Positions 1-64,000 of a stretch of DNA of 64,000 nucleotides are shown one piece after another. The stretch spans positions 28,716,011 through 28,780,010 of the forward strand of contig CP092868.1 in assembly GCA_030710605.1 (NCBI GenBank), given 5' to 3'. Position numbers and translations under genes: made by a program. This stretch comes from Cordylochernes scorpioides (Eukaryota; Arthropoda; Arachnida; Pseudoscorpiones; Chernetidae). Each line of letters opens with the position of its first letter. The first letter of the stretch is position 1. The notes under the pieces were generated by a model. The model had not been told where the DNA came from and did no database searches. It worked only from the letters and a program-made list of their open reading frames with translations.

Positions 1-310
1 AAGGAAGTGTGCTTCAAGTCTGTGTGCCGTCTCCTGTCGTTACTATCGCCACTGCCATCGTCACCGGGCTACTACTGCTGCTGCTACAACTCTTCTGGTA
101 AGTCTCTCGTGTCCCCCCACCAGTGGTAAGGCCGAGAGATACTGCCAGAGGAAAGGGAGTTTCCACAGGAGAAAGAGGTGGAACTCCGGGCGTCATTGGG
201 TGGCCTGCGGGGAGAAGCCGCAGGGAAGAGCAACCGGAGCCCGGGTAGGTGAACCACGAAGAGAAGAAGCGTGTGTCGCAAAGGACCAGAGGGGAAACGC
301 GCGACAATAT
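1..310. other. GC-rich segment cut by the window edge, unidentified
   Basis: This stretch is far richer in G+C than the rest of the window and ends abruptly near 310. It has CTG/CAG-like triplets near 70-90 and a consensus-like splice donor (GGTAAGT) at about 100. The plus strand is open from the left edge to that donor, so it could be an exon end. It could equally be the 5' end of a retrotransposon lying beyond the edge. I see no diagnostic domain and do not call a gene. Confidence 0.35.
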
Positions 311-1222
311 TATATTTATATGTATAAAAAATGAGGAAAAAACGAACATTGAGGATAATGAGACAATATATTTCGATCAAACCACAATTCATAACTTATT
401 TACATATAAAAACAGAGATGTGTAATGAATATAGTGAGTAACAAAATATGTAACGATTATAATCTGTATATTGAATAGAAGTATGTTACAACACTATTCT
501 TTCATTTCTATATATACATATTTGCAATGGACTCTCTCCTAACAGATATGGAAATATTTCTAAAATATCACGATCCATAGAGTATTTTTCAATATACGAG
601 AGAGGCACATCTCCTGGATCTATACGAAAATAATTTCGTATAAATCCAAGTTCCGCGCATTTATTGAAAACTTTAAGAATAACTCAGTTCTGCCGTGGAT
701 CCTCCAAAGTAAAATTTTGACCCTACAATATTGATTTAACCAATATATATTTATTGTTGAAAGTTTAAATTCTAGGTTATTTCTACGATATTATTTATTT
801 AACACAGTTGCAAAGACACATCATATCCATAATTAGGATAATTGAGTATAAATCTGATATTATATACAAATCAAATCATCGTGAAATTTACATAATTAAA
901 CATTGAAAAGCACACAAATTACACATTTGATGTCAAATATTTGCATATAGTGATTAGATATAGTAGCTTGAAATATGTAAAATGTATGAAATATGTACAC
1001 AAAATTGCCATTTACAACAGTTTAGAACAACGTGTAGACTAAGTAAATTAATACATCCAATGATTACATCAGAACGAGTCAGTGGCCAACAGTCAATACT
1101 TTCGCCTTAAAATATACAGCCTGCAGAATCTATTAAACTTTATGTATTGGACTTTATTGTGAACAACTTCTTCTACGATATAATACTCTTTTTATAGTTT
1201 TCATATTTTTGTAATATTGTCT
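311..1222. other. AT-rich DNA, nothing recognised
   Basis: No long reading frame, tandem repeat, foldback or mobile-element end was recognised here. Confidence 0.5.
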
Positions 1223-1425
1223 GTTAATACAAAGCAATAACGTGCCATCTATACATATAAAATGAAAGTATTTAGAAGCACGAATGTTTCTTTTATACAT
1301 AATACTAACTTCTTCTGCCCAGTGGTGAATCCTCCCAGCAGCTTCGTTAATTCAATCCACCAGACCGCTTCTCAGAACTCTAATACTGTATTGGACGAAT
1401 CTGCTTATGTTGTCTGTACTAATTT
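1223..1425 (-). repeat. Family E palindromic-element fragment
   Basis: Matches the family E copies at 12817-13301 and 51995-52320: the reverse complement of the AGATGGCnCG end near 1242, the ATAAAATGAAAG block, then a decayed form of the hammerhead-like block near 1320 and the phrase about 60 bp after it. It is a single arm without its inverted partner. Confidence 0.6.
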
Positions 1426-1659
1426 GCATCTTTGTTAGATATCGCAGCTTGTTAGTTGGCTAGCGGTTATTGGATAAGTCAGGCCGCTGATAGGCGTGAG
1501 TTGCTAGAGTGTATATAATTTTATCTAGTTTAATTTCCTCTCAATCTATTATCATTCCTTATTGTTTATAAATACCTTTTAAGTAATAGAGGATATTCGT
1601 AATTATCCGCCTTCCTTCTTCACCGAATATATATTTCCCCAACATTTATTATTATAATA

Positions 1660-1850
1660 CAATATAATGCGGCTTATGATTGTCAAACGTCGTTTATTAT
1701 TTTATATCAGTATTAATAGAAATATCAAGATTATTCTCTGAAACTATCCATTATAAATATATTTATATAGATATGTTTATAATGAAGAGTTTCAGAAAAT
1801 AATCTTGATATTTCTATTGATATAAATGTATATATATTTCGTTTTTGAAA
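1660..1850. repeat. Foldback, about 40-bp arms
   Basis: Arms at 1701-1744 and 1789-1828 are near-perfect reverse complements around an AT-rich loop. The flank at 1663-1690 matches the family H phrase AATACAATATAATGCGGCTT also found at 18345, 21427 and 44155, so this is probably a diverged family H element. The surrounding DNA from 1441 to 2050 shows nothing else. Confidence 0.55.
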
Positions 1851-2059
1851 TTATCAATATTTTATTATATAAATTTTACTTAAATTCTTAATTTAATCGT
1901 TATCCTCGTCGTCAGAAATAAATTTATGTTTTTATTTAAATCAATGACAACATTTGTGTTTGACAAAACATAACAACATTGACAATTTATTCTTCAGATT
2001 ATTATTTTTTTTATAATGAAATGATGATTATATGGATAATATATATGGTGGTGGTAGTG

Positions 2060-2600
2060 TCCATGGAACAGATCAGATCGGTCCATGCACCCTGATCACA
2101 ATACCGGCCAACTGAGGTGTCTTGTCCGTATGGATGTCCTCTTCTGATTGATGTCTGCCATATAGAGGGCTGCAGATCAGATCGGTCCATACACCCTGAT
2201 CACAATACCATCCAACTGAGGTGTCTTGTCCGTATGGATGTCCTCTTCTGGATTGATGTCTGCCATATAGAGGGCTGCAGATAGGTACATGCACCCTGAT
2301 CACAATACCGGCCAACTGAGGTGTCTTGTCCGTATGGATGTCCTCTTCTGGATTGATGTCAGCCATATAGAGGGCTGCAGATCAGATCGGTCCGTACACC
2401 CTGATCACAATACCGGCCAACTGAGGTGTCTTGTCCGTATGGATGTCCTCTTCTGGATTGTTGTCTGCCATATAGAGGGCTGCAGATCAGATCGGTCCAT
2501 GCAGCCTGATCACAATACCGGCCAACCGAGGTGCCTTATCCGTATGGATGTCCTCTTCTGGATTGATGTCTGCCATATAGAGGACTGCAAGGATAGCTGG
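2060..2600. repeat. Five-copy tandem array, about 105-bp unit, derived from a LINE ORF end
   Basis: The phrase around GGTGTCTTGTCCGTATGGAT recurs at about 2115, 2219, 2319, 2424 and 2529, giving 100-105-bp periods. Read on the minus strand, each unit encodes the same short peptide with the motif ADINPEEDIHTDK and ending near HGPI, the terminal residues of the LINE remnant at 2487-2730. The array is therefore a tandem multiplication of the last part of that retrotransposon ORF plus adjacent 3' sequence. Confidence 0.85.
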
Positions 2601-2730
2601 GCAACTGTATATATGGTCCGGAGTGAGTTGGTTGTTGTAGCAGTTTTTGCAGTTCCTGTAGGATCTAGTCATGTCTGGCTTTATCTTCCTTCCTTTAAAA
2701 TGTCCTGTTATGATTCTTGAAAATATATAA
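2487..2730 (-). pseudogene. LINE ORF2 C-terminal remnant (Cys/His tail)
   Basis: The minus frame contains GHFKGRK, then CKNCYNNQLTPDHIYSCPA, a C-x2-C-x(n)-H-x4-C tail typical of the end of arthropod non-LTR retrotransposon ORF2 proteins after the reverse transcriptase and RNase H-like region, followed by about 35 residues to a stop. Only the C-terminus is present; reverse transcriptase and endonuclease are absent, as expected for a 5'-truncated insertion. The end of the frame runs straight into the tandem array at 2060-2600. Exact clade is not determined. A diverged relative with the same layout lies at 11551-11760 on the plus strand. Confidence 0.7.
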
Positions 2731-2894
2731 TTAATGATTATAAACACAAGATAATAAGACCAAATCAAATAAATAATATCCATATAATATCCAAATAAAT
2801 AACAAATCAAGCCTTATCATAATTAATGATCATTTACAATACATAACAACGATACAAATAATCTCAATTTTAATAAAAACAAATTTTATAGTCA

Positions 2895-3231
2895 CTCGAT
2901 TTGTCACATTACACGGAAAATTCCAGATGTCTATCAGAAACACCAAATTGTTCCTGCGGAGAAACTGAACAAACTGCTCTTCACCTTATCTATGACTGTC
3001 CGAACTTTACAGAAGTGAGGCATCGATTGTTCCTTGATCTATACGATTTAACTCTCTTACATCAGCCGCACTTTGTTTATATAAATTTCATGGACTCTTC
3101 AGCTTGATATATGCAAATATGTAAATATTTAATCCTAAGTTGCAGTTTATCTGTTTCCTTTGTTTCCTTATGTAATAGGCGCAAATACTTCAATATCGCG
3201 CCTGTTTGGAGATAATAAATAAATGAAATCC
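2895..3231 (+). pseudogene. Second LINE ORF2 C-terminal remnant and 3' UTR
   Basis: The frame at 2901-3107 has CSCGETEQTALHLIYDCPNF, the C-x-C-G...H-x4-C tail common at the end of jockey/R1/CR1-type ORF2 proteins, then about 30 residues and a stop. Downstream is a non-coding stretch with a GCGCAAATACTTC block and a terminal AATAAATAAATG run near 3213-3231, which looks like the 3' UTR and A-rich end. It is a different LINE lineage from 2487-2730. The copy is 5'-truncated and inactive. Confidence 0.7.
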
Positions 3232-3619
3232 TAAAATATCAAGTATTATGTGTAAAAACACGCAAAAACGTTTCATATTTATTTATGAAGATATATGGAA
3301 ATAAGTCAGTAAATGTAGATAGAAAAAAAGATAAATTGGCGAAAGAAGTTTACATCCTCTGATATTCCATCAGACTATATTATGAAGAAAAATATTTTTC
3401 TCGCCTTTGAAGAATTTATAAACTTCTAAACTGTGTAAAACTAGCAACATCTTTCATCGTTATTTCTATCTCTTTTTCTTTAAAAAAAATGACCTTCTCT
3501 CTTTTACTGGAAAGAGATAATATTAAGAGAGCAGACTGAATTATTGGTATCAAGTTCATCTAACTCTTTCGTCAGTTTAATTTGCACGACAATTTTACTA
3601 TTATATTATACTCCACTTC
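3232..3619. other. AT-rich DNA, nothing recognised
   Basis: No structure was recognised between the LINE tail and the SINE target site. Confidence 0.5.
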
Positions 3620-3634
3620 ATATATATAAATAAC

Positions 3635-3983
3635 TCCGCTTTTGCTGGTCCCAAACCCGGATCCCCAAATCCGGAGCAGTAACAAGCTCGCTAAAAAACC
3701 AGGGCTCAGCTGGCCCGGCTGACAGTACTCTGTAAGGGCTCCTAATCCAGGGATACAGGATGAGCAGCGTTTGTACTCCATGTTAGAAGCAGCTGCACAT
3801 GGCGTTTGTTCCTCATATCAGAGGCAGCTATTTAATATTGGAGCTGAGTCGGCCTGCCACTGAGTAGTGCTCCCAGTCTTAATGACAAAGGCAGATGCAT
3901 TCTACTTCACCCAGACAGACACCATCAAGGGTCACAAATTGATACCCTAATATGATTGAGTGGAGATAAGAAAGAAGAATAAG
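3635..3983 (+). mobile_element. SINE-like retroposon, 349 bp, perfect 15-bp TSD
   Basis: Begins ACTCCGCTTTTGC and ends in a GAAA/GAAGAA-rich tail. It is flanked by identical 15-bp repeats at 3620-3634 and 3984-3998, the signature of target-primed insertion. Two more copies lie at 4335-4645 and 20797-21144, each with its own TSD. No coding capacity is visible. The head does not show a clear tRNA A/B box, so the promoter ancestry is open. Confidence 0.85.
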
Positions 3984-3998
3984 ATATATATAAATAAC

Positions 3999-4322
3999 AA
4001 TTTGGTATATCTTGGTGAAATTATTTTTAGATGAAGACATAAGTAATTTCCAGATAGAATAAACCATGAAAGAAGTTCAATGCAATACTAGAATGATCTC
4101 GGAGATTTAAACTGGGGTGAGCTTGGGTCAACGAATATCTTCATTATTATTACAATATATACTATGATTTCCTTTTATTCGGATAATTTTTCAAGTATTT
4201 TTCAAACTATCATTTGAAGACACCACAGTTAAACTTTATATCGAACCATAATGTACTAGAATTTCTTCATAGATAAACCCCTTCTTTTTTTGACATACTT
4301 CCTCATTTATGGAATCGGTAGA
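3999..4322. other. AT-rich spacer between two opposed SINEs
   Basis: No feature recognised; it separates two copies of the same SINE in opposite orientations, so the whole interval 3635-4645 can form a long hairpin. Confidence 0.5.
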
Positions 4323-4334
4323 TACTGTGTAATT

Positions 4335-4645
4335 CTTCTTCTTCTTTCTTATCTCCACACTGGGTGAAGTAGAATGCGTCTGCCTCTGTCATTAAGACTG
4401 GGAGCACTACTCAGTAGCAGGTCAAATTAGCTCCAAAAGAAATGGCCGCCTCTGACATGAGGAACAGATGCCATGTGCAGCCGCTCCTAACACGGAGTAC
4501 AAACGCTGCTCATCCTGTATCCCTGGATTAGGAGCCCTTACAGGGTACTATCAGCCGGGACAGCTGAGCCCAGGTTTTTTAGTGAGCTTATTACTGCTCC
4601 CCCTCCTCCTTTTTTATCCGGGCTTGGGACCGGCAAAGGCGGAGT
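4335..4645 (-). mobile_element. SINE-like retroposon, 311 bp, perfect 12-bp TSD
   Basis: Same family as 3635-3983, minus orientation, with the (CTT)n complement of its tail at 4335 and its head at 4645. Flanking TSD TACTGTGTAATT is at 4323-4334 and 4646-4657. It lacks an internal segment of about 40 bp near the tail that the other two copies have. Confidence 0.85.
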
Positions 4646-4657
4646 TACTGTGTAATT

Positions 4658-5755
4658 AAAAAGAAAAAGTGGAATTCCAATATGTTTCTTTTATTAATAT
4701 TCGAGAAGAACTCTTCACCAGAACCAATAAATATAATTACATAAAAACAACATAACATAGGTTTTACATTCTAATCTAAACATCAACTATATTGTTAAAC
4801 AAGACCCAAATTGGCATTTTAATCTTTACCAACAAAATGTTACCCTTTCAAAAAAACACAAATTTCACGGCCATCAATTTTACTCATATATATAAAAATT
4901 GTATTAAAAATTGATTAAGAGGAAGTTTTTTTTAAGTTAGGCCGTTTATTAACGTCATCCTTAACTAGTATTCTGACAACCATTAATTATTTTTTGAAAA
5001 TATAATCAACTCTTAAACCTTTTTTTTTTTTTATCAAAGAGGGAACTCCCTATCTTAAAAATAAGGTCAGGAAGGTCTATTGGAAAGAGACAAGAGTAAT
5101 TAATTCTAACCATTTTTCAAACTATTATCTTATACGAAAAAAAAATGGAGAGGGTTAGTTATAAATTTTCTTATTTTTACATTTTTAGAATGTTTATTAA
5201 TGTAGTAACCTATTTTTTTATCAAGAATATATGTATCAAATTGTTGTTAATTGTAATTTATTTACACTTTTAAACATTTTTTTTTTCATTTTAATTTTAT
5301 TATACATAATAGATTATCTGTCCCCCGATATAGGGTTAATTATGTGTGTCCTAAAACATTTATTAAGTTAACAAAAATACATTTGATCGTGCAATTAAAA
5401 TAGCTGATGGCTTGCGCCATCTGTCGGGAAAAAATATTACCTATTCAGCAACCTTTATACTTTAAAGAACTTAACTGCCACCCAGTAGTTTCAAAATGTA
5501 AGGTTCTATCCTGAATCAAAGGTCAAAAAAAAAAACAAGGTAAAAACCAACCTTTGCGCCCTTGACTAAAGACAAGAAGACTTAGAACTAAAGACTAAAT
5601 AGGTACCCAGACTGTAGTAAAATTCAAGTTTTTTTTAATATATCCTGATTATCATAAAGTTAATCAATATATTCCTTGAAGCTAAGCATATGTACCTTGA
5701 AAACTATATAGCCATTTAGTTTGTTTCAAAATGTAAAAGTCAAAAGGCGATCCAT
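4658..5755. other. AT-rich DNA with one small repeat fragment
   Basis: Mostly featureless with A/T runs. The block at about 5400-5430 (GATGGCTTGCGCCATCTGTCGG) matches the end of family B elements (41640-41878), so a short family B relic sits here. Confidence 0.4.
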
Positions 5756-5985
5756 CAATTAAGCTTATATAAAAGGGCGTAGACGGATCTGTAAGGAAAA
5801 AAAAACATTTCTTTATCAAAATATATCGAGAGATTGCTCCCTCTTTATCAATTTATTGCACAGTTGATGCATACTGTGCAATAAATTGATAAAGAGGGAG
5901 CAATCTCTCGAAATATTTTGATAAAAAATGTTTGTTTTTTTTTTTCTTTACAGATCCAAGTACGCCCTTTTATATAAGCTTAAAA
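5756..5985. repeat. Long palindrome, arms about 105 bp
   Basis: The sequence reads out from a centre at about 5870 (GCACAGTTGATGCATACTGTGC) into two near-perfect arms, 5759-5866 and 5873-5985, ending in AAGCTTATATAAAAGGGCG and its complement. There are a few mismatches and an A/T-run length difference. It resembles a foldback or MITE; no TSD was assigned. Confidence 0.75.
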
Positions 5986-6560
5986 TGTAAGGTTGTTTTT
6001 TTCCTGAATCACAACGAAAATCAAAATGTAATCGGAGGCCAGTCCTATAAACCCTAAAGGACTAAATAAGGATCCTGTTTGTGGAAAAAACGCAAGCTGT
6101 CTTCTACGAAGAAGGAAAAAGCGATTCAGCCAATCGGGAATCCGACCATTCTGGTCAGACGATAAATCAAATTAGGCCTAATCAGGGCAAAACTTGTCGG
6201 GTACTGCTAATTGCATATTGTCCCCTTGCTGTGACAAATTAACCCGACATAACTTTACTTGATTTGTGGCAGTTGATTCCTCCTTCCATTGATATCATTA
6301 ATTTCCTTCTTCATAATCACAATGTTTTGTAGCTTCTATTGATATTTCCTTTCAATATAAATGTACAGGAGTAGATATATACTATTCGGGTTGTTGAGAG
6401 AGAAACTAGTGTGTGCTGTAGATAACCGTAAATACTTAACTTTATTTGTGATCTATTCTTTTAATTTGAAAGATAATATATATAGTAATAGATGTCAATA
6501 TACATTATATTTACATATGTACCATAATTATAAATAGTGTTACAGCCCCAGAGTGAAGCC
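5986..6560. other. Moderately GC-rich to AT-rich DNA, unidentified
   Basis: About 6020-6260 is less AT-rich than its surroundings but has no open frame or recognised element. Confidence 0.4.
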
Positions 6561-6689
6561 ATATATAAAGATCATTCTGATAAGAAGCCACATTGATACA
6601 AATATGAAATATTTTGAAATAAAGCCACAGAGAAACAATTAGACCATCACTTGGAGTAATGCAATATAAAAAAAACTACCACTTAGCAT

Positions 6690-7712
6690 AAAATACTAAA
6701 GAAGTAAATATATGATCACCTGAAGTTAAGACATATTCGAAGATCATTCTGAAATGAAGCCATATAGAAACAAATAGATCACTTATATAATGAAGCCATA
6801 TAGAAACAATTAGACCATCGCTTGGAATGAAGCCATATAGAAACAAATAGATCATCACTTGGAATGAAGCCATATAGAAACAAATAGATCATCACTTGTA
6901 ATGAAGCCATATAGAAACAAATAGATCACTTATATAATGAAGCCATATAGAAACAATTAGACCATCGCTTGTAATGAAGTCATATAGAAACAAATAGATC
7001 ACTAATAATGAAGCCATATAGAAACAAATAGATCACTAATAATGAAGCCATATAGAAACAAATAGATCACTTATAATGAAGCCATATAGAAACAATTAGA
7101 TCATCGCTTGTAATGAAGCCATATAGAAACAAATAGATAACTTTTAATTAAGCCATATAGAAACAATTAGATCATCGCTTGGAATGAAGTCATATAGAAA
7201 CAATTAGATCATCGCTTGTAATGAAGCCATATAGAAACAAATAGATAACTTTTAATGAAGCCATATAGAAACAATTAGATCATCGCTTGGAATGAAGTCA
7301 TATAGAAACAAATAGATAACTTTTAATTAAGCCATATAGAAACAATTAGATCATCGCTTGGAATGAAGTCATATAGAAACAATTAGATCATCACTTGTAA
7401 TGAAGCCATATAGAAACAAATAGATAACTTTTAATGAAGCCATATAGAAACAATTAGATCATCGCTTGGAATGAAGTCATATAGAAACAAATAGATAACT
7501 TTTAATTAAGCCATATAGAAACAATTAGATCATCGCTTGGAATGAAGTCATATAGAAACAATTAGATCATCGCTTGTAATGAAGCCATATAGAAACAAAT
7601 AGATAACTTTTAATGAAGCCATATAGAAACAATTAGATCATCGCTTGGAATGAAGTCATATAGAAACAATTAGATCATCGCTTGTAATGAAGCCATATAG
7701 AAACAAATAGCG
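6690..7712. repeat. Satellite: 35-38-bp monomers with 179-bp higher-order period
   Basis: The core CATATAGAAACAA recurs about 27 times with 35-38-bp spacing. From about 7140 the variants repeat in a fixed order of five monomers: the marker TTTTAATTA occurs at 7142, 7321 and 7500, exactly 179 bp apart. Earlier monomers (6560-6890) are irregular, as expected for an older array edge. Confidence 0.9.
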
Positions 7713-7727
7713 ATCATATAGCAAAAA

Positions 7728-8012
7728 GCGATATGTGGTCACTCGGGGATTTGGCCACGAAAGAACGTTGTCATTCGAGGAAGTGGTCATTTGGGGAGGT
7801 GGACACTTGAGGAGGTTGCAACGCAATAATATGATCATTAGAGGAAGTGGTCATTTGGGGAGGTGAATCCTTGTTAAGGTGGCAAACGTTAAAAGGTTGT
7901 CAATCGAGGAAGTGTTCATTTGAGGAGGTTGACTCTTGGGGAGATTGTCACGCAAGAAGATGATCATTCGAGGAAGTGGTCATTTGAGGAGGTGGACACT
8001 TCAGGGATAATC
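7728..8012. repeat. Degenerate tandem array, 60-70-bp unit
   Basis: GAGGAAGTGGTCATTT recurs at about 7778, 7834, 7905 and 7971, with sub-repeats of GAGG..GGT..CA type inside. It begins about 15 bp after the previous satellite ends, at the GATCATATAGCAAAAAG junction, and is unrelated in sequence. Confidence 0.8.
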
Positions 8013-9980
8013 ATTCATTATTTAAAGGGTCCATAGGAGTCTTTATTATGTGTACTTTGCCATTTATTCCATAAGAACGTCATCAATTCTATCCTTGATC
8101 TTGACCTCAAACCCCTCAAAGAAATAACTTGTCCTTATCTCTCGAAATCACGGAACATTAAATATTCCATTTAGATCTCCTGGGTCGAGATTATGGACCT
8201 AATCAATTACCTGGGCGTTGGTGCCGCCGATAATTGGACACATATTTTATCTGTAACATCGTCGCAAAATCACCAGTGACTTGAAAAAACTAAAAATTTA
8301 CCATTAGTTTATTTGAAAATTAAGAGAACCACAAATGACTGATTTCACAATAGAATATATTCATTCTAAAATATAGCCTTTTAGTGGTCGTCATGTCTTG
8401 TCCATAATATTCTTCATGCTGTTCTCCCTTTGAGTCTAATCCCCATTTTGGAATTTTTGCATTAAAATTCCGAGAAATACTGTAGATGTTGTTGTCCTGC
8501 TACATATTTCTATTTCCTTTTAGTTTATTGTGAGAATATTATAATAATAGTTAAAGTAAAGAGACATCAGTATAAATACAACGATAAATGGAGAATAAAA
8601 TGAAAAGGCCATTGATATGGTTCGCCAATTATGAATCATGCCCCTTTTCATCCAATATTTATTCATTCCGATGTACAAAATATGTAAAATAGCTTTTAAT
8701 AATATGTATTTAAAAGTAGTGGATTTTAAAAAACATTTAAGAATTTTTATAGAAAGAGAACTATTGGTAGGATGAATCGACATATTTAAATGTCCTTTGA
8801 TAAGTGTCTAAATAAAATATTTCAAACTTTAAAGCTTCCATATCACCTGCTGCCACGTGTATCTGTCATTAGTTCTATATGTCTGTTTACAAATCTTTTA
8901 ATAAATTTTTAATATACTTCCTTAGTGTTATGTAATTAAAGTAAGTAAGAAGGATGAATCCGTAACCAATTTAACTTTGCATATTATTTATAATTAATAT
9001 CAATTATACAAAACAAATCTTGGTATATGTTTATACATAAAAACAACAAAAACGTTAAATATTAAATACATACAAGTTCCTTTTCAAACACGAGCTCATC
9101 TATAGCCATTGTTACTCTGTGTAATATTCCAACACTGAGAACAACTAAATGTCTGAAATTTGGTATAATTGTTCAAACCCGATGACAATGCAATTTGACA
9201 AATATACACTGGTGTCCAAAAAATAAGAAACTTAACCAATATAGAAATTTCTCAAAAGCTAATTTATTAACAAATATAAAATTTAGTATTTGAGTTGTCG
9301 GGTTGGACAGCAATAGACTAATTATAATTTATATATTTATTTTCAAATTTTATGATCAATTTTAATATATTTTTGATCAAACAGCAATCTAAAAATTTAT
9401 AGAGTTGCTCAATACAGCTAAAAATGCAAATTTACAAAATTTCAGACTTCTGGGTGATCGGTATTGGACTATTTTTCCATATCTCCTTTAAAACCCTTTA
9501 AAAGTCTATCAGCCAATTTTTATTTTATTTGTAACTTTATTCTGAAGAAGGGCATAAGAATTTTGTCGAAAATTTAGGAAATATAACCTTCTATAGTTAA
9601 ACTGTCTTTTTAACAAAAGAACGGTAAATGTAAAGTTGATAAATATTGAGATAAACAGAATATAGATTTTGTGTATCGAAATAAACATCACTTTCGAAGA
9701 GACCAAAGTTATCTTCCTTTTCCAAAATCAGCTTTTAACCCCTCAATTCTTCAGAAGGACTTAGGTGTATTCTTTTATCTTTCACTTATCATTCGAAAGG
9801 AGAACCTAGATTTGGACCTTTTGAGATATCTACAGTATCGGTCAACTTAGCAATAGTTTTTCTCAACCTTGCTATCTATTTGGTAAAACTCTATTTCATG
9901 TTTTCTTTTTCAATTCTACTTTCAGATCCTTACAACTATTTTAGTGCTTATTTTCTTTATATAAATATAATACATTAGAG
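8013..9980. other. AT-rich DNA, no gene recognised
   Basis: No element ends were recognised. A possible decayed hammerhead core (CTGAAGA at 9542-9548 and GAAA at 9568-9571) lacks a convincing stem II. Short frames here have no recognisable composition or motif. Confidence 0.4.
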
Positions 9981-9983
9981 ATA

Positions 9984-10140
9984 CAGTAGAAGCTCCCTGT
10001 AAAGGACACCTATTTCAGTGCCAAAGTGTCCTTTAGAGAGAAGTGTCCTCTTACTGGAGAGTTGCTAAATTTTAAAAATGGTAATTTTGCAAATTAAAAC
10101 TGTCCTTTGTAGAGAGTTTTCCGCTAGAAAGGTTCTATTG
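9984..10140. mobile_element. TA-flanked MITE, 157 bp
   Basis: Terminal inverted repeat (TIR) starts CAGTAGAAGCTCCCTG and the opposite end is ...GGTTCTATTG; TA flanks both ends. The interior has repeated TGTCCTTT..GAGAG blocks. Non-coding. The Tc1/mariner/pogo assignment rests on the TA duplication and TIR style. Confidence 0.75.
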
Positions 10141-10166
10141 TATTTGGTATCTGGAAAGCATTGGTA

Positions 10167-10344
10167 CAGTAGAAGAACCCTGTAAAGGACAACACCTAAT
10201 TACAGAGCCAAAATGTCCTTTAGAGAGAGGTGTCCTCTTACCGGAGAATTGCTAAATAGTAAAAATGGTAATTTCGCAAATGAAAACTGTCCTTTACAGA
10301 GAGGTGTCCTCTAGCGCTAGTGTCCTTTCATGGAGATTCTACTG
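10167..10344. mobile_element. TA-flanked MITE, 178 bp, second copy
   Basis: Same family and orientation as 9984-10140, 26 bp away. It starts CAGTAGAAGAACCCTG and ends GGAGATTCTACTG, with TA on each side. It is better preserved than its neighbour. Confidence 0.8.
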
Positions 10345-10594
10345 TATATATAATTATAATTTACTTAAATACAAAAATTAGATATGATCAAAAGAAACGA
10401 TAACTCATAAGAAAGTAGACAATTATCTTTACTTCTTCTTGTAAACGTTCTGACCGAACACATAGCCGTGAAAAAAAGGATTCTAATGAAATATTTCTTC
10501 AGTAATATAGACGATTGGCCAGATATAAATTTTGAGAGAAAAGGAGACCAATAAAGATTATTTAATCCAAAGAAAGAATTTTATCCATAATAAT

Positions 10595-11240
10595 ATGTTA
10601 TTATGCATTAGCGCGCCATCTGTTATCAAAATACGAAACTATTATAGGAACAAACCTCAAGACATCTACTGATCGATTGCCCAGCATTTCAATATTATAG
10701 AATGAAGAATGAACTAGTTGTTTGTGAACTTAACGATTTGATTTCCGATAAAAAATCATATTTAAAGTTCAATTCATTTTGTAAATACATTCTAAACTTT
10801 CTACAAAATCTGGATCTCTAATGTTTTCATGTGTTGAATAATGTAAATAACTTATGTAAATAAACTTTTCTCTTTGTTTGGCGCAAGTATCCCTTGCGGG
10901 GTATAGCGCTTTGGAAATAAAATAATTGAAACTATTATAGACGCGTATGATTCTTTTAAAAATAAAATAAATTCTAATGCCCTTACTGCATGCCCCTTCC
11001 ATTAATATTTCCATTGCAGTAAAGACAGTAGAAATTGTTTTATTTTTAAAAAGAATCATACGTGTCTATAATAGGTTCGTATTTTGATAATAATATGTAT
11101 TTGAAAATTTTTCCTTGTAATGATGTTTGATGTAAATAGTATTTTAGTAATTGTATAAATGGAAGAGTAATCTTGTTAAACCGTTGGGAGGGTTCCACAA
11201 TGATGGGCGAAGCCTTCCTAATATCGCAGCAAGAACAGAG
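10595..11240. repeat. Decayed family A elements with inner foldback
   Basis: The family A end (GCATTAGCGCGCCATCTGTTATC) is at about 10605. The foldback around 10928-11092 has arms with TATTATAGACGCGTATGATTC and its complement. A decayed hammerhead-like block (GTTGGGAGGGTTC...TGATGGGCGAAGCC) is at about 11183-11213. This looks like two or more overlapping old insertions. Confidence 0.6.
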
Positions 11241-11550
11241 AGAGAGTAAATTTTATTATATATTTTAAATTCCAAGTTCTCTTTTTATAAAAAAGTTCCA
11301 AATATCATGCAAAATATTTAGCTATAATATTTCTACAAGTACAGCTCTTTAAGTTAAAGGACAATGTAAAAAAATGTATACTTCTTCCCCTCGAGTCTAT
11401 ATGCAAATTTACAAAACAGGAAACGCTGATGCTTTGGCAAAATACAAGATAATCAAACAAAAAATAAGAAAAGATTAAATATGAGAAATAAACTCTTAAA
11501 GAAAACTGACAAAAACTATAACAAGACTTAGAACAAAACAGTATAAAGGA

Positions 11551-11760
11551 ATGACAATACATCCAGATGGCACAAGAATTTATAGAGCATGCAACAAATG
11601 TCCTGGTGTGGAACTAACACCTACTCACATATTCTTATGCCCAGCAATGGCCGCAGCCTTGCAGAAAATTGACATGGACCCAGAGCAGCAGCTTTACACA
11701 CCCAAGATAGTGGATATTGCTGCTGTTGTGATAGAGATGTACGGAGACATCTGAGACTCT
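11551..11760 (+). pseudogene. LINE ORF2 C-terminal remnant (Cys/His tail)
   Basis: The frame includes CNKCPGVELTPTHIFLCPAM, a C-x2-C-x(n)-H-x4-C tail, followed by about 35 residues (…DPEQQLYTPKIVDIA…) and a stop at 11752-11754. It aligns by eye with the minus-strand remnant at 2487-2730 (LTPTHIFLCPA against LTPDHIYSCPA). After the stop comes a short 3' UTR ending in CGACAACAACAAC, a CAA-type microsatellite tail. The copy is 5'-truncated. Confidence 0.7.
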
Positions 11761-12275
11761 TCTTTGGACACGACAACAACAACAATACAGTATACACACC
11801 CAAGATAGTGGACATTGCGACTGCTGTGATAGAGATGTACGGAGACATCTGAGGCTCTTCTTTGGACACGACAACAACAACAATACAGTATACACACCCA
11901 AGATAGTGGACATTGCTGCTGCTGTGATAGGGATGTATGGAGACATCTGAGGCTCTTTATTGGATACGACAACAACAATACAGTATACACACCCAAGATA
12001 GTGGATATTGCTGCTGCTGTGATAGGGATGTATGGAGACATCTGAGGCTCTTTATTGGATACGACAACAACAACAATACAGTATACACACCCAAGATAGT
12101 GGATATTGCTGCTGCTGTGATAGGGATGTATGGAGACATCTGAGGCTCTTTATTGGATACGACAACAACAATACAGTATACACACCCAAGATAGTGGATA
12201 TTGCTGCTGCTGTGATAGGGATGTATGGAGACATCTGAGGCTCTTCTTTGGACACGACAACAACAACAACAACAA
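11694..12275. repeat. Six-copy tandem array of a LINE 3' end, 95-98-bp unit
   Basis: CCCAAGATAGTGGA recurs at 11700, 11799, 11897, 11992, 12090 and 12185. Periods are 98 or 95 bp, the difference being one CAA triplet in the tail. Each unit holds the last ~20 codons of the LINE ORF, its stop, and the short 3' UTR with the CAA tail. The final unit carries the longest tail, (CAA) repeats at 12257-12276. Confidence 0.9.
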
Positions 12276-12404
12276 AACAGTAAATATAGCGCCATCTGTA
12301 GGCTATAAATGGAATTATTTTGTTATTTGTATAATCACCTAGAGCATTATATTATAGGAGTAAAAAACCGTGAGGCGAAAATTTTCTTGCAAGATTTTTT
12401 TCAT

Positions 12405-12445
12405 TTAACAGAGCTTTCGAACTTTTCTGTCCTTCTACAGAAGTA
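12405..12445 (-). ncRNA. Hammerhead-like motif, CUGUNGA variant
   Basis: Minus strand reads CTGTAGA (12434-12440), AGGAC...GTTC as a partly paired stem II, GAAA (12415-12418), then GCTC. It matches the variant lineage at 33337, 33400, 54967 and 55694. The hammerhead consensus is CUGANGA; the A-to-U change makes activity doubtful. Confidence 0.4.
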
Positions 12446-12499
12446 AAACTGATAACATATAAGTGGATAAATTGTAATATATATACATATCTACATACA

Positions 12500-12735
12500 C
12501 ATTTACATAGAATTCTTACAAGATACTCTTCATCTCACAAATTTACACCTTTTATATATGTTTTTTTTTTTGTGTGTTCTAATTTGATGAGAGAATTTGC
12601 CTATTTACATAATCATATTCAATACATATTTACATAATTCCTGACAAAAGATGGTTAACATAGCGTACTAACATCTCTTACATTCATATTTTCTTGTTAA
12701 TAATCATTTATATTCTTTTAATATATACAAATCTA
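12500..12735. repeat. About 235-bp unit, intact copy
   Basis: This unit (from ACATTTACATAGAATTC through GATGAGAGAATTTGCC to AATATATACAAATC) is repeated directly downstream as 12752-12816 plus 13302-13485, where it is split by a family E insertion. The intact copy therefore gives the pre-insertion state of the second copy. Confidence 0.75.
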
Positions 12736-12816
12736 TGAAATAGCCCATTATGCACATTTACATAAAAACCTTACAAGATACTCTTCATCTCACAAATTTA
12801 CACCTTTTATATATAT

Positions 12817-13301
12817 ATAAAATAAAAGGATTTAAAAGCGCGAATGTTTCTTTTATACATAAAACGAACTTCTACTGTCCTTACTGCGATGAAAAAATAT
12901 ATTGGGAGGGCTTGGCTCATCAGTGGTGAACCCTCCCAGCGGTTTCGCCAATTTAATCCACCAGACCGCTTCTCAGAGCTCTAATATTGTATTGGATCAT
13001 TCTGCTTTTATATGCTACACTGAAGGATGGAATCTTAGAAATGGTTTTCAAGTAAACTATGGACATAAGCTTATAGGACAGTAGAATTACATTCAAATAT
13101 TTGCTTCGAGCAATGCTCTTCAGCAAACTATAAAGACAAGGTCATTAGGAATACCACTGATGAGCCAAGCCCTCCCAATATATTTTTTCATCTCAGTAAG
13201 GACAGTAGAAGTTCGTTTTATGTATAAAAGAAACATTCGCGCTTTTAAATCCTTTTATTTTATATGTATAGATGGCGCGTTATTGCTTTGTGTTAATTTA
13301 T
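12817..13301. mobile_element. Family E palindromic element with 15-bp TSD
   Basis: Inverted arms (about 12817-12955 and 13145-13268) flank a unique centre, and one end extends into AGATGGCG (13270-13277) plus GTTATTGCTTTGTGTTAATT. ACCTTTTATATATAT is duplicated at 12802-12816 and 13302-13316. The second copy of the 235-bp unit resumes exactly after it. The hammerhead-like block occurs in both arms (minus at about 12905-12950; a partial plus copy with CTGATGA at 13157-13163). No ORF; mobilisation in trans by a PLE or other retroelement is my inference. Confidence 0.75.
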
Positions 13302-13485
13302 ACCTTTTATATATATTTTTGTGCTATAATTTGATGAGAGAATTTACCTATTTACATAATCATATTCAATACATATTTACATATTTACTGAAATAAATAT
13401 GAATAACATAGCGTACTAACACATCTCTTGTATTCAGATCTTCTTGTTAATAATCATCAATTATATTCTCTCAATATATATTGTT

Positions 13486-13756
13486 GCATCAGGTTGCGGC
13501 TTGGCAGACTCTTCAATCTTGATTCTCTCCTATGCTAGGTCTTGTATCTTACCAGAACATGTTTCAACCATCCTACAAATTTATATAAGGTAATAATGAG
13601 ATAAGTTTACTTCAAGTAGCCTCCAGAATAATTTATTTATTTTCACATCAAATAGAGCTGTGAAGTCACACTGTGTACCTAAATACAAATGGTGATTCTA
13701 TAATACATATATTCTGTTTATAATACATATATTCTGTTTAATAAAATAAATAAATA
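13486..13756. other. AT-rich DNA, nothing recognised
   Basis: A short direct duplication, ATTCTGTTTATAATACATAT near 13705-13740, is the only structure. Confidence 0.4.
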
Positions 13757-14116
13757 TCTATATATATATAAATCAATGTTTGTATGTTTGTTTGTTTGTA
13801 TGTCCGGTATACTAATTCGCAGTAGTTCACTAATTCAAACCAAAATTCCCATACATAGGTAAAAAATTACGGGGAAGACGATAGCCTATTTTTTTAAAAT
13901 ATTTATAAATCAATTATTAAAACTATATATTCAAATTATTCTACTTAGCTCACGAACAGCGCCCTCTATCAAAGATTAGATTAAATTATGCTGATGCAAA
14001 CAAATGGATAATGCTAATAACAAACAATTATTTTAAAAAAATTATCTAAATATATATCACTCGGGTAGATATGCACACTGGTCAATCCCGGGGCGAAGCC
14101 CGGGTCACCCGTCTAG
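13757..14116 (+). mobile_element. Non-autonomous Helitron, 360 bp
   Basis: Starts TCTATATATATATAAATC after an A and ends ...GTCTAG followed by T, the A|TC...CTAG|T arrangement of Helitrons. A GC-rich hairpin (CCCGGGGCGAAGCCCGGG) lies about 10 bp before the 3' end. The 5' part has the TGTTTGTATGTTTGTTTG run common in animal Helitrons. No TSD and no Rep/helicase ORF, so it depends on a helper. Confidence 0.85.
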
Positions 14117-14514
14117 TAAAATATAAATTTGAATTTAAAATATATCAAAAACAATATTACAAATTGAAATAAAATAGGTTCATTAGCCATGATGCAACAA
14201 TATAAATATCTACGAAATATCATAAAATAGAAGTGATTAGGTTTTGTTAAGCAGGATGACATGAACGAGAGATAAGAGAGAAAGCTGACATTAAACCAAT
14301 TCTTTCCAACTTTCGAATAATTCAGTGAATAATTAATGTAAGCTTTTTGGTTAATAGCTTCTTCATATAATATTCATTAAGATGGGAAATTTTAAGATAA
14401 ATTTATTATATGAACATAATGAATATTTTAATCGTAAATTATCCATTGATATATATATACATATAGTATAAAAAAACGTTTTATATTAAATATTCAGGGT
14501 TATTATCACATATA

Positions 14515-14823
14515 CAGTTAAACCTGTCTATAGCGCTCCCTCTTGGGACTCACCAAAATAGGGTGCTATAGGTAGGTCACTTTTAATGTAAATCGCATTG
14601 TAATACGTATTTAAAATAGGGTGCTATAGAGAGGGGGTGCTATAGACAGGTCACTTTTAATGTAAATCACATTGTAATACGTATTTAAAATAGGGTGCTA
14701 TAGAGAGGGGGTGCTATAGACAGGTCACTTCTAATGTAAATCGCATCGTACTACGTATTTAAAATCGGGCGTTATAGAGAGGGAGGCGCTATTTAGAGGG
14801 AGCGCTATAGACAGGTTTAACTG
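14515..14823. mobile_element. TA-flanked MITE with internal tandem repeat
   Basis: TIRs CAGTTAAACCTGTCTATAG and the exact complement at the other end, with TA at 14513-14514 and 14824-14825. The interior is about three copies of an ~80-bp unit (GGTGCTATAGA...GTAATACGTATTTAAAATA). A shorter relative is at 55413-55591. Non-coding, pogo/mariner-type by ends. Confidence 0.85.
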
Positions 14824-14994
14824 TATATTGAAATATAATGTTAGTATAGTAATGATAGGTTTTATTTACAATTATGAACATAGATAGAAATTAGAATAAA
14901 GGATTTAATTTTTTGTGGATAATGATTTATAGGAGTAGAGAATGAAAAAATATCCATCTAACATACTTTACTTTTCCCAAATACAGAATTAATT

Positions 14995-15965
14995 TTCCAA
15001 ACTATTTTAGACGCGTAAGATTCATTTTGAAATTAAACAATTTCTACTGCCCTTACTGCAATGGAAAAATTAAGGAGAGGGCCTGGCTTATTAGTGGTGA
15101 ACCCTGCCCGCGTCTAAAATACAAACTTGTAGTTTCGAATTTTCATAACAGATGGCGCGCTAGTGCATCATAACAGAATTAATTTTATTTGAATAAATAT
15201 AAATATATAGCTGGGAGAGTTCACCACTGATGAGCCAGGCCATCCCATCAATTTATCATTGCAGTAAGAGCAGCGGAAAATTGTTTTATTGAAAAAGAAA
15301 TATACGCGCCAAATTAGTTTAAATTTCTTTTAACAGAATTCGCACTAATTCATCATATATATGAGAGCATGTTAAAATAAAAAAATTCTATTGAAACTCC
15401 TGTGAAACATTGATCCATCTGTTGAGAAGACTGGCTACAGAAGCTATAAAAACAACATTTAATCCCCGATGGAAAATCGATGCCTAAATACTCAGTATTA
15501 TTATACAATTGTTTAATATCAAAAAGAATCTTACGCCTTTAAAATAGTTTCGTAATTTGATAACAGATGGCGCGCTAGTGCATCGTGATATAATTGTTCG
15601 AATAAAAGACACAAATTGATATTTGCGGAAGCGGAAGCGGAATCGATTGCTCGAAGCATATTATATATTTATAATTGTATGTAATTCTACTGTCCTCAAA
15701 GCTTATGTCCATAGTTCTTCTAAAATACTCATTCCAAGAGTCTACCAACAGTATCACTATGAAAGGAAGTTCAAAAAAATACACTATAACAGCGGTATGG
15801 TAGATTAAACTGGCAAAACCGCTGGGAGGGTTCACCACTGATGAGCCAGGCCCTCCTATTAATTTTTCCATTGCAGTAAGGGCAGTAGAAATTGTTTAAT
15901 TTCAAAAAGAATCTTACGCCTTTAAAATAGTTTCGAATTTTGATAGCAGATGGAGCGCTTAAGCA
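14995..15965. repeat. Cluster of family A palindromic elements
   Basis: Contains at least three family A arms: minus at about 15005-15180 and plus at about 15210-15320 and 15790-15965. AGATGGCGCGCTAGTGCATC ends are at about 15153 and 15567, and a decayed AGATGGAG at 15948. A well preserved plus hammerhead-like block is at 15798-15855 (CTGATGA 15838-15844), although its GAAA reads AAAA. The unique centre 15650-15790 matches the long copy at 34260-34400 in inverse orientation. Confidence 0.7.
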
Positions 15966-16102
15966 TCATATTATTATGTGTGTTTGCACAAGTTATACTG
16001 TAAAAAAAATAATGAAATAGGTAACGTTCGGGAGGGCTTGATAGTTTCATCTTTTACGTATAGATGGCGTTTATCGTTGTATTTTTAATAAAGATGGATA
16101 AC

Positions 16103-17161
16103 GGCATATATACACTCATGGATAAAACTTAAGGAAGTATAAAGTATTTTTCGTCCATCGTATATTTTTTTAAGGAGACAGGCAATTTGTTCACACTTGT
16201 TTATCTCATGTATCTTCAATACAGATCACTGTGTATCAAATATCTTTCCGAGTTATTGTCTGGATCCCGATATACATGTTAAAAGGTACAGCTTCCTTAA
16301 GTCTTGTTCACACTTGGTTATCTCATGTGTCTTCAATAAATGCCACTGTGTATTAAATATCTTTCCGAGTTACTGTCTGAATCCCGATATATATGTTAAA
16401 AGGTACAACTTCCTTAAGTTTTGTTCGAACTTGATTATCTCGTGTGTCTTCAATAAAGGTCACTGTGTATCAAATATCTTTCCGAGTTATTGTCTGAATC
16501 CCGATATACATATTAAAAGGTACAACCTCCTTAAGTTTTGTTCACACTTGGTTATCTCGTGTGTCTTCAATAAAGGTCACTGTAATATCTTTCAGAGTTA
16601 TTGTCTGAATCTCGATATACATGTTAAATGGTACAACTTTCTTTTGTCCATGAGTGTATTTCGATATATCTTTAGGTATCCAAAAACACTTGGTTATCTC
16701 GTGTGTCTTCAATAAAGTTCACTGTAATATCTTTCATAGTTATTGTCTGAGTCTCGATATAAATGCTAAAAGGTACAAATTTCTTAAGTTTTGTTCACAC
16801 TTGGTTATCTCGTGTTTCTTCAATAAAGGTCACTGTAATATCTTTCAGAGTTTTGTCTGAATCTCGATATGCATACTAAAAGGTACAACTTTCTTTTGTC
16901 CATGAGTGTATTTCGATATATCTTTAGGTATCCAAAAACACTTGGTTATCTCGTGTGTCTTCAATAAAGTTCACTGTAATATCTTTCATAGTTATTGTCT
17001 GAGTCTCGATATAAATGCTAAAAGGTACAGATTTCTTAAGTTTTGTTCACACTTGGTTATCTCGTGTGTTTACAATAAAGGTCACTGTAATATCTTTCAG
17101 AGTTATTGTCTGAATCTTGATATATATGCTAAAAGGTACAACTTTCTTTTGTCCATTAGTG
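16103..17161. mobile_element. Family G TA element expanded into a tandem array
   Basis: The ends are CACTCATGGATAAAACTTAAG at 16103 and ...TTTTGTCCATTAGTG at 17161, inverted repeats flanked by TA. Between them the block CACTTGGTTATCTCGTGTGTCTTC recurs about eight times at 110-146-bp spacing. The longer units include an extra ~30-bp block that itself contains a TIR (TTTGTCCATGAGTGTATTTCG), so internal copies of the element end have been amplified too. Open frames across the array are by-products of its period. Confidence 0.8.
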
Positions 17162-17560
17162 TATTTCGATAAAGGTATCCAAAAAGAAGGCTCTGTAATC
17201 TATTCATCTATTTCTAAATGTTTCAAGGAATTCATCACTTTATAATGGAGCTCTGGGTAAATATTTGTAAGGAAGGCCAGGATTGTTATCCCACTTGTGG
17301 GTACGTTAATTTAATTATACGAGGGGCTTTGAAGCTTAATTAGGGCAACTACCTTGAGACAACACCTGCCTTATTAGATAGATTTGTAGACCCCTTTAAA
17401 ACCGTCTTTAATTAACTAACTTAGTCATTAATAATAAATTAGTTATGTAAATTCTCATAATAGATTTGATAGAGATATAAAATGATTATCAATTAACTAG
17501 GTTCATGCAACATAAACGTTTGTATTTTTGTAGAAAATTGAATATCGATTTTTATTTTCG
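17162..17560. other. AT-rich DNA, nothing recognised
   Basis: No structure recognised. Confidence 0.4.
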
Positions 17561-17565
17561 TAAAG

Positions 17566-17745
17566 ATAGAGGCTGCCTGGCCGGCATTCATATTTATATG
17601 AAAAATCGACACTTCGCCCAGTTGTAGGTTTTTGTTTTCTCAACGTTTCGACAAAACGAAGACAAAATATTTTTGTCGAAACGTTGAGAAAATAAAAACC
17701 TCCAACTGGCCGAAGTGTCGATTTTTCTTTGAATAATCCTAAGTA
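17566..17745. repeat. Foldback with broken hammerhead core (ACGU type)
   Basis: Arms containing AATCGACACTTCG and CGAAGTGTCGATT surround CAACGTTTCGACAAAA and TTTTTGTCGAAACGTTGAG. The plus strand has GACAAAA/TTTTGTC as stem II, GAAA, and the palindromic ACGU stem III, but CUGANGA is reduced to ACGAAGA. Related to 46495-46694 and 48890-49080. Confidence 0.6.
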
Positions 17746-17865
17746 TGCATGTATATGTAGATAACCAAGGCTCCTATTATTTGATGTTTAAATTACTATA
17801 CTATGAATAAATAATTAATTTAAAAAGTACAGGAACTTTTTGATCTTAGCTTGTATATATACACG

Positions 17866-18125
17866 GTACTGGTCATGATATCGTTGTAGGTACTTAGTGA
17901 TTGTTTTTACTGTAATTACAACACATATCTATACATATGTAGTAAACAGTTCTACTTTTACAAATATGACAGAGTTTTGTTTGGTTACTTGTACTTACTA
18001 GTGGAGTTGGACTTTTGCACGAATCGGGGATAACTTAAGCAAAATTATTTTTAGAGAAAAAGTGTCCAATGCGGTTTTCGATCCAGGGTCATGGCTATCT
18101 GAAAATAGACCGTCAACCAACCCCC
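17866..18125 (-). mobile_element. tRNA-derived SINE, diverged
   Basis: Minus strand: tRNA-like head near 18125 (GGGGTTGGTTGACGG...), decayed B box (GACCCTGGATCGAAAACC), then the family body with TTGGACAC...AAGTCCAAC, AGTGCAAGTAAC and ACATATGTAG. Same family as 18942-19201 and 43061-43368. Confidence 0.75.
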
Positions 18126-18335
18126 CTCTAAATATCGAATTAAAACTGAATTCAAATGGTAAATTACCTGTAAGGTTTTGGTTAAAAATGAGTTTTATTA
18201 CAATTTTGTTAAATCATTTTTCTAAAAAGGTCATCCCTTGAGCGTACATCTGAGAGTTTCTTGGGTCAGTATATTTTGGTTGTACGATCAAAAGTACCTC
18301 TTTCGAAAAATGGGTTACTATCAAATCAAGTAGGA
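18126..18335. other. Unassigned DNA
   Basis: No feature recognised. Confidence 0.3.
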
Positions 18336-18339
18336 TTTC

Positions 18340-18560
18340 AACTTTATTACTATTATAATATAATGCGGCTTATGATTGTAAAACGACATTTGAAATACTA
18401 TCCTGTATGTGTTTCTTCTCAACGAAAAATCAAAATTTATTTCAAGGAGAAATAAGGTTCCAAAAGGTTGGAAATAATCGTTATTTCTCCTTGAAATAAA
18501 TATTGATTTTTCGTTGAAAGGAAACACATGAGGGATAGTATTTCAAATGTCGTTTTATTA
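18340..18560. repeat. Family H foldback
   Basis: Arms 18363-18455 and 18472-18565 are inverted copies: AAAACGACATTTGAAATACT...AATTTATTTCAAGGAGAAATAA and its complement. The left end has AATATAATGCGGCTTATGAT, shared with other family H copies at 21425 and 44155. Confidence 0.7.
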
Positions 18561-18599
18561 CTAATATAAAAATATAATTTCATAAGATAAAAGAGCCAT

Positions 18600-18665
18600 T
18601 ATTTTCGCGGAAAATTGAATTGGCGAAACTGTTGAGTGGATTCACTATTGATGATCCATTTTCTC
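18600..18665 (+). repeat. Relic of the A/E/F hammerhead-like block
   Basis: TTGGCGAAACTGTTGAGTGG...TTCACTATTGATGATCCA keeps the block order but CTGATGA is TTGATGA and the pairing is lost. It is an isolated old fragment. Confidence 0.45.
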
Positions 18666-18941
18666 AATCTTTATAATTATTTATCTCATATCAATATGGA
18701 AGATGAAGTGGTCAAGGAGAGTTGCTAATGATGAAAATATGAGCGTTGAAATATATTTATATTTTTATTAAATGAAAGCGTTAATAGGATATAAATCTTA
18801 TCTATTAACCCATTTCTAGCTATATAGGAACAATAAGGAAAGTTTATACCTGAATTTCCAGGATGTCGTCAACCTTCGTCTAGAAAGATATACCAATTTT
18901 CGAGTCTTATCAATTCAATATAATATCTTCTTTCTTATCTC

Positions 18942-19201
18942 AATCATGGCAGGTAGTTAGCGACTGCTTTTACTGTAAGCGCACCACATATCTACACATG
19001 TGAAAAGCAGTTCGACTTTGCACTTACAAATGTGCCAGAGCCCCGTTTGGTTACTTGCACTCGCTGGTGGGGTTGGACTTTTACAAGAATCGGGGGCGAT
19101 TGGAGCATTTTTTTTATCAGAAATGTGTCCAATGCGGGAATCGAACCCGGGTCGTAGTAGTCGAAAACCAAACGGCTTAACCAGCCTTCCACCGACCCCC
19201 A
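18942..19201 (-). mobile_element. tRNA-derived SINE, well preserved
   Basis: Minus strand begins GGGGGTCGGTGGAAGGCTGG (A-box region), includes GGGTTCGATTCCCGCATTGG (B box), then a tRNA-unrelated body and a tail ending near the family 3' end. The pol III boxes and cloverleaf-like head support tRNA ancestry; the anticodon arm is too degraded to assign the parent tRNA. Confidence 0.85.
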
Positions 19202-19800
19202 ATATAATATGTAATCTAACAGTATATAATTATCAAAAAAAATTCATTTGTCAATTTTCATTTTATCAAAAAAATATAATTCACACCTTAAATTTTTTTA
19301 TACCAGTTTTACCATATAGCGTTCAGGTAGGTCAAAATATCTTTCAAACACCACACACCAAGTTAAAAGATAAGAGATATAAATAAAGAAGAAGAAGAAT
19401 CCATAAAGTGGATTGTAAGAATGGGCCAACATGGGAGGTTGAACTCCCATAATTTACCCAAATACCCAGAGGACCTATAAATATACTTTGTAGGAAATCA
19501 ATGAGGAAAGCAAATCACTTGCTCCTTCAACATATTGAATGCCATTCTTTGGGATCCTCTTCCACGTGGAATATATTAAGGTCTTTTGTTAGAAACTTTC
19601 CACAATCACATTATATATAATCTTTTTGTTACATCCGAATTTGATTATTCTTTTTGGTGAATTTCAAAGTAGAATTTGAGAATGTATTTTTATATAGTGA
19701 AAAAGTTTAAATTCACCTAGTAAAGTGATTTTGGAACAGGAATAACAAGAAAGATACAAATTAAGTTAACAGTTATAAAATTAAATTAATTAAATATCTG
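19202..19800. other. AT-rich DNA, nothing recognised
   Basis: About 19390-19580 is slightly less AT-rich, but no frame or element was recognised. Confidence 0.4.
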
Positions 19801-20035
19801 AAAGGTTTAATTAAAAAGTCATATATTGGATCAAAATATCATTTATTTGACCAATAATTCAGTTGGTTGAACACCAACCTCTTTATCATGGTATTATAAC
19901 ATATTAAGTATAATTGGTATTTCGATGCACTAGCGCGCCATCTAGTTTATTATATTAACAACCAATTGTTTTATTTAAAAAGAATATTACGCGTCTAAAA
20001 TAGTTTTGTAATTTGATTAAAAAAAATAGGTATTA
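19800..20035. repeat. Adjacent relics of two palindromic families
   Basis: 19800-19915 is one arm of the CAGTTGGCTGAACGCCAACC family (complete at 20461-20660). 19925-20030 is a family A end, with GCACTAGCGCGCCATCTAGTT and TTACGCGTCTAAAATAG. Confidence 0.6.
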
Positions 20036-20393
20036 TAACATATTATTATAAGTTTCAATTTGTAAATAGTTTATTAGTATTTGTATAAATAGGGATTTTC
20101 TTCATATATTCTTCAGGTTTTTGTATCCAGACAATATTAAATTAACAAATTAAATGTACCCTCATTTCACCCTACGTATTGCTTTCAAGAATATCAGCAA
20201 ACAAATCTAAGGCAACAACTTACTATAAATTTTTTAGATCATCATTATGTAAGGACCAGTCAACAAGTGAATGACTTTGAGGCGAAGAGTAAAGCCAGTT
20301 CAATTTCCATCTTTCTACCTATGCAAATAACACAATATGATTATTACCTTACCCAATTGGGAGAATCTGTATGGGGCAAGTCCTTAATAAAGG

Positions 20394-20418
20394 CTTTTGT
20401 GTGTGTGTGTGTGTGTAT
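20394..20418. repeat. (GT)n microsatellite
   Basis: Uninterrupted GT dinucleotide run of about eleven units. Confidence 0.9.
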
Positions 20419-20460
20419 CCTTACAATATTCTGTTTGTCAGGAAAGAGAAGAATCTATAA

Positions 20461-20660
20461 ATCTCTATAATTAAAAAGGCATATATTGGATCAAAATATC
20501 ATTTATTTTACCAATATTTCAGTTGGCTGAACGCCAACCTTTATCAAGGTATAATAACATATGTTATAATACCTTGATAAAGGTTGGCGTTCAGCCAACT
20601 GATATAGTGGTAAAATAAATGATATTTTGATCCAATATATGCCTTTTTAATTAAAGATTT
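20461..20660. repeat. Foldback of the GGTTGGCG...CGCCAACC family
   Basis: Arms starting AATTAAAAAGGCATATATTG and ending in its complement enclose AAGGTTGGCGTTCAGCCAAC. The minus-to-plus reading CTTGATAA, stem GGTTGGC/GCCAACT, GAAA, TATT resembles a hammerhead with a damaged CUGANGA. Relatives at 49265-49485, 51340-51787, 55225-55400, 57165-57370 and 63570-64000 share the same damaged core. Confidence 0.7.
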
Positions 20661-20744
20661 ATTTATGAATTGCTCCATTTAAAAATTATTAATCTCTATA
20701 AGATGACGAACACGTTTCCCGTCGATATATATTAAAGGTTATGA

Positions 20745-21215
20745 TGCATTAGCGCGCCATCTGTTATGAAAATTCGAAACTATTATAGATGCGTATCTTC
20801 TTCTTCTTTCTTATCTCCACTCAATCATATTAGGGTATCAAGCTTTCACAACCATCATGACTGGGTGAAGTAGAATGTGTCTGCCTTTGTCATTAAGACT
20901 GGGAGCACTACTCAGTGGCAGGCCGACTTAGCTCCAAAAGAAATGGCCATCTCTGACATGAGGAACAGACGCCATATGCAGCCGCTCCTAACATGAATTA
21001 CAAACGCTGCTCATCCTGTATTCGTTATTAGGAGCCTTTACAGGATACTATAAGCCGGGCCAGCTAAGCCCAGGTTTTATAGTGAGCTTGTTACTGCTCT
21101 CTCTCCTCCTTTTTCATCCAGGTTTGGGACCTGCAAAGGCGGAGTTATAGACGCGTATGATTCTTTCAATTAAAAAATAATAATTAAAAGAATCATACAG
21201 GTCTATAATAGTTTA
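20745..21215. repeat. Family A element split by a SINE
   Basis: The left part ends GAAACTATTATAGATGCGTAT (20796) and the right part resumes TTATAGACGCGTATGATTC (21145). The two pieces join into the normal family A sequence once the SINE at 20797-21144 and one TSD copy are removed. Confidence 0.8.
20797..21144 (-). mobile_element. SINE-like retroposon, 348 bp, 14-bp TSD
   Basis: Third copy of the 3635-3983 family, minus orientation, with CTT-rich tail complement at the left. TSD TTATAGATGCGTAT (20783-20796) and TTATAGACGCGTAT (21145-21158) differ by one base. Younger than the family A element it interrupts. Confidence 0.85.
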
Positions 21216-21424
21216 GAGTATATTAAAAATGGAGAAAATTTCCTGTATAGATGACAATTACACCTATTTGATTGAACGTATACTCTGTAATGTTTGAATA
21301 TTTCAAGAAAGATATTCTTTAGTTTCATAGAATAAGTTTGAATCAACGTTTAGTTGATATTTATTCCGATAGATGGAGTTCTACCATCTAAAGATTCTCA
21401 ATTAAAAGGTCAAGATATGTAAAT

Positions 21425-21715
21425 ATACATAATACAATATAATGCGACTTATGATTGTAAAACGATGTTTGACAGTTATACCGCAAATGTTTCTTTTGAA
21501 CGAAAAATCGTAATTTATTTTAAGGAAAAATAACGATTATTTCTAATCTTAGGGATGAAGTATGAAAGGATGAATTGTGAAGAGTAATGGTAAATGGAAA
21601 AATAAAAGTGTCCAGGGATGTCCATTCCTGAAATAATCGCTATTTCTCCTTAAAATAAATTTAGATATTTCGTTCAAAAGAATCATTTGCGGGATAATTG
21701 TCAAAATATGTAAAT
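21425..21715. repeat. Family H foldback
   Basis: Left end AATACAATATAATGCGACTT, arms around AATCGTAATTTATTTTAAGG and its complement, and a central block GGATGAATTGTGAAGAGTAA ... AAAGTGTCCAGGGATG. The same central block occurs at 44280-44345 and inside the family G element at 58730-59051. Confidence 0.7.
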
Positions 21716-21775
21716 ATATTTTCTTTATTATTCTTAGATTTAAAATACTTTATTATAACGTTCATACATAATTAT

Positions 21776-21912
21776 ACAATGGAACATACCTGTAAAGGAC
21801 AACACCTAATTATAGAGCCAAAGTGTCCTTTAATGATAGGTGTCCTTTTACCGGATAGTTACTAAATAGTAAAAATAGTAATTTTGGAAATGTAAACTGT
21901 CCTTCACAGAAA
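21776..21912 (+). mobile_element. Truncated MITE (family of 9984-10344)
   Basis: Carries the left end and interior (ACCTGTAAAGGACAACACC ... GTCCTTTAATGATAGGTGTCC) but the right TIR is missing after about 21912. Confidence 0.7.
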
Positions 21913-22174
21913 AATAAAGTGATTCTAAAAATAGAGGTAAAAACAATAATTTTTCTTCAATTAGTTTTTTTTTTTTTGTAGTAGTAGTTGAGTAAAAAAA
22001 AGGTTGTGTAATAAAATTGTGTAATTCAATCTCATGTTATCAATTAGGTAATTGCTGAATTGTTTTCTCCTTGTAATTGTTTTAATTCGACAATTCTATA
22101 CTACCCGTTTATATAACATTTCATTGAATTATCGCATTTATTGTTGACCTTTCTAAAAAAAACGCTTAGGTGGA

Positions 22175-22655
22175 TATTAGTTGGCGACTACTTGTACTGT
22201 AAGTGCACCACATGTCTACATATGTAGATAGGTATATGTACATATAGATATGTATTGGTTAGCCAAATATCACGGAATAAATTAAATAAAAATTTAGTTT
22301 ATTTTTGTTCAAATAGATGACGCTCTGTTATCTAGAAATGTTCATGTGAGCCTTGTCAAGATATCCCATTTTTATTTTAAATATCAACAACTGACCTTTT
22401 TTTTAGATTTTTTAAAATGTTTTTTTTTTCACACACATATCGTATTTATATATGTACCTATGTAGATAGCAGTTCGACTTTTACATATACAAATGGGTCA
22501 GAGTTGTGTTTTGGTTACTTGCACTTACTAGTAGGGTTTCATTTTTCCAAATTTTGAATGCCATTAGAAAAAGAAAAAAAGGTGCATAATATGGGATTCC
22601 ATCCCGGGACGTTTCTGCCATAAATCAATAGTTTACACCACTCGTCTACCAAACT
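22175..22655 (-). mobile_element. tRNA-derived SINE interrupted by a family C element
   Basis: The SINE tail (GGCGACTACTTGTACTGTAAG) begins at 22182 and the body resumes at 22470 (CAGTTCGACTTTTACATA), running to a decayed tRNA-like head at about 22655. The gap is filled by the 227-bp insertion at 22232-22458. Confidence 0.8.
22232..22458. mobile_element. Family C element, 227 bp, with 11-bp TSD
   Basis: TATGTAGATAG is present at 22221-22231 and 22459-22469 and only once in other SINE copies, proving insertion. The interior has AGATGACGCTCTG (a variant of AGATGGCGCTCTG) and the ATCCCATTTTTATTTTAAATATCAACA tail block seen in other family C copies. It contains only one arm. Confidence 0.8.
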
Positions 22656-22702
22656 TGACATTGTAGAGAGCATAAACATGTCTTAATATCTTCCTAAATA
22701 TA

Positions 22703-23806
22703 CACTCATGAATAAAACATAAGGAAGTTGAAAGTCTTTGATGTCACCGGTTATCTAATTTTTTTAAGGAGACAGAGTCAATTTTATTCACACTTAGTTA
22801 TCTCTTGGTCTTTACTAAAGGTCACAGTAATATCTTTCAGAGTTATTGTGTGAATCCCGATATACATGCTAAAAAGTACAACTTCCTTAAGTTTTGTTCA
22901 CACTTGGTTATCTCGTGTATCTTCACTAAAGGTCACTGTGTATAAAATATCTTTCAGAGTTATTGTCTGAATCCCGATATACATGGTAAAAGATACAACT
23001 ACTTTAAGTTTTGTTCACACTTGGTTATCTCGTGTGTCTTCAATAAAGGTCACTGTAATATCTTTCAGAGTAATTGTCTGAATCCCGATATACATGTTAA
23101 ATGTTACTACTTCCTTAAGTTTTGTTCACACTTGGTTATCTCGTATATCTTCACTAAAGGTCACTGTGTATAAAATATCTTTCAGAGTTATTGTCTGAAT
23201 CCAGATATACATGGTAAAAGGTACAATTACTTTAAGTTTTGTTCACACTTGGTTATCTCGTGTGTCTTCACTAAAGGTCACTGTGTATAAAATATCTTTC
23301 AGAGTTATTGTCTGAATCCCGATATACATGCTAAAAGGTACATCTTCCTTAAGTTTTGTTCACACTTGGTTATCTTGTGTATCTTCAATTAATGTCACCG
23401 TAATATCTTTCAGAGTTATTGTCTGAATCCCGATATACATGCTAAAAGGTATAACTTCTTAAGTTTTGTTCACACTTGGTTATCTAGTGTGTCTTCAATA
23501 AAGGTCACTGTAATATCTTTCAGAGTTATTGTATGAATCCCGATATACATGCTAAAAGGTATAACTTCCTTAAGTTTTGTTCACACTGGGTTATCTCGTG
23601 TGTCTTCAATAAAGGTTACTGTAATATCTTTCAGAGTTATTGTCTGAATCCCGATATACATGCTAAAAGGTACATCTTCCTTAAGTTTTGTTCACACTTG
23701 GTTATCTTGTGTATCTTCAATTAATGTCACTGTTATATCTTTCAGAGTTATTGTCTAAATCCCGATATACATGCTAAAAGGTACAACAACTTCCTTAAGT
23801 TTTGTC
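22703..23806. mobile_element. Family G TA element expanded to about nine units
   Basis: Left end CACTCATGAATAAAACATAAG preceded by TA (22701-22702). TTCACACTTGGTTATCT recurs at about 22786, 22896, 23010, 23124, 23237, 23356, 23467, 23579 and 23690 (110-119 bp). The right end is a decayed TIR (CTTCCTTAAGTTTTGTCAT). Each unit ends with TACAACTTCCTTAAGTTTTG, the inner part of the element end. Confidence 0.85.
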
Positions 23807-24109
23807 ATTCTATATCTTTTTAAAAATTCATATATAATAAACTAGTCGCAATATTTAAAAGTAACTCGCTTTAAGAAAATGACAAAATAGTTTCGGTGTT
23901 ATGCATAATTAATATTCCAATATACAATATATATCTCAGGAAACTTCAATTTATTCTACAATATCCTCATACAAATGGATCTCTTTTAAAATGCATGAAG
24001 TAAAGAATTTTCCATCTTACTTTTAAAAATATAATATCTGGACAGAATTTATTACATGTAACAATTTGGGTCAAATCTCATTATTTATTTATAATATTGG
24101 TTAGAGAGT

Positions 24110-25310
24110 TACAATTTGGATTATAGATTAGAAACACAAGATAATAATATCAAATCCAAACCAAATCCTTATTGGATTTGAGTCTTTATATCAATATATA
24201 TTTTGTATTGGTAATATTGGTTAGTAAAAACTTGAATTAATTAGAAAAACATGGAAATAATACAAATTCAAATCCACATTGGATTAGGTCTTATTATAAA
24301 CCTTGTATTCATAATATTGATTAGGTGTTCAATTTAGATTATAGATTAGAAACACAAGGTAATAATACCAAATCCACATTGTATTAGGTCTTATTATATA
24401 CCTTGTATTCATAATATTTATTAGGTGTTTAATTTGGATTATAGATTAGAAAAAAAGGTAATAATACCAAATCCAAAATACACATTGGATATAGTCTTAT
24501 TATAAACCTTGTATTTATAATATTGATTAGGTGTTTAATTTGGATTATAGATTAGAAAAACAAGGTAATAATACCAAATCCACATTGTATTAGGTCTTAT
24601 TATAAACCTTGTATTCATAATATTGATTAGGTGTTCAATTTGGATTATAGAATTGAAACACAAGGCAATAATACCAAATCCACATTGGATATAGTCTTAT
24701 TATATACCTTGTATTCTTAATATTGATTAGGTGTTCAATTTGGATTATAGATTAGAAACACAAGGTAATAATACCAAGTCCACATTGGAGTTAGGTCTTA
24801 TTATATACCTTGTATTCTTAATATTGATTAGGTGTTCAATTTGGATTATAGATTAGAAAAACAAGGTAATAATACCAAATCCACATTGTATTAGGTCTTA
24901 TTATATTCCTTGTATTCATAATATGGATTAGGTGTTTAATTTGGATTATAGATTAGAAACACAAGGTAATAATACCATATCCAAAATCCACATTGGATAT
25001 AGTCTTATTATAAACCTTGTATTCATAATATGGATTAGGTGTTTAATATGGATTATAGATTAGAAACACAAGGTAATAATACCAAATCCAAAATACACAT
25101 TGGATATAGTCTTATTATAAACCTTGTATTCATAATATGGATTAGGTGTTTAATTTGGATTATAGATTAGAAACACAAGGTAATAATACCAAATCCAAAA
25201 TCCACATTGGATATAGTCTTATTATAAACCTTGTATTCATAATATGGATTAGGTGTTTAATTTGGATTATAGATTATAAAAACAAGGTAATAATACCAAA
25301 TCCAAATTCT
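24110..25310. repeat. Satellite, 100-107-bp unit, about eleven copies
   Basis: GTATTCATAATAT (or close variants) occurs at 24304, 24405, 24511, 24611, 24711, 24812, 24912, 25019, 25126 and 25233. Units alternate between 100-101 and 106-107 bp, the longer class carrying an extra CCAAAAT. The unit block ACAAGGTAATAATACCAAATCC matches the end of the hammerhead foldback at 52386-52735 (ACAAGGTAATAAGACCAAATCC). The array stops at 25311 against a family F fragment. Confidence 0.9.
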
Positions 25311-25640
25311 ACATGGCTTGGCTCATCAGTAAGGTCTGTAAAGATAATATTCGATGTATTTTTGAAAAGATAAATATTGCCAGTAAATTCATTTGTTACA
25401 AATATAATGATAGTTGTCTATAGAAAATAATTGATATCGCATCTAGAGCATTTAATAGGAATTTGTTAAAGTTCATACAATTCATTTTAAATTTTCGAAA
25501 AAAAGTACAAAAAAGATTGAAATTGTACTGGGATTAGGTTGATAAATTAAGAATATAATTGATATTTATTCCGATAGATGGCGCAAGCCATCAGCAACCT
25601 TCAGTTATACAGTCCAAGATGTATTTTTCTCATTTTAAAT
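25311..25640. repeat. Fragments of family F and family B elements
   Basis: 25315-25395 matches the GGCTTGGCTCATCAGTAAGG and GTAAAGATAATATTCGATG parts of family F. 25560-25610 matches family B (TTCCGATAGATGGCGCAAGC). Confidence 0.6.
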
Positions 25641-27100
25641 AATTTTGTTTTCAGATAGGTCCATCAAATATTGTAAAAATTAATAGAAGTTTTAAAAATA
25701 GTTTAACACTATTTTTATCTTACGAATGTTAACTATGCTTATAAAAAACCAAAGAATAACAATAATTTGCTTTTAAAATTACAAATAGAAAAGGAAATGT
25801 TTATTCTTTCTAATTATATCAATTTTTAGAAAATAGATAATTAAATTTACTAAATAAAATGTATGAAGTTTTTGTTGGTTAAATTTGACCCCAGAATTAA
25901 CTTGTTATTCGACACCTTTCTTTCTAAAAGTTCTTTTCTTTCAGAAGTTTTAAAATAAAATTCTATTTTTAGAAATAAGTTTTATTTAAAAAAGGATAAA
26001 GCATAGGTGTTTTTATAATTGTATATCTTTACTATTAATATATAATTATCTTTATTTATTTACCAGTTACAAACAAGACACGCTATATCCGATCTGGATA
26101 ATTGCGCGTGAAACTATTTACAATAATTCATATTGTAGTAGAGTAGGTAACAGAATTATCAAAAATAAAATAAACAATTAAGAAAAAGAGCATTAAATAA
26201 ACATATACATTAAACAAATAAGCAACAACATAAGCAAATAGAAGAAATCTCAAGGTAGTTATTTACAATATGTTAAGCAATGATGGAAGTTGATTTAATG
26301 AAGTTATCTGTAATAATTAGTATCGTGGAGAGAGAAAGTTGATCAAGTTGAGTTATTTACAATAAGTTATATTCTAAAGTAACTTATTAATTATTTACTT
26401 TGATGTAAATCAAGTCGCATAGTAGTAAAGTTCCTCAAGCTGCATGAAGCTGTTAAAATAAAAAGTCTGCAGAACCTATTAAATTTCGTATATCTTTCCC
26501 TAGTATAAACTATTTGACCCAGGTAGGTTCTTTCCATCTTGCTCTGCTGTCTTAGGTTTGATATATAATTATCTAGATGGTCCCGTGATATCATAGAGTG
26601 GGTTATATTCATTTCTCTTATAGACGACAATGAAGTTTATTTCTACATCTCATCTCTTGCCATCCTTTCCCATCCGTGGGATCTTCCCATCTCACTAATG
26701 GTCATATCATATATGTTTGATCTGAATTCTATTATGTTCCTATTATAGGAATAACACAAAATTAAAATATTTTATTTATAAACCAATATTCATAAGCGCA
26801 GAGATTTGATTTCTAACTACAGTGTAAATTATAAATAAAATACAATTCGCTGAGGAAAGATTTTCTTTTTTTTTTATCACGATAATATAAGTTTTCTGGT
26901 GTAACAACCTTTCGACGGGTATGTAATTTCGATACTGACACTAATAAATTAAACAAATCCATATATATATATTATAGAAAAATGTTATTTATTTTAAAAT
27001 TATAATATATAGAAAATAATGTTGTGGCTTTTTAAAAACTTTTAAATTTTGTAAATTGTAATTTTTGACTCTTACGATTCAACATTTTGCCGATCTCTGA
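25641..27100. other. AT-rich DNA, no gene recognised
   Basis: No repeat ends recognised. A 79-residue minus frame at 26391-26630 has no recognisable motif and I do not call it a gene. Confidence 0.4.
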
Positions 27101-27580
27101 ATTAGCCTACCCTTTAGTAGTAGAAGGACTTTCCTGTCATATATAGAAAGGTCATCGAACTTCTCCTGGGACCAGAAGAAATTTTGGGCGTCTAGCTGAA
27201 GCAGAATTCTGGGCGTAGACACGCTTTACGTGAGAGTAAGATTGAGAAAATTCCAGCCAAGTCTCGGTAATTGCAGATCTCAAATCAATAGCTTTCGGAT
27301 CAATACATTCCTATAAAAATGGTCCTCGACGTTGTGTGTGAAGAACGACTAACCATTACGTCATCTATTTCAACCAATCAGAGGGATGGCTTCCATTTTA
27401 TTACCTACGTCATAACAATGAGGTAAGATGGTCACGTGGGTCATAAAATGATTTCATCAAGTGACCTTATTGGTCAGTGACCTGCAATCCTTAACAACTG
27501 TCTCTCTCTATCTCTACTCTCTATTTTATATACCGAGTTTCACAATTGAAGTACACGTTTAACTGCTACTGAATCTACTA
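27100..27580. promoter_or_regulatory. GC-richer segment with clustered promoter-like words
   Basis: Within about 170 bp there are a TATA-like TATAAAAA (27313), two CRE-like TACGTCA (about 27357 and 27406), CCAATCAG (about 27376), an inverted CCAAT (ATTGGTCAG, about 27468), an E-box CACGTG (about 27434) and a second TATA-like TTTTATATA (27532). No transcript or downstream host ORF is visible, so it may be an old LTR or a chance cluster. Confidence 0.25.
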
Positions 27581-27589
27581 TTGTAAGTA

Positions 27590-27663
27590 GGGTCAGTGGG
27601 CGAGTGGTCTAAACTGTTGGTTTTCTATCACTACCACCCGGGTTCGAATCCCGCAATGGGAAC
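27590..27663 (+). repeat. tRNA-like SINE head
   Basis: A-box-like GTGGGCGAGTGG and B-box GGGTTCGAATCCC are spaced as in a tRNA. The sequence aligns with the head of the SINE at 43061. The acceptor ends do not pair well and the SINE body is missing or too diverged, so it is a relic rather than a tRNA gene. Confidence 0.6.
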
Positions 27664-27909
27664 TTTTTAAATTTAAAAATGCAACAAAAACCATTTTAAA
27701 GACACTTTTGTCTTACAAGGGGATTCCCCTAAAAGGTTATATATGTACATGAGTGAGGAGGAAAATCAATTTAGAGGGGAGGGGGAGCAATCAGCCATTG
27801 TCTGTGGAGTTGAGCACTTCTTCCCTCATTTTATCAATCGCCTTGAATTATTTTAAAATATTTATAAACAAATGTTCTATCCAGTAGGTGAGTAATAAAA
27901 ATGTATATA

Positions 27910-29212
27910 CAGGGTGTACCAGGTAAATTGGGACTAACTTTGACAGTCCATAAAACAAAAACTACTTGAGATTAAAAACTTGTTTTTTTTTCATTATGTA
28001 GCCATATTAATGTGAAATGCAACAGTACATGTGTGCGCAGTGTAGTGATGAAGAGTAACCGAGAATTTGAAAATCGAGCTGCCATCATCGTTGCTCTGCG
28101 CGCCGGAAGGAGCCCCAAAGAGATAGTGGATTTTCTTAAGTTGCCCAAAACCACTATTTATCGTGTCAAGAAGCAGTTTGATGAGGCCGACAGTAACAAA
28201 GAGGGGATAGCTACAAGGAAAAAGCACTCGCGTCGATCGGACAGGGTAAGAGGCGAAGAATTTGTCAAAAATGTCAAGGAGAAGATAAATGGAAACCCTG
28301 GGAAGAGCATGAGGGCCATAGCCAAGGAAATGGACGTTGGCTCTATGACAATTGTCAGAACTATCCATGAGGACCTTGGTCTCAAGTCTTATGCCCTTCG
28401 GAAAGGTCAGTTGCTGACTGAGAATATGAAGAATAACAGAAAAGGAAAGGCTGCTGCCCTCCTCAACAACCTGAAACACGACTCTTTTGGCATGCTAAGG
28501 TTCTTCTCTGACGAAAAGAACTTTGACGTGGACCAAAAGGTAAATCCCAGGAATGATCGCTGGATCTGTAAAGACCCCTCAGAGATACCTGTCGTGATGC
28601 ACACGAAATTTCCTGCCTCCGTAATGGTCCTTGGCGTTATCAGCAGTGAAGGTGATGTCATGCCTCCCCATTTCTTTGAGAAGGGCCTTAGGATGAACGC
28701 TGACACCTACATCAATGTTCTGGAGACCGTTCTGAAGCCTTGGATGGACATGGTGGCCGCAGGAAGGAAGTATGTCTTCCAACAGGACTCAGCTCCAGCC
28801 CATAAGGCAAAAAAGACACAATCGTGGCTGACACTTAACGTCCCTAGTCACTGGGGTCCTGATATTTGGCCCCCTAATTCTCCAGATTGCAATCCCCTCG
28901 ACTACTATGTATGGGGCGTTGTTGAGAGAGATGTCAACAAAGCTCCTCATACCACCATCCAGTCTGTCAAGAAAGCAGTTCACACGGTGATGACCCAAAT
29001 GGACAAGGTCATCGTCGCCAAGGCCTGTGCTTCATTCCGCACTCGCCTCGAGACTGTTGTAGCTAATAATAGAAACTACATTGAATAAATAAAAGCTATA
29101 TCCTTTTATCTACTACTGTGTCAAATTTCATTCGGATATTTTAATTTTTACTTGCAAAAAATTTCAGTTGAAATACCATTGTTGAAATTCCCAATTTACC
29201 TGGTACACCCTG
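27910..29212 (+). mobile_element. Complete Tc1/mariner-type transposon, 1303 bp
   Basis: The ends are perfect 24-bp inverted repeats beginning CAGGGTGTACCAGG, flanked by TA at 27908-27909 and 29213-29214. It holds one uninterrupted transposase ORF and an AATAAA signal at 29084-29093. Intact ends plus an intact ORF mark this as the youngest autonomous element in the window. Confidence 0.95.
28048..29088 (+). CDS. DD37D Tc1/mariner-superfamily transposase, 346 aa
   Basis: Cut-and-paste transposase acting in the nucleus on the 24-bp inverted ends that flank it. I chose the ATG at 28048; the frame is open a little further upstream but has no ATG there. Residues about 5-45 and 85-125 form two helix-turn-helix-type DNA-binding segments (RSPKEIVDFLKLPKTTIYRV and MRAIAKEMDVGSMTIVRTI). 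The DDE/D catalytic triad is visible: D155 in FFSDEKNF, D247 in FQQDSAPAH, D285 in SPDCNPLDYYVWG. Exactly 37 residues lie between the last two, as in the DD37D (maT-like) group rather than classic DD34D mariner. Length is normal for the superfamily. No stop, frameshift or missing catalytic residue. Codon use is much more GC-rich than the surroundings, which fits recent arrival, possibly by horizontal transfer (inference). Confidence 0.93.
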   Translation: MKSNREFENRAAIIVALRAGRSPKEIVDFLKLPKTTIYRVKKQFDEADSNKEGIATRKKHSRRSDRVRGEEFVKNVKEKINGNPGKSMRAIAKEMDVGSMTIVRTIHEDLGLKSYALRKGQLLTENMKNNRKGKAAALLNNLKHDSFGMLRFFSDEKNFDVDQKVNPRNDRWICKDPSEIPVVMHTKFPASVMVLGVISSEGDVMPPHFFEKGLRMNADTYINVLETVLKPWMDMVAAGRKYVFQQDSAPAHKAKKTQSWLTLNVPSHWGPDIWPPNSPDCNPLDYYVWGVVERDVNKAPHTTIQSVKKAVHTVMTQMDKVIVAKACASFRTRLETVVANNRNYIE

Positions 29213-29299
29213 TATATGTTGTTCATTATAGTGAGTTAGCCCCGAAATTTCGTGAATTTCCAGTCTCTTTTCCTGTAGAAATGGGCAATGGAATAGAAT

Positions 29300-29450
29300 T
29301 TAAAAATGCTCCAAAAGTCCCAGATTTTTGCAAAGGTCCGTTAGGTTGGTCAACTATTGATGAAATAAGCCCTTCCACTATTTTCCATTGCAGTAAAGAA
29401 AGTGAAATGTTTGTTTTATGTGTAAAATAAAACACTCGTGTTTAATAATT
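29300..29450 (+). repeat. Decayed family E-like arm
   Basis: TTGGTCAACTATTGATGAAATAAGCCC ... CCATTGCAGTAAAGAAAGTG parallels the CTGATGAGCC...CATTGCAGTAAGGGCAGT order of families A and E with many changes. Confidence 0.5.
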
Positions 29451-29465
29451 TCTTATATATTATAA

Positions 29466-29870
29466 ATAGAAAAATGAGATTTCTGTTGATTTTTGATCAT
29501 CTTGTGGATTATGCTCTGTTAATACAGTCGTGGTTAAAATCTTGAAAGTATATACTAAAAATAGTTTTGATCAGTAATTGCTTTAATTGAATTAAAGGAA
29601 TATATAAAAAAATATATATACATTGATTAAAGTACTGCCTGGCTTAAGGCGAATAGAATAAGGAAAAACAAAAAATTATTTACATAATGTACAAAGGTTT
29701 TGAGCCGGCCATCGGGAAAAAACAAAAATGAGTTTTTATAGGGTAAGCGCGACCTCTGGCGGTCGATTTAACAGGGTATTTGTATCTATGAAATATAATT
29801 TTAAATAAAATTATATTTTTATAATATATATAGATGGCGTGATTTTGTCTTTTAATTAGTTACGATCAAC
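29466..29870. repeat. Family I dispersed repeat
   Basis: Landmarks in order: CAGTCGTGGTTAAAAT, CTGCCTGGCTTAAGGCGAAT, TTGAGCCGGCCATCGGG, CGACCTCTGGCGGTCGATTT. Copies with the same order are at 53010-53350, 53655-54020 and 59840-60230, and a minus fragment at 45620-45720. The left end carries (in this copy) a TATTATAAATAGAAAAATGAG flank. No ORF; element class unknown. Confidence 0.7.
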
Positions 29871-30009
29871 CAAATATATATATATAAACAGATATATAAC
29901 TCTTAATAAGGAGATATCGTCACATAATTAATTATAAAATGGGTCATTAATTTTTTTTTCTCTCTCTCTCTCTTACTCTAGTAGACTTTATTAAAAAAAC
30001 ACAAATTTT

Positions 30010-30115
30010 AAGATTAATACTTTAAAAGTAAACCATAAACATGAATTTTATTGATTAAGCAAAATTCAAATTGAGGCAATTAATAGTTGCTTATTTTTCA
30101 ATATTGATTTCTGAC
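30010..30115 (-). repeat. Single inverted monomer of the 82-bp array
   Basis: ATTAATACTTTAAAAGTAAACCATAAACATG is the reverse complement of the unit repeated at 31845-32330. Confidence 0.65.
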
Positions 30116-30260
30116 AATTATCAAAGATGTTGATGTACTAGAAAATTTGGTAATGGTATTTCTAAGAGATTGATTTACATAGATATCTTCGAAAATATAT
30201 TTATTTAGATTTTAATTTTTTGTTGCCTAGTACTTCACTTATAGATAAGTAAAACTAAAA

Positions 30261-30439
30261 ATGGCATATCCTGACTAGGAGTACATGTGCTTTACAGAAT
30301 GCAGAGAGCCATCTGGTGGAACAGAAATCAACTAAACATTGATTTAGCCTTTTCCCTGATATTTGGCCTGATATTCTGTTCCACTAGATGGCGCTCTGCT
30401 TTCTGTAAAGCACATGTGCTCCTGGTCAGGATATGCCAT
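30261..30439. repeat. Family C foldback, complete
   Basis: Arms 30261-30326 and 30375-30439 start ATGGCATATCCTGAC and end with its complement; each has the AGCACATGTGCTT-like block and the CTAGATGGCGCTCTG word. The loop contains AACTAAACATTGATTTAG. This copy lost the central hammerhead retained at 54064-54105. Confidence 0.8.
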
Positions 30440-30500
30440 TTTTATTTTTAATATCAACACCTGACCTTTTTATTTTATGTTTCTATTATTTTTTCATATA

Positions 30501-30840
30501 CAGTGGACCCTCGGTTTACGAGCACCTTGGAGTACGAGCTTTTCGCAGTACGAGCAAATTTTTTTGAAAATTTTACCTCGGATTACGAGTGAAATTTCGC
30601 ATTACGAGCAACTCGTGATGGTTGCCCGTAATCGTGATGGATGAAAATTCACTGGGATCCCTCCCTTCAGATCAGATTCGGGAAATATGTAAACTGTGGG
30701 AAACTGTGCAATTGTTCGTAGCAAGAAGAATTGCCCGAGTTTCAATTATTAAAAATAAGAAATTAGTTTCGCACTACGAGCGTTTTGGAGTACGAGCATG
30801 GCTCTGGAACGGATTATGCTCGCAAATCGAGGGTCCACTG
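30501..30840. mobile_element. Tigger/pogo-like MITE, 340 bp
   Basis: TIRs CAGTGGACCCTCGGTTTACG and the near-exact complement at 30840, flanked by TA. Repeated TACGAGCA/TTACGAG words fill both subterminal regions. The central part encodes a piece resembling a transposase C-terminus (see 30622-30760). Confidence 0.88.
30622..30770 (+). pseudogene. Possible Tigger-like transposase C-terminal scrap
   Basis: Inside the MITE the plus frame reads SDQIREICKLWETVQLFVARR. Tigger/jerky-type transposases often have a similar EI..MW..VQ.FVE segment near their C-terminus. That would make this MITE an internal-deletion derivative of an autonomous Tigger-like element. The match is short and by eye, so treat it as a suggestion. 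Confidence 0.45.
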
Positions 30841-30879
30841 TATATCAATATTATTTAGATGAAATATATACTGGGTTTT

Positions 30880-31050
30880 ATAACCTTAGTCTACCATGAG
30901 AGACCATAACGTGAACAATGGTTAAAACTGGTCTCTCCAGGAAATTACCTCTCATTACAGAATCTGTTCATTTGAAAGACTCATCATGACCTGGTCATAC
31001 CTGACAAACTCTGATAGAGACCACCTCCGGGAGAGACCAGATTTAACAAT
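30880..31050. repeat. Interrupted repeat with GAGAGACC words
   Basis: Holds CTGGTCTCTCC and GAGAGACCAG in opposed orientation. The sequence continues after the PLE insertion at 31608, so 30880-31063 and 31608-31640 were once contiguous. Confidence 0.5.
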
Positions 31051-31140
31051 GTTTTCAGGCTATAAAGTAGGTTGAAATCCTCTGAAGAATATAAGTAATA
31101 GAATCAAAGCATGCGAGGATGCGTATCTTATAAGTTTTAA

Positions 31141-31183
31141 TGAAGGCGAGCTTTCGGGCTAATAACCCTTCTTCAGGACATCA
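31141..31183 (-). ncRNA. Type I hammerhead ribozyme motif (PLE copy)
   Basis: Minus strand: CTGAAGA (31170-31176), stem II GGGU/GCCC closing loop UAUUA, GAAA (31152-31155), then AGCU as a palindromic stem III and cleavage base C (31148). Five of seven positions of stem I pair (31141-31147 with 31177-31183). Palindromic stem III implies action as a dimer, as described for PLE hammerheads. Confidence 0.7.
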
Positions 31184-31424
31184 TATCTGACTGATCTTGC
31201 ATCTTATATACATATCCATATTGACAAAAATCAGCTTATATACAAAAAACAAACGTATCAGCCAATCAGTTAGAAAAGTAATAGCGAGAAATAACCGCGT
31301 GTCCCGAGCATATCAAGTAGGAAAAACACAAGAGACTTCACGATTAAGCCACGATACAGTTTAAGGCTGCATGAGTAAAATTAATCCAAAATAATACGTG
31401 CAGGCAATGGTCTCCTAAGGTACG

Positions 31425-31594
31425 CTATGGCAATATTGCTTTGTATATGTCAGGGATTTCTATATGTCTATTAATACTGTTATGTCTTAAAGAGAGCAAC
31501 GCCTCGACGACCAATCTTTTGTATTTGCTCTTGATATCTGAGTAATATGCCTGTGGATGAGAGGTATCAAAAGAATGTCCTGTCTGTTGGATGT
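31425..31594 (-). pseudogene. PLE GIY-YIG endonuclease C-terminal fragment
   Basis: The minus frame reads HIQQTGHSFDTSHPQAYYSD then YKRLVVEALLSLRHNSINRH then IEIPDIYKAILP and a TAG stop at 31425-31427. Penelope-like ORFs end in a GIY-YIG domain with a conserved H..xxxH.(F/I)D...K.L......Y.KRL..EAL.I....N.(I/L)N pattern, which this follows. Only about 56 residues survive. Reverse transcriptase and the catalytic GIY-YIG motif are missing because of 5' truncation. Identification is by motif pattern, not database search. Confidence 0.65.
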
Positions 31595-31844
31595 GTTTTC
31601 AGGCTATGTTATCTCATAGGAGACTAAGTTTATAAGAACCAGTATGAATTTAAACAAAATAACTCTTATCTATATGAAACACTAGGGAACAAAATAGTGA
31701 AATCTAAATAAATGTATTTATAAATATATCTAGGTAAATCAATCTTAGAAATGCCTTTACAAATTTTCATCTACATCAGTATCTCTTTTATAATTTTTAA
31801 AAATTAAATTTCGAACAATAAACAACCATTATTTACCAAGTTAT

Positions 31845-32330
31845 TTTGCCTAATCAATGAAATAACATGTTTGTGGTTTACTTTTAAAGTATTAATATTA
31901 AAAATAACCATTAATTGCCTAAATTTATTGCCTAATCAATAAAATAACATGTTTATGGTTTACTTTTAAAGTATTAATATTAAAAATAACCATTAATTGC
32001 CCAAATTTATTGCTTAATCAATAGAATAACATGTTTATGGTTTACCTTTAAAGTATTAATATTAAAAATAACCATTAATTGCCTAAATTTATTGCCTAAT
32101 CAATAAAATAACATGTTTATGGTTTATTTTTAAAGTATTAATATTGAAAATAACCATTAATTGCCTTAATTTATTGTTTAATCAATGAAATAACATGTTT
32201 GTGGTTTACTTTCAAAGTATTAATATTAAAAATAACCATTAATTGCCCAAATTTATTGCTTAATCAATAATATATGTTTATCGTTTACTTTTAAAGTATT
32301 AATATTGAAAATTGTTTTTTTAAATAAAGG
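31845..32330. repeat. Tandem array, about 82-bp unit, six copies
   Basis: ATAACATGTTTATGGTTTAC recurs at about 31862, 31944, 32024, 32108 and 32190, with a decayed last unit. Very AT-rich. A lone inverted unit is at 30010-30115. Confidence 0.85.
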
Positions 32331-32424
32331 TTACTAGATAATTGACAATTTAAAAAGGTTTTTTGTCATATAGTCAACAGCATAAAGAGAGTTTAAAACC
32401 AGAATAAAAGAAAGAAAAATATTT

Positions 32425-32500
32425 AACAAACGAAGCCTTCTCCGAAGAGACGTCTGGATCCTATCAGGAGCCTAAAGCCGCCTTAAAAGCTACTAGAGTA
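32425..32500 (-). repeat. Module shared with 46165-46225
   Basis: Minus strand reads GGCGGCTTTAGGCTCCTGAT ... AGACGTCTCTTCGGAGAAGG then CTTCGTTTGTT. The counterpart at 46165-46225 lies directly after the stop of the ORF at 46200-46484, so both look like the end of one multicopy ORF and its 3' flank. Confidence 0.5.
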
Positions 32501-33235
32501 TAAAATAGAGAAAAAAAAGAAAATTGATTGACCCATTTCATTATAAATTATTTTGACAATCGTCTTATATGGGAGACTCTACTATATATAGAACGTCGAA
32601 TAAGAAATATCTAAAAACATTTTCAACCAACAATTCTCAGTAAACTACGAATTTTAAATTTTTATTTTCACAATTTTACCATTGTTTTATTTAAAAAAGA
32701 GATTTTCTTTTAATAGAAACCTCACACTAATTTGTGTAATTAACTTAATTGTTTATTCTAACTAACATTTCACAGTTGTTTTTCTATATATCACTGTTAA
32801 TTATTATTCTTTTTACAGGTGTAACATCTGTAGATAGAACTCAAAATTCTCTTGTTATTATTTAATTAACCTTCTTTTGATTAAAACTTTAGGAATTTCT
32901 GTGTCTCTAATTACTTTGGCATATTCTTTTAAAAAAACAACAGAGAAAATGTAAATATTTTAAAATGTAAAAGGTGATATTCTGTTTATTATGTTGAATC
33001 GTTTTTGTTTATTCGTAGGCGGTTGTTTTTATGAATAGCTGTTTCTGTGATAAAGAATTTTAGTTTTGTATACCATCTATGACCATAATTATATAACTTA
33101 TAGACAAAAGATTTGCGAATAATTTATTTTTTATTAATTAAAACTATTTGTGTAAATATTTTCGTTTGATTTATTTAATTGGAAATAGAATTTAATTCGA
33201 TGAATAATTGAGTTAATCAAAAATATTCTTGTTAA
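32501..33235. other. AT-rich DNA, nothing recognised
   Basis: No structure recognised. Confidence 0.4.
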
Positions 33236-33239
33236 CAAA

Positions 33240-33445
33240 AATCAAACTTCTAATGTCCTTACTGCGATGAAAAATATGTTATGAAGAAAATAAAGTCTCC
33301 AGAACTAAGTTTCTTGTTCAAATTTTATTCTCTAGCTTTCGGACCTGTCAGTCCTTCCACAGGAGTATCACGATAACATTTATATATTTAGGTTTTCTCC
33401 TGTAGAAGGGCGTCCATACCCAAAAGCTAGAGAATAAAAATGTTT
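33240..33445. repeat. Foldback with two CUGUNGA hammerhead-like motifs
   Basis: Starts with a short family E scrap (CTTCTAATGTCCTTACTGCG). The arms TTTTATTCTCTAGCTTTCGG (33325) and AAAAGCTAGAGAATAAAAAT (33422) face each other. Minus motif: CTGTGGA (33356-33362), stem GGAC/GTCC, GAAA (33337-33340), GCTAGAG. Plus motif: CTGTAGA (33400-33406), stem GGG/CCC, AAAA, GCTAGAG. Confidence 0.6.
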
Positions 33446-34130
33446 TTGAAAAGATACTTTTCCCTGGAGGAATGATTAATTTTACTCAATATTGATGTAA
33501 GGGAATATTTTATAGAATAGACTAATTTTGATAGATTAAATTTTAATAAATAGATCAATCCATATTTAAATCTTTATATATGAAAAAACACATATCGGAT
33601 ATTAAAAATATCAATTTTATAATATTTCTTCTAAAATTTTATTCTCAAATCATTAAAGAAATATATATATATATACAAGTAAAATTAAAAGACATCTCTA
33701 TATCTTTTAAAAAACCAAGATGTAGCAATTAATCACAACAAAACTTAAAAAAGGACACAAAGAACCATGTTGTTCTAAATATGTATTTATTTCAAAGCCT
33801 TTTCCTTTTTAACAACTTTTTAAAATATCTACTTCCCTGTTTATACCACATATTCATTTTTCAGTTAAAAATTGTGAACAAATATTTTTTAGGGGGAGTT
33901 TTAAAACAGTTGATATTTTTAGATAAAGGTGGTGGATTAAACATTTTAAAAAAATGTGAAATAAATTGTCACAGAAATGTTTATGACAAGTTAAAGCTTA
34001 TTTTGAAAGAGATTGAATTATTTGTTTGTGGATTTTTGACATGAATTTTTCGTTCTTGGCAAATATTGGGTATTTAAAACTGAATTGAAACCTATTATTA
34101 ATATGGTACATAAGTTCGTACAAGAACTTT
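33446..34130. other. AT-rich DNA, nothing recognised
   Basis: An 87-residue frame at 33781-34044 is made of AT-rich codons (Phe, Leu, Ile, Lys) and has no motif; I regard it as chance. Confidence 0.4.
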
Positions 34131-34131
34131 T

Positions 34132-34445
34132 TATGAAAATTCGAAACTATTATAGACGCGTAAGATTCTTTTTGAAATTAAAACAATTTCTACTGCCCTT
34201 ACTGCAATGGAAAAATTAATGAGAGGGCCTGGCTCATCAGTGGTGAACCCTTCCAGCGGTTTCACCAGTTTAATCTACCATACCGCTGTTTTATTGCATT
34301 TTTCGATCTTCCTTTTATAGTGATACTGATGCTAGACTCTTGGAATAGATATTTTTGATGAAATATGGACATAAGCTTTGAGGACAGTAGAATTACATAC
34401 AATTATAAATATATATATAATGCATCATAACTTATTATGCATAAC
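34132..34445. repeat. Family A element, long form
   Basis: Contains the usual arm (TATTATAGACGCGTAAGATTC, CTACTGCCCTTACTGCAATGG, hammerhead-like block minus at about 34220-34270) and then an extended unique region to the GGACAGTAGAATTACATAC block at 34380. It is the inverse of 15650-15860. Confidence 0.7.
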
Positions 34446-34474
34446 AACAGGGTCATTATGTTAAGAAAATGTCT

Positions 34475-34597
34475 AACTGCTTTTTACATATGTAGACTTG
34501 TGGTGCACTTATAGTAAAAGTAGTCGCCTACTTCTACCCACCACGATTATCAAGGCCTGTACCATGTGTACTAGGGATAAGCAAAAAAAAATGTGTT
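34475..34597 (+). mobile_element. SINE 3' fragment
   Basis: Body and tail of the 43061-43368 SINE (CTGCTTTTTACATATGTAGA, ...GTAGTCGCCTACTTCTACCC, ACTAGGGATAAGC) without the tRNA head: a 5'-truncated copy. Confidence 0.75.
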
Positions 34598-34919
34598 GCT
34601 GTAATAAAGCTCTTAATTAATTTCTAAAATACCCCTCTGTGTTATAGGAGATTGGAATTTGAAACCTTCTCATCTTTTATGGCTTTGACATGCTAAATAC
34701 CTTCTATAAATTGCATATAAAAATAAATTTGCATATATTCACATGCATTCATCACTGATGAGCCAGGCCCTCCCAATCAATTTCTATTATCGAACTATAT
34801 AAAAGTCTGTAAAATATTTTTTAGGTACATAAATAAAGTAACGCTAAAATTTATTTAAATATTCATATTTTTATCTGACTTAATTAATTCTCTAATTTCA
34901 TAACTGAACACAAAATTTC

Positions 34920-35132
34920 TACTCATAGTCAAAACTTGAGAAATTGGAAAGTCTCTGATATCGCTGGTCATCTATTTACTTTTTTAAAGAGACAAATAAA
35001 TATTGTTTACACTAATTATCTCGTGTGTATTCAATAAAGGTCATTGTTTATTAAATATCTTTCAGAGTTATTGTTTGAATCCCGATATACATGCAAAAAG
35101 AAACAACTTCCTTAAGTTTTGTCCATGTCTAT
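34920..35132. mobile_element. Single-unit family G element
   Basis: From ACTCATAGTCAAAACTTGAG to CTTCCTTAAGTTTTGTCCATG with one internal unit. This is the unexpanded form of the arrays at 16103 and 22703. The ends are mutated. Confidence 0.7.
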
Positions 35133-35654
35133 ATATATAAAAAATGAGGCAGTAGAAAATAATTTTATAAAGAAAATTAGCCATATTAAATGTGGAAGCG
35201 CTCTGTTAATTTCTAATCAATAACCTTCATCACAAGGAAATATTAAAGTTCACTTAGTGTGTGGAAACTGGGGCAATTTAAGATTTATAATCAGTTTGGG
35301 ATTTAGCTACGGATCAGTTAAGCTGAGAGAATTTCTATGAAATTAGAATCTAATGATAACCTTAAGCACTCCCGTTATAAAGGGATATCCCCAGAATTTT
35401 GATTCTTTAACGGATGACTTGGGAATACTAAAACTCTTGGAAAGTTAAAAGAAGTTTTACAAGTTGCCTTTTAGAAATGTTTGTTTTTTTCAGAGAAGAT
35501 CCTTACATGAGCAATAAATATATCTATTAGAATTATAATCCTCTGTATCAATTGGATTAATCATATATAAATCTCCGAGGATAAGTTTCTTAATTGCACT
35601 TTTAATGAGTTTACAAGTTTTCGGGTTTTAAACAACAGCAGTTGTTTAGATGGA
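35133..35654. other. Unassigned DNA
   Basis: No element ends recognised; one stretch (35330-35470) is somewhat less AT-rich. Confidence 0.35.
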
Positions 35655-36035
35655 AAATTTGCCGAGAGGAAAATTAATCCATAGAAGCAATGGGCACTTC
35701 TCCCGTCAGAATAAACGTCAGAATGTTCTAGCTATGTTCTAGCCATTGATTTGGCCCAGCCACATTGCCAGCAGAACACCTCTTTGGTAGATTATGAGGA
35801 TTCCATTAGATCCCGTGTGGATCTCATGGAATAAAGTCCGCCCTAGACTGACGAGGGCCATTAGCCCGAAACCATGGTCTCTAAGTGGACGCTTATCAGT
35901 TTGCCAAAGTTGGTGTTGTGGCTTTGTCACTGACCCGATGCCGCTAGTTGCTGCGACGGTCAATAGATGGCGTCAGAGATTCTGACGTTTATTTTGACGG
36001 GAGAAGCGCCCATTGCTTCTATGGAGCAGTTGTTT
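35655..36035 (+). mobile_element. Family D foldback carrying a hammerhead ribozyme
   Basis: Arms 35680-35716 and 35982-36024 (ATAGAAGCAATGGGC.C.TCTCCCGTCA and complement) enclose a moderately GC-rich body with the ribozyme at 35836-35890 and AATAGATGGCGTC at 35963-35975. The body matches 54360-54640 and, inverted, 56600-56825. Non-coding; short plus and minus frames are by-products. Confidence 0.75.
35836..35890 (+). ncRNA. Type I hammerhead ribozyme, GUC site
   Basis: CTGACGA 35848-35854; stem II GGGC/GCCC with loop CAUUA (35855-35867); GAAA 35868-35871; stem III ACC/GGU closed by two bases; cleavage after C35879 (GUC). Stem I pairs UAGA (35844-35847) with UCUA (35880-35883) and, across an internal loop, GUCC (35836-35839) with GGAC (35887-35890). 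The stem I internal loop is where tertiary contacts form in fast natural hammerheads. Confidence 0.88.
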
Positions 36036-36514
36036 AGTTTTATTCCTCCTTTAAAACCATAAATCTTGTAAACTAGTTAAAATTGTAATAAAGAAGCTTA
36101 TCCTCGGAGATTTATATTTGATTGATCTAATAAATGTATCTACAGTATACATCATTTTATACAATACATTTTTACATGATACAGTATATCTTCTTTTCAA
36201 TTTTTCTTTTTTTTCCAACTTTATTCATCATGCCTGGGGAGCAAGTTTCGTAATTTTTTATATTTGCAAATTATTTACTTGTAAATTCTAATTTAATACC
36301 TTATATGCGTTAAAAATATTATTTTAAGCTTTAAAACTCATTTTAACACTATTTTAAAAGGTTTACTTACAGAAACACATGTGCAATTAAATTGACAAAG
36401 TATACAACACTATTTCGTTCAAAAACAACAACAAAAAAATGAAAAACGCGTGTGCATAAAAATTTTATGTATTTTACAGTTGTCAATAAGGAATTTTCAG
36501 CATTTTATTTTATA

Positions 36515-36617
36515 ACTCGTTATACGAAAATTCGCGTTGTATAAATAAATTTGTCGCAATTTTTTATTGCGTTGTACGAAATCGCGTTGTAAAAACTCGC
36601 GTTATAGGAGAATCTAC
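36515..36617. mobile_element. Fragment of a pogo-like TA element
   Basis: ACTCGTTATACGAAAATTCGCGTTG and ...CGCGTTATAGGAGAATCTAC resemble the subterminal repeats of TTATACGA-type pogo MITEs. No clean left TIR. Confidence 0.4.
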
Positions 36618-37360
36618 ATATATATAGCTAAGGTTGGATAAACGGAATATTTACATAGTTACATAATAATTATGATCTATCAATAAAATATTAGTAATTA
36701 GTATTTAAGGTAATATATGTTTCTTGTGATATTACACTTGGTGTTATCTCGTGTGTCTTTAGTTCTGTAAACACTATCTCAAATGCCGTGGACTTGAATT
36801 ACATTAAGAATTGAAATTTCTAGTTTTAATTAGTATATTTGTGCCACTGGTTTAGTGGTTGTAATTCTAAATATATATTAGATTTTTGATAATATGTGTG
36901 TAAATAATCTTTGTTTCTTTTATAATTTATTTTGTTCTAAATGTAAATTTAAATAACTTTCACTCTCTCTCTATCTATCTCTCTGAAACTATAAGTAATT
37001 TGAATATATATTTAAAACTATGTATATAAAATAGATTAAATATTTACATGCAAATATCCAAATTGGATATAGCGTGTGGTTTGTAATAAATAAATAAATC
37101 TCGTGTGTCTTACTGTAATGGTGAAATTTTTATCAGAAGAGATTGTTTGGTAATCTAATATTATTTTAATCATTGCATTAAAGTTTATAGAATTCATATT
37201 TGATAATAAATAGCATATATATACACATACATAGTAAAAAACATATTGCCAAAGATTATTAATATAAGTACCTTCTTTTTTATAATAGCTATTCATATTT
37301 TTTATTCATATACATAGGTTATAAGACTCTCTCTTATTTCATTAAATCAAAATGAATATT
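36618..37360. other. AT-rich DNA, nothing recognised
   Basis: Only a short CTCTCTCT run near 36962 and family G scraps (GTTATCTCGTGTGTCTT) near 36742 and 37098. Confidence 0.4.
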
Positions 37361-37366
37361 GATTAT

Positions 37367-37570
37367 ACTCATGGATAAACTTAATTAAGTGAAAAGACTT
37401 TGATGTCGTCGATTGTCTATTTTTTTAAGGAGATAAAGGCAATTTTGTTCACACTTGGTTATTTCGTTTGTCTTCAATAAATATCACTGTAATATATTTC
37501 AGAGTTATTGTCTGAATCCCGATATACAGGCTAAAAGGTACAGCTTTCTTAAGTTTTGTCTTCATGAGTT
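37367..37570. mobile_element. Single-unit family G element
   Basis: ACTCATGGATAAACTTAATT to TTCTTAAGTTTTGTCTTCATGAG, with one copy of the internal block. Confidence 0.75.
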
Positions 37571-37849
37571 TCACACATTCACTTCATTGAAATTCACACA
37601 TTTATCCAGATTGAAATGAAGGTCACTTGAATCCATCGATCTAAAATGAAGATGCATAATCTGTTCTAAAAATTCGTAAAATAAAAATATGACGACTACT
37701 ATTCATCAGCATATGCTGAAATGTATTGAGTTGGATAAAAATATTTTATATAGAGAACAGATTAGATTACTAAAATAACTTTTTAAAAAATAACTATCAT
37801 CAGAATTTGGTCTGAAGAGACAAAAGATAAGAATATCCTCAAAGTTCAG

Positions 37850-39270
37850 TAATCAATTACACTGATATCAATGACTCATAAAGAGATTAATTTCATTTAA
37901 AACATCTACACAATATACCCATACAGCACACTCCAAACTCAATTACACAATTTTCAAAAATCAACAATATAGTTAGTCATCAGTTCTAGCTCCAAAATGA
38001 ACCCAGTCTGCCCATTCTTTGATCAATCACAGACATCAATGAGCCATCAAGAGATCAATTTCATCTACAATTTCATGTACAACATCTACATAATACATTC
38101 ATACATCACTCAACCACACAGTGTCAAAAATCAACACTTCAGTTAGGCATCAGTCCTAGCTCCAAAATGAACCCAGTCTGCCGATTCAGTAATCAATCAC
38201 GCACATCAATGACTCATCAAGAGATCAATTTCATCTCCAAAATCTATCTAACCATACCCATACACCACATCACACACTCAATTACACAAATGTTAAAAAT
38301 CAACAATATAGTTAGAACCAGTCCTAGCTCCAAAATGAACCCATCCAGCCTATTCAACAATCAATCACAGACATTAATGACCCAACAAGTGATACATTTT
38401 ATCTCCACAACTGCCTTACCATACTCCACTCAATCACACAATAGTCAAAAACCACCAATTCAGTTAGACACCATCAGTCCTAGCTACAAAATGAACCCAT
38501 CCATCCTATTCAGTAATCAATCACAGACATCAATGACCTAACAAGTGATACATTTCATCTCCACAACTACCAAACTATACTCCACTCAAACACACAAATG
38601 TCAAAAACCACCAATTCAGTTAAAACCAATCAGTCCTAGCTCCAAAATGAACCCATCCTGTCTATTCAGTAATTAATCATAGACATCAATGACCCAACAA
38701 GTGATACATTTCATCTCCACAACTACCAAACTATACTCCACTCAAACACACAAATGTCAAAAACCACCAATTCAGTTAGACACCATCAGTCCTAGCTCCA
38801 AAATGAACCCATCCCGTCTATTCAATAATCAATCACAGACATCAATGACCCAACAAGTGATACATTTTATCTCCACAACTACCTAACCATACTCCACTTA
38901 ATCACACAAATGTAAAAACCACTAATCCAGTTAGACATCATCAGTCCTAGCTCCAAAACTCACCCAGTCTTCCCATTCTTTGATCAATCACAGACATCAA
39001 TGACCCAGTAAGAGATCAATTTCCAACATCTACCTAACCATACTCCATTCAAACACAAAAATGTCAAAAACCACCAATTAAGTTAGACACTATCAGCCCT
39101 AGTTCCATAATGAACCCATCCTGTTCATTCAGTGATCAATCACAGGCATCAATGACCCAGTAAGAGATCAATTTCCAACATCTACCTAACCATATTCCAT
39201 TCAAACACAAAAATGTCAAAAACAACCAATCCAGTTAGATACCATTAGCTCTAGCTACAAAATCAGCAGT
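37850..39270. repeat. Minisatellite, 150-170-bp unit, about nine copies
   Basis: TCCTAGCTCCAAAATGAACCC recurs at about 37986, 38154, 38322, 38480, 38635, 38792, 38946 and 39096. Unit length drifts from 170 to 150 bp across the array. C-rich on the plus strand (ACCCA, CATCA, CCA words), giving accidental open frames of up to 124 codons at 38167-38541 with no homology I recognise. Confidence 0.88.
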
Positions 39271-39669
39271 GAATGCCATCAACAATGCCATCAGCTCACC
39301 AATCAATCCGTGTAAGCTAAGAAAGGTGGTTCCAGGCCGTAATTAAGAGTTAATAATTGAAGGCAGACTCCACGTGCCGCACCAATCCAATTATTTCTGC
39401 CAATATTGATACTTCCATATTGATTCAGGAGCGACCAACCAAATATTTCCTGTTACTCGACTTCTTGAATGCCGTCGGATGATGGTTCTGTGGTTGGTTT
39501 AGCGGTTGGCTTTGATTAAGATTGTAGAAATCTTCTTTAATCACAACTTAGTTTATAAGTGTTCAATTGATTAATATTTATCAAAAATGTTTATATAGAC
39601 GGAGTAAGTCAGAAAATATGATATATATTTTACAGAAATTAATTTAAAATTAACAAAACTTATCTTTAC

Positions 39670-39958
39670 TCGAAACCATTCTAAACGCGTAAGATTCTTT
39701 TTGAAATTAAAACAATTTCTACTGCCCTTACTGCAATGGAAAAATTAAAGGGAGGGCCTGGCTCATCAGTGGTGAATCCTCCCAGCGGTTTCGCCAGTTT
39801 AATCTACCATGGTAGGGTTAACCACTGATGAGCCAGGCCCTCCCTTTAATGTTTCCATTGCAGTAAGGGCAGTAGAAATTGTTTAATTTGAAAAGAATCT
39901 TACGCGTTTAGAATGGTTTCGAGTTTTGATAACAGATGGCGCGCTAGTGCATCGTACT
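39670..39958. repeat. Family A element, compact palindrome
   Basis: Almost perfect 135-bp arms meet at about 39812. The right end extends as TTTTGATAACAGATGGCGCG then CTAGTGCATCGT. The plus block CTGATGA is at 39825-39831 and AGATGGCG at 39934-39941. The minus arm holds the full hammerhead-like block with one mismatch in the GGGAGGG helix. Confidence 0.8.
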
Positions 39959-40019
39959 ATAAATACTTATATTTTTAACAGATAAATTTGCTGGCAATAT
40001 GTTTCTTTTTAATAATATA

Positions 40020-40095
40020 ATCAAATATTATATTTACATACCTTACTGCAATGATATAAGTTATTGAATGAGAGGGATTTATAAATTTAAGTTAC
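40020..40095. repeat. Family F scrap
   Basis: CATACCTTACTGCAATGATATAAG and TTGAATGAGAGGGATT match the left part of 41335-41560 and 55845-56190. Confidence 0.55.
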
Positions 40096-40394
40096 TAATA
40101 CGTATTTTATTTATTTGAAAAAAGCAAGCTTTCCAGCATAGACACTCATCTATTAGCTTATTTTCGAATACCTATTTAAAATTTTTACTTGATGATACAT
40201 TTTTAAAATATGTGGATTACTCTTTATAATGATAAGTAATTAAAAAAGAGTTGTTTTAAAGAATCAAATATAAGATAATATTTTTGGAAGTTCAATATGT
40301 TAAAACTTACAATCGAAATAAAGGATAAGCATCATAAAATCATATAATATAAAGCTGCTAGAGGATGGTATTTATGTACCAAAATTTAAGGCCT

Positions 40395-40605
40395 AACACG
40401 TGCGCACACACACGAACACGCGCACACAACCAAAATAAAAACACGCATACGCACACAGAGAAAAACACACACAAACACACACAAATGCAAACACACGTAC
40501 ATGGACCCGCGCAAACAAACACAAAAAACACACGCGTACGCACACAGAAACACACGCATCCACAAACGCACACATGAACACATACAAGCACACAACACGC
40601 ACGCA
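40395..40605. repeat. CA-rich low-complexity tract
   Basis: About 200 bp of interrupted CACACA/CACGCG words: alternating purine-pyrimidine sequence that could adopt Z-DNA. Overlapping frames on both strands come from this simple sequence. Confidence 0.85.
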
Positions 40606-40926
40606 AATACATAAACAAATTTTCTAGGTTGTATTTTTCCATCTTTTGTAAAATCAATTTAATAGTGTCCCAAAAAGGGTTTTAGGCAGACTCTGACAAA
40701 TTCATCTATTCTATGTCTTATTTGTATGTGAAACATGCAAATATTGGGTACAAACCACGATTAAGTGCTTACACATAGATAAATACAGTTATGTATATGA
40801 TCAATATTTGATAAAAGAGAATTATTTACTTTAATATCCCATTATTATGAATATAATCTCTAATTGCAATTAATTGGAATAGTCCTTGGTCAAATATACT
40901 TTTATTTATATTGAATTTATTCATTG

Positions 40927-40950
40927 AGAGAGAGAGAGAGAGAGAGAATA
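40927..40950. repeat. (GA)n microsatellite
   Basis: Run of about eleven GA units. Confidence 0.9.
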
Positions 40951-41334
40951 AATAATTTTCAGGTTGATGTTTATTAAAGAATATGAATAACTAGTAGGTG
41001 GTAAAAAGAGGAAATTATTTTATAACTATCATAAAAAAAAACAAATCTATATTAATAAGATTATGACCGACAGAATATTTGATAAGAAATAATACAGCAT
41101 TCATAATAAATGCGATAGGAAAATGACGGGAATAAAAAAAAAATAGTCGGATCCAATTAGTTCGAGATTTTCATAGATATAATATAATAATATTTGACCA
41201 AACAGCAAGCGTTTCGTTAATTTTACCTTAAAATTGTTTAAGGTTAATATATTTCTATAATTTGATAATGGTAGTGAAAAATATTATTATGAATTTTTAT
41301 AATGTCTTATATAAAAATAAGGAAACATAAACTA

Positions 41335-41575
41335 AAGATCATCAAATATTATCTCTACAGACCTTACTGCAATGATATGAATTATTGAATGATGAGAGGG
41401 CTTGGCTCATCAGTAGTGAACCCTCTCAGCGGTTTCGCCAAATTAATCTCTAGACCGCTCTACTATTGTAGTATACTAGAGATAGTATTTGATGATATTT
41501 AAAAGAAGTGCATTGCCAGTAAATTTATATGTGTAAAATTTTAACAATAGATGGCAATTAAATTTAATAAGCTAA
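41335..41575. repeat. Family F element with hammerhead-like block
   Basis: CATCAAATATTATCTCTACAG, then the minus-strand block at about 41396-41442: TTTGGC, GAAA, GAGAGGG, CTGATGA, GCCAAG, CCCTCTC. The right end has AATAGATGGCAATTAAATTT. Palindromic ends (ATCAAATATT...GATGATATTT). Confidence 0.7.
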
Positions 41576-41639
41576 AGAATGTAAAATATAGTACAAAAGT
41601 GAATTTTTACTTCGATCAGATAGATAAATTAAGAAAAAG

Positions 41640-41878
41640 GCATCTCCAAATCATGCAACTGAAAGTTGCTGATGGCTTGCGCCATCTATCGGAATAAATA
41701 TCAACTAATCGTTGATTTTAAAATTTTCTATAATTGGCTAAGTACGCGTTTCGGGCTGATAGCCATCGTCAGTCTGGTGCAAGCTGTACCTCAACAACCA
41801 AAAATTTATTCCGATAGATGGCGCAAGCCATTAGCAACTTTTAATTGCACCATCAAGAGATGCTTTATTTCTTAAAAT
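41640..41878 (-). mobile_element. Family B foldback carrying a hammerhead ribozyme
   Basis: Arms of about 75 bp (AACTGAAAGTTGCTGATGGC...GCGCCATCTATCGGAATAAA and complement) surround the ribozyme at 41730-41785. Minus-strand AGATGGCGC lies at 41679-41687, about 45 nt after the ribozyme. A second copy without a recognisable ribozyme is at 45125-45331. Confidence 0.75.
41730..41785 (-). ncRNA. Hammerhead ribozyme motif, stem I decayed
   Basis: CTGACGA at 41766-41772, stem II GGCU/AGCC, GAAA at 41749-41752, then ACGCGU forming the tiny stem III and A as the cleavage base. The core matches 54064-54105, but stem I positions next to the cleavage site no longer pair well. Confidence 0.6.
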
Positions 41879-42019
41879 AAAGAGAAGGTAATTTATTTTG
41901 ATCCAAAAAATAAATCTTATTTGCATATAAGAAAATTGAGATTTTTTATAAATATATCAATTGAATTAAAACATTTTTGCAGATAAAATATTTGCAGTGT
42001 TTCCTTATTTAGATAGAGG

Positions 42020-42065
42020 TAGACAAGCTTTCACGTGGTCGCGCTTCATCAGTCCACTGTCTCCG
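42020..42065 (-). ncRNA. Hammerhead motif, weak stem II
   Basis: CTGATGA at 42046-42052 and GAAA at 42029-42032 frame AGCGCGACCACGT, which pairs poorly. Stem III is the palindrome AGCU, then U. Upstream UGGA can pair with UCUA for stem I. Confidence 0.45.
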
Positions 42066-42109
42066 CAAACGTGTGCAACATACATACAATAGAGATTCAC
42101 AGAAATAAA

Positions 42110-42655
42110 TTTTCAAAAAATCAAATATAAAAATAGTTTCGAGTTATAGAGGGTAGGAAGACAGTTTCAATGGGAGTGAGATTATCTGTGTTGTATATGT
42201 TGGAACTGTTAGGGTAGATCAATTATTTAAACACATAACAATCAGAAATGATCAAATATGTTATTTACCATGTAGATATAAGTATTGTAGGATCATCTCA
42301 GAACCATCCAGTAGATGCATCTACATTCTGTATATAAACCATAGTACAAAAAGACATTGTAGTCGAGGTTACCATGATAAGATATCATAAGATTAATGTG
42401 ACACTGTCAACATGATGGAACGATCAAAGAGTGTGTTGTAAAGAGAGATAAGGCACTGCGACATAATCTTCATTTCTTTTATCTCTTTCGCCTCTAACAT
42501 TGCTATGTTTGATCATAAATATACGCTCATAGCTTTCTTCTATATGATTCTATAGCGTATATTTGTATTGTAAATATATACACTTTATATTTTATTCTGA
42601 AAATAAAGCAATCCATAATATGAATATATTTGAAAAATATAGCTTATTTTGTATT
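42110..42655. other. Unassigned AT-rich DNA
   Basis: No structure recognised. Confidence 0.35.
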
Positions 42656-42656
42656 G

Positions 42657-42862
42657 TAATAAGATTATTTATTAATATAATATTTTGATGGACCAATTGT
42701 CCATCTTTTACGAGGGTTTTTGTTATAAAGCACACAGCTAAGACGTTCGTGGCTTACCTGAAACACGCGACCTGCTGTGTGCTTCATAACAAAAAACCTC
42801 GAAAAAGATGGACGATTGGTCCATCGAAATATTGGATAAATAATCTTATTACAATCCAAAAT
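42657..42862. repeat. Foldback, arms about 85 bp
   Basis: Arms TAATAAGATTATTTATT...GGACCAATTGTCCATCTTTT and complement, meeting around CAGCTAAGACGTTCG...GACCTGCTG. No CUGANGA word in the loop, so not called a ribozyme. Confidence 0.7.
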
Positions 42863-43060
42863 AAGCCATATTTTAAAAATATATTTATCTTATATATGTA
42901 GACATCAACTTTCGATTCCCATAGTTATATAGAAAGATTATAAACTTGAAAGAAGCTTCTTCTATAGATCATGTTTATTTTGCTAGTTTTCGAACGACAT
43001 CGTTCTTTAACGGGGGTAAAGAAAAGATGTGATATGAGATACGTGCAATTATATAGACGT

Positions 43061-43368
43061 GGGGGTCGGTGGAAGGATGGTCTAAACCGTTGGTTTTGGA
43101 CCGCTACGACCCGGGTTCGATTCCCGCATTGGGCACTTTTTTCTGATTAAAAAAATACTCCAATGGCCCTCGTTTCTTGAAAAAGTCCAACCTTACCAGC
43201 GAGTGCAAGTAACTAAACGGGGCTCTGGCACATTTTCAAGTGCAAAGTCGAACTGCTTTTCACATGTGTAGACACGTGATGTACTTACAGTAAAAACAGT
43301 CGCCTTCTTCTACCCACCATGATTATAATAGCCTGTACTGAGTGTAATAGGGATAATAAAAAATATAT
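43061..43368 (+). mobile_element. tRNA-derived SINE, full length
   Basis: Head GGGGGTCGGTGGAAGGATGG with B box GGGTTCGATTCCCGCATTGG, body AAGTCCAACC...GAGTGCAAGTAAC, CTGGCACATTTTCAAG, tail ...TACCCACCATGATTATAATA then AGGGATAATAAAAAA. TSD ATATAGACGT (43051-43060) and ATATAGATGT (43369-43378). The uninterrupted opposite arm of the foldback confirms the insertion point. Confidence 0.85.
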
Positions 43369-43609
43369 ATATAGATGTACATTCAGAGCCAAGATATATA
43401 CAAATTTGTAACAAGAAATTAGAAATCCCGAATATTTACCATTTATTAATTCAATAGTCATGAATCACAATATTCTATTTCAGATGTATTCCTCATTTGT
43501 TTATTTCTCAACTTTATACCAAGATATGTTTACCTTATTTTTATACAAGGATTTACATAACTGGTTTATTTCTAAATTTCTAATTTTACCTGAGTTACAA
43601 ATTTGTATA

Positions 43610-43765
43610 TTAAAAATAAAGAAGGCATCTCCTGACCACGAGCACATGTGTTTTTTTAGATGGCAGAGCACCATCTAGTGGAGCAAAAATAAACTAAACG
43701 TTTATTTAGATTGCTCCGTGATATTTGGCCAACCCAATATCTTGATAAATCAAGAAAAGATATAT
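43610..43765. repeat. Family C element, partial
   Basis: AAGGCATCTCCTGACCACG, AGCACATGTG, AGATGGCAGAGCACCATCTAGTGG, AACTAAACGTTTATTTAG, ATATTTGGCCAACCC in family order. Confidence 0.65.
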
Positions 43766-43905
43766 ATATTTGTATATATATTGGCTATCAATGTACATCT
43801 ATATAATTGCACACATCTCACATCACATATTGTCGCCCGTCGAAGAACGATGTCGTTCGAAATCTAGCGAAATGTGTTTTATAGAAAACACTCCTTTTGA
43901 GTTTA

Positions 43906-44160
43906 TAATATTTCATATAATACACCTTCTATAATGTCATAGTTATTATCTATTATATAATCATTTTATTCGCGATCGAACGTTGTGGCCCACTGTATGC
44001 ATTACATTCCAAACACGAAGCGACGCCATCCATCTCTGTCTTAAGCTCATTGTACCATCTTGGCGACCGTTGATCCAGTGAGTTCCTTTAATTGGTCCAA
44101 GAATCGTGTATTATCTATTAATATAAGCTTAATTATATATATATCTTAATTTATAATACA
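43906..44160. other. Unassigned DNA
   Basis: 43970-44110 is less AT-rich (CGATCGAACG...CCAAGAATCGTG) without recognised function. Confidence 0.3.
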
Positions 44161-44420
44161 ATATAATGCGGATTATTATTGTAGAATGATGTTAGACAAA
44201 TTTTATACATGTTTCTTTTTAAACGAAAAATCGTAATTTATTTTAAGGAGAAATAACGATTATTTCTTTCCTTAGGGATGAAGTATGAAAGAATGAATTG
44301 TGAAGAGTAATGATAAACGGAAAAATAAAAGTGTCCAGGGATGGGAAGGTTAGAAATAATCGTTATTACGATTTTTCGTTTAAAAAGAAACATTTGCGGT
44401 ATTATTTGTCTAACATCGTT
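44155..44420. repeat. Family H foldback
   Basis: AATACAATATAATGCGG, arms AACGAAAAATCGTAATTTAT and complement, central GATGAATTGTGAAGAGTAAT ... AAAGTGTCCAGGGATGG. Confidence 0.7.
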
Positions 44421-44644
44421 CTATACATCTTAATATTTATTTGATATGTTTTATATATTTTGGAAAGAAATAAGTCACTTGCAATGTGCCAAATTATCCG
44501 TATTTTATAAATCAATATCATCCAAAGATTTTTCTAACTCGATTTTTAAGGCTTATATTGTACTTTTGTGATATATGTAATAAACAGCGTTTTTACCCAA
44601 ACTTAGTCTTAAATACCCATTTCTTGATTTTTCAGGAAAACTCT

Positions 44645-44790
44645 AGGACCAGTGTACAGTTTGGTGACTGCTTCTACTGGCTTTTACATGTCTACAGGTG
44701 TGGACAAGTTCTACTTTTGCATTTACTAGTATGCCAGAGCTCTGTTTAATAATTTGCACTCTCTGGTAGGGTTGGACCTCGAGCACACAT
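44645..44790 (-). mobile_element. SINE 3' fragment
   Basis: Minus copy of the SINE body and tail (GGTGACTGCTTCTACTGGC..., ...GGTAGGGTTGGAC) lacking the tRNA head. Confidence 0.65.
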
Positions 44791-45117
44791 AAAATTGAAA
44801 TCTCTTTAAAAATACATAAAAAATAGCTCGTGACTTTAACGAAAAAAAAACCATCTAATCTAGAAAAATTCCTCATCAATTTACACTATATTTAAAGATT
44901 AAGGTAAGAAGACCCCTTAATAAAGCCGCTAATCGGTGGTCTTTAATGGCGAAAATTTAATGATGCAATTATAACATCATAATATACATTAATTATCATC
45001 ACAAAACCTTTCTTTAATACAGGAAGGTGGGGCCACATATAAATGGGATTATACATTTTATATTCTCTTCACTCAATATATTCCATGATTGCGCATATTG
45101 ACTATTGTTTTATATGA

Positions 45118-45336
45118 AAAAATAAAAGGCAACTCCTTATCGTGCAACTGAAAGTTGCTGATGGCTTGCACCATCTATCGTAATAAATATCAACTATTCT
45201 CGTTGATTATTTCAGAATTGGCCAAATACCCATTCTTGATTAATCAAGTTGATTCATCAGTTGATATTTATTCCGATAGATGGCGCAGGCCATCAGCAAC
45301 TTTCAGTAGCATGATAAGGAGATGCCTTTTTCATAA
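45118..45336. repeat. Family B foldback without recognisable ribozyme
   Basis: Arms 45125-45208 and 45255-45331 (CTGAAAGTTGCTGATGGCTT, ACCATCTATCG and complement). Centre degenerate. Confidence 0.7.
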
Positions 45337-45619
45337 TTTATGCACCTTATCCCAGTACAATATCACATTGTGTACTATTTTTTTCATATTGTTTTATAGT
45401 CTTTCTATTTGGTTCTATTTTCACTAAATTTATTAACCTATTCATATCTAATCCTTCAAATTTTTCAATTATGTAAATTCTTAAACTCTAATGTCTTGTA
45501 TTTACATAAATTTATTTTTAAACTTGCTATATAATCTTTCTCTCTCCACAATGCCCTGTTTATACATTTTAGTTAACTGAAAAATTCCTTAGCTCAATTA
45601 AAGAAATATCTGAAAAAGA

Positions 45620-45720
45620 CTATTTTTATTATTATTCTTTCAAGAATTTTAACCACGACTGCATTACCATAATCTTCAACATGATCTAAATTCAAACAGA
45701 AAATCTCATTTTTATATATA
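45620..45720 (-). repeat. Family I fragment
   Basis: Minus strand matches TTTAAAATTTTGAAAG..., CAGTCGTGGTTAAAATTC and GATTTTCTGTTTG of family I. Confidence 0.5.
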
Positions 45721-46199
45721 ACATATATATATATATAGTGTATGTACATCTCTATTATAAAAATACTAATGGTAAAATTTATAAGCAATATAATATACAC
45801 CAATGAGGAATTGTAGCCTCTATACATGATAAATAATATCAGGAAAATGATGTTCTACTTCAAGTCTGGACAGAGAGATTCTATAGTGGACATTTGTCAA
45901 AACTTTGTCAAATATATTTGGATTTATTGCACCTATTTCTGTAGCGATATTGTTTTTTCAGGTATGGGATGGATTTTATGGATTGTTTCTATCAAACTTA
46001 TAACTTTACCAATCATTTATCAATCTTGATTGTGGTTTTCTTTATCTGTAATATATGACAATTATTTTTCGACAATTAAACAACTTTATTGACATCTCGT
46101 CAATCTTTACACTCAAAGGGAGTTATAAGGTAATAATAATGGTAGGAATGAAGAGAGATATATACAATCGACGTAGCCCTTTCCGAGGGCACGTCCGGA

Positions 46200-46484
46200 T
46201 CAGGAGTTTGAAGCCGCCTTGAATCTAGACAGATCCCTGCCATTTGGGGAGTTCATGTTCGGAATATGTTTGATGATAATGTCGAAGAATTTGTCGAGAA
46301 GAATCTTGTCTTCAGGCGTGAGTAGCCCGAGGAGGTGCTCCGTTTCTTCTTCGTAATAGACCGCGAGTATGATATCCATCCTGACCACATTATTCTTGTT
46401 ATATATGGAGTGCAGGAATTCTCGATCCTTCAATCGGATGAGTAACTTTTCTATGTCCATCTGTAATATATGGTATAGTTTCAT
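46200..46484 (-). CDS. Unidentified ORF fragment, 94 codons, possible repeat protein end
   Basis: Minus-strand frame from an ATG at 46484 to a stop at 46200-46202. Base composition is much more balanced than its flanks, and the amino-acid mix is protein-like: MDIEKLLIRLKDREFLHSIY, VVRMDIILAVYYEEETEHLL, LTPEDKILLDKFFDIIIKHI. I recognise no family. The end (RFKAASNS) and the following 3' flank (GGACGTGCCCTCGG...GGGCTACGTCG) have a counterpart at 32425-32500, so this is probably the last exon or C-terminus of a repeated gene or transposable-element protein. It sits just left of the hammerhead foldback at 46495. Upstream continuation may be lost beyond that element and the assembly gap. Confidence 0.4.
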   Translation of the reverse strand: MKLYHILQMDIEKLLIRLKDREFLHSIYNKNNVVRMDIILAVYYEEETEHLLGLLTPEDKILLDKFFDIIIKHIPNMNSPNGRDLSRFKAASNS

Positions 46485-46494
46485 CGTGACAATG

Positions 46495-46694
46495 TAAATA
46501 TTTCTTCAAATAAAAGATACTTAGGCCAGTAAATCTTTTTATTGTCTCGACCTTTCGACAAAATTTTTAACGCTTTGCCTAATGTTTTAATTTTTTTTTT
46601 GCTCCTGATGAAGACAAAAGATTTTGTCGAAACGTCGAGATAATAAAAAGATTTACTGGCCGAAGTATCTTTAACTTGAAGAAATATGAATGTC
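46495..46694 (+). mobile_element. Foldback with ACGU-type hammerhead, cut by assembly gap
   Basis: Arms CCAGTAAATCTTTTTATTGT (46529) and complement (46640) flank the ribozyme at 46601-46640. Outer sequence CTTGAAGAAATATGAATG leads into the gap. The left end abuts the ORF at 46200-46484. Confidence 0.7.
46601..46640 (+). ncRNA. Type I hammerhead, palindromic stem III, GUC site
   Basis: CTGATGA 46605-46611; stem II GACAAAA/UUUUGUC (46613-46628); GAAA 46629-46632; stem III ACGU has no loop and is self-complementary; cleavage after C46636. Stem I pairs CUC (46602-46604) with GAG (46637-46639). A loopless stem III can only work by pairing with a second molecule, as known for small PLE hammerheads. 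Confidence 0.8.
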
Positions 46695-46794
46695 NNNNNN
46701 NNNNNNNNNNNNNNNNNNNNNNNNNNNNNNNNNNNNNNNNNNNNNNNNNNNNNNNNNNNNNNNNNNNNNNNNNNNNNNNNNNNNNNNNNNNNNN
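46695..46794. other. Assembly gap, 100 N
   Basis: Exactly 100 Ns, the usual placeholder for a gap of unknown length; it interrupts between a hammerhead foldback and a family A element. Confidence 0.97.
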
Positions 46795-46985
46795 AATGGG
46801 AGGGCATAGCTCTTCAGTGGTGAATCCCCCAGCGGTTTCGCCACTGATGAGACAGGTCCTCCCATTAATATTTCATTGCAGTAAGGGCAGTAGGAAATTG
46901 TTCTATTTTCAAAAGAATCATACGTGTCTATAATAGTTTCAAATTATCATAACAGATGACGCGATAATGTATCATAATATAATCT
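46795..46985. repeat. Family A element next to gap
   Basis: Short centre with GGCATAGCTCTTCAGTGG and CCACTGATGAGACAGGTCC arms, then CATTGCAGTAAGGGCAGT, TCATACGTGTCTATAATAG and AACAGATGACGCG. Confidence 0.65.
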
Positions 46986-47034
46986 CTATATATACTTGAA
47001 CAATTCAATACTATTGCAGCGTCTTCAATATACA

Positions 47035-47245
47035 CTCATTAACAAAACTTAATGAAGAGGAAAGTTTTTGTTGTCGTCGATCGTCTGTTTTTATTTTGAA
47101 GAAGACAGAAGCAATTTTGCTCACACTTAGTTATCTCGTATGTCTTCAATAAAGGTCACTGTAATATCTTACAGAGTTATTGTCTGAATCCCGATATACA
47201 TGATAAAAGGTACAACCTTCTTAAGTTTTGTTGATGCTATGCTCT
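47035..47245. mobile_element. Single-unit family G element
   Basis: ACACTCATTAACAAAACTTAATG ... one internal unit ... CTTCTTAAGTTTTGTTGATG. Confidence 0.7.
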
Positions 47246-47394
47246 TTAATTCTTGTTAAAACATATTATTATTTTAAATATCTAGAGAGGTAATTAAGGA
47301 ATATTGAAGAGAATATCAAAATATAATGAATAAATTTGTATATCTGTACATAAAATAATAAATATATATTCTTTTATACAGCTCCTTTCTTATA

Positions 47395-47690
47395 TGGGAC
47401 CTGTCACCCACAGCTTGCAAATCCTGTTGCTAATGACATGGAGCTGAAGTAATTCTGTTTAGTATTTCCTCGGCATATCTCTTGGAAGTTTTTCCCTAGT
47501 ATTTTGTGTCGTTCTTTTGCGGCGTTAAGAGCGGGTTTATCGTTATATCGTCTATAGGGACATCGTCATCTCGGATAAAAGTCTTGGCGGTGGAATCCTG
47601 GAGACATTCGCGGAAACTGTAGATTATAGCATCCATACCCTAAAGGTCTACTCGGCGAGCTTCAGTTTGTCTTCCATAAACTACCCAGAA
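47395..47690 (-). pseudogene. Decayed coding-like segment, identity unknown
   Basis: GC content rises sharply here. Minus-strand pieces read DAIIYSFRECLQDSTAKTF then IRDDDVPIDDITINPLL in one frame, and after a frameshift AAKERHKILGKNFQEI and SSMSLATGFASCG before a stop. The charged, protein-like composition suggests a former retroelement or host coding region broken by at least one frameshift and several stops. I do not recognise the family. Confidence 0.35.
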
Positions 47691-47738
47691 TCTCCAACAT
47701 TTATAACGTGAAAAATGAGGAAATACAAAATTATTATT

Positions 47739-47915
47739 ACGATGCACTAGCGCGCCATCTGTTATCAAATTACAAAACTATTTTAGAGGCGTAATATTCT
47801 TTTTAAAATAAAACAATTTCTACTGTCCTTACTGCAATGGAAAAATTAAAGGGAGGGCCTGGCTCATCAGTGGTGAACCCTCCCAGCGGTTTCGCCAGTT
47901 TAATCTATTATTATG
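47739..47915 (-). repeat. Family A arm with perfect hammerhead-like block
   Basis: Minus strand at about 47850-47900: CTGGC, GAAA, CC, GCT, GGGAGGG, TTCACCA, CTGATGA, GCCAG, G, CCCTCCC, with both helices fully paired. AGATGGCGCG complement is at 47750-47760. Confidence 0.75.
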
Positions 47916-48885
47916 GTAAAGATGGAAGTTTAAAATTGTAAATCTCTCTCTCTTGATAAAATAATATTTTTTCCCAAAATTATATATATATTATAAAATC
48001 TAAAATGCAGATATTTTATTTTTCAAAAACATGTATTTTATTTTCATCATTGACTATTCTTTTATTTTTGACCATAGATTTAGAATACTTGAAATATTTT
48101 GTTGTAAATATGTACAGTTAACCTAACTATTCTTTAAATCACGAATATAGAATTCATTTTATATATTCTATATTACTGTGAAAAATAATTTTATTTGTAA
48201 TTTGCTTTAAGTAATTCAAAATAAAAACTACTTGATAGTAAATAATTTATTTCCTATTTTCACGACTGTACCTCCAATTCTATCTCTCTCTTCTTCAACA
48301 ACAAAACAAAAAAATAATCATAACATATATATATAATGTTTTCAAAATGTGTCTAAAATAAGTTCGAATCAAAGAACGCCCTGTCAATAAATCTTTTATT
48401 GATCTATAAATAAGGCGAGATTTCTGGTAAATAGCTCTGACAATGTAAAACACTAGATATCATGTGAATCTCTAAACAATTATATAGACATAATATTTAC
48501 ATATTCAGTCTAAGATTTGCATAATCCAATAGAATATATTATAATTACATACCTTTGATAAAAAATATCTTAATAAAGATCATACCAATTTTAAAATAGA
48601 CCTAGACGATCAAACTATAAACCTTATTCTTTTAAAGCTAATCGTTTATAATAAAGATTTATATCATATTATATATATTATATGAAAAAATAGAAGTCAA
48701 TCTATATAAAAAACATAAAATATCATATATTGTATTATAATCTGTTATACCACGCTTGTAGTTAAAAAACAAATTATAATTATATATCTTTCTAAGGCTA
48801 TACATATACAGTTTTTAATATATTCATAACAACAACAAAAATTTTAGTGCTGCCAAATCCAAACATTCAAAAATAAATTAATTAA
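47916..48885. other. AT-rich DNA, nothing recognised
   Basis: No structure recognised. Confidence 0.4.
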
Positions 48886-48889
48886 ACAG

Positions 48890-49080
48890 AGTATTTCTTC
48901 AAATAAAAGACACTCCGGCCAGTAAATCTTTTTATTGTCTTGACGTTTCGACAACAATCTTTTGTTCTCGTCAGGAGCGAACATATACAATAGTGTCGAA
49001 TTTTGATAAAAAGATTTACTGGCCGAAGTGTATTTTATTTGAATAAATATGAATGCCGGCAAAGCAGCCTTTATCTTTAA
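48890..49080 (-). mobile_element. Foldback with ACGU-type hammerhead
   Basis: Arms ACACTCCGGCCAGTAAATCT and complement flank the motif at 48938-48980; the outer part ends AATATGAATGCCGGCA, also seen near 17580 and at the gap edge (46685). Confidence 0.7.
48938..48980 (-). ncRNA. Hammerhead motif, stem I decayed
   Basis: CTGACGA at 48968-48974, GAAA at 48946-48949, stem II GAACAA.../UUGUUGUC with mismatches, palindromic ACGU stem III, then C. Stem I GCUC no longer matches the AAGA after the site. Confidence 0.6.
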
Positions 49081-49126
49081 GATAAACAGAGTATATTATA
49101 ATATTATTATAGGGTATATTACAACT

Positions 49127-49197
49127 TGGCTCCTTGGTGGGGAATCGAATATCGGTCGCCCATGTGACAGGCGGGAATACTAACCCCTATTATAGAG
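49127..49197 (-). pseudogene. tRNA-Asp (GTC) retropseudogene with CCA
   Basis: Minus strand has GGGGTTAGTATTCCCGCC, TGTCACATGGG (anticodon GTC at 49166-49168), GATATTCGATTCCCC and ends GGAG followed by CCA (49127-49129). This is the order of animal tRNA-Asp with a 5-nt deletion in the D-arm region and mismatches in the T and acceptor stems. Eukaryotic tRNA genes do not encode CCA, so a retroposed mature tRNA is the likely source. Confidence 0.7.
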
Positions 49198-49264
49198 AAA
49201 TTATAGAGAGGTCAATCTATATAAAAAACATAAAATATATATATTTTTGAAAATAGAGCAATCC

Positions 49265-49485
49265 ATAGATAAATCTTTAATTAAAAAGGCATATATTGGA
49301 TCAAAATTTCATTTATTTTACCAATATTTCAGTTGGCTGAACGCCAACCTTTATCAATCATTGTTGACACACTTTAAAATGTTATAACACCTTGATAAAG
49401 GTTGGCGTTCAGCCAACTGAAATATTGGTGAATTAAATGATATTTTGATCCAATATATGCCTTTTTAATTAAATAAAATATAATA
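49265..49485. repeat. Foldback of the GGTTGGCG...CGCCAACC family
   Basis: Arms AATTAAAAAGGCATATATTG ... AACGCCAACCTTTATCAA and complement around CATTGTTGACACACTT. Confidence 0.75.
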
Positions 49486-50160
49486 TATTGTATAAGAAGC
49501 TGTTATACCACGCGGGTAGTTAATAAGATATTCATTATAATCCACATAGAGACAATCTAGTCTTATTTACATAGTCATTATGCAAATTGACTCACTTCTC
49601 TCAAATGTTAATAAGGAAACAGAGATCAATCTTGTAGAAGTGTTGCCTACAAAGAGGAATCTTTGTAAGGAATCATTGTCTTATCATCAGGTAGATGTCA
49701 TATTCTAAGAATTAATTTAGAAATGTGTTGACTTTGCTTAGAATTATTAATGAAACTGATTCCAATAATTATTAATTAAACATTATATTTATTGATTTAC
49801 AAGAGAGAGAACAAAATATAAAAGGGAAACTAATATTAAACCAAGGAACCTTTTTCTGTTTCGGTTTGCGCCTATTTACCTCTGAGCTTACACACTCTGT
49901 GGTAACAATTAATTAATATATATACAACAAAATGGTCACAAAAAAAGTCAAAAAGGTGCTAATCTTTGTGAATATGACGTTTGGATGATAGTTATTAGCC
50001 AAGAATCGTTGCTTCTTTTCCTACACAGACAACTTTATTAAGACAACCGGTCTTATACAGATTCACCACAGAAAGAAAGGAAGCATAGATGCTGCTCTTT
50101 TATTGTTGCTGTTGCTTATTTTCTTGTCATTCCAGTATTAGTTGAGAGAGTGTTGTTTTT
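49486..50160. other. AT-rich DNA, nothing recognised
   Basis: No structure recognised. Confidence 0.4.
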
Positions 50161-50207
50161 TAGTAACCTGACATTTTAAAAATCATTCCTTTTTTTTTCT
50201 TCTATAG

Positions 50208-50358
50208 GATTTTATTCTATACCTTAATTCTAACAGATATCTGCCACATGAAATTTAGGAAAGACAAACTTCAGGATGACATAGCAATTTATTTAAGAAA
50301 AGAACAAACTATGATTGATAAAATACAAGATAAGAAAAGAGGGAAGTTTACAGAGTAA
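50208..50358 (+). CDS. Candidate terminal exon, 49 codons
   Basis: A long polypyrimidine tract (TTTTTTTTTCTTCT at about 50190) runs into ATAG, a good 3' splice site ending at 50207. From 50209 the frame is open to TAA at 50356-50358 and reads ILFYTLILTDICHMKFRKDK then LQDDIAIYLRKEQTMIDKIQ then DKKRGKFTE. The second half is strongly charged and helix-prone. No family recognised and no upstream exon found in the window, so this may be chance. Confidence 0.25.
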
Positions 50359-50374
50359 AAAAAAAATCTGCTTA

Positions 50375-50475
50375 TCCCTAGTACACATTTTGGGTAAAAG
50401 TAGGCGACTGCTTTTACTGTAACTGCACCATATGTCTACACATGTGAAAAGCCATTCGACTTTACACTCACAATA
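50375..50475 (-). mobile_element. SINE 3' fragment
   Basis: TTATCCCTAGTACACATTTTGGG, GTAGGCGACTGCTTTTACTG, ACACATGTGAAAAGCCATTCG: tail part of the tRNA-derived SINE, 5'-truncated, beginning about 15 bp after the candidate exon. Confidence 0.75.
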
Positions 50476-51006
50476 TAATTATCAAAATTGATACTCTGTT
50501 AATAAAATATCAAAGACTTTGTGCTACAATATTATATATAAAAAAACGTAAGAAATAAAATGAAAAATAATTATTTTTCTATCGTTTTTTTAAATTTAAT
50601 TATTATTATATTATTTAATTATAATTAAATAATAAAAAAATGGTCAGGATATGCCATCTTCATTTTAAATATTATATATATAATTTTTTTCTTAAATTAT
50701 ATTTATTTCTCACAAAAATTTTAATCATATTTATTTATAAATGTTTCTTTTATTTATTCAATATTATAAATATATTTTTAAAATTTTCAAATATAATAAA
50801 ATCGCTAAAAAATATATAGATTAACAACAATTAATTTCGTCTTTTGATATTTATATTTAATAAAAATAATATAAATTGATTTAATATACAAATAAATATT
50901 AAAAAAAACTATCAATTGAGTTTTTATTCTATGAAATGAAGTCTAGATAAAAATAAAATAAAATAAAGATCTATTATAATGAGGCAGATAGAAGAAGTCA
51001 TAAATA
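50476..51006. other. Very AT-rich DNA
   Basis: Long runs of A/T, no structure; one family C scrap (GGTCAGGATATGCCATC) at about 50642. Confidence 0.4.
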
Positions 51007-51787
51007 TTTGTTGTCAAAAGGCGGGAAAAAACGTCTAAAGCAGACGATGCTGAAGGTTTCTGCCTCTTTGTGAATAAAATTTATATGGAAATTTTGAAAG
51101 ATGCATTCAAAGGATCGAGTTTATGGTCTGCAATGGGGTCTCTATGGCTTACAAAGGGGTTTTAAATCTTTTTGAATTTGCATAGATCAAATGGCTAAGC
51201 AAATATATAGTTAAGAGGCTTCAAACCTTAACATTTATTATTTTATATAGAATCATATAGCCAAAACGAAAATAAAATTTGAAATACAAATTTACTTATA
51301 TAAATAAATATCGTTTTGAAAAGAGAGCAATCCATAAAAAAAGGTTTTATTAAAATGACATATATTGGATCAAAATATAATTTATTTTACGAATATTTCA
51401 GTTGGCTGAACGCCAACCTTTATCAAGGTGTTATAACATATTTAATGTGTGTCAACCACAAACTCAGCGCCACATAACGTCAACAGAATTAGGTTTTAAA
51501 AAATATTTTGTTATATTCCATGGGGAGAAAAGAAAATTGATATATAAATTTATATTATGGACAAAATAAAAAATATATATATCAAATTATTGTCTCCCCA
51601 TGGAATACAACAATTTATTTTTAAAAACCTAATTCTTTTGACGTTATGTGGCGCTGAATTTGTTGTTGACAAATATTAAATGTTATAATACCTTGATAAA
51701 GGTTGGCGTTCAGCCAACTGAAATATTGGTAAAATAAATGATTATTTTGATCCAATATATGCCTTTTTAATTAAATATTTATTTATG
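51007..51787. repeat. Copy 1 of a ~770-bp near-identical duplication
   Basis: TTTGTTGTCAAAAGGCGGG, ...CTAAAGCAGACGATGCTGAAG..., ...GATGCATTCAAAGGATCGAG..., then a GGTTGGCG-family foldback with an inner palindrome CCTAATTC..GACGTTATGTGGCGCTGA. The copy at 63236-64000 has the same order with only scattered differences. The inner part alone would be an element, but the first ~330 bp are found nowhere else in the window. Confidence 0.85.
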
Positions 51788-51994
51788 GATTGCTCTATTT
51801 TCAAAATATATATAAATGCGTTAATAAAAACGTCAAAATAAGACTTTGGTCAAATAATTAATTTATAACAAAAACAAATTCAGAAAATTTATTTAATTTT
51901 ATTACTATTAATTCCAAAATTGATTATAACTTTTTCAAACAAACAAAATGCCATTTAATATCAATAATACATATTGATAATTACATTAGTTTCG

Positions 51995-52325
51995 GAACAA
52001 AAATGATATATTAACACAAAACAATTGCGCGCCATCTATACATATAAAATGAAAGGATTTAAAAGCACGAATGTTTCTTTTATACACAATACAAACTTCT
52101 ACTGCCTTTACTGCAAATGTAAAAATATATTGGGAGGGCTTAGATCATCAGTGGTGAACCCTCCAAGCGGTTTCGCCAATTTAATCCACCAGACCGCTTC
52201 TCAGAGCTCTAATACTGTATTGGACGATTCTGCTTATATACGCAGCACTGAAGGGTAGAATCTCAGAAATGGTTTTCCAGAAAACTTTGGACATAATCTT
52301 ATAGGAGAGTAGAATTACATTTATA
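51995..52325 (-). repeat. Family E element, single arm with body
   Basis: Begins TTAACACAAAACAATTGCGCGCCATCTATAC, the complement of the family E end, then AAAATGAAAGGATTTAAAAG, hammerhead-like block on the minus strand near 52132-52180 (stem II broken: GATCT replaces GCCAA), and GACATAATCTTATAGGAGAG...GAATTACAT. Confidence 0.7.
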
Positions 52326-52369
52326 TATTTTAAAATGTATCAATTTTAAAATTAATTATTATAACATTA

Positions 52370-52735
52370 ACTGAATACATTATAAAACAAGGTAATAAGA
52401 CCAAATCCAAATAAATAAATAGTGTGCGACGTTTTGGTAACAGCGTTGTTATCATCTTCAGACAAAAGTACTGAATGAGATATTTTACCAGAGCATGTTT
52501 TAAATAGTTACTGTTATCAAATGTGTAAACAAGATAACAGATGAGAAGAAGATATTTATCTGTTATCTTGTTTACACATTTGATAACAGTAACTATTTAA
52601 AACATGCTGTGGTAAAATTTCTCATTCAGTACTGTTGTCTGAAGATGGTAAAAACGCTGTTACCGAAACGTCACACACTATTTATTTATCTGGATTTGGT
52701 CTTATTACCTTGTTTCATAATCTATAAACCAAATT
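52370..52735. mobile_element. Foldback with two hammerhead motifs, one intact
   Basis: Arms ACAAGGTAATAAGACCAAATCC...AAATAAATAGTGTG and complement, with a second inner palindrome (CTGTTATCTTGTTTACACATTT). The plus motif is at 52634-52677. The minus motif at about 52425-52470 has CTGAAGA (52455-52461) but GAAA is AAAA. Confidence 0.75.
52634..52677 (+). ncRNA. Type I hammerhead, palindromic stem III, GUC site
   Basis: CTGAAGA 52639-52645; stem II GGUAA/UUACC (52647-52664); GAAA 52665-52668; ACGU stem III; cleavage after C52672. Stem I: UGU (52636-52638) with ACA (52673-52675). Confidence 0.78.
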
Positions 52736-53009
52736 GTGCCTTATGAATACATTGTATTCAATTTTTCCCATTTTCAATATGAAATAGCACAAAAAGAGTA
52801 TAAAAATAATCAGAAGATCGTTAAACCAGTTCTTATAATGTACCTATTCAATATTAATTCAAGACTCTTTTAATATTTAATATTTTACTGTCAATATTTG
52901 CTCCAAGAAGCTGAATTAATCTCATATTAATATATTATACAATATTCCATCCAATATATATGTTTTGTAATTTAATATATGTGAGAGAATAATTTATCAT
53001 ATATATTAT

Positions 53010-53350
53010 ATTTAATAAAGATTTTCTTCTGTTTTGAGATTAATTACTTGTAGAGGAATTATTGATCATTTGCTTGATTTTGGTATGCAGTCGTGGAAGA
53101 GATTATAATAAAATTAGTTATCAAAAATAGCTTTAATTGCACTAAAGGAATATATGAAAAACATGGTTTGATAATAGTACTGCCTGGCTTAAGGCGTAAG
53201 AATAAAAAATTAAAAACATATTTACAAATGTACAAAAGGTTGAGCCGGCCATCGGGAAACAACAACAATGAGTTTTTATAGGGTAAGCGTGACCTCTCGC
53301 GGTCGATTTAACAGAGTATTTGAATCTATGAAATATAATTTTAAATAAAA
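53010..53350. repeat. Family I dispersed repeat
   Basis: GATTTTCTTCTGTTTTGAG, TGCAGTCGTGGAAGAG, CTGCCTGGCTTAAGGCG, GTTGAGCCGGCCATCGGG, CCTCTCGCGGTCGATTT. Confidence 0.75.
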
Positions 53351-53394
53351 TAATATTTTAATATAACATATATATGAAAGACAATAAAATTTTA

Positions 53395-53640
53395 GAATTT
53401 TAAAATAAAAATGGCCATACCCTACCGCTCAAATGAACATTTCAGCAGAGCTCCATCTAGTGAAGTAAAAATCAACTAAACGTTGATTTATGATATTTTA
53501 TAATATTTGTCCAGCCCATTTTCTTGATAAATCAATAATATCCAATGAAATACGCGTGTCGGGCTGTTAGCTGTGAGTCGTCAAGATATGTCTCTTTTAA
53601 ATTTTAATATAAACACATGACTTTTTTCTATTTTATTATT
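53395..53640. repeat. Family C element with decayed ribozyme
   Basis: ATGGCCATACCCTACCGC, CATCTAGTGAAGTAAAAATC, TACGCGTGTCGGGCTGTTAGC (the minus-strand ribozyme remnant, GAAA now GACA), ATATAAACACATGAC tail. Confidence 0.6.
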
Positions 53641-53654
53641 TTTCATATATATAT

Positions 53655-54020
53655 ATTATATTTAAATAAAAAAAGATAAGATTACTGTTGTTTTGGATCA
53701 TATTGATGATTATGCTATGGTGGTGCAGTCGTGGTTAAAATTTTGAAAGAATAATGATGATATTGGATATTAGAGATTTATTTATTTGAGCTAAGGGATA
53801 TGCATAAAAAAAAAACAATTTGATAAAAGTGCCGCCTGGCTTAAGGCGAATAGAAAAAGGAAAACAAAATATTATTTACATAATTACAAACATGTTTGAG
53901 TCGACCAACGGGGAAGAACAACAATGTGATTTTATATGGGAAGCATGACCTCTGGCGGCCGATTTAACAGAATATTTTTATCTATGATATATATTTTTAA
54001 ATAAAACAATATCTTAATAT
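53655..54020. repeat. Family I dispersed repeat
   Basis: GATTACTGTTGTTTTGG, GTGCAGTCGTGGTTAAAATT, GCCTGGCTTAAGGCGAATAG, GAGTCGACCAACGGGG, CCTCTGGCGGCCGATTT. Confidence 0.75.
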
Positions 54021-54021
54021 A

Positions 54022-54052
54022 ACATTTATATATATATATATATATATATATG
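54022..54052. repeat. (TA)n microsatellite
   Basis: About fourteen TA units at the junction between family I and family C elements. Confidence 0.9.
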
Positions 54053-54054
54053 GT

Positions 54055-54258
54055 GCAATCTGTTCCACGCTGACGAGTGCCAATAGCGCGAAACGCGTTC
54101 GTGGATGGCTTTTCTTGATTTATCAATAAATTGGGTTGACCAAATATCAGGGCGCAAGTTAAATAAACGTTAGTTTATTTTTGCTCTACTAGACGGCGCT
54201 CTGCCATCTAAAAAGCACATGTGCTTGTGGTCAGGATATGCTTTCTTTATTTTTAATA
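54055..54258 (+). mobile_element. Family C element with intact hammerhead
   Basis: Ribozyme at 54064-54105, then GATTTATCAATAAATTGGG, ATATCAGGGCGCAAGTTAAA, TAGACGGCGCTCTGCCATCT, AAGCACATGTGCTTGTGGTC, AGGATATGC. AGACGGCG at 54191 is the AGATGGCG word with one change, 85 nt after the ribozyme. Confidence 0.8.
54064..54105 (+). ncRNA. Type I hammerhead ribozyme, best preserved
   Basis: Stem I UCCACG (54064-54069) with CGUGGA (54100-54105), six perfect pairs. CTGACGA 54070-54076. Stem II GUGC/GCGC with loop CAAUA (54077-54089). GAAA 54090-54093. Stem III AC/GU with two-base loop GC. Cleavage after U54099 (GUU). Every consensus position is satisfied. Confidence 0.9.
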
Positions 54259-54279
54259 TATATATAGATGGAACATTTG

Positions 54280-54655
54280 ACGGGAGGAAATTGATCTAAA
54301 GAGACAAGGGTCGCCTTTCTCTTGTCTCTTTAGATCAATTTCCTCCCGGCAAAATTTCCATCTATATTTTAGCCATAGATATGACCAGTCACTTTGCCAG
54401 CTAAACACCTCTTTAGCAGATTGTCAAGATTCCATTAGATCCCGTGTGGATATCATGGAATAAAGTCCGTTCTAGACTGACGAGGGCCATTAGCCCGAAA
54501 CCATGGTCTCTAGGTGGACGCTTTTCAGTTTGCCAAAGCTGGTGTTGTGGCTTTGTCACCGACCCGCCGCTAGTTGCGGCGACGTTCAATAGATGGCGTC
54601 TGGTTTTAGACGTCTATTTTGACGGGAGAGGCGACCCTTGTCTCTTTAGATATAT
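54280..54655 (+). mobile_element. Family D foldback with hammerhead ribozyme
   Basis: Opens with an inverted pair (GATGGAACATTTGACGGGAGG ... CCTCCCGGCAAAATTTCCATC) and ends GACGGGAGAGGCGACCCTTG then TCTCTTTAGA, matching the inner end of the opening palindrome. Body as in 35655-36035, with AGATGGCGTC at 54591-54600. Confidence 0.8.
54465..54519 (+). ncRNA. Type I hammerhead ribozyme, GUC site
   Basis: CTGACGA 54477-54483; GGGC/GCCC stem II; GAAA 54497-54500; stem III ACC/GGU; cleavage after C54508. Stem I: CUAGA (54472-54476) with UCUAG (54509-54513), five pairs, plus GUCC (54465-54468) with GGAC (54516-54519). The extra C-G pair relative to 35836-35890 (where G and A differ) keeps stem I paired. 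Confidence 0.88.
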
Positions 54656-54659
54656 ATAT

Positions 54660-54850
54660 ATATATATAAAAGACATATCCTGACCAGGTTCACATGAGCA
54701 TTTCTAGATGGCAGATCACCATCTAGCGGAACAAAAATAAACTAAAAGTTTACTTAATCTAGAATTCTAGCCATCTAGAAATGCTCATATGAAGTCTAGT
54801 TAGGACGACTGGCACATTAAAGACTTTCCACTTAATCTTTGTTAATGAGT
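54660..54850. repeat. Family C foldback, short form
   Basis: GACATATCCTGACCAGG, GAGCATTTCTAGATGGCAG, AACTAAAAGTTTACTT, CCATCTAGAAATGCTCATATG, with the ribozyme region missing. Confidence 0.7.
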
Positions 54851-54934
54851 GCAGTTATAACATTAAACATATATCGACCAAAATAAACCCTTCGAGGTAA
54901 AATAGAAAAATAAAACGAAGATTGAAGAGGAGTT

Positions 54935-55010
54935 TCTTGTACGAATTATTTTTTTTAATAGCAAGCTTTCGGACGTCCTTGTACAGGCTTTTTTACGATC
55001 ATTACATATT
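54935..55010 (-). ncRNA. Hammerhead-like motif, CUGUNGA variant
   Basis: Minus strand: CTGTACA (54980-54986), stem GGAC/GTCC without a loop, GAAA (54967-54970), GCTTGC. Confidence 0.35.
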
Positions 55011-55224
55011 ATACATTAAACATATATACATTATTGAAATCTAAATCTAAAATCTATATATAAAGAATATAAATAAAATATGATAACAGAAAAATCGCAA
55101 TTAAAGTTGAATTCCTTTTTTCAAGTTGAGGAATACTTTTCTTTTGGGAAAAAATAATTTATTTTAATGTAAAAAATTATATAAATAATCTATATTTCGA
55201 GAAATAGATAAATCCATAAATATA

Positions 55225-55400
55225 TCTTTTATTTTTAAAAAGTCATATATTGAATCAAAATATAGTTTATTTACCAATATTTCAGTTGACTGAACGCCAA
55301 CCTTTATCAAGGTGTTATAACTTATTAATGTCAACAACAAACTCCGCACCACGTAATAGTGTTCAATAAATTATTTATAAACCTAATATATGCCTTTTAA
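55225..55400. repeat. Half of a GGTTGGCG-family foldback
   Basis: AAAAAGTCATATATTGAATC, CAGTTGACTGAACGCCAACC, CACCACGTAATAG: one arm with centre; the second arm is mostly deleted (ATATATGCCTTTTAA at 55386). Confidence 0.65.
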
Positions 55401-55412
55401 AATAAATATATA

Positions 55413-55591
55413 CAGTTAAACCTGTCTATAGTGCCCCCCTCGAAATAGCGCCTCCCTCTCTATAGCGCCCGATTTTAAATACGTAGTACAATGCGATTTA
55501 CATTAAAAGTGACCTTTCTATAACCACCCCTCTCTATAGCACCCTATTTTGGTGAGTCCCAAGAGGGGGGCGCTATAGACAGGTTTAACTG
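55413..55591. mobile_element. TA-flanked MITE, 179 bp
   Basis: TIRs CAGTTAAACCTGTCTATAG and complement, TA on both sides. Unexpanded relative of 14515-14823. Confidence 0.85.
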
Positions 55592-55659
55592 TATATATAA
55601 ACATTTAAAAATGCACAAGAAACTTAAGACTAGACGCTTTATTTATTTTAAATAAAAAA

Positions 55660-55760
55660 TAGTGTTTATCATTAATTTGTTAACGTGATACTCCTGTTGA
55701 AGGACTGAAAGTCTGAAAACTTGAAAATAAAAGGTTTTACAAGAAACTTAACCCAAAAAG
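55660..55760 (+). ncRNA. Hammerhead-like motif, CUGUNGA variant
   Basis: CTGTTGA (55694-55700), stem AGGAC/GTCT, GAAA (55715-55718), ACTTG. Flanks AAACTTAAGACTAGACGC and GGTTTTACAAGAAACTTAACC resemble the 33300 foldback. Confidence 0.4.
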
Positions 55761-55844
55761 CTTTATTTATTTTATAATATTATAAATCAGGGAAGAACGT
55801 TTATTTAAAAAAAATATTGTAACATTAATATATTTTACACATAT

Positions 55845-56190
55845 AAATTTACTGGCAATGTGCTTCTTTTAAATATCATCAAATATTATCTCTACAGACC
55901 TTACTGCAATGATATGAGTTATTGAATGAGAGGGATTGGCTCATCAGTAGTGAACCCTCTCAGCGGTTTCGCCAAATTAATCTCTAGACCGCTCTACTAT
56001 TGTATTGGATTGGTTTGGAATATACCCTGTATTTTCTATGGAAGGCAACTTAGAGGTTTTAATTGAACTATGGACATAAGCTTATAGGTCTGTATAGTAA
56101 GTAAGGTCTGTAAAGATAATATTTGATGATATTTAAAAGAAGCACATTGCCAGTAAATTTATATGTGTAAAATATTAACGATAGATGGCA
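55845..56190. repeat. Family F palindromic element
   Basis: Arms TAAATTTACTGGCAATGTGC ... TCATCAAATATTATCTCTAC and complement. The minus-strand hammerhead-like block at about 55922-55970 has TTGGC/GCCAA and GAGAGGG/CCCTCTC both paired. The right end is AACGATAGATGGCAATT. Confidence 0.8.
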
Positions 56191-56229
56191 ATTAAATTTA
56201 ATTTACTAACATTAATTTATAATAAATAA

Positions 56230-56570
56230 CAAATATAATGCAAAAACGTATTTTCGAATAAATTACGATAGGTACATTAAATACACAATAACAATTGCGA
56301 TAAAAAAAGATAACAATAAGGTAATATACATTACCTTAGTTATGAAAATATTTCTACTTTCAGGGTAATGTATCAAGCTAAAAATCAGGTTTTTTAAAGG
56401 ATTATTTCATAGATAAAAATTTCAATTTTAAAAAAGGGGTATCTCAATCAATCAATCAATCTGACAGCACTTCCCTCACTACATAACTTAATATCACTTT
56501 TAGCAACCTTTTTTGAAATTTTCTTTTTTTTAACGTTGAATCGGTTTATGAGTATTCTATTCATTTATAT
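56230..56570. other. AT-rich DNA, nothing recognised
   Basis: Contains a short (AATC)n run near 56440. Confidence 0.4.
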
Positions 56571-56574
56571 AGAG

Positions 56575-57040
56575 GAGAATTTTGCTGAGACGGAATTTAT
56601 CTATGAAAGCATAGGGTGCCATGGCCGTCAAATTAAACGTCAGAACTAGACGCCATCTATTGACCGTCGTCGCAAACTAGCGTCCTTGTGTCGATGACAA
56701 AGCCACAACACCAGCTTTGGCAAACTGAAAAGCGTCCAACTTGTGACCATGATTTCGGGCTAATGGCCCTCGTCAGCCTAGGGCGGACTTTATTCCATGA
56801 GATCCACACGGGATCTAATGAAAAGTTTTACTATTAATTATTATTTAATAATTTTAATATATTTTACTATTTATCTATTATTTAATAATAAATTGATATT
56901 AATTCTATTTAATCATTTAGTCTCATTATCTCTTAGCTCGAATCTTTAATGGCTTCGGGCTGATGGCCCTCGTCATTCTAGGGAGTTTAGTTTTGACGTT
57001 TAATTTGACGGGAGAGGCGCCCTGTGCTTTTTTAGATTCA
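56575..57040 (-). mobile_element. Family D element, inverted and rearranged
   Basis: GACGGAATTTATCTATGAAAGC, CGTCAGAACTAGACGCCATC, ribozyme minus at 56740-56795, AGATCCCGTGTGG complement, then an AT-rich insert and a second, partial terminal copy (GGCTTCGGGCTGATGGCCC 56951; GACGGGAGAGGCGCCCTGTGC 57018). Confidence 0.7.
56740..56795 (-). ncRNA. Hammerhead ribozyme motif, weakened stems
   Basis: CTGACGA 56770-56776, GGGC/GCCC stem II, GAAA 56753-56756, stem III AUC/GGU with a U-G pair, then C. Stem I next to the site (CCUAGG with ACAA) no longer pairs. Core intact, folding doubtful. Confidence 0.55.
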
Positions 57041-57164
57041 TTTATGTATCAAATATTCTTATTTTGTTCAGTGGAATAAAATCTATCCATGTTTTTAAAA
57101 TGTAGATTCCAAGACTATATAGATGGGTTTGTAAAGAGAGCAACACATAAAGAGATCTTAATAT

Positions 57165-57370
57165 AAAAATACATATATTAGATCAAACTTTTATTTTTTT
57201 AATCAATATTTCAGTTGGCTGAACGCCAACCTTTTTCAAGGTACAACAACATATATATAAGTATTTTATATGTTTACATTAAATAAATACGTTGTTATAC
57301 CTTAACAAAGCTTGGCGTGTAGCTAAGCGATATATTAGTAAGTGAATTATTTTTTAAAATAAATATATGA
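57165..57370. repeat. GGTTGGCG-family foldback, diverged
   Basis: GAGCAACACATAAAGAG, ACATATATTAGATCAAAC, TTGGCTGAACGCCAACC, CTTGGCGTGTAGCTAAGCG. Confidence 0.6.
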
Positions 57371-57407
57371 CTTTTTATAAATATATATGCCTATATACAC
57401 TCATGGA

Positions 57408-58044
57408 CAAACCTTAAGGAAGTTGTACCTTTTAGCATGTATATCAAGATTCAGAAAATAACTCTGAAAGATATTACAGTGACCTTTATTGAAGACACAC
57501 GAGATAACCAAGTGTGAACAAAACTTGAGGAATTTGTACCTTTTAGCATGTATATCGGGATTCAGTCAATAACTCTGAAAGATATTACAGTGACCTTTAT
57601 TGAAGACACACGAGATGCCCAAGTGTGAACAAAACTTGAGGAATTTGTACCTTTTAGCATGTATATCGGGATTCAGTCAATAACTCTGAAAGATATTACA
57701 GTGACCTTTATTGAAGACACACGAGATAACCAAGTATGAACAAAACTTAAGGAATTTGTACCTTTTATCATGTATATAGAGATTCAAACAATAACTATGA
57801 AAGAGATTACAGTGACCTTTATTGAAGACACACGAGATAACCAAATGTGAACAAAACTTAAGGAATTTGTACCTTTTATCATGTATATAGGGATTCAGAC
57901 AATAACTATGAAATATATTTGATACATAGTAATATATTTATTGATGACACACAGATAACAGAAATTGCCTTTGGTTTAAAAAAGGAAAAATAGACGACCC
58001 CGATATAAAAGAATTTCAACTCTCTTAAGTTTTGTCCATAAGTG
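57408..58044 (-). mobile_element. Family G TA element expanded to about five units
   Basis: CACTCATGGACAAACCTTAAG at 57408 (TA before it) to CTTAAGTTTTGTCCATAAGTG at 58044. Units of about 112 bp (GAACAAAACTTGAGGAATTT at 57518, 57632 and variants at 57739, 57852). Confidence 0.8.
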
Positions 58045-58730
58045 GATTTGATAAAACAATATTTGTGCTAAATAGTTTCAATTATATATATATTGCGTAT
58101 GATATTGTTTTTTACAGCACAATACAACAATGTTGGCAAGTTTCTCTAGAGTGGAATGTCGAGGTGACGAATAGTTTCAATTAATATATATAGATGGCGT
58201 GCTAAATGTTTTAGGCTTAACAATAAAATATATTATTGGGATAAAACTTTCTATAGGAGGAATTATTTTTCAGCAATCCTTCAAAATATCTATATAAATT
58301 CATATATATATTTATTTCATATTATATTATTCTCTTCATTTGATGTTTTTGTGCTTTATAATGCACATAGTGTAAAGTTTTCACATATCTATTAACAGAA
58401 TCTTTCATAATTTGTTCTTGTCATATTTGTGCTATAAACAAACATTAAAACAATTTTTTTTTCGTAAATTTTCATTGAATCAATTTTAAACTTTAAGAAA
58501 GCTTTACTCGCACATACATCAACCATTTTTTCAATTAAAAAGGTATATATTAGATCAAAATATAATTTATTTTACCCTTTGAACCAATGATTCATTGATC
58601 CAATATATGCTTTTTCAATTCAATATTTATTTATAGATTGCTCTATTTTCAAATCATCGACCATTTGTTCTTTATTTAAGATTAAACTTTAATAATATTC
58701 ATAAAATACTTTAGGCTTAGATCTATATAC
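58045..58730. other. AT-rich DNA with small repeat scraps
   Basis: TATAGATGGCGTGCTAAATG at 58188 is an AGATGGCG-bearing end. 58530-58650 is a decayed GGTTGGCG-family arm pair. Otherwise featureless. Confidence 0.4.
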
Positions 58731-59051
58731 ACTCATAGACAAAACTTAAGGAAGTTGTACCTTTTAGCATGTATATCAGGATTCAGACAATAACTCTGAA
58801 AGATATTACAGTGACCTTTATTGAAGACATACGAGATAACTAAGTGTGATTAGAATTGCCCATAGAACAATGTTTAACAAATTTTACTGCATATGTTTCT
58901 TTTTACAGAACGAAAAATCATTTTTTAAAATTATTTTAAGGAGAAATAACGAATATTTCTATATTTAGGGATGCAGTATGAAAGGATGAATTGTGAAGAG
59001 TAATGATAAACAGAAAATAAAAGTGTCCAGGAATGGGATTGTCCATGAGTG
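58730..59051. mobile_element. Family G/H chimera with G ends
   Basis: CACTCATAGACAAAACTTAAG at 58730 and TTGTCCATGAGTG at 59051, flanked by TA. Half the interior is a family G unit; the other half is family H sequence (GGATGAATTGTGAAGAGTAA, AAAGTGTCCAGGAATGGG). Confidence 0.75.
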
Positions 59052-59053
59052 TA

Positions 59054-59555
59054 TTCTTAAAAAAAAAAACATTGGTATCTTTAATTTTAGAAGAAGTCAT
59101 TCATAAAAGATCTGATAAATATTAAAAATATCTTCTTGAATAATTCAAAAGATAACAGGACTATTCATAAGAAACATTCATTAAGCTGATTATAAAATGA
59201 GTTAAAATGCACAATGATTTAAATGGTACCTTGTCAGGATATACAATTAGTTACCATAGCCTACGATAAGCTCTATAAAGATAAGAAACCGTTTGTCTTA
59301 GAGATAAGAGATTAATAAGGAAATTAAGGAGAGTATCCAAAGTCCTTGTTCTTTTTCTTTATCCCAAGATAACAATCTTACAGATGGAATACGTATAATT
59401 GTGGATATGATCCCAGAGTCATTATATAAATAAAGTTAATATTGTAAAAGCAAAACACAATATTAATTTTATAAAGATATTTTCATGGTAATTTTTTATA
59501 TGTGAAAAAAAAAGAATGAACCAAATTAAAATCACATAATAATATATATTTTGTA
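59054..59555. other. AT-rich DNA, nothing recognised
   Basis: No structure recognised. Confidence 0.4.
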
Positions 59556-59559
59556 AATG

Positions 59560-59765
59560 CGAAACTATTATAGACGCGTATGATTCTTTTAAAAATTAAA
59601 CAATTTCTACTGTCCTTACTGCAATGGAAAAATTAATGGGAGGGCCTGGCTCATTAGTGATGAACCCTCACAGCGGTTTCGCCTGAAACGGGAGGGATCA
59701 CCACCTGATGAGCCAGGCCCTCTCATTAATTTTTCCATTGCAGATAATAGAAAAGCATATATACC
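59560..59765. repeat. Family A palindrome, mutated centre
   Basis: CGAAACTATTATAGACGCG, GGGCCTGGCTCATTAGTGATG, CAGCGGTTTCGCCTGAAACG, CCTGATGAGCCAGGCCCTC, TTTTTCCATTGCAG. The right arm is cut at 59742. Confidence 0.7.
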
Positions 59766-59839
59766 GAAATATTGGCAAATAAATATTTCATTAAATCAAA
59801 TATATGCTTTTTTTTCTTATACCATATATATATTATATA

Positions 59840-60230
59840 AAAAATAATTAGATGATTTCTGTTGTATTTTAATTATTAGAGCAATATAGAATCAATACTT
59901 GATGCTGATTATTTTGAGAATAGAGATATTTGTTGAGCAGTCGTGGCATAAATATTGAAAGAATAATAATAAATATGGTTTTGATCAGAGATTTCTTTAT
60001 TTGAGTTAGGAATATATAAAAAAAAACATAATTGGATAAAAGTAATGCCCGGCTTAAGGCGAGTAGAATAAGGAAAACAAAAGCTTATTTACATAATGTA
60101 CAAAAGTTTTGAGCCGGCCATTAGGATAAAATAACAACGAGTTTTTATAGGGGAAGAGTGACCTCTGGCGGTCGATTAAACAGAGTATTTGGACTTATGA
60201 AATATAATTTTAAATAGAATAATATTTTAA
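59840..60230. repeat. Family I dispersed repeat
   Basis: GATTTCTGTTGTATTTT, GCAGTCGTGGCATAAAT, TGCCCGGCTTAAGGCGAG, TGAGCCGGCCATTAGG, CTCTGGCGGTCGATTAAAC. Confidence 0.75.
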
Positions 60231-61462
60231 TATAACATATATATATTAACTATATATATGTATATATAGTTTTTCGTTATATAGAGAGACCTATTTCACT
60301 ATAAATAATACAATTAAAAACTCTCTATAACAAGATTGAATATACTGAAAATTTTTTTCATAATTACAAAATAACATTGAAAATATTTACGCAAAACTTT
60401 CTTTTGTGTTAATAGATATATTTATAAAGTATATTATCTTAACCATTAATTTAGTTTCACATTACACTAATGATACATAATATTTTATTGTAATAGTAAA
60501 TACTATGATCATTTTTCATATCCCTTTCAATTTATTATATCATTCATTATATTACAAGCAAAACCATTATCAATTATCAACCTTAGACACCTTCTTTAGT
60601 AACAAATCTAATAAAAGATATTGGAATAATGGTGTTATAAATGGATTGACCTGCCATTTGTAATGTTAGAAAAATGCTAAGAAATATTTTTCTAGCGGTT
60701 TCAGCACATTAGGAAACTTTAACAAATAGCATTTCCTAAGGGAAGAATTCCTCTTCATTTCGATCTAATAAATGTCTGACACAAACTTATTTATTTGACT
60801 GGCAACGCTGTATCAATACTCTGTGAATATTAATTAAGGTAAAAACGCGTAAAAAATTTCAAAAGTTTGGAAAAATGTATTTTCAAGTTTATATTAATTA
60901 TAGAATTTTTACCTTTAGAAATACATATTAAGATAAATGTATTTTTAAAGGTCGATTATTAATAATTATCATTTTTATTAATTTAAAGAAAGTTTTTGTG
61001 AATTTTGAGTTTATGTATAATTTAAACTAAATGAAGTGCATAATCATTATCTTTAATATATATCTACAATAATGAAAATATTGCATATATTTTTAGTATA
61101 TATTTACTCGTAAATTAAAGCATTATTTTAAACTTGTACAAAATTATTTTTTGAATGTTTAAGTAGAAGAATTTTTATTTATAATATTGTGTTTGTTTTA
61201 TTTATAATGTTGTGTGTGTTTAACATTATTATTATCATCAGTAATTATTTCTATATTTTAAAATTAGCATGATAGATAAAATGATGAGATAAATGCCAAT
61301 ATATTTTTTCTTCATATATCTGATGCATTCAATTCCCTATTTAGTTTTTTTTTATTATTATGCATTACTCTCAATAGCCACAAGTCTCTAAATTTTAAAT
61401 ATCATTTCATTTATTTTTTAAAAAATTCAATGGTATAGAATGAGCCGATACAAAAGAAGATA
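60231..61462. other. AT-rich DNA, nothing recognised
   Basis: No frame, repeat end or foldback recognised. Confidence 0.45.
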
Positions 61463-61464
61463 AA

Positions 61465-63235
61465 ATACTAGACGGTGGACGAGTGGGTAACACCCTCGAT
61501 TCCCGACAGTCATGAACCAGGATTGAATCCCGCGTTAACATTTTGTTTAATATGTGAATAACCTTCACATATTATTCACTGTTTCAATTATCATGAACTA
61601 GGTTTCTCTTGCTGAGCGGTACCTATTAATGTGATTTTGAACCGAACAAAAGAAGATGAGAGGGTAACACCCTCAATTCCCGACAGCCATGAACCGGGAT
61701 TGAATCCCGCGTTAAATTTTGTTTAATATGTGAATAACCTCCACATATTATTCACTGTTTCAATTATCATGAACTAGGTCTCTTGCTGAGCGGTACCTAT
61801 TAATGTGATTTTGAACCGAACAAAAGAAGATGAGTGGGTAACACCCTCAATTCCCAACAGTCATGAACCGGGATTGAATCCCGCGTTAAAATTTTGTTTA
61901 ATATGTGAATAACCTCCACATATTATTCACTGTTTCAATTATCATGAACTACGTTGCTCTTGCTGAGCGGTACCTATTAATGTGATTTTGAGCCGAACAA
62001 AAGAAGATGAGTGGGTAACACCCTCAATTCCCAACAGTCATGAACCGGGATTGAATCCCGCGTTAAAATTTTGTTTAATATGTGAATAACCTCCACATAT
62101 TATTCACAGTTTCAATTATCATGAACTAGGTTGCTCTTGCTGAACGGTACCTATTAATGTGATTTTGAACCGAACAAAAGAAGATGAGTGGGTAACACCC
62201 TCAATTCCCAACAGTCATGAACCGGGATTGAATCCCGCGTTAAAATTTTGTTTAATATGTGAATAACCTCCACATATTATTCACTGTTTCAATTATCATG
62301 AACTAGGTTGCTCTTGCTGAGCGGTACCTATTAATGTGATTTTGAACCGAACAAAAGAAGATGAGAGGGTAACACCCTCAATTCCCAACAGTCATGAACC
62401 GGGATTGAATCCCGCGTTAAAATTTTGTTTAATATGTGAATAACCTCCACATATTATTCACTGTTTCAATTATCATGAACTAGGTTGCTCTTGCTGAGCG
62501 GTACCTATTAATGTGATTTTGAACCGAACAAAAGAAGATGAGAGGGTAACACCCTCAATTCCCGACAGCCATGAACCTGGATTGAATCCCGCGTTAAAAT
62601 TTTGTTTAATATGTGAATAACCTCCACATATTATTCACTGTTTCAATTATCATGAACTAGGTTGCTCTTGCTGAGCGGTACCTATTAATGTGATTTTGAA
62701 CCGAACAAAAGAAGATGAGAGGGTAACACCCTCAATTCCCGACAGCCATGAACCGGGATTGAATCCCGCGTTAAAATTTTGTTTAATATGTGAATAACCT
62801 CCACATATAATTCACTGTTTCAATTATCATGAACTAGGTTGCTCTTGCTGAGCGGTACCTATCAATGTGATTTTGAACCGAACAAAAGAAGATGAGAGGG
62901 TAACACCCTCAATTCCCGACAGCCATGAACCGGGATTGAATCCCGCGTTAAAATTTTGTTTAATATGTGAATAACCTCCACATATTATTCACTGTTTCAA
63001 TTATCATGAACTAGGTTGCTCTTGCTGTGCGGTACCTATTAATGTGATTTTGAACCGAACAAAAGAAGATGAGAGGGTAACACCCTCAATTCCCGACAGC
63101 CATGAACCGGGATTGAATCCCGCGTTAAAATTTTGTTTAATATGTGAATAACCTCCACATATTATTCACTGTTTCAATTATCATGAACTAGGTTGCTCTT
63201 GCTGAGCGGTACCTATTAATGTGATTTTGAACCGT
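61465..63235. repeat. Satellite, 177-bp unit, ten copies, tRNA-like core
   Basis: CGGTACCTAT occurs at 61617, 61791, 61968, 62145, 62322, 62499, 62676, 62853, 63030 and 63207: one 174-bp step, then eight exact 177-bp steps. The first unit begins GGTGGACGAGTGGGTAACAC (A-box-like) and each unit has GGGATTGAATCCCG (B-box-like), so the unit contains a degenerate tRNA head. Inner units are nearly identical. Confidence 0.92.
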
Positions 63236-64000
63236 TTTGTTGTCAAAAGGCGGGAAAAACGTCTAAAGCAGACGATGCTGAAGGTTTCTGCCTCTTTGTG
63301 AATAAAATTTATATGGAAATTTTGAAAGATGCATTCAAAGGATCGAGTTTATGGTCTGCAATGGAGTCTCTATGGCTTACAAAGGGTCTGAAAACTTTTT
63401 GAATTTGCATAGATCAAATGGCTAAGCAGATATATTTAAGAGGCTTCAAACTTTAACATTTATTATTTTATATAGAATCATATAGCCAAAACGAAAATAA
63501 AATTTGAAATACAAATTTACTTATATAAATAAATATCGTTTTGAAAAGAGAGCAATCCATAAAAAAGGTTTTATTAAAATGACATATATTGGATCAAAAT
63601 ATAATTTATTTCACCAATATTTCAGTTGGCTGAACGCCAACCTTTATCAAGGTGTTATAACATATTTAATGTGTGTCAACAACAAACTCAGCGCCACATA
63701 ACGTCAACAGAATTATGTTTTTAAAAATATATTGTTATATTCCACGGGGAGAAAAAAAATGATATATAAATTTATATTATGGACAAAATAAAAAAAAAAT
63801 ATATATATATATCAAATTATTTTCTCACCATGGAATATAACAAAATATTTTTAAAAACCTAATTCTTTCGACGTTATGTGGCGCTGAATTTGTTGTTGAC
63901 AAATATTAAATGTTATAATACCTTGATAAAGGTTGGCGTTTTGCCAACTGTGAAATATTGGTAAAATAAATGTTTTTTTATCCAATATATGCCTTTTTAA
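63236..64000. repeat. Copy 2 of the ~770-bp duplication, runs off the window
   Basis: Matches 51007-51787 in the same orientation from TTTGTTGTCAAAAGGCGGG onward. It starts directly at the broken end of the last 177-bp unit (TTTTGAACCG|TTTTGTTG). The 65-residue frame inside is not conserved as coding. Confidence 0.85.

Follow-up and report, generated by a model that had tools for sequence, protein, structure and literature searches.

A shared word near the 3′ ends of three groups of repeats with predicted ribozymes in Cordylochernes scorpioides: a candidate signal for PLE-type reverse transcription

The octamer AGATGGCG lies near the 3′ ends of three groups of short repeats with predicted hammerhead ribozymes in C. 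scorpioides. We give a probability of about one half to the reading that it is a conserved 3′-terminal signal of non-coding retroelements that bear ribozymes and spread in the manner of Penelope-like elements (PLEs). In each unit, a predicted hammerhead is followed after ~105–125 nt by AGATGGCG, then by a GC-rich hairpin and the end of the copy.

On both strands of the window (the whole 64-kb stretch analysed) AGATGGCG occurs 22 times, in line with the figure of more than 20 given by the sequence-only reading, whereas 100 dinucleotide shuffles gave a mean of 0.47 and a maximum of 2. The abundance holds genome-wide: across 2.6 Gb we counted 384,531 occurrences, 17 times the 22,141 of the same word read backwards. 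A genome sample of 20 fixed-position 10-kb stretches, which brings window plus sample to 264 kb, held 33 sites where a first-order model expects 2.2. Most of the exact sites in window and sample (44/55) fall inside three ribozyme-bearing groups: 15 in the SGC group (A/E/H), 20 in B/C and 9 in D, with 17 of 22 coming from the window and 27 of 33 from the sample. Among the 11 sites outside these groups, at least two (window position 19936 and L024:9298) appear by eye to be tails missed by our models.

The association between the word and hammerheads is real genome-wide, as the sequence-only reading had anticipated. A type-I hammerhead ~100–130 nt upstream of the octamer gave 776 genome matches versus 5 with the reversed octamer, and the pattern 'CTGATGAGCC' gave 28,702 versus 11 for its reversed-word control. 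The distance from CTGANGA to AGATGGC was 106–123 nt in 7 of 12 strict type-I matches, these being the ones with the exact word within 300 nt. Spacing in the SGC group was similar, with AGATGG at 109–125 nt in five of the six high-scoring matches that have it downstream; in the sixth, L003, it stands at 142 and 158. We rejected an apparent fourth family in which AGATGGCG stands near a hammerhead of PLE type: all three loci retrieved (L042, L043, L044) lie in or beside truncated D, C and E tails, and the family appeared because the search pattern itself demanded AGATGGCG nearby. At L045, also picked by a pattern that required the word, a canonical PLE hammerhead adjoins a B tail, in which AGATGGCG lies ~100 nt away.

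Six dissimilar families had been proposed; instead we find three alignable groups. A and E, apparently together with F, make up a single family, with H a third SGC subfamily beside A and E; B and C likewise form one family, D is a separate one, and both have predicted type-I hammerheads. In the SGC group, the window holds a head-to-head pair of E copies at 12809..13120 (−; permuted core 12901-12970(−)) and 13153..13294 (+; 5′-truncated, AGATGGCG at 13270-13277), and a pair of A copies at 39667..39809 (−) and 39782..39958 (+; AGATGGCG at 39934-39941). A further A copy at 59547..59683 (−) stands head-to-head with 59685-59743(+). Other A copies are a tail at 15506..15589 (+; AGATGGCG at 15565-15572) and copies at 15641..15972 (+; core 15791-15860, tail AGATGGAG near 15948), 34132..34407 (−; core 34218-34287(−)), 46817..46978 (+; tail AGATGACG) and 47736..47907 (−; AGATGGCG at 47753-47760(−)). 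An E copy lies at 52013..52330 (−; core 52129-52198(−), AGATGGCG at 52030-52037(−)), and H copies lie at 41337..41478 (−; core 41391-41459(−)) and 55860..56098 (−; core 55925-55993(−)).

The A/E block CUGAUGA, earlier called hammerhead-like, is predicted to belong to a complete non-circularly permuted (type-SGC) hammerhead, extra helix included. Its blocks follow S-G-C order and carry the conserved CUGANGA, GAAA, an A-U pair closing stem III and H at the cleavage site. Some copies are without GAAA, such as that at window position 15791, whose core is probably inactive because GAAA has changed to AAAA. Two other interpretations of A/E, as a degenerate type-I hammerhead and as a tRNA-like promoter on the opposite strand, were dropped when S-G-C order and the extra helix fitted. 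A strict SGC descriptor found 6 matches versus none in 10 Markov controls, and scoring yielded 14 matches at 21 or above, a range that three controls, never exceeding 20, did not reach. Across its four helices (stems I, II and III and the extra I–II helix), pseudoknots included, the core is paired in 89.6% of cells and shows covariation, with 15 doubly changed cells versus 6.4 in shuffles and a covariation score of 0.174 versus 0.136; counts of doubly changed pairs and of pair types are not above shuffles. This alignment kept 19 of 25 copies, six being left out as truncated in the 5′ part, spanning a pair junction or degenerate. Two other alignments were reduced before counting to 18 of 20 rows (two pair-junction chimeras out) and 13 of 15 (two large-gap rows out). 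Within SGC tails, a long-range helix pairs at 96.4% with no excess covariation. Cleavage is predicted at GGTC|TGG in E and at GTA|ATGG in L028. In L048 and L049, pairs chosen for shortness, one copy starts within 2 nt of the predicted SGC cleavage site.

Type-I hammerheads are predicted in the D copies at 35807..36026 (+; CTGACGA at 35848, AGATGGCG at 35965-35972) and 54437..54653 (+; CTGACGA at 54477, AGATGGCG at 54591-54598), and in the C copy at 54050..54264 (+; CTGACGA at 54070, tail AGACGGCG). A third D copy lies at 56596..56816 (−; AGATGGCG at 56651-56658(−)), and a head-to-head pair of C tails at 30248..30494 (AGATGGCG at 30386-30393(+)). The B copy at 41577..41802 (−; AGATGGCG at 41680-41687(−)) looks type-I-like by eye and failed the strict descriptor; its head-to-head partner is a B tail at 41804..41881 (+; AGATGGCG at 41816-41823). 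B also has a copy at 45200..45393 (+; AGATGGCG at 45278-45285) and a tail at 25528..25637 (+; AGATGGCG at 25576-25583). The sites first noticed at 13270 (E), 35965 and 54591 (D), 39934 (A) and 41680-41687 on the minus strand (B) are thus exact, and the two places said to differ by one change do so (AGATGGAG after 15844, AGACGGCG after 54070). Rfam at gathering scores gave no match within the window; at a loose threshold, Hammerhead_1 reached 22.6 bits on the C copy 54050..54264 (cut-off 34) and Hammerhead_HH9 up to 31.3 bits, below its cut-off. We disregarded many other loose Rfam matches, which were to microRNA models and in several cases fell on inverted pairs.

Copies terminate ~25–70 nt past AGATGGCG, and the proposed position near 3′ ends stands; these ends were taken by eye or from model edges (for SGC and D, the model end), and no empty sites were used. 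Among neighbouring copies no more than 60 bp apart, 20 are head-to-head, 5 tandem and 3 tail-to-tail. The chance of at least 20 of 23 opposite pairs being head-to-head is ~2e-4, and a few of these neighbours may each be one palindrome because overlaps of as much as 49 bp occur among them. Like the PLEs of the same genome, each of the three groups forms pairs of truncated copies arranged head-to-head. Tandem monomers are spaced 340–372 bp apart, and we saw no ORF in the small elements; as short non-coding tandem hammerhead monomers, these have the form of retrozymes. At L044 another element has inserted into an E tail and is flanked on each side by ~12 bp, AATATAGATGGC, and the sequence around A copies is varied (both by eye).

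We infer that AGATGGC and the hairpin after it serve a PLE-type reverse transcriptase as its 3′ signal. The ribozyme would cut multimeric transcripts; a PLE-type protein would bind the AGATGGC hairpin and cut both target strands; from each cut strand, reverse transcription would begin at the hairpin; and two 5′-truncated cDNAs would meet as a head-to-head pair with AGATGGCG at both outer ends. According to the accessible text on an Anolis PLE (PMC11167929), cutting and extension take place on both target strands, and reverse transcription has its start within a stem-loop 111–118 bp into the ORF, the hammerhead cut lying 26 bp into it. The same source reports that insertion in vitro proceeds without need for hammerhead cleavage, which counts against our reading.

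The word could instead be a DNA target cut by a PLE endonuclease, with new copies homing into old tails and so building head-to-tail arrays. The tandem monomers and the flanks of the L044 insertion would fit, and the Drosophila virilis Penelope endonuclease is described in the text available to us as needing tail sequence for recognition (PMC11167929). However, the three insertions examined were chosen by a pattern that required the word, two of them lie ~10–25 nt from it, and the surroundings of A copies are varied. We consider this explanation unlikely; it is not separable from the 3′-signal reading because one signal could serve both.

The few autonomous PLE loci read gave no support to the expectation that such elements would carry the same word near their 3′ ends. 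Among 17,015 GIY-YIG candidates genome-wide we read 15 PLE loci, located the tail in 12, and found AGATGGCG in the element's own tail in none. For L027 and L028, whose 3′ ends were not located, AGATGGC is absent from the whole of the stretch read, and the L030 stretch stops before the PLE tail. The canonical PLEs read end in other tails, CTGGC(C/T)GA..., and a CTGACGA hammerhead is present in 9 of the PLE 3′ regions read. A second SGC hammerhead, unrelated to that of A/E/H, occurs in the repeat units of an autonomous PLE and has 995 genome matches. Among the 100 sites listed of these 995, the unit is ~5.2 kb, with six tandem neighbours 5175–5289 bp apart, and neighbours within 12 kb comprise 23 head-to-head, 6 tandem and no tail-to-tail pairs; the separate GIY-YIG orientation set was 11 pairs picked by eye among 146 matches. 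This PLE runs on for more than 200 nt beyond its ribozyme, up to the end of the stretches read, and the word is absent there, which counts against our reading.

L028, a PLE of this SGC-bearing type, is an independent sequence with the same SGC pairing. Its ORF has GIY-YIG ahead of the RT region (Pfam, residues 34-114); the L027 ORF, 60% identical, has the same order, its GIY-YIG coming from the genome-wide candidate search and lying below threshold in that Pfam search. The L028-type RT region resembles that of a canonical PLE of the same genome (E 2e-10) and has weak maturase and telomerase RT matches (E 0.07–0.5); RVT_1 did not reach E 0.01 in the Pfam search. This type thus joins a PLE-kind RT and GIY-YIG in one ORF and has repeated pLTR units with a hammerhead, as PLEs do. 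L027 and L028 share the N-terminal GIY-YIG with PLEs of the Naiad/Chlamys type, and we know of no description of elements of this kind whose repeats contain an SGC hammerhead. It is tempting to speculate, as a possibility that we hold only tentatively, that the SGC hammerhead is native to PLEs and that SGC and type-I non-autonomous retrozymes converged on an AGATGGC-hairpin start signal for reverse transcription, whatever the ribozyme topology.

Conservation of the word differs between groups. In unconditioned alignments, AGATGGCG is the best conserved 8-base window of B/C (1st of 259 in the B model and of 249 in the C model, ranks that rest largely on the same copies) and stands 20th of 286 in SGC; in D it is not specially conserved (55th of 205). 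A hairpin 5′ of the motif in B/C has 20 doubly changed cells versus 8.0, and the D 3′ hairpin is paired in 92.3% of cells, with double changes in 3 of 4 pairs. The tails might be one homologous module, passed on by recombination or template switching, so that the word would mark ancestry rather than present function. Cross-matches show D and B/C to be alike around the ribozyme, and exchange or common descent is therefore likely for these two; the ordinary conservation of the word in D also suits such a history. Yet SGC, B/C and D tails are unalignable by eye beyond about 8–10 bases, and a merely inherited module would have kept the neighbours of the word too, not left it the best conserved window of B/C. 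A common module for all tails thus seems improbable to us. The proposal of one recognition signal for a single mobilising machinery is supported in part, by the association, the 3′ position, the conservation in B/C and SGC and the head-to-head pairs. It loses ground on the conservation in D, on the 15 PLE loci, none with the word in its own tail, and on the merging of B with C and of A with E and F, which is half of what had been named as refuting it; one machinery shared by all groups is plausible.

The word might also be a host-factor DNA site, most likely for CTCF, that these repeats disperse, just as CTCF sites are dispersed by other repeats. Its AGATGGC core fits the CTCF consensus CCASYAGRKGGC; the C family, with CCACTAGATGGCGCT, fits it fully, T or C directly precedes the word at 22/22 window sites and most sample sites, and 9 to 11 of 55 sites lie outside ribozyme groups versus roughly 3 expected. 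We nevertheless give this little credence, since upstream of the core C alone fits fully, A, B, D and E matching only partly, and a chromatin site would need neither a fixed 3′ place nor constant spacing to ribozymes whose topologies are of two kinds.

As far as the accessible text describes it, the type-SGC hammerhead HRIMA-1 (Eckert et al. 2023, PMC10085705) agrees with the A/E core in its S-G-C order, the conserved CUGANGA and GAA(A), the A-U pair of stem III, H where cleavage occurs and an extra helix between stems I and II. HRIMA-1, with 583 members, was described there from searches of metatranscriptomes, metagenomes and RefSeq; in the main text as available, no word begins with transpos-, retrozyme, insect or animal. 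Unlike in that description, the SGC hammerhead here occurs in dispersed and tandem arthropod repeats and in an autonomous PLE. Metazoan non-LTR retrozymes (Cervera and de la Pena 2020, PMC7229834) are, in the accessible part of that paper, the same kind of non-coding, AT-rich tandem hammerhead monomers of a few hundred bp. They carry type-I hammerheads, whereas here B/C and D are type-I and A/E/H type SGC, and a shared 3′ word is not mentioned in that part. The Anolis Poseidon PLE, in the portion of PMC11167929 at hand, likewise has its ribozyme in a repeat at the unit junction, a 3′ end downstream of the ribozyme, use of both target strands and partial tandems; it differs in that our small elements show no ORF and the canonical PLEs here end in their own tails. 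Within the accessible parts of PMC10085705, PMC7229834 and PMC11167929, neither an SGC–transposon link nor a shared 3′ word is reported. Text searches of open-licence papers gave nothing relevant on the octamer AGATGGCG, and no further paper on type-SGC or non-circularly permuted hammerheads, among the matches listed.

The permuted hammerhead is thus abundant here in an arthropod, in a PLE that encodes protein as well as in small elements resembling retrozymes, and its role in a life cycle therefore becomes testable. For how PLE proteins choose where to start on an RNA, a short word common to families whose ribozymes differ offers a direct candidate.

AGATGGCG (core AGATGGC) occurs 22 times in the window, where 0.47 sites are expected, and 33 times in 200 kb taken at fixed positions from 11 contigs of the same genome (2.2 expected). 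Across the 2.62 Gb searched (24 contigs; the window lies in contig 6), we found 384,531 copies, compared to 22,141 of the backward-read control word. This genome also gives 48 Wnt matches and 150 scored Chitin_bind_4 cuticle domains (out of 333 candidates), families characteristic of animals and of arthropods, respectively, in keeping with an animal and very probably arthropod source. Using profile models of the repeat families, 44 of the 55 sites in window and sample fall within three groups: 15 in the SGC group (subfamilies A, E and H), 20 in B/C, which form one family, and 9 in D. Among the other 11, at least two are tails that the models missed, as judged by eye. Genome-wide, CTGANGA-N6-24-GAAAC-N50-80-AGATGGCG has 776 matches (backward control 0, reversed octamer 5) and CTGATGAGCC-N90-119-AGATGGCG has 28,702 (0 and 11, respectively), although common descent of family copies means that both figures measure how abundant the elements are and how constant their spacing is, rather than independent events. 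The matches listed for the second pattern are SGC-like elements by appearance, and include an SGC-like array spaced at 372 bp whose orientation flips between positions 7,160,379 and 7,160,837 of contig C1. The sequence-only reading had held that the word is enriched and linked to ribozymes upstream of it; this is borne out on a genome-wide scale.

In B, C and D, the predicted ribozyme is a type I hammerhead. A strict descriptor matched 12 sites in the DNA examined, all of them B, C or D-like, and gave 0, 0, 0, 0 and 1 matches in five Markov controls. Exact AGATGGC lies 106–123 nt past CTGANGA in seven of the 12, and in three more (window 54070, and L010:5376 and L016:651 in other stretches of this genome) it has one change or one missing base. 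Stem III of these matches consists of short palindromes (ACCATGGT, ACGCGT), as it does in the hammerheads of Penelope-like elements (PLEs). PMC7229834 describes the same for amphibian hammerheads.

Subfamilies A and E, together with a third one named H, have a core that does not fit type I; its blocks run in the order S-G-C instead. It opens with the stem III 3' strand (AGCGGT), the cleavage base, the stem I 3' strand (TGGTGGA) and a linker, continues with the stem II 3' strand (TTGGC), GAA, the stem III 5' strand (ACCGCT) and an extra helix (GGGAGGG), and closes with the stem I 5' strand (TTCACCA), CTGATGA, the stem II 5' strand (GCCAA) and the extra helix again (CCCTCCC). Both the S-G-C order and an extra I–II helix are shared with the non-circularly permuted hammerhead, as characterized in PMC10085705. 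Over 327 kb, a strict SGC descriptor matched six times, against no match in any of 10 Markov controls; with a looser one, 14 matches scored at least 21, while three controls all stayed at or below 20. When 19 of the 25 copies were aligned, 89.6% of cells in the four helices were paired and the core held 15 doubly changed cells (6.4 in shuffles); neither doubly changed pairs (5 vs 4.3) nor pair types (19 vs 20.2) were exceptional. Stem II differences between SGC subfamilies are compensating, for example TTGGC/GCCAA vs CTGGC/GCCAG.

Two of the six strict SGC matches lie in another stretch, L028, in sequence quite unlike A/E/H (stem II GGGCC/GGCCC, extra helix CTCAGGT/ACCTGAG), upstream of the ORFs in two PLEs paired head-to-head. 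At 828 aa, the intact ORF carries a GIY-YIG domain at its N terminus; its RT region is similar to the one in a canonical PLE from the same genome (E 2e-10), and a second GIY-YIG PLE ORF there shares 60% identity with it. Allowing up to three mismatches, a 34-base segment of this ribozyme matches 995 genomic sites (control 0). Of the neighbours within 12 kb among the 100 sites listed, 23 are head-to-head, 6 tandem and none tail-to-tail; spacing in the tandem cases is 5175–5289 bp, which we take as one PLE unit. In two pairs picked for shortness, one copy starts no more than two bases from the predicted cleavage site and its partner a few bases deeper in the element, which offers no more than a hint of ribozyme activity in vivo.

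In unconditioned alignments, AGATGGCG is the top-ranked 8-base window for conservation in B/C (1 of 259 in the B model and 1 of 249 in the C model, drawn from largely the same copies); it ranks 20 of 286 in SGC and only 55 of 205 in D. The long hairpin just before the word in B/C has 20 doubly changed cells (8.0 in shuffles), and the D hairpin after the word has 92.3% of its cells paired and double changes at three of four pairs. In SGC, a helix around a loop ending in AGATG is 96.4% paired, without excess covariation. A and E copies end by eye ~20–28 nt past the word start, and B/C and D copies end at their model edges ~60–70 nt past it, a figure that is only rough for D because its edge is the end of the D model. 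A different-looking repeat at L021:5294 and L026:9063 carries GCTAGATGGCGCTCTACCAG / CCTAGATGGCGCTGTACCAG and gives weak B/C model matches at both places; at L021, ACAGGGTGATCCAAAAGTC lies upstream, and no ribozyme was seen on that side.

Copies at most 60 bp apart in 264 kb form 20 head-to-head, 5 tandem and 3 tail-to-tail neighbour pairs; the probability that at least 20 of 23 opposite pairs would be head-to-head is ~2e-4. Both halves belong to the same family in all 22 head-to-head pairs within 200 bp, of which a few may be single palindromes, since overlaps of up to 49 bp occur. The same arrangement is seen in PLEs (11 close GIY-YIG pairs; inverted pairs in L028 and L029). Priming on two strands from a single RNA 3' region would generate it. 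According to PMC11167929, the protein of an Anolis PLE cuts both strands and extends each of them, reverse transcription begins at an internal stem-loop of the RNA that lies downstream of the hammerhead, and insertion in vitro does not need hammerhead cleavage.

The proposal that one shared mobilising machinery recognises the word survives in part. Position, conservation and pair geometry favour it; against it, AGATGGC is in the tail of none of 12 PLE 3' regions (in L038 and L041 the word occurs only well past it) and is absent for more than 200 nt past the ribozyme of the SGC-bearing PLE. In nine of these regions the hammerhead CTGACGA(A/G)GACAAAAG precedes CTGGC(C/T); two carry a different hammerhead (CTGAAGAAGGGCAG), and in L030 the sequence ends before the hammerhead. 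AGATGGC is also absent from L027 and L028, whose 3' ends were not located, and from L029 apart from a separate B copy. L045, selected by a pattern requiring the word, has a canonical PLE hammerhead with the word ~100 nt away, and adjoins a B tail.

Canonical PLE copies end after CTGGC(C/T)GA in L032, L033, L034 and L035, and continue into ATGAATGCCGGCCAGGCA, which opens an ORF (MNAGQAASIF), in L029, L031, L036, L038, L039 and L041; these two ends resemble the optional PLE 'tail'. In L044 (C1:55102500-55105900), a PLE-like element with hammerhead CTGATGATGGTGACAATG lies within an SGC-E tail, flanked on each side by ~12 bp, AATATAGATGGC, that include the motif and look like a target-site duplication. 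At window 17599-17728, two remnants of the hammerhead and tail of canonical PLEs (GTCGAAACGTTGAGAAAATAAAAACCTCC) stand head-to-head and form a short palindrome, which Rfam microRNA models match.

Three Twister-P1-like sequences, all on the minus strand and under the Rfam cut-off of 67.2, are apparently part of a LINE/SINE-like repeat: window 4599-4651 (46.9 bits), L029:1374-1428 (49.0) and, weaker, window 21098-21151 (29.9). The first keeps the conserved core with one arm shortened, and AGATGG is absent within 250 nt downstream of it. The window also holds a tandem array at 61481-63234 (177-bp unit, ~9.9 copies, 97% matches) and, at 27976-29088 on the plus strand, a 370-aa open frame with Tc1/mariner-like transposase domains (HTH_23, DDE_3).

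Judging by position, conservation and pair geometry alone, AGATGGCG is best read as the 3' signal of the elements that carry it. These elements resemble retrozymes, seem to be non-autonomous and are most likely mobilised by PLEs. More surprising still is the presence of the permuted hammerhead as a standing component of animal retroelements, an autonomous PLE included.
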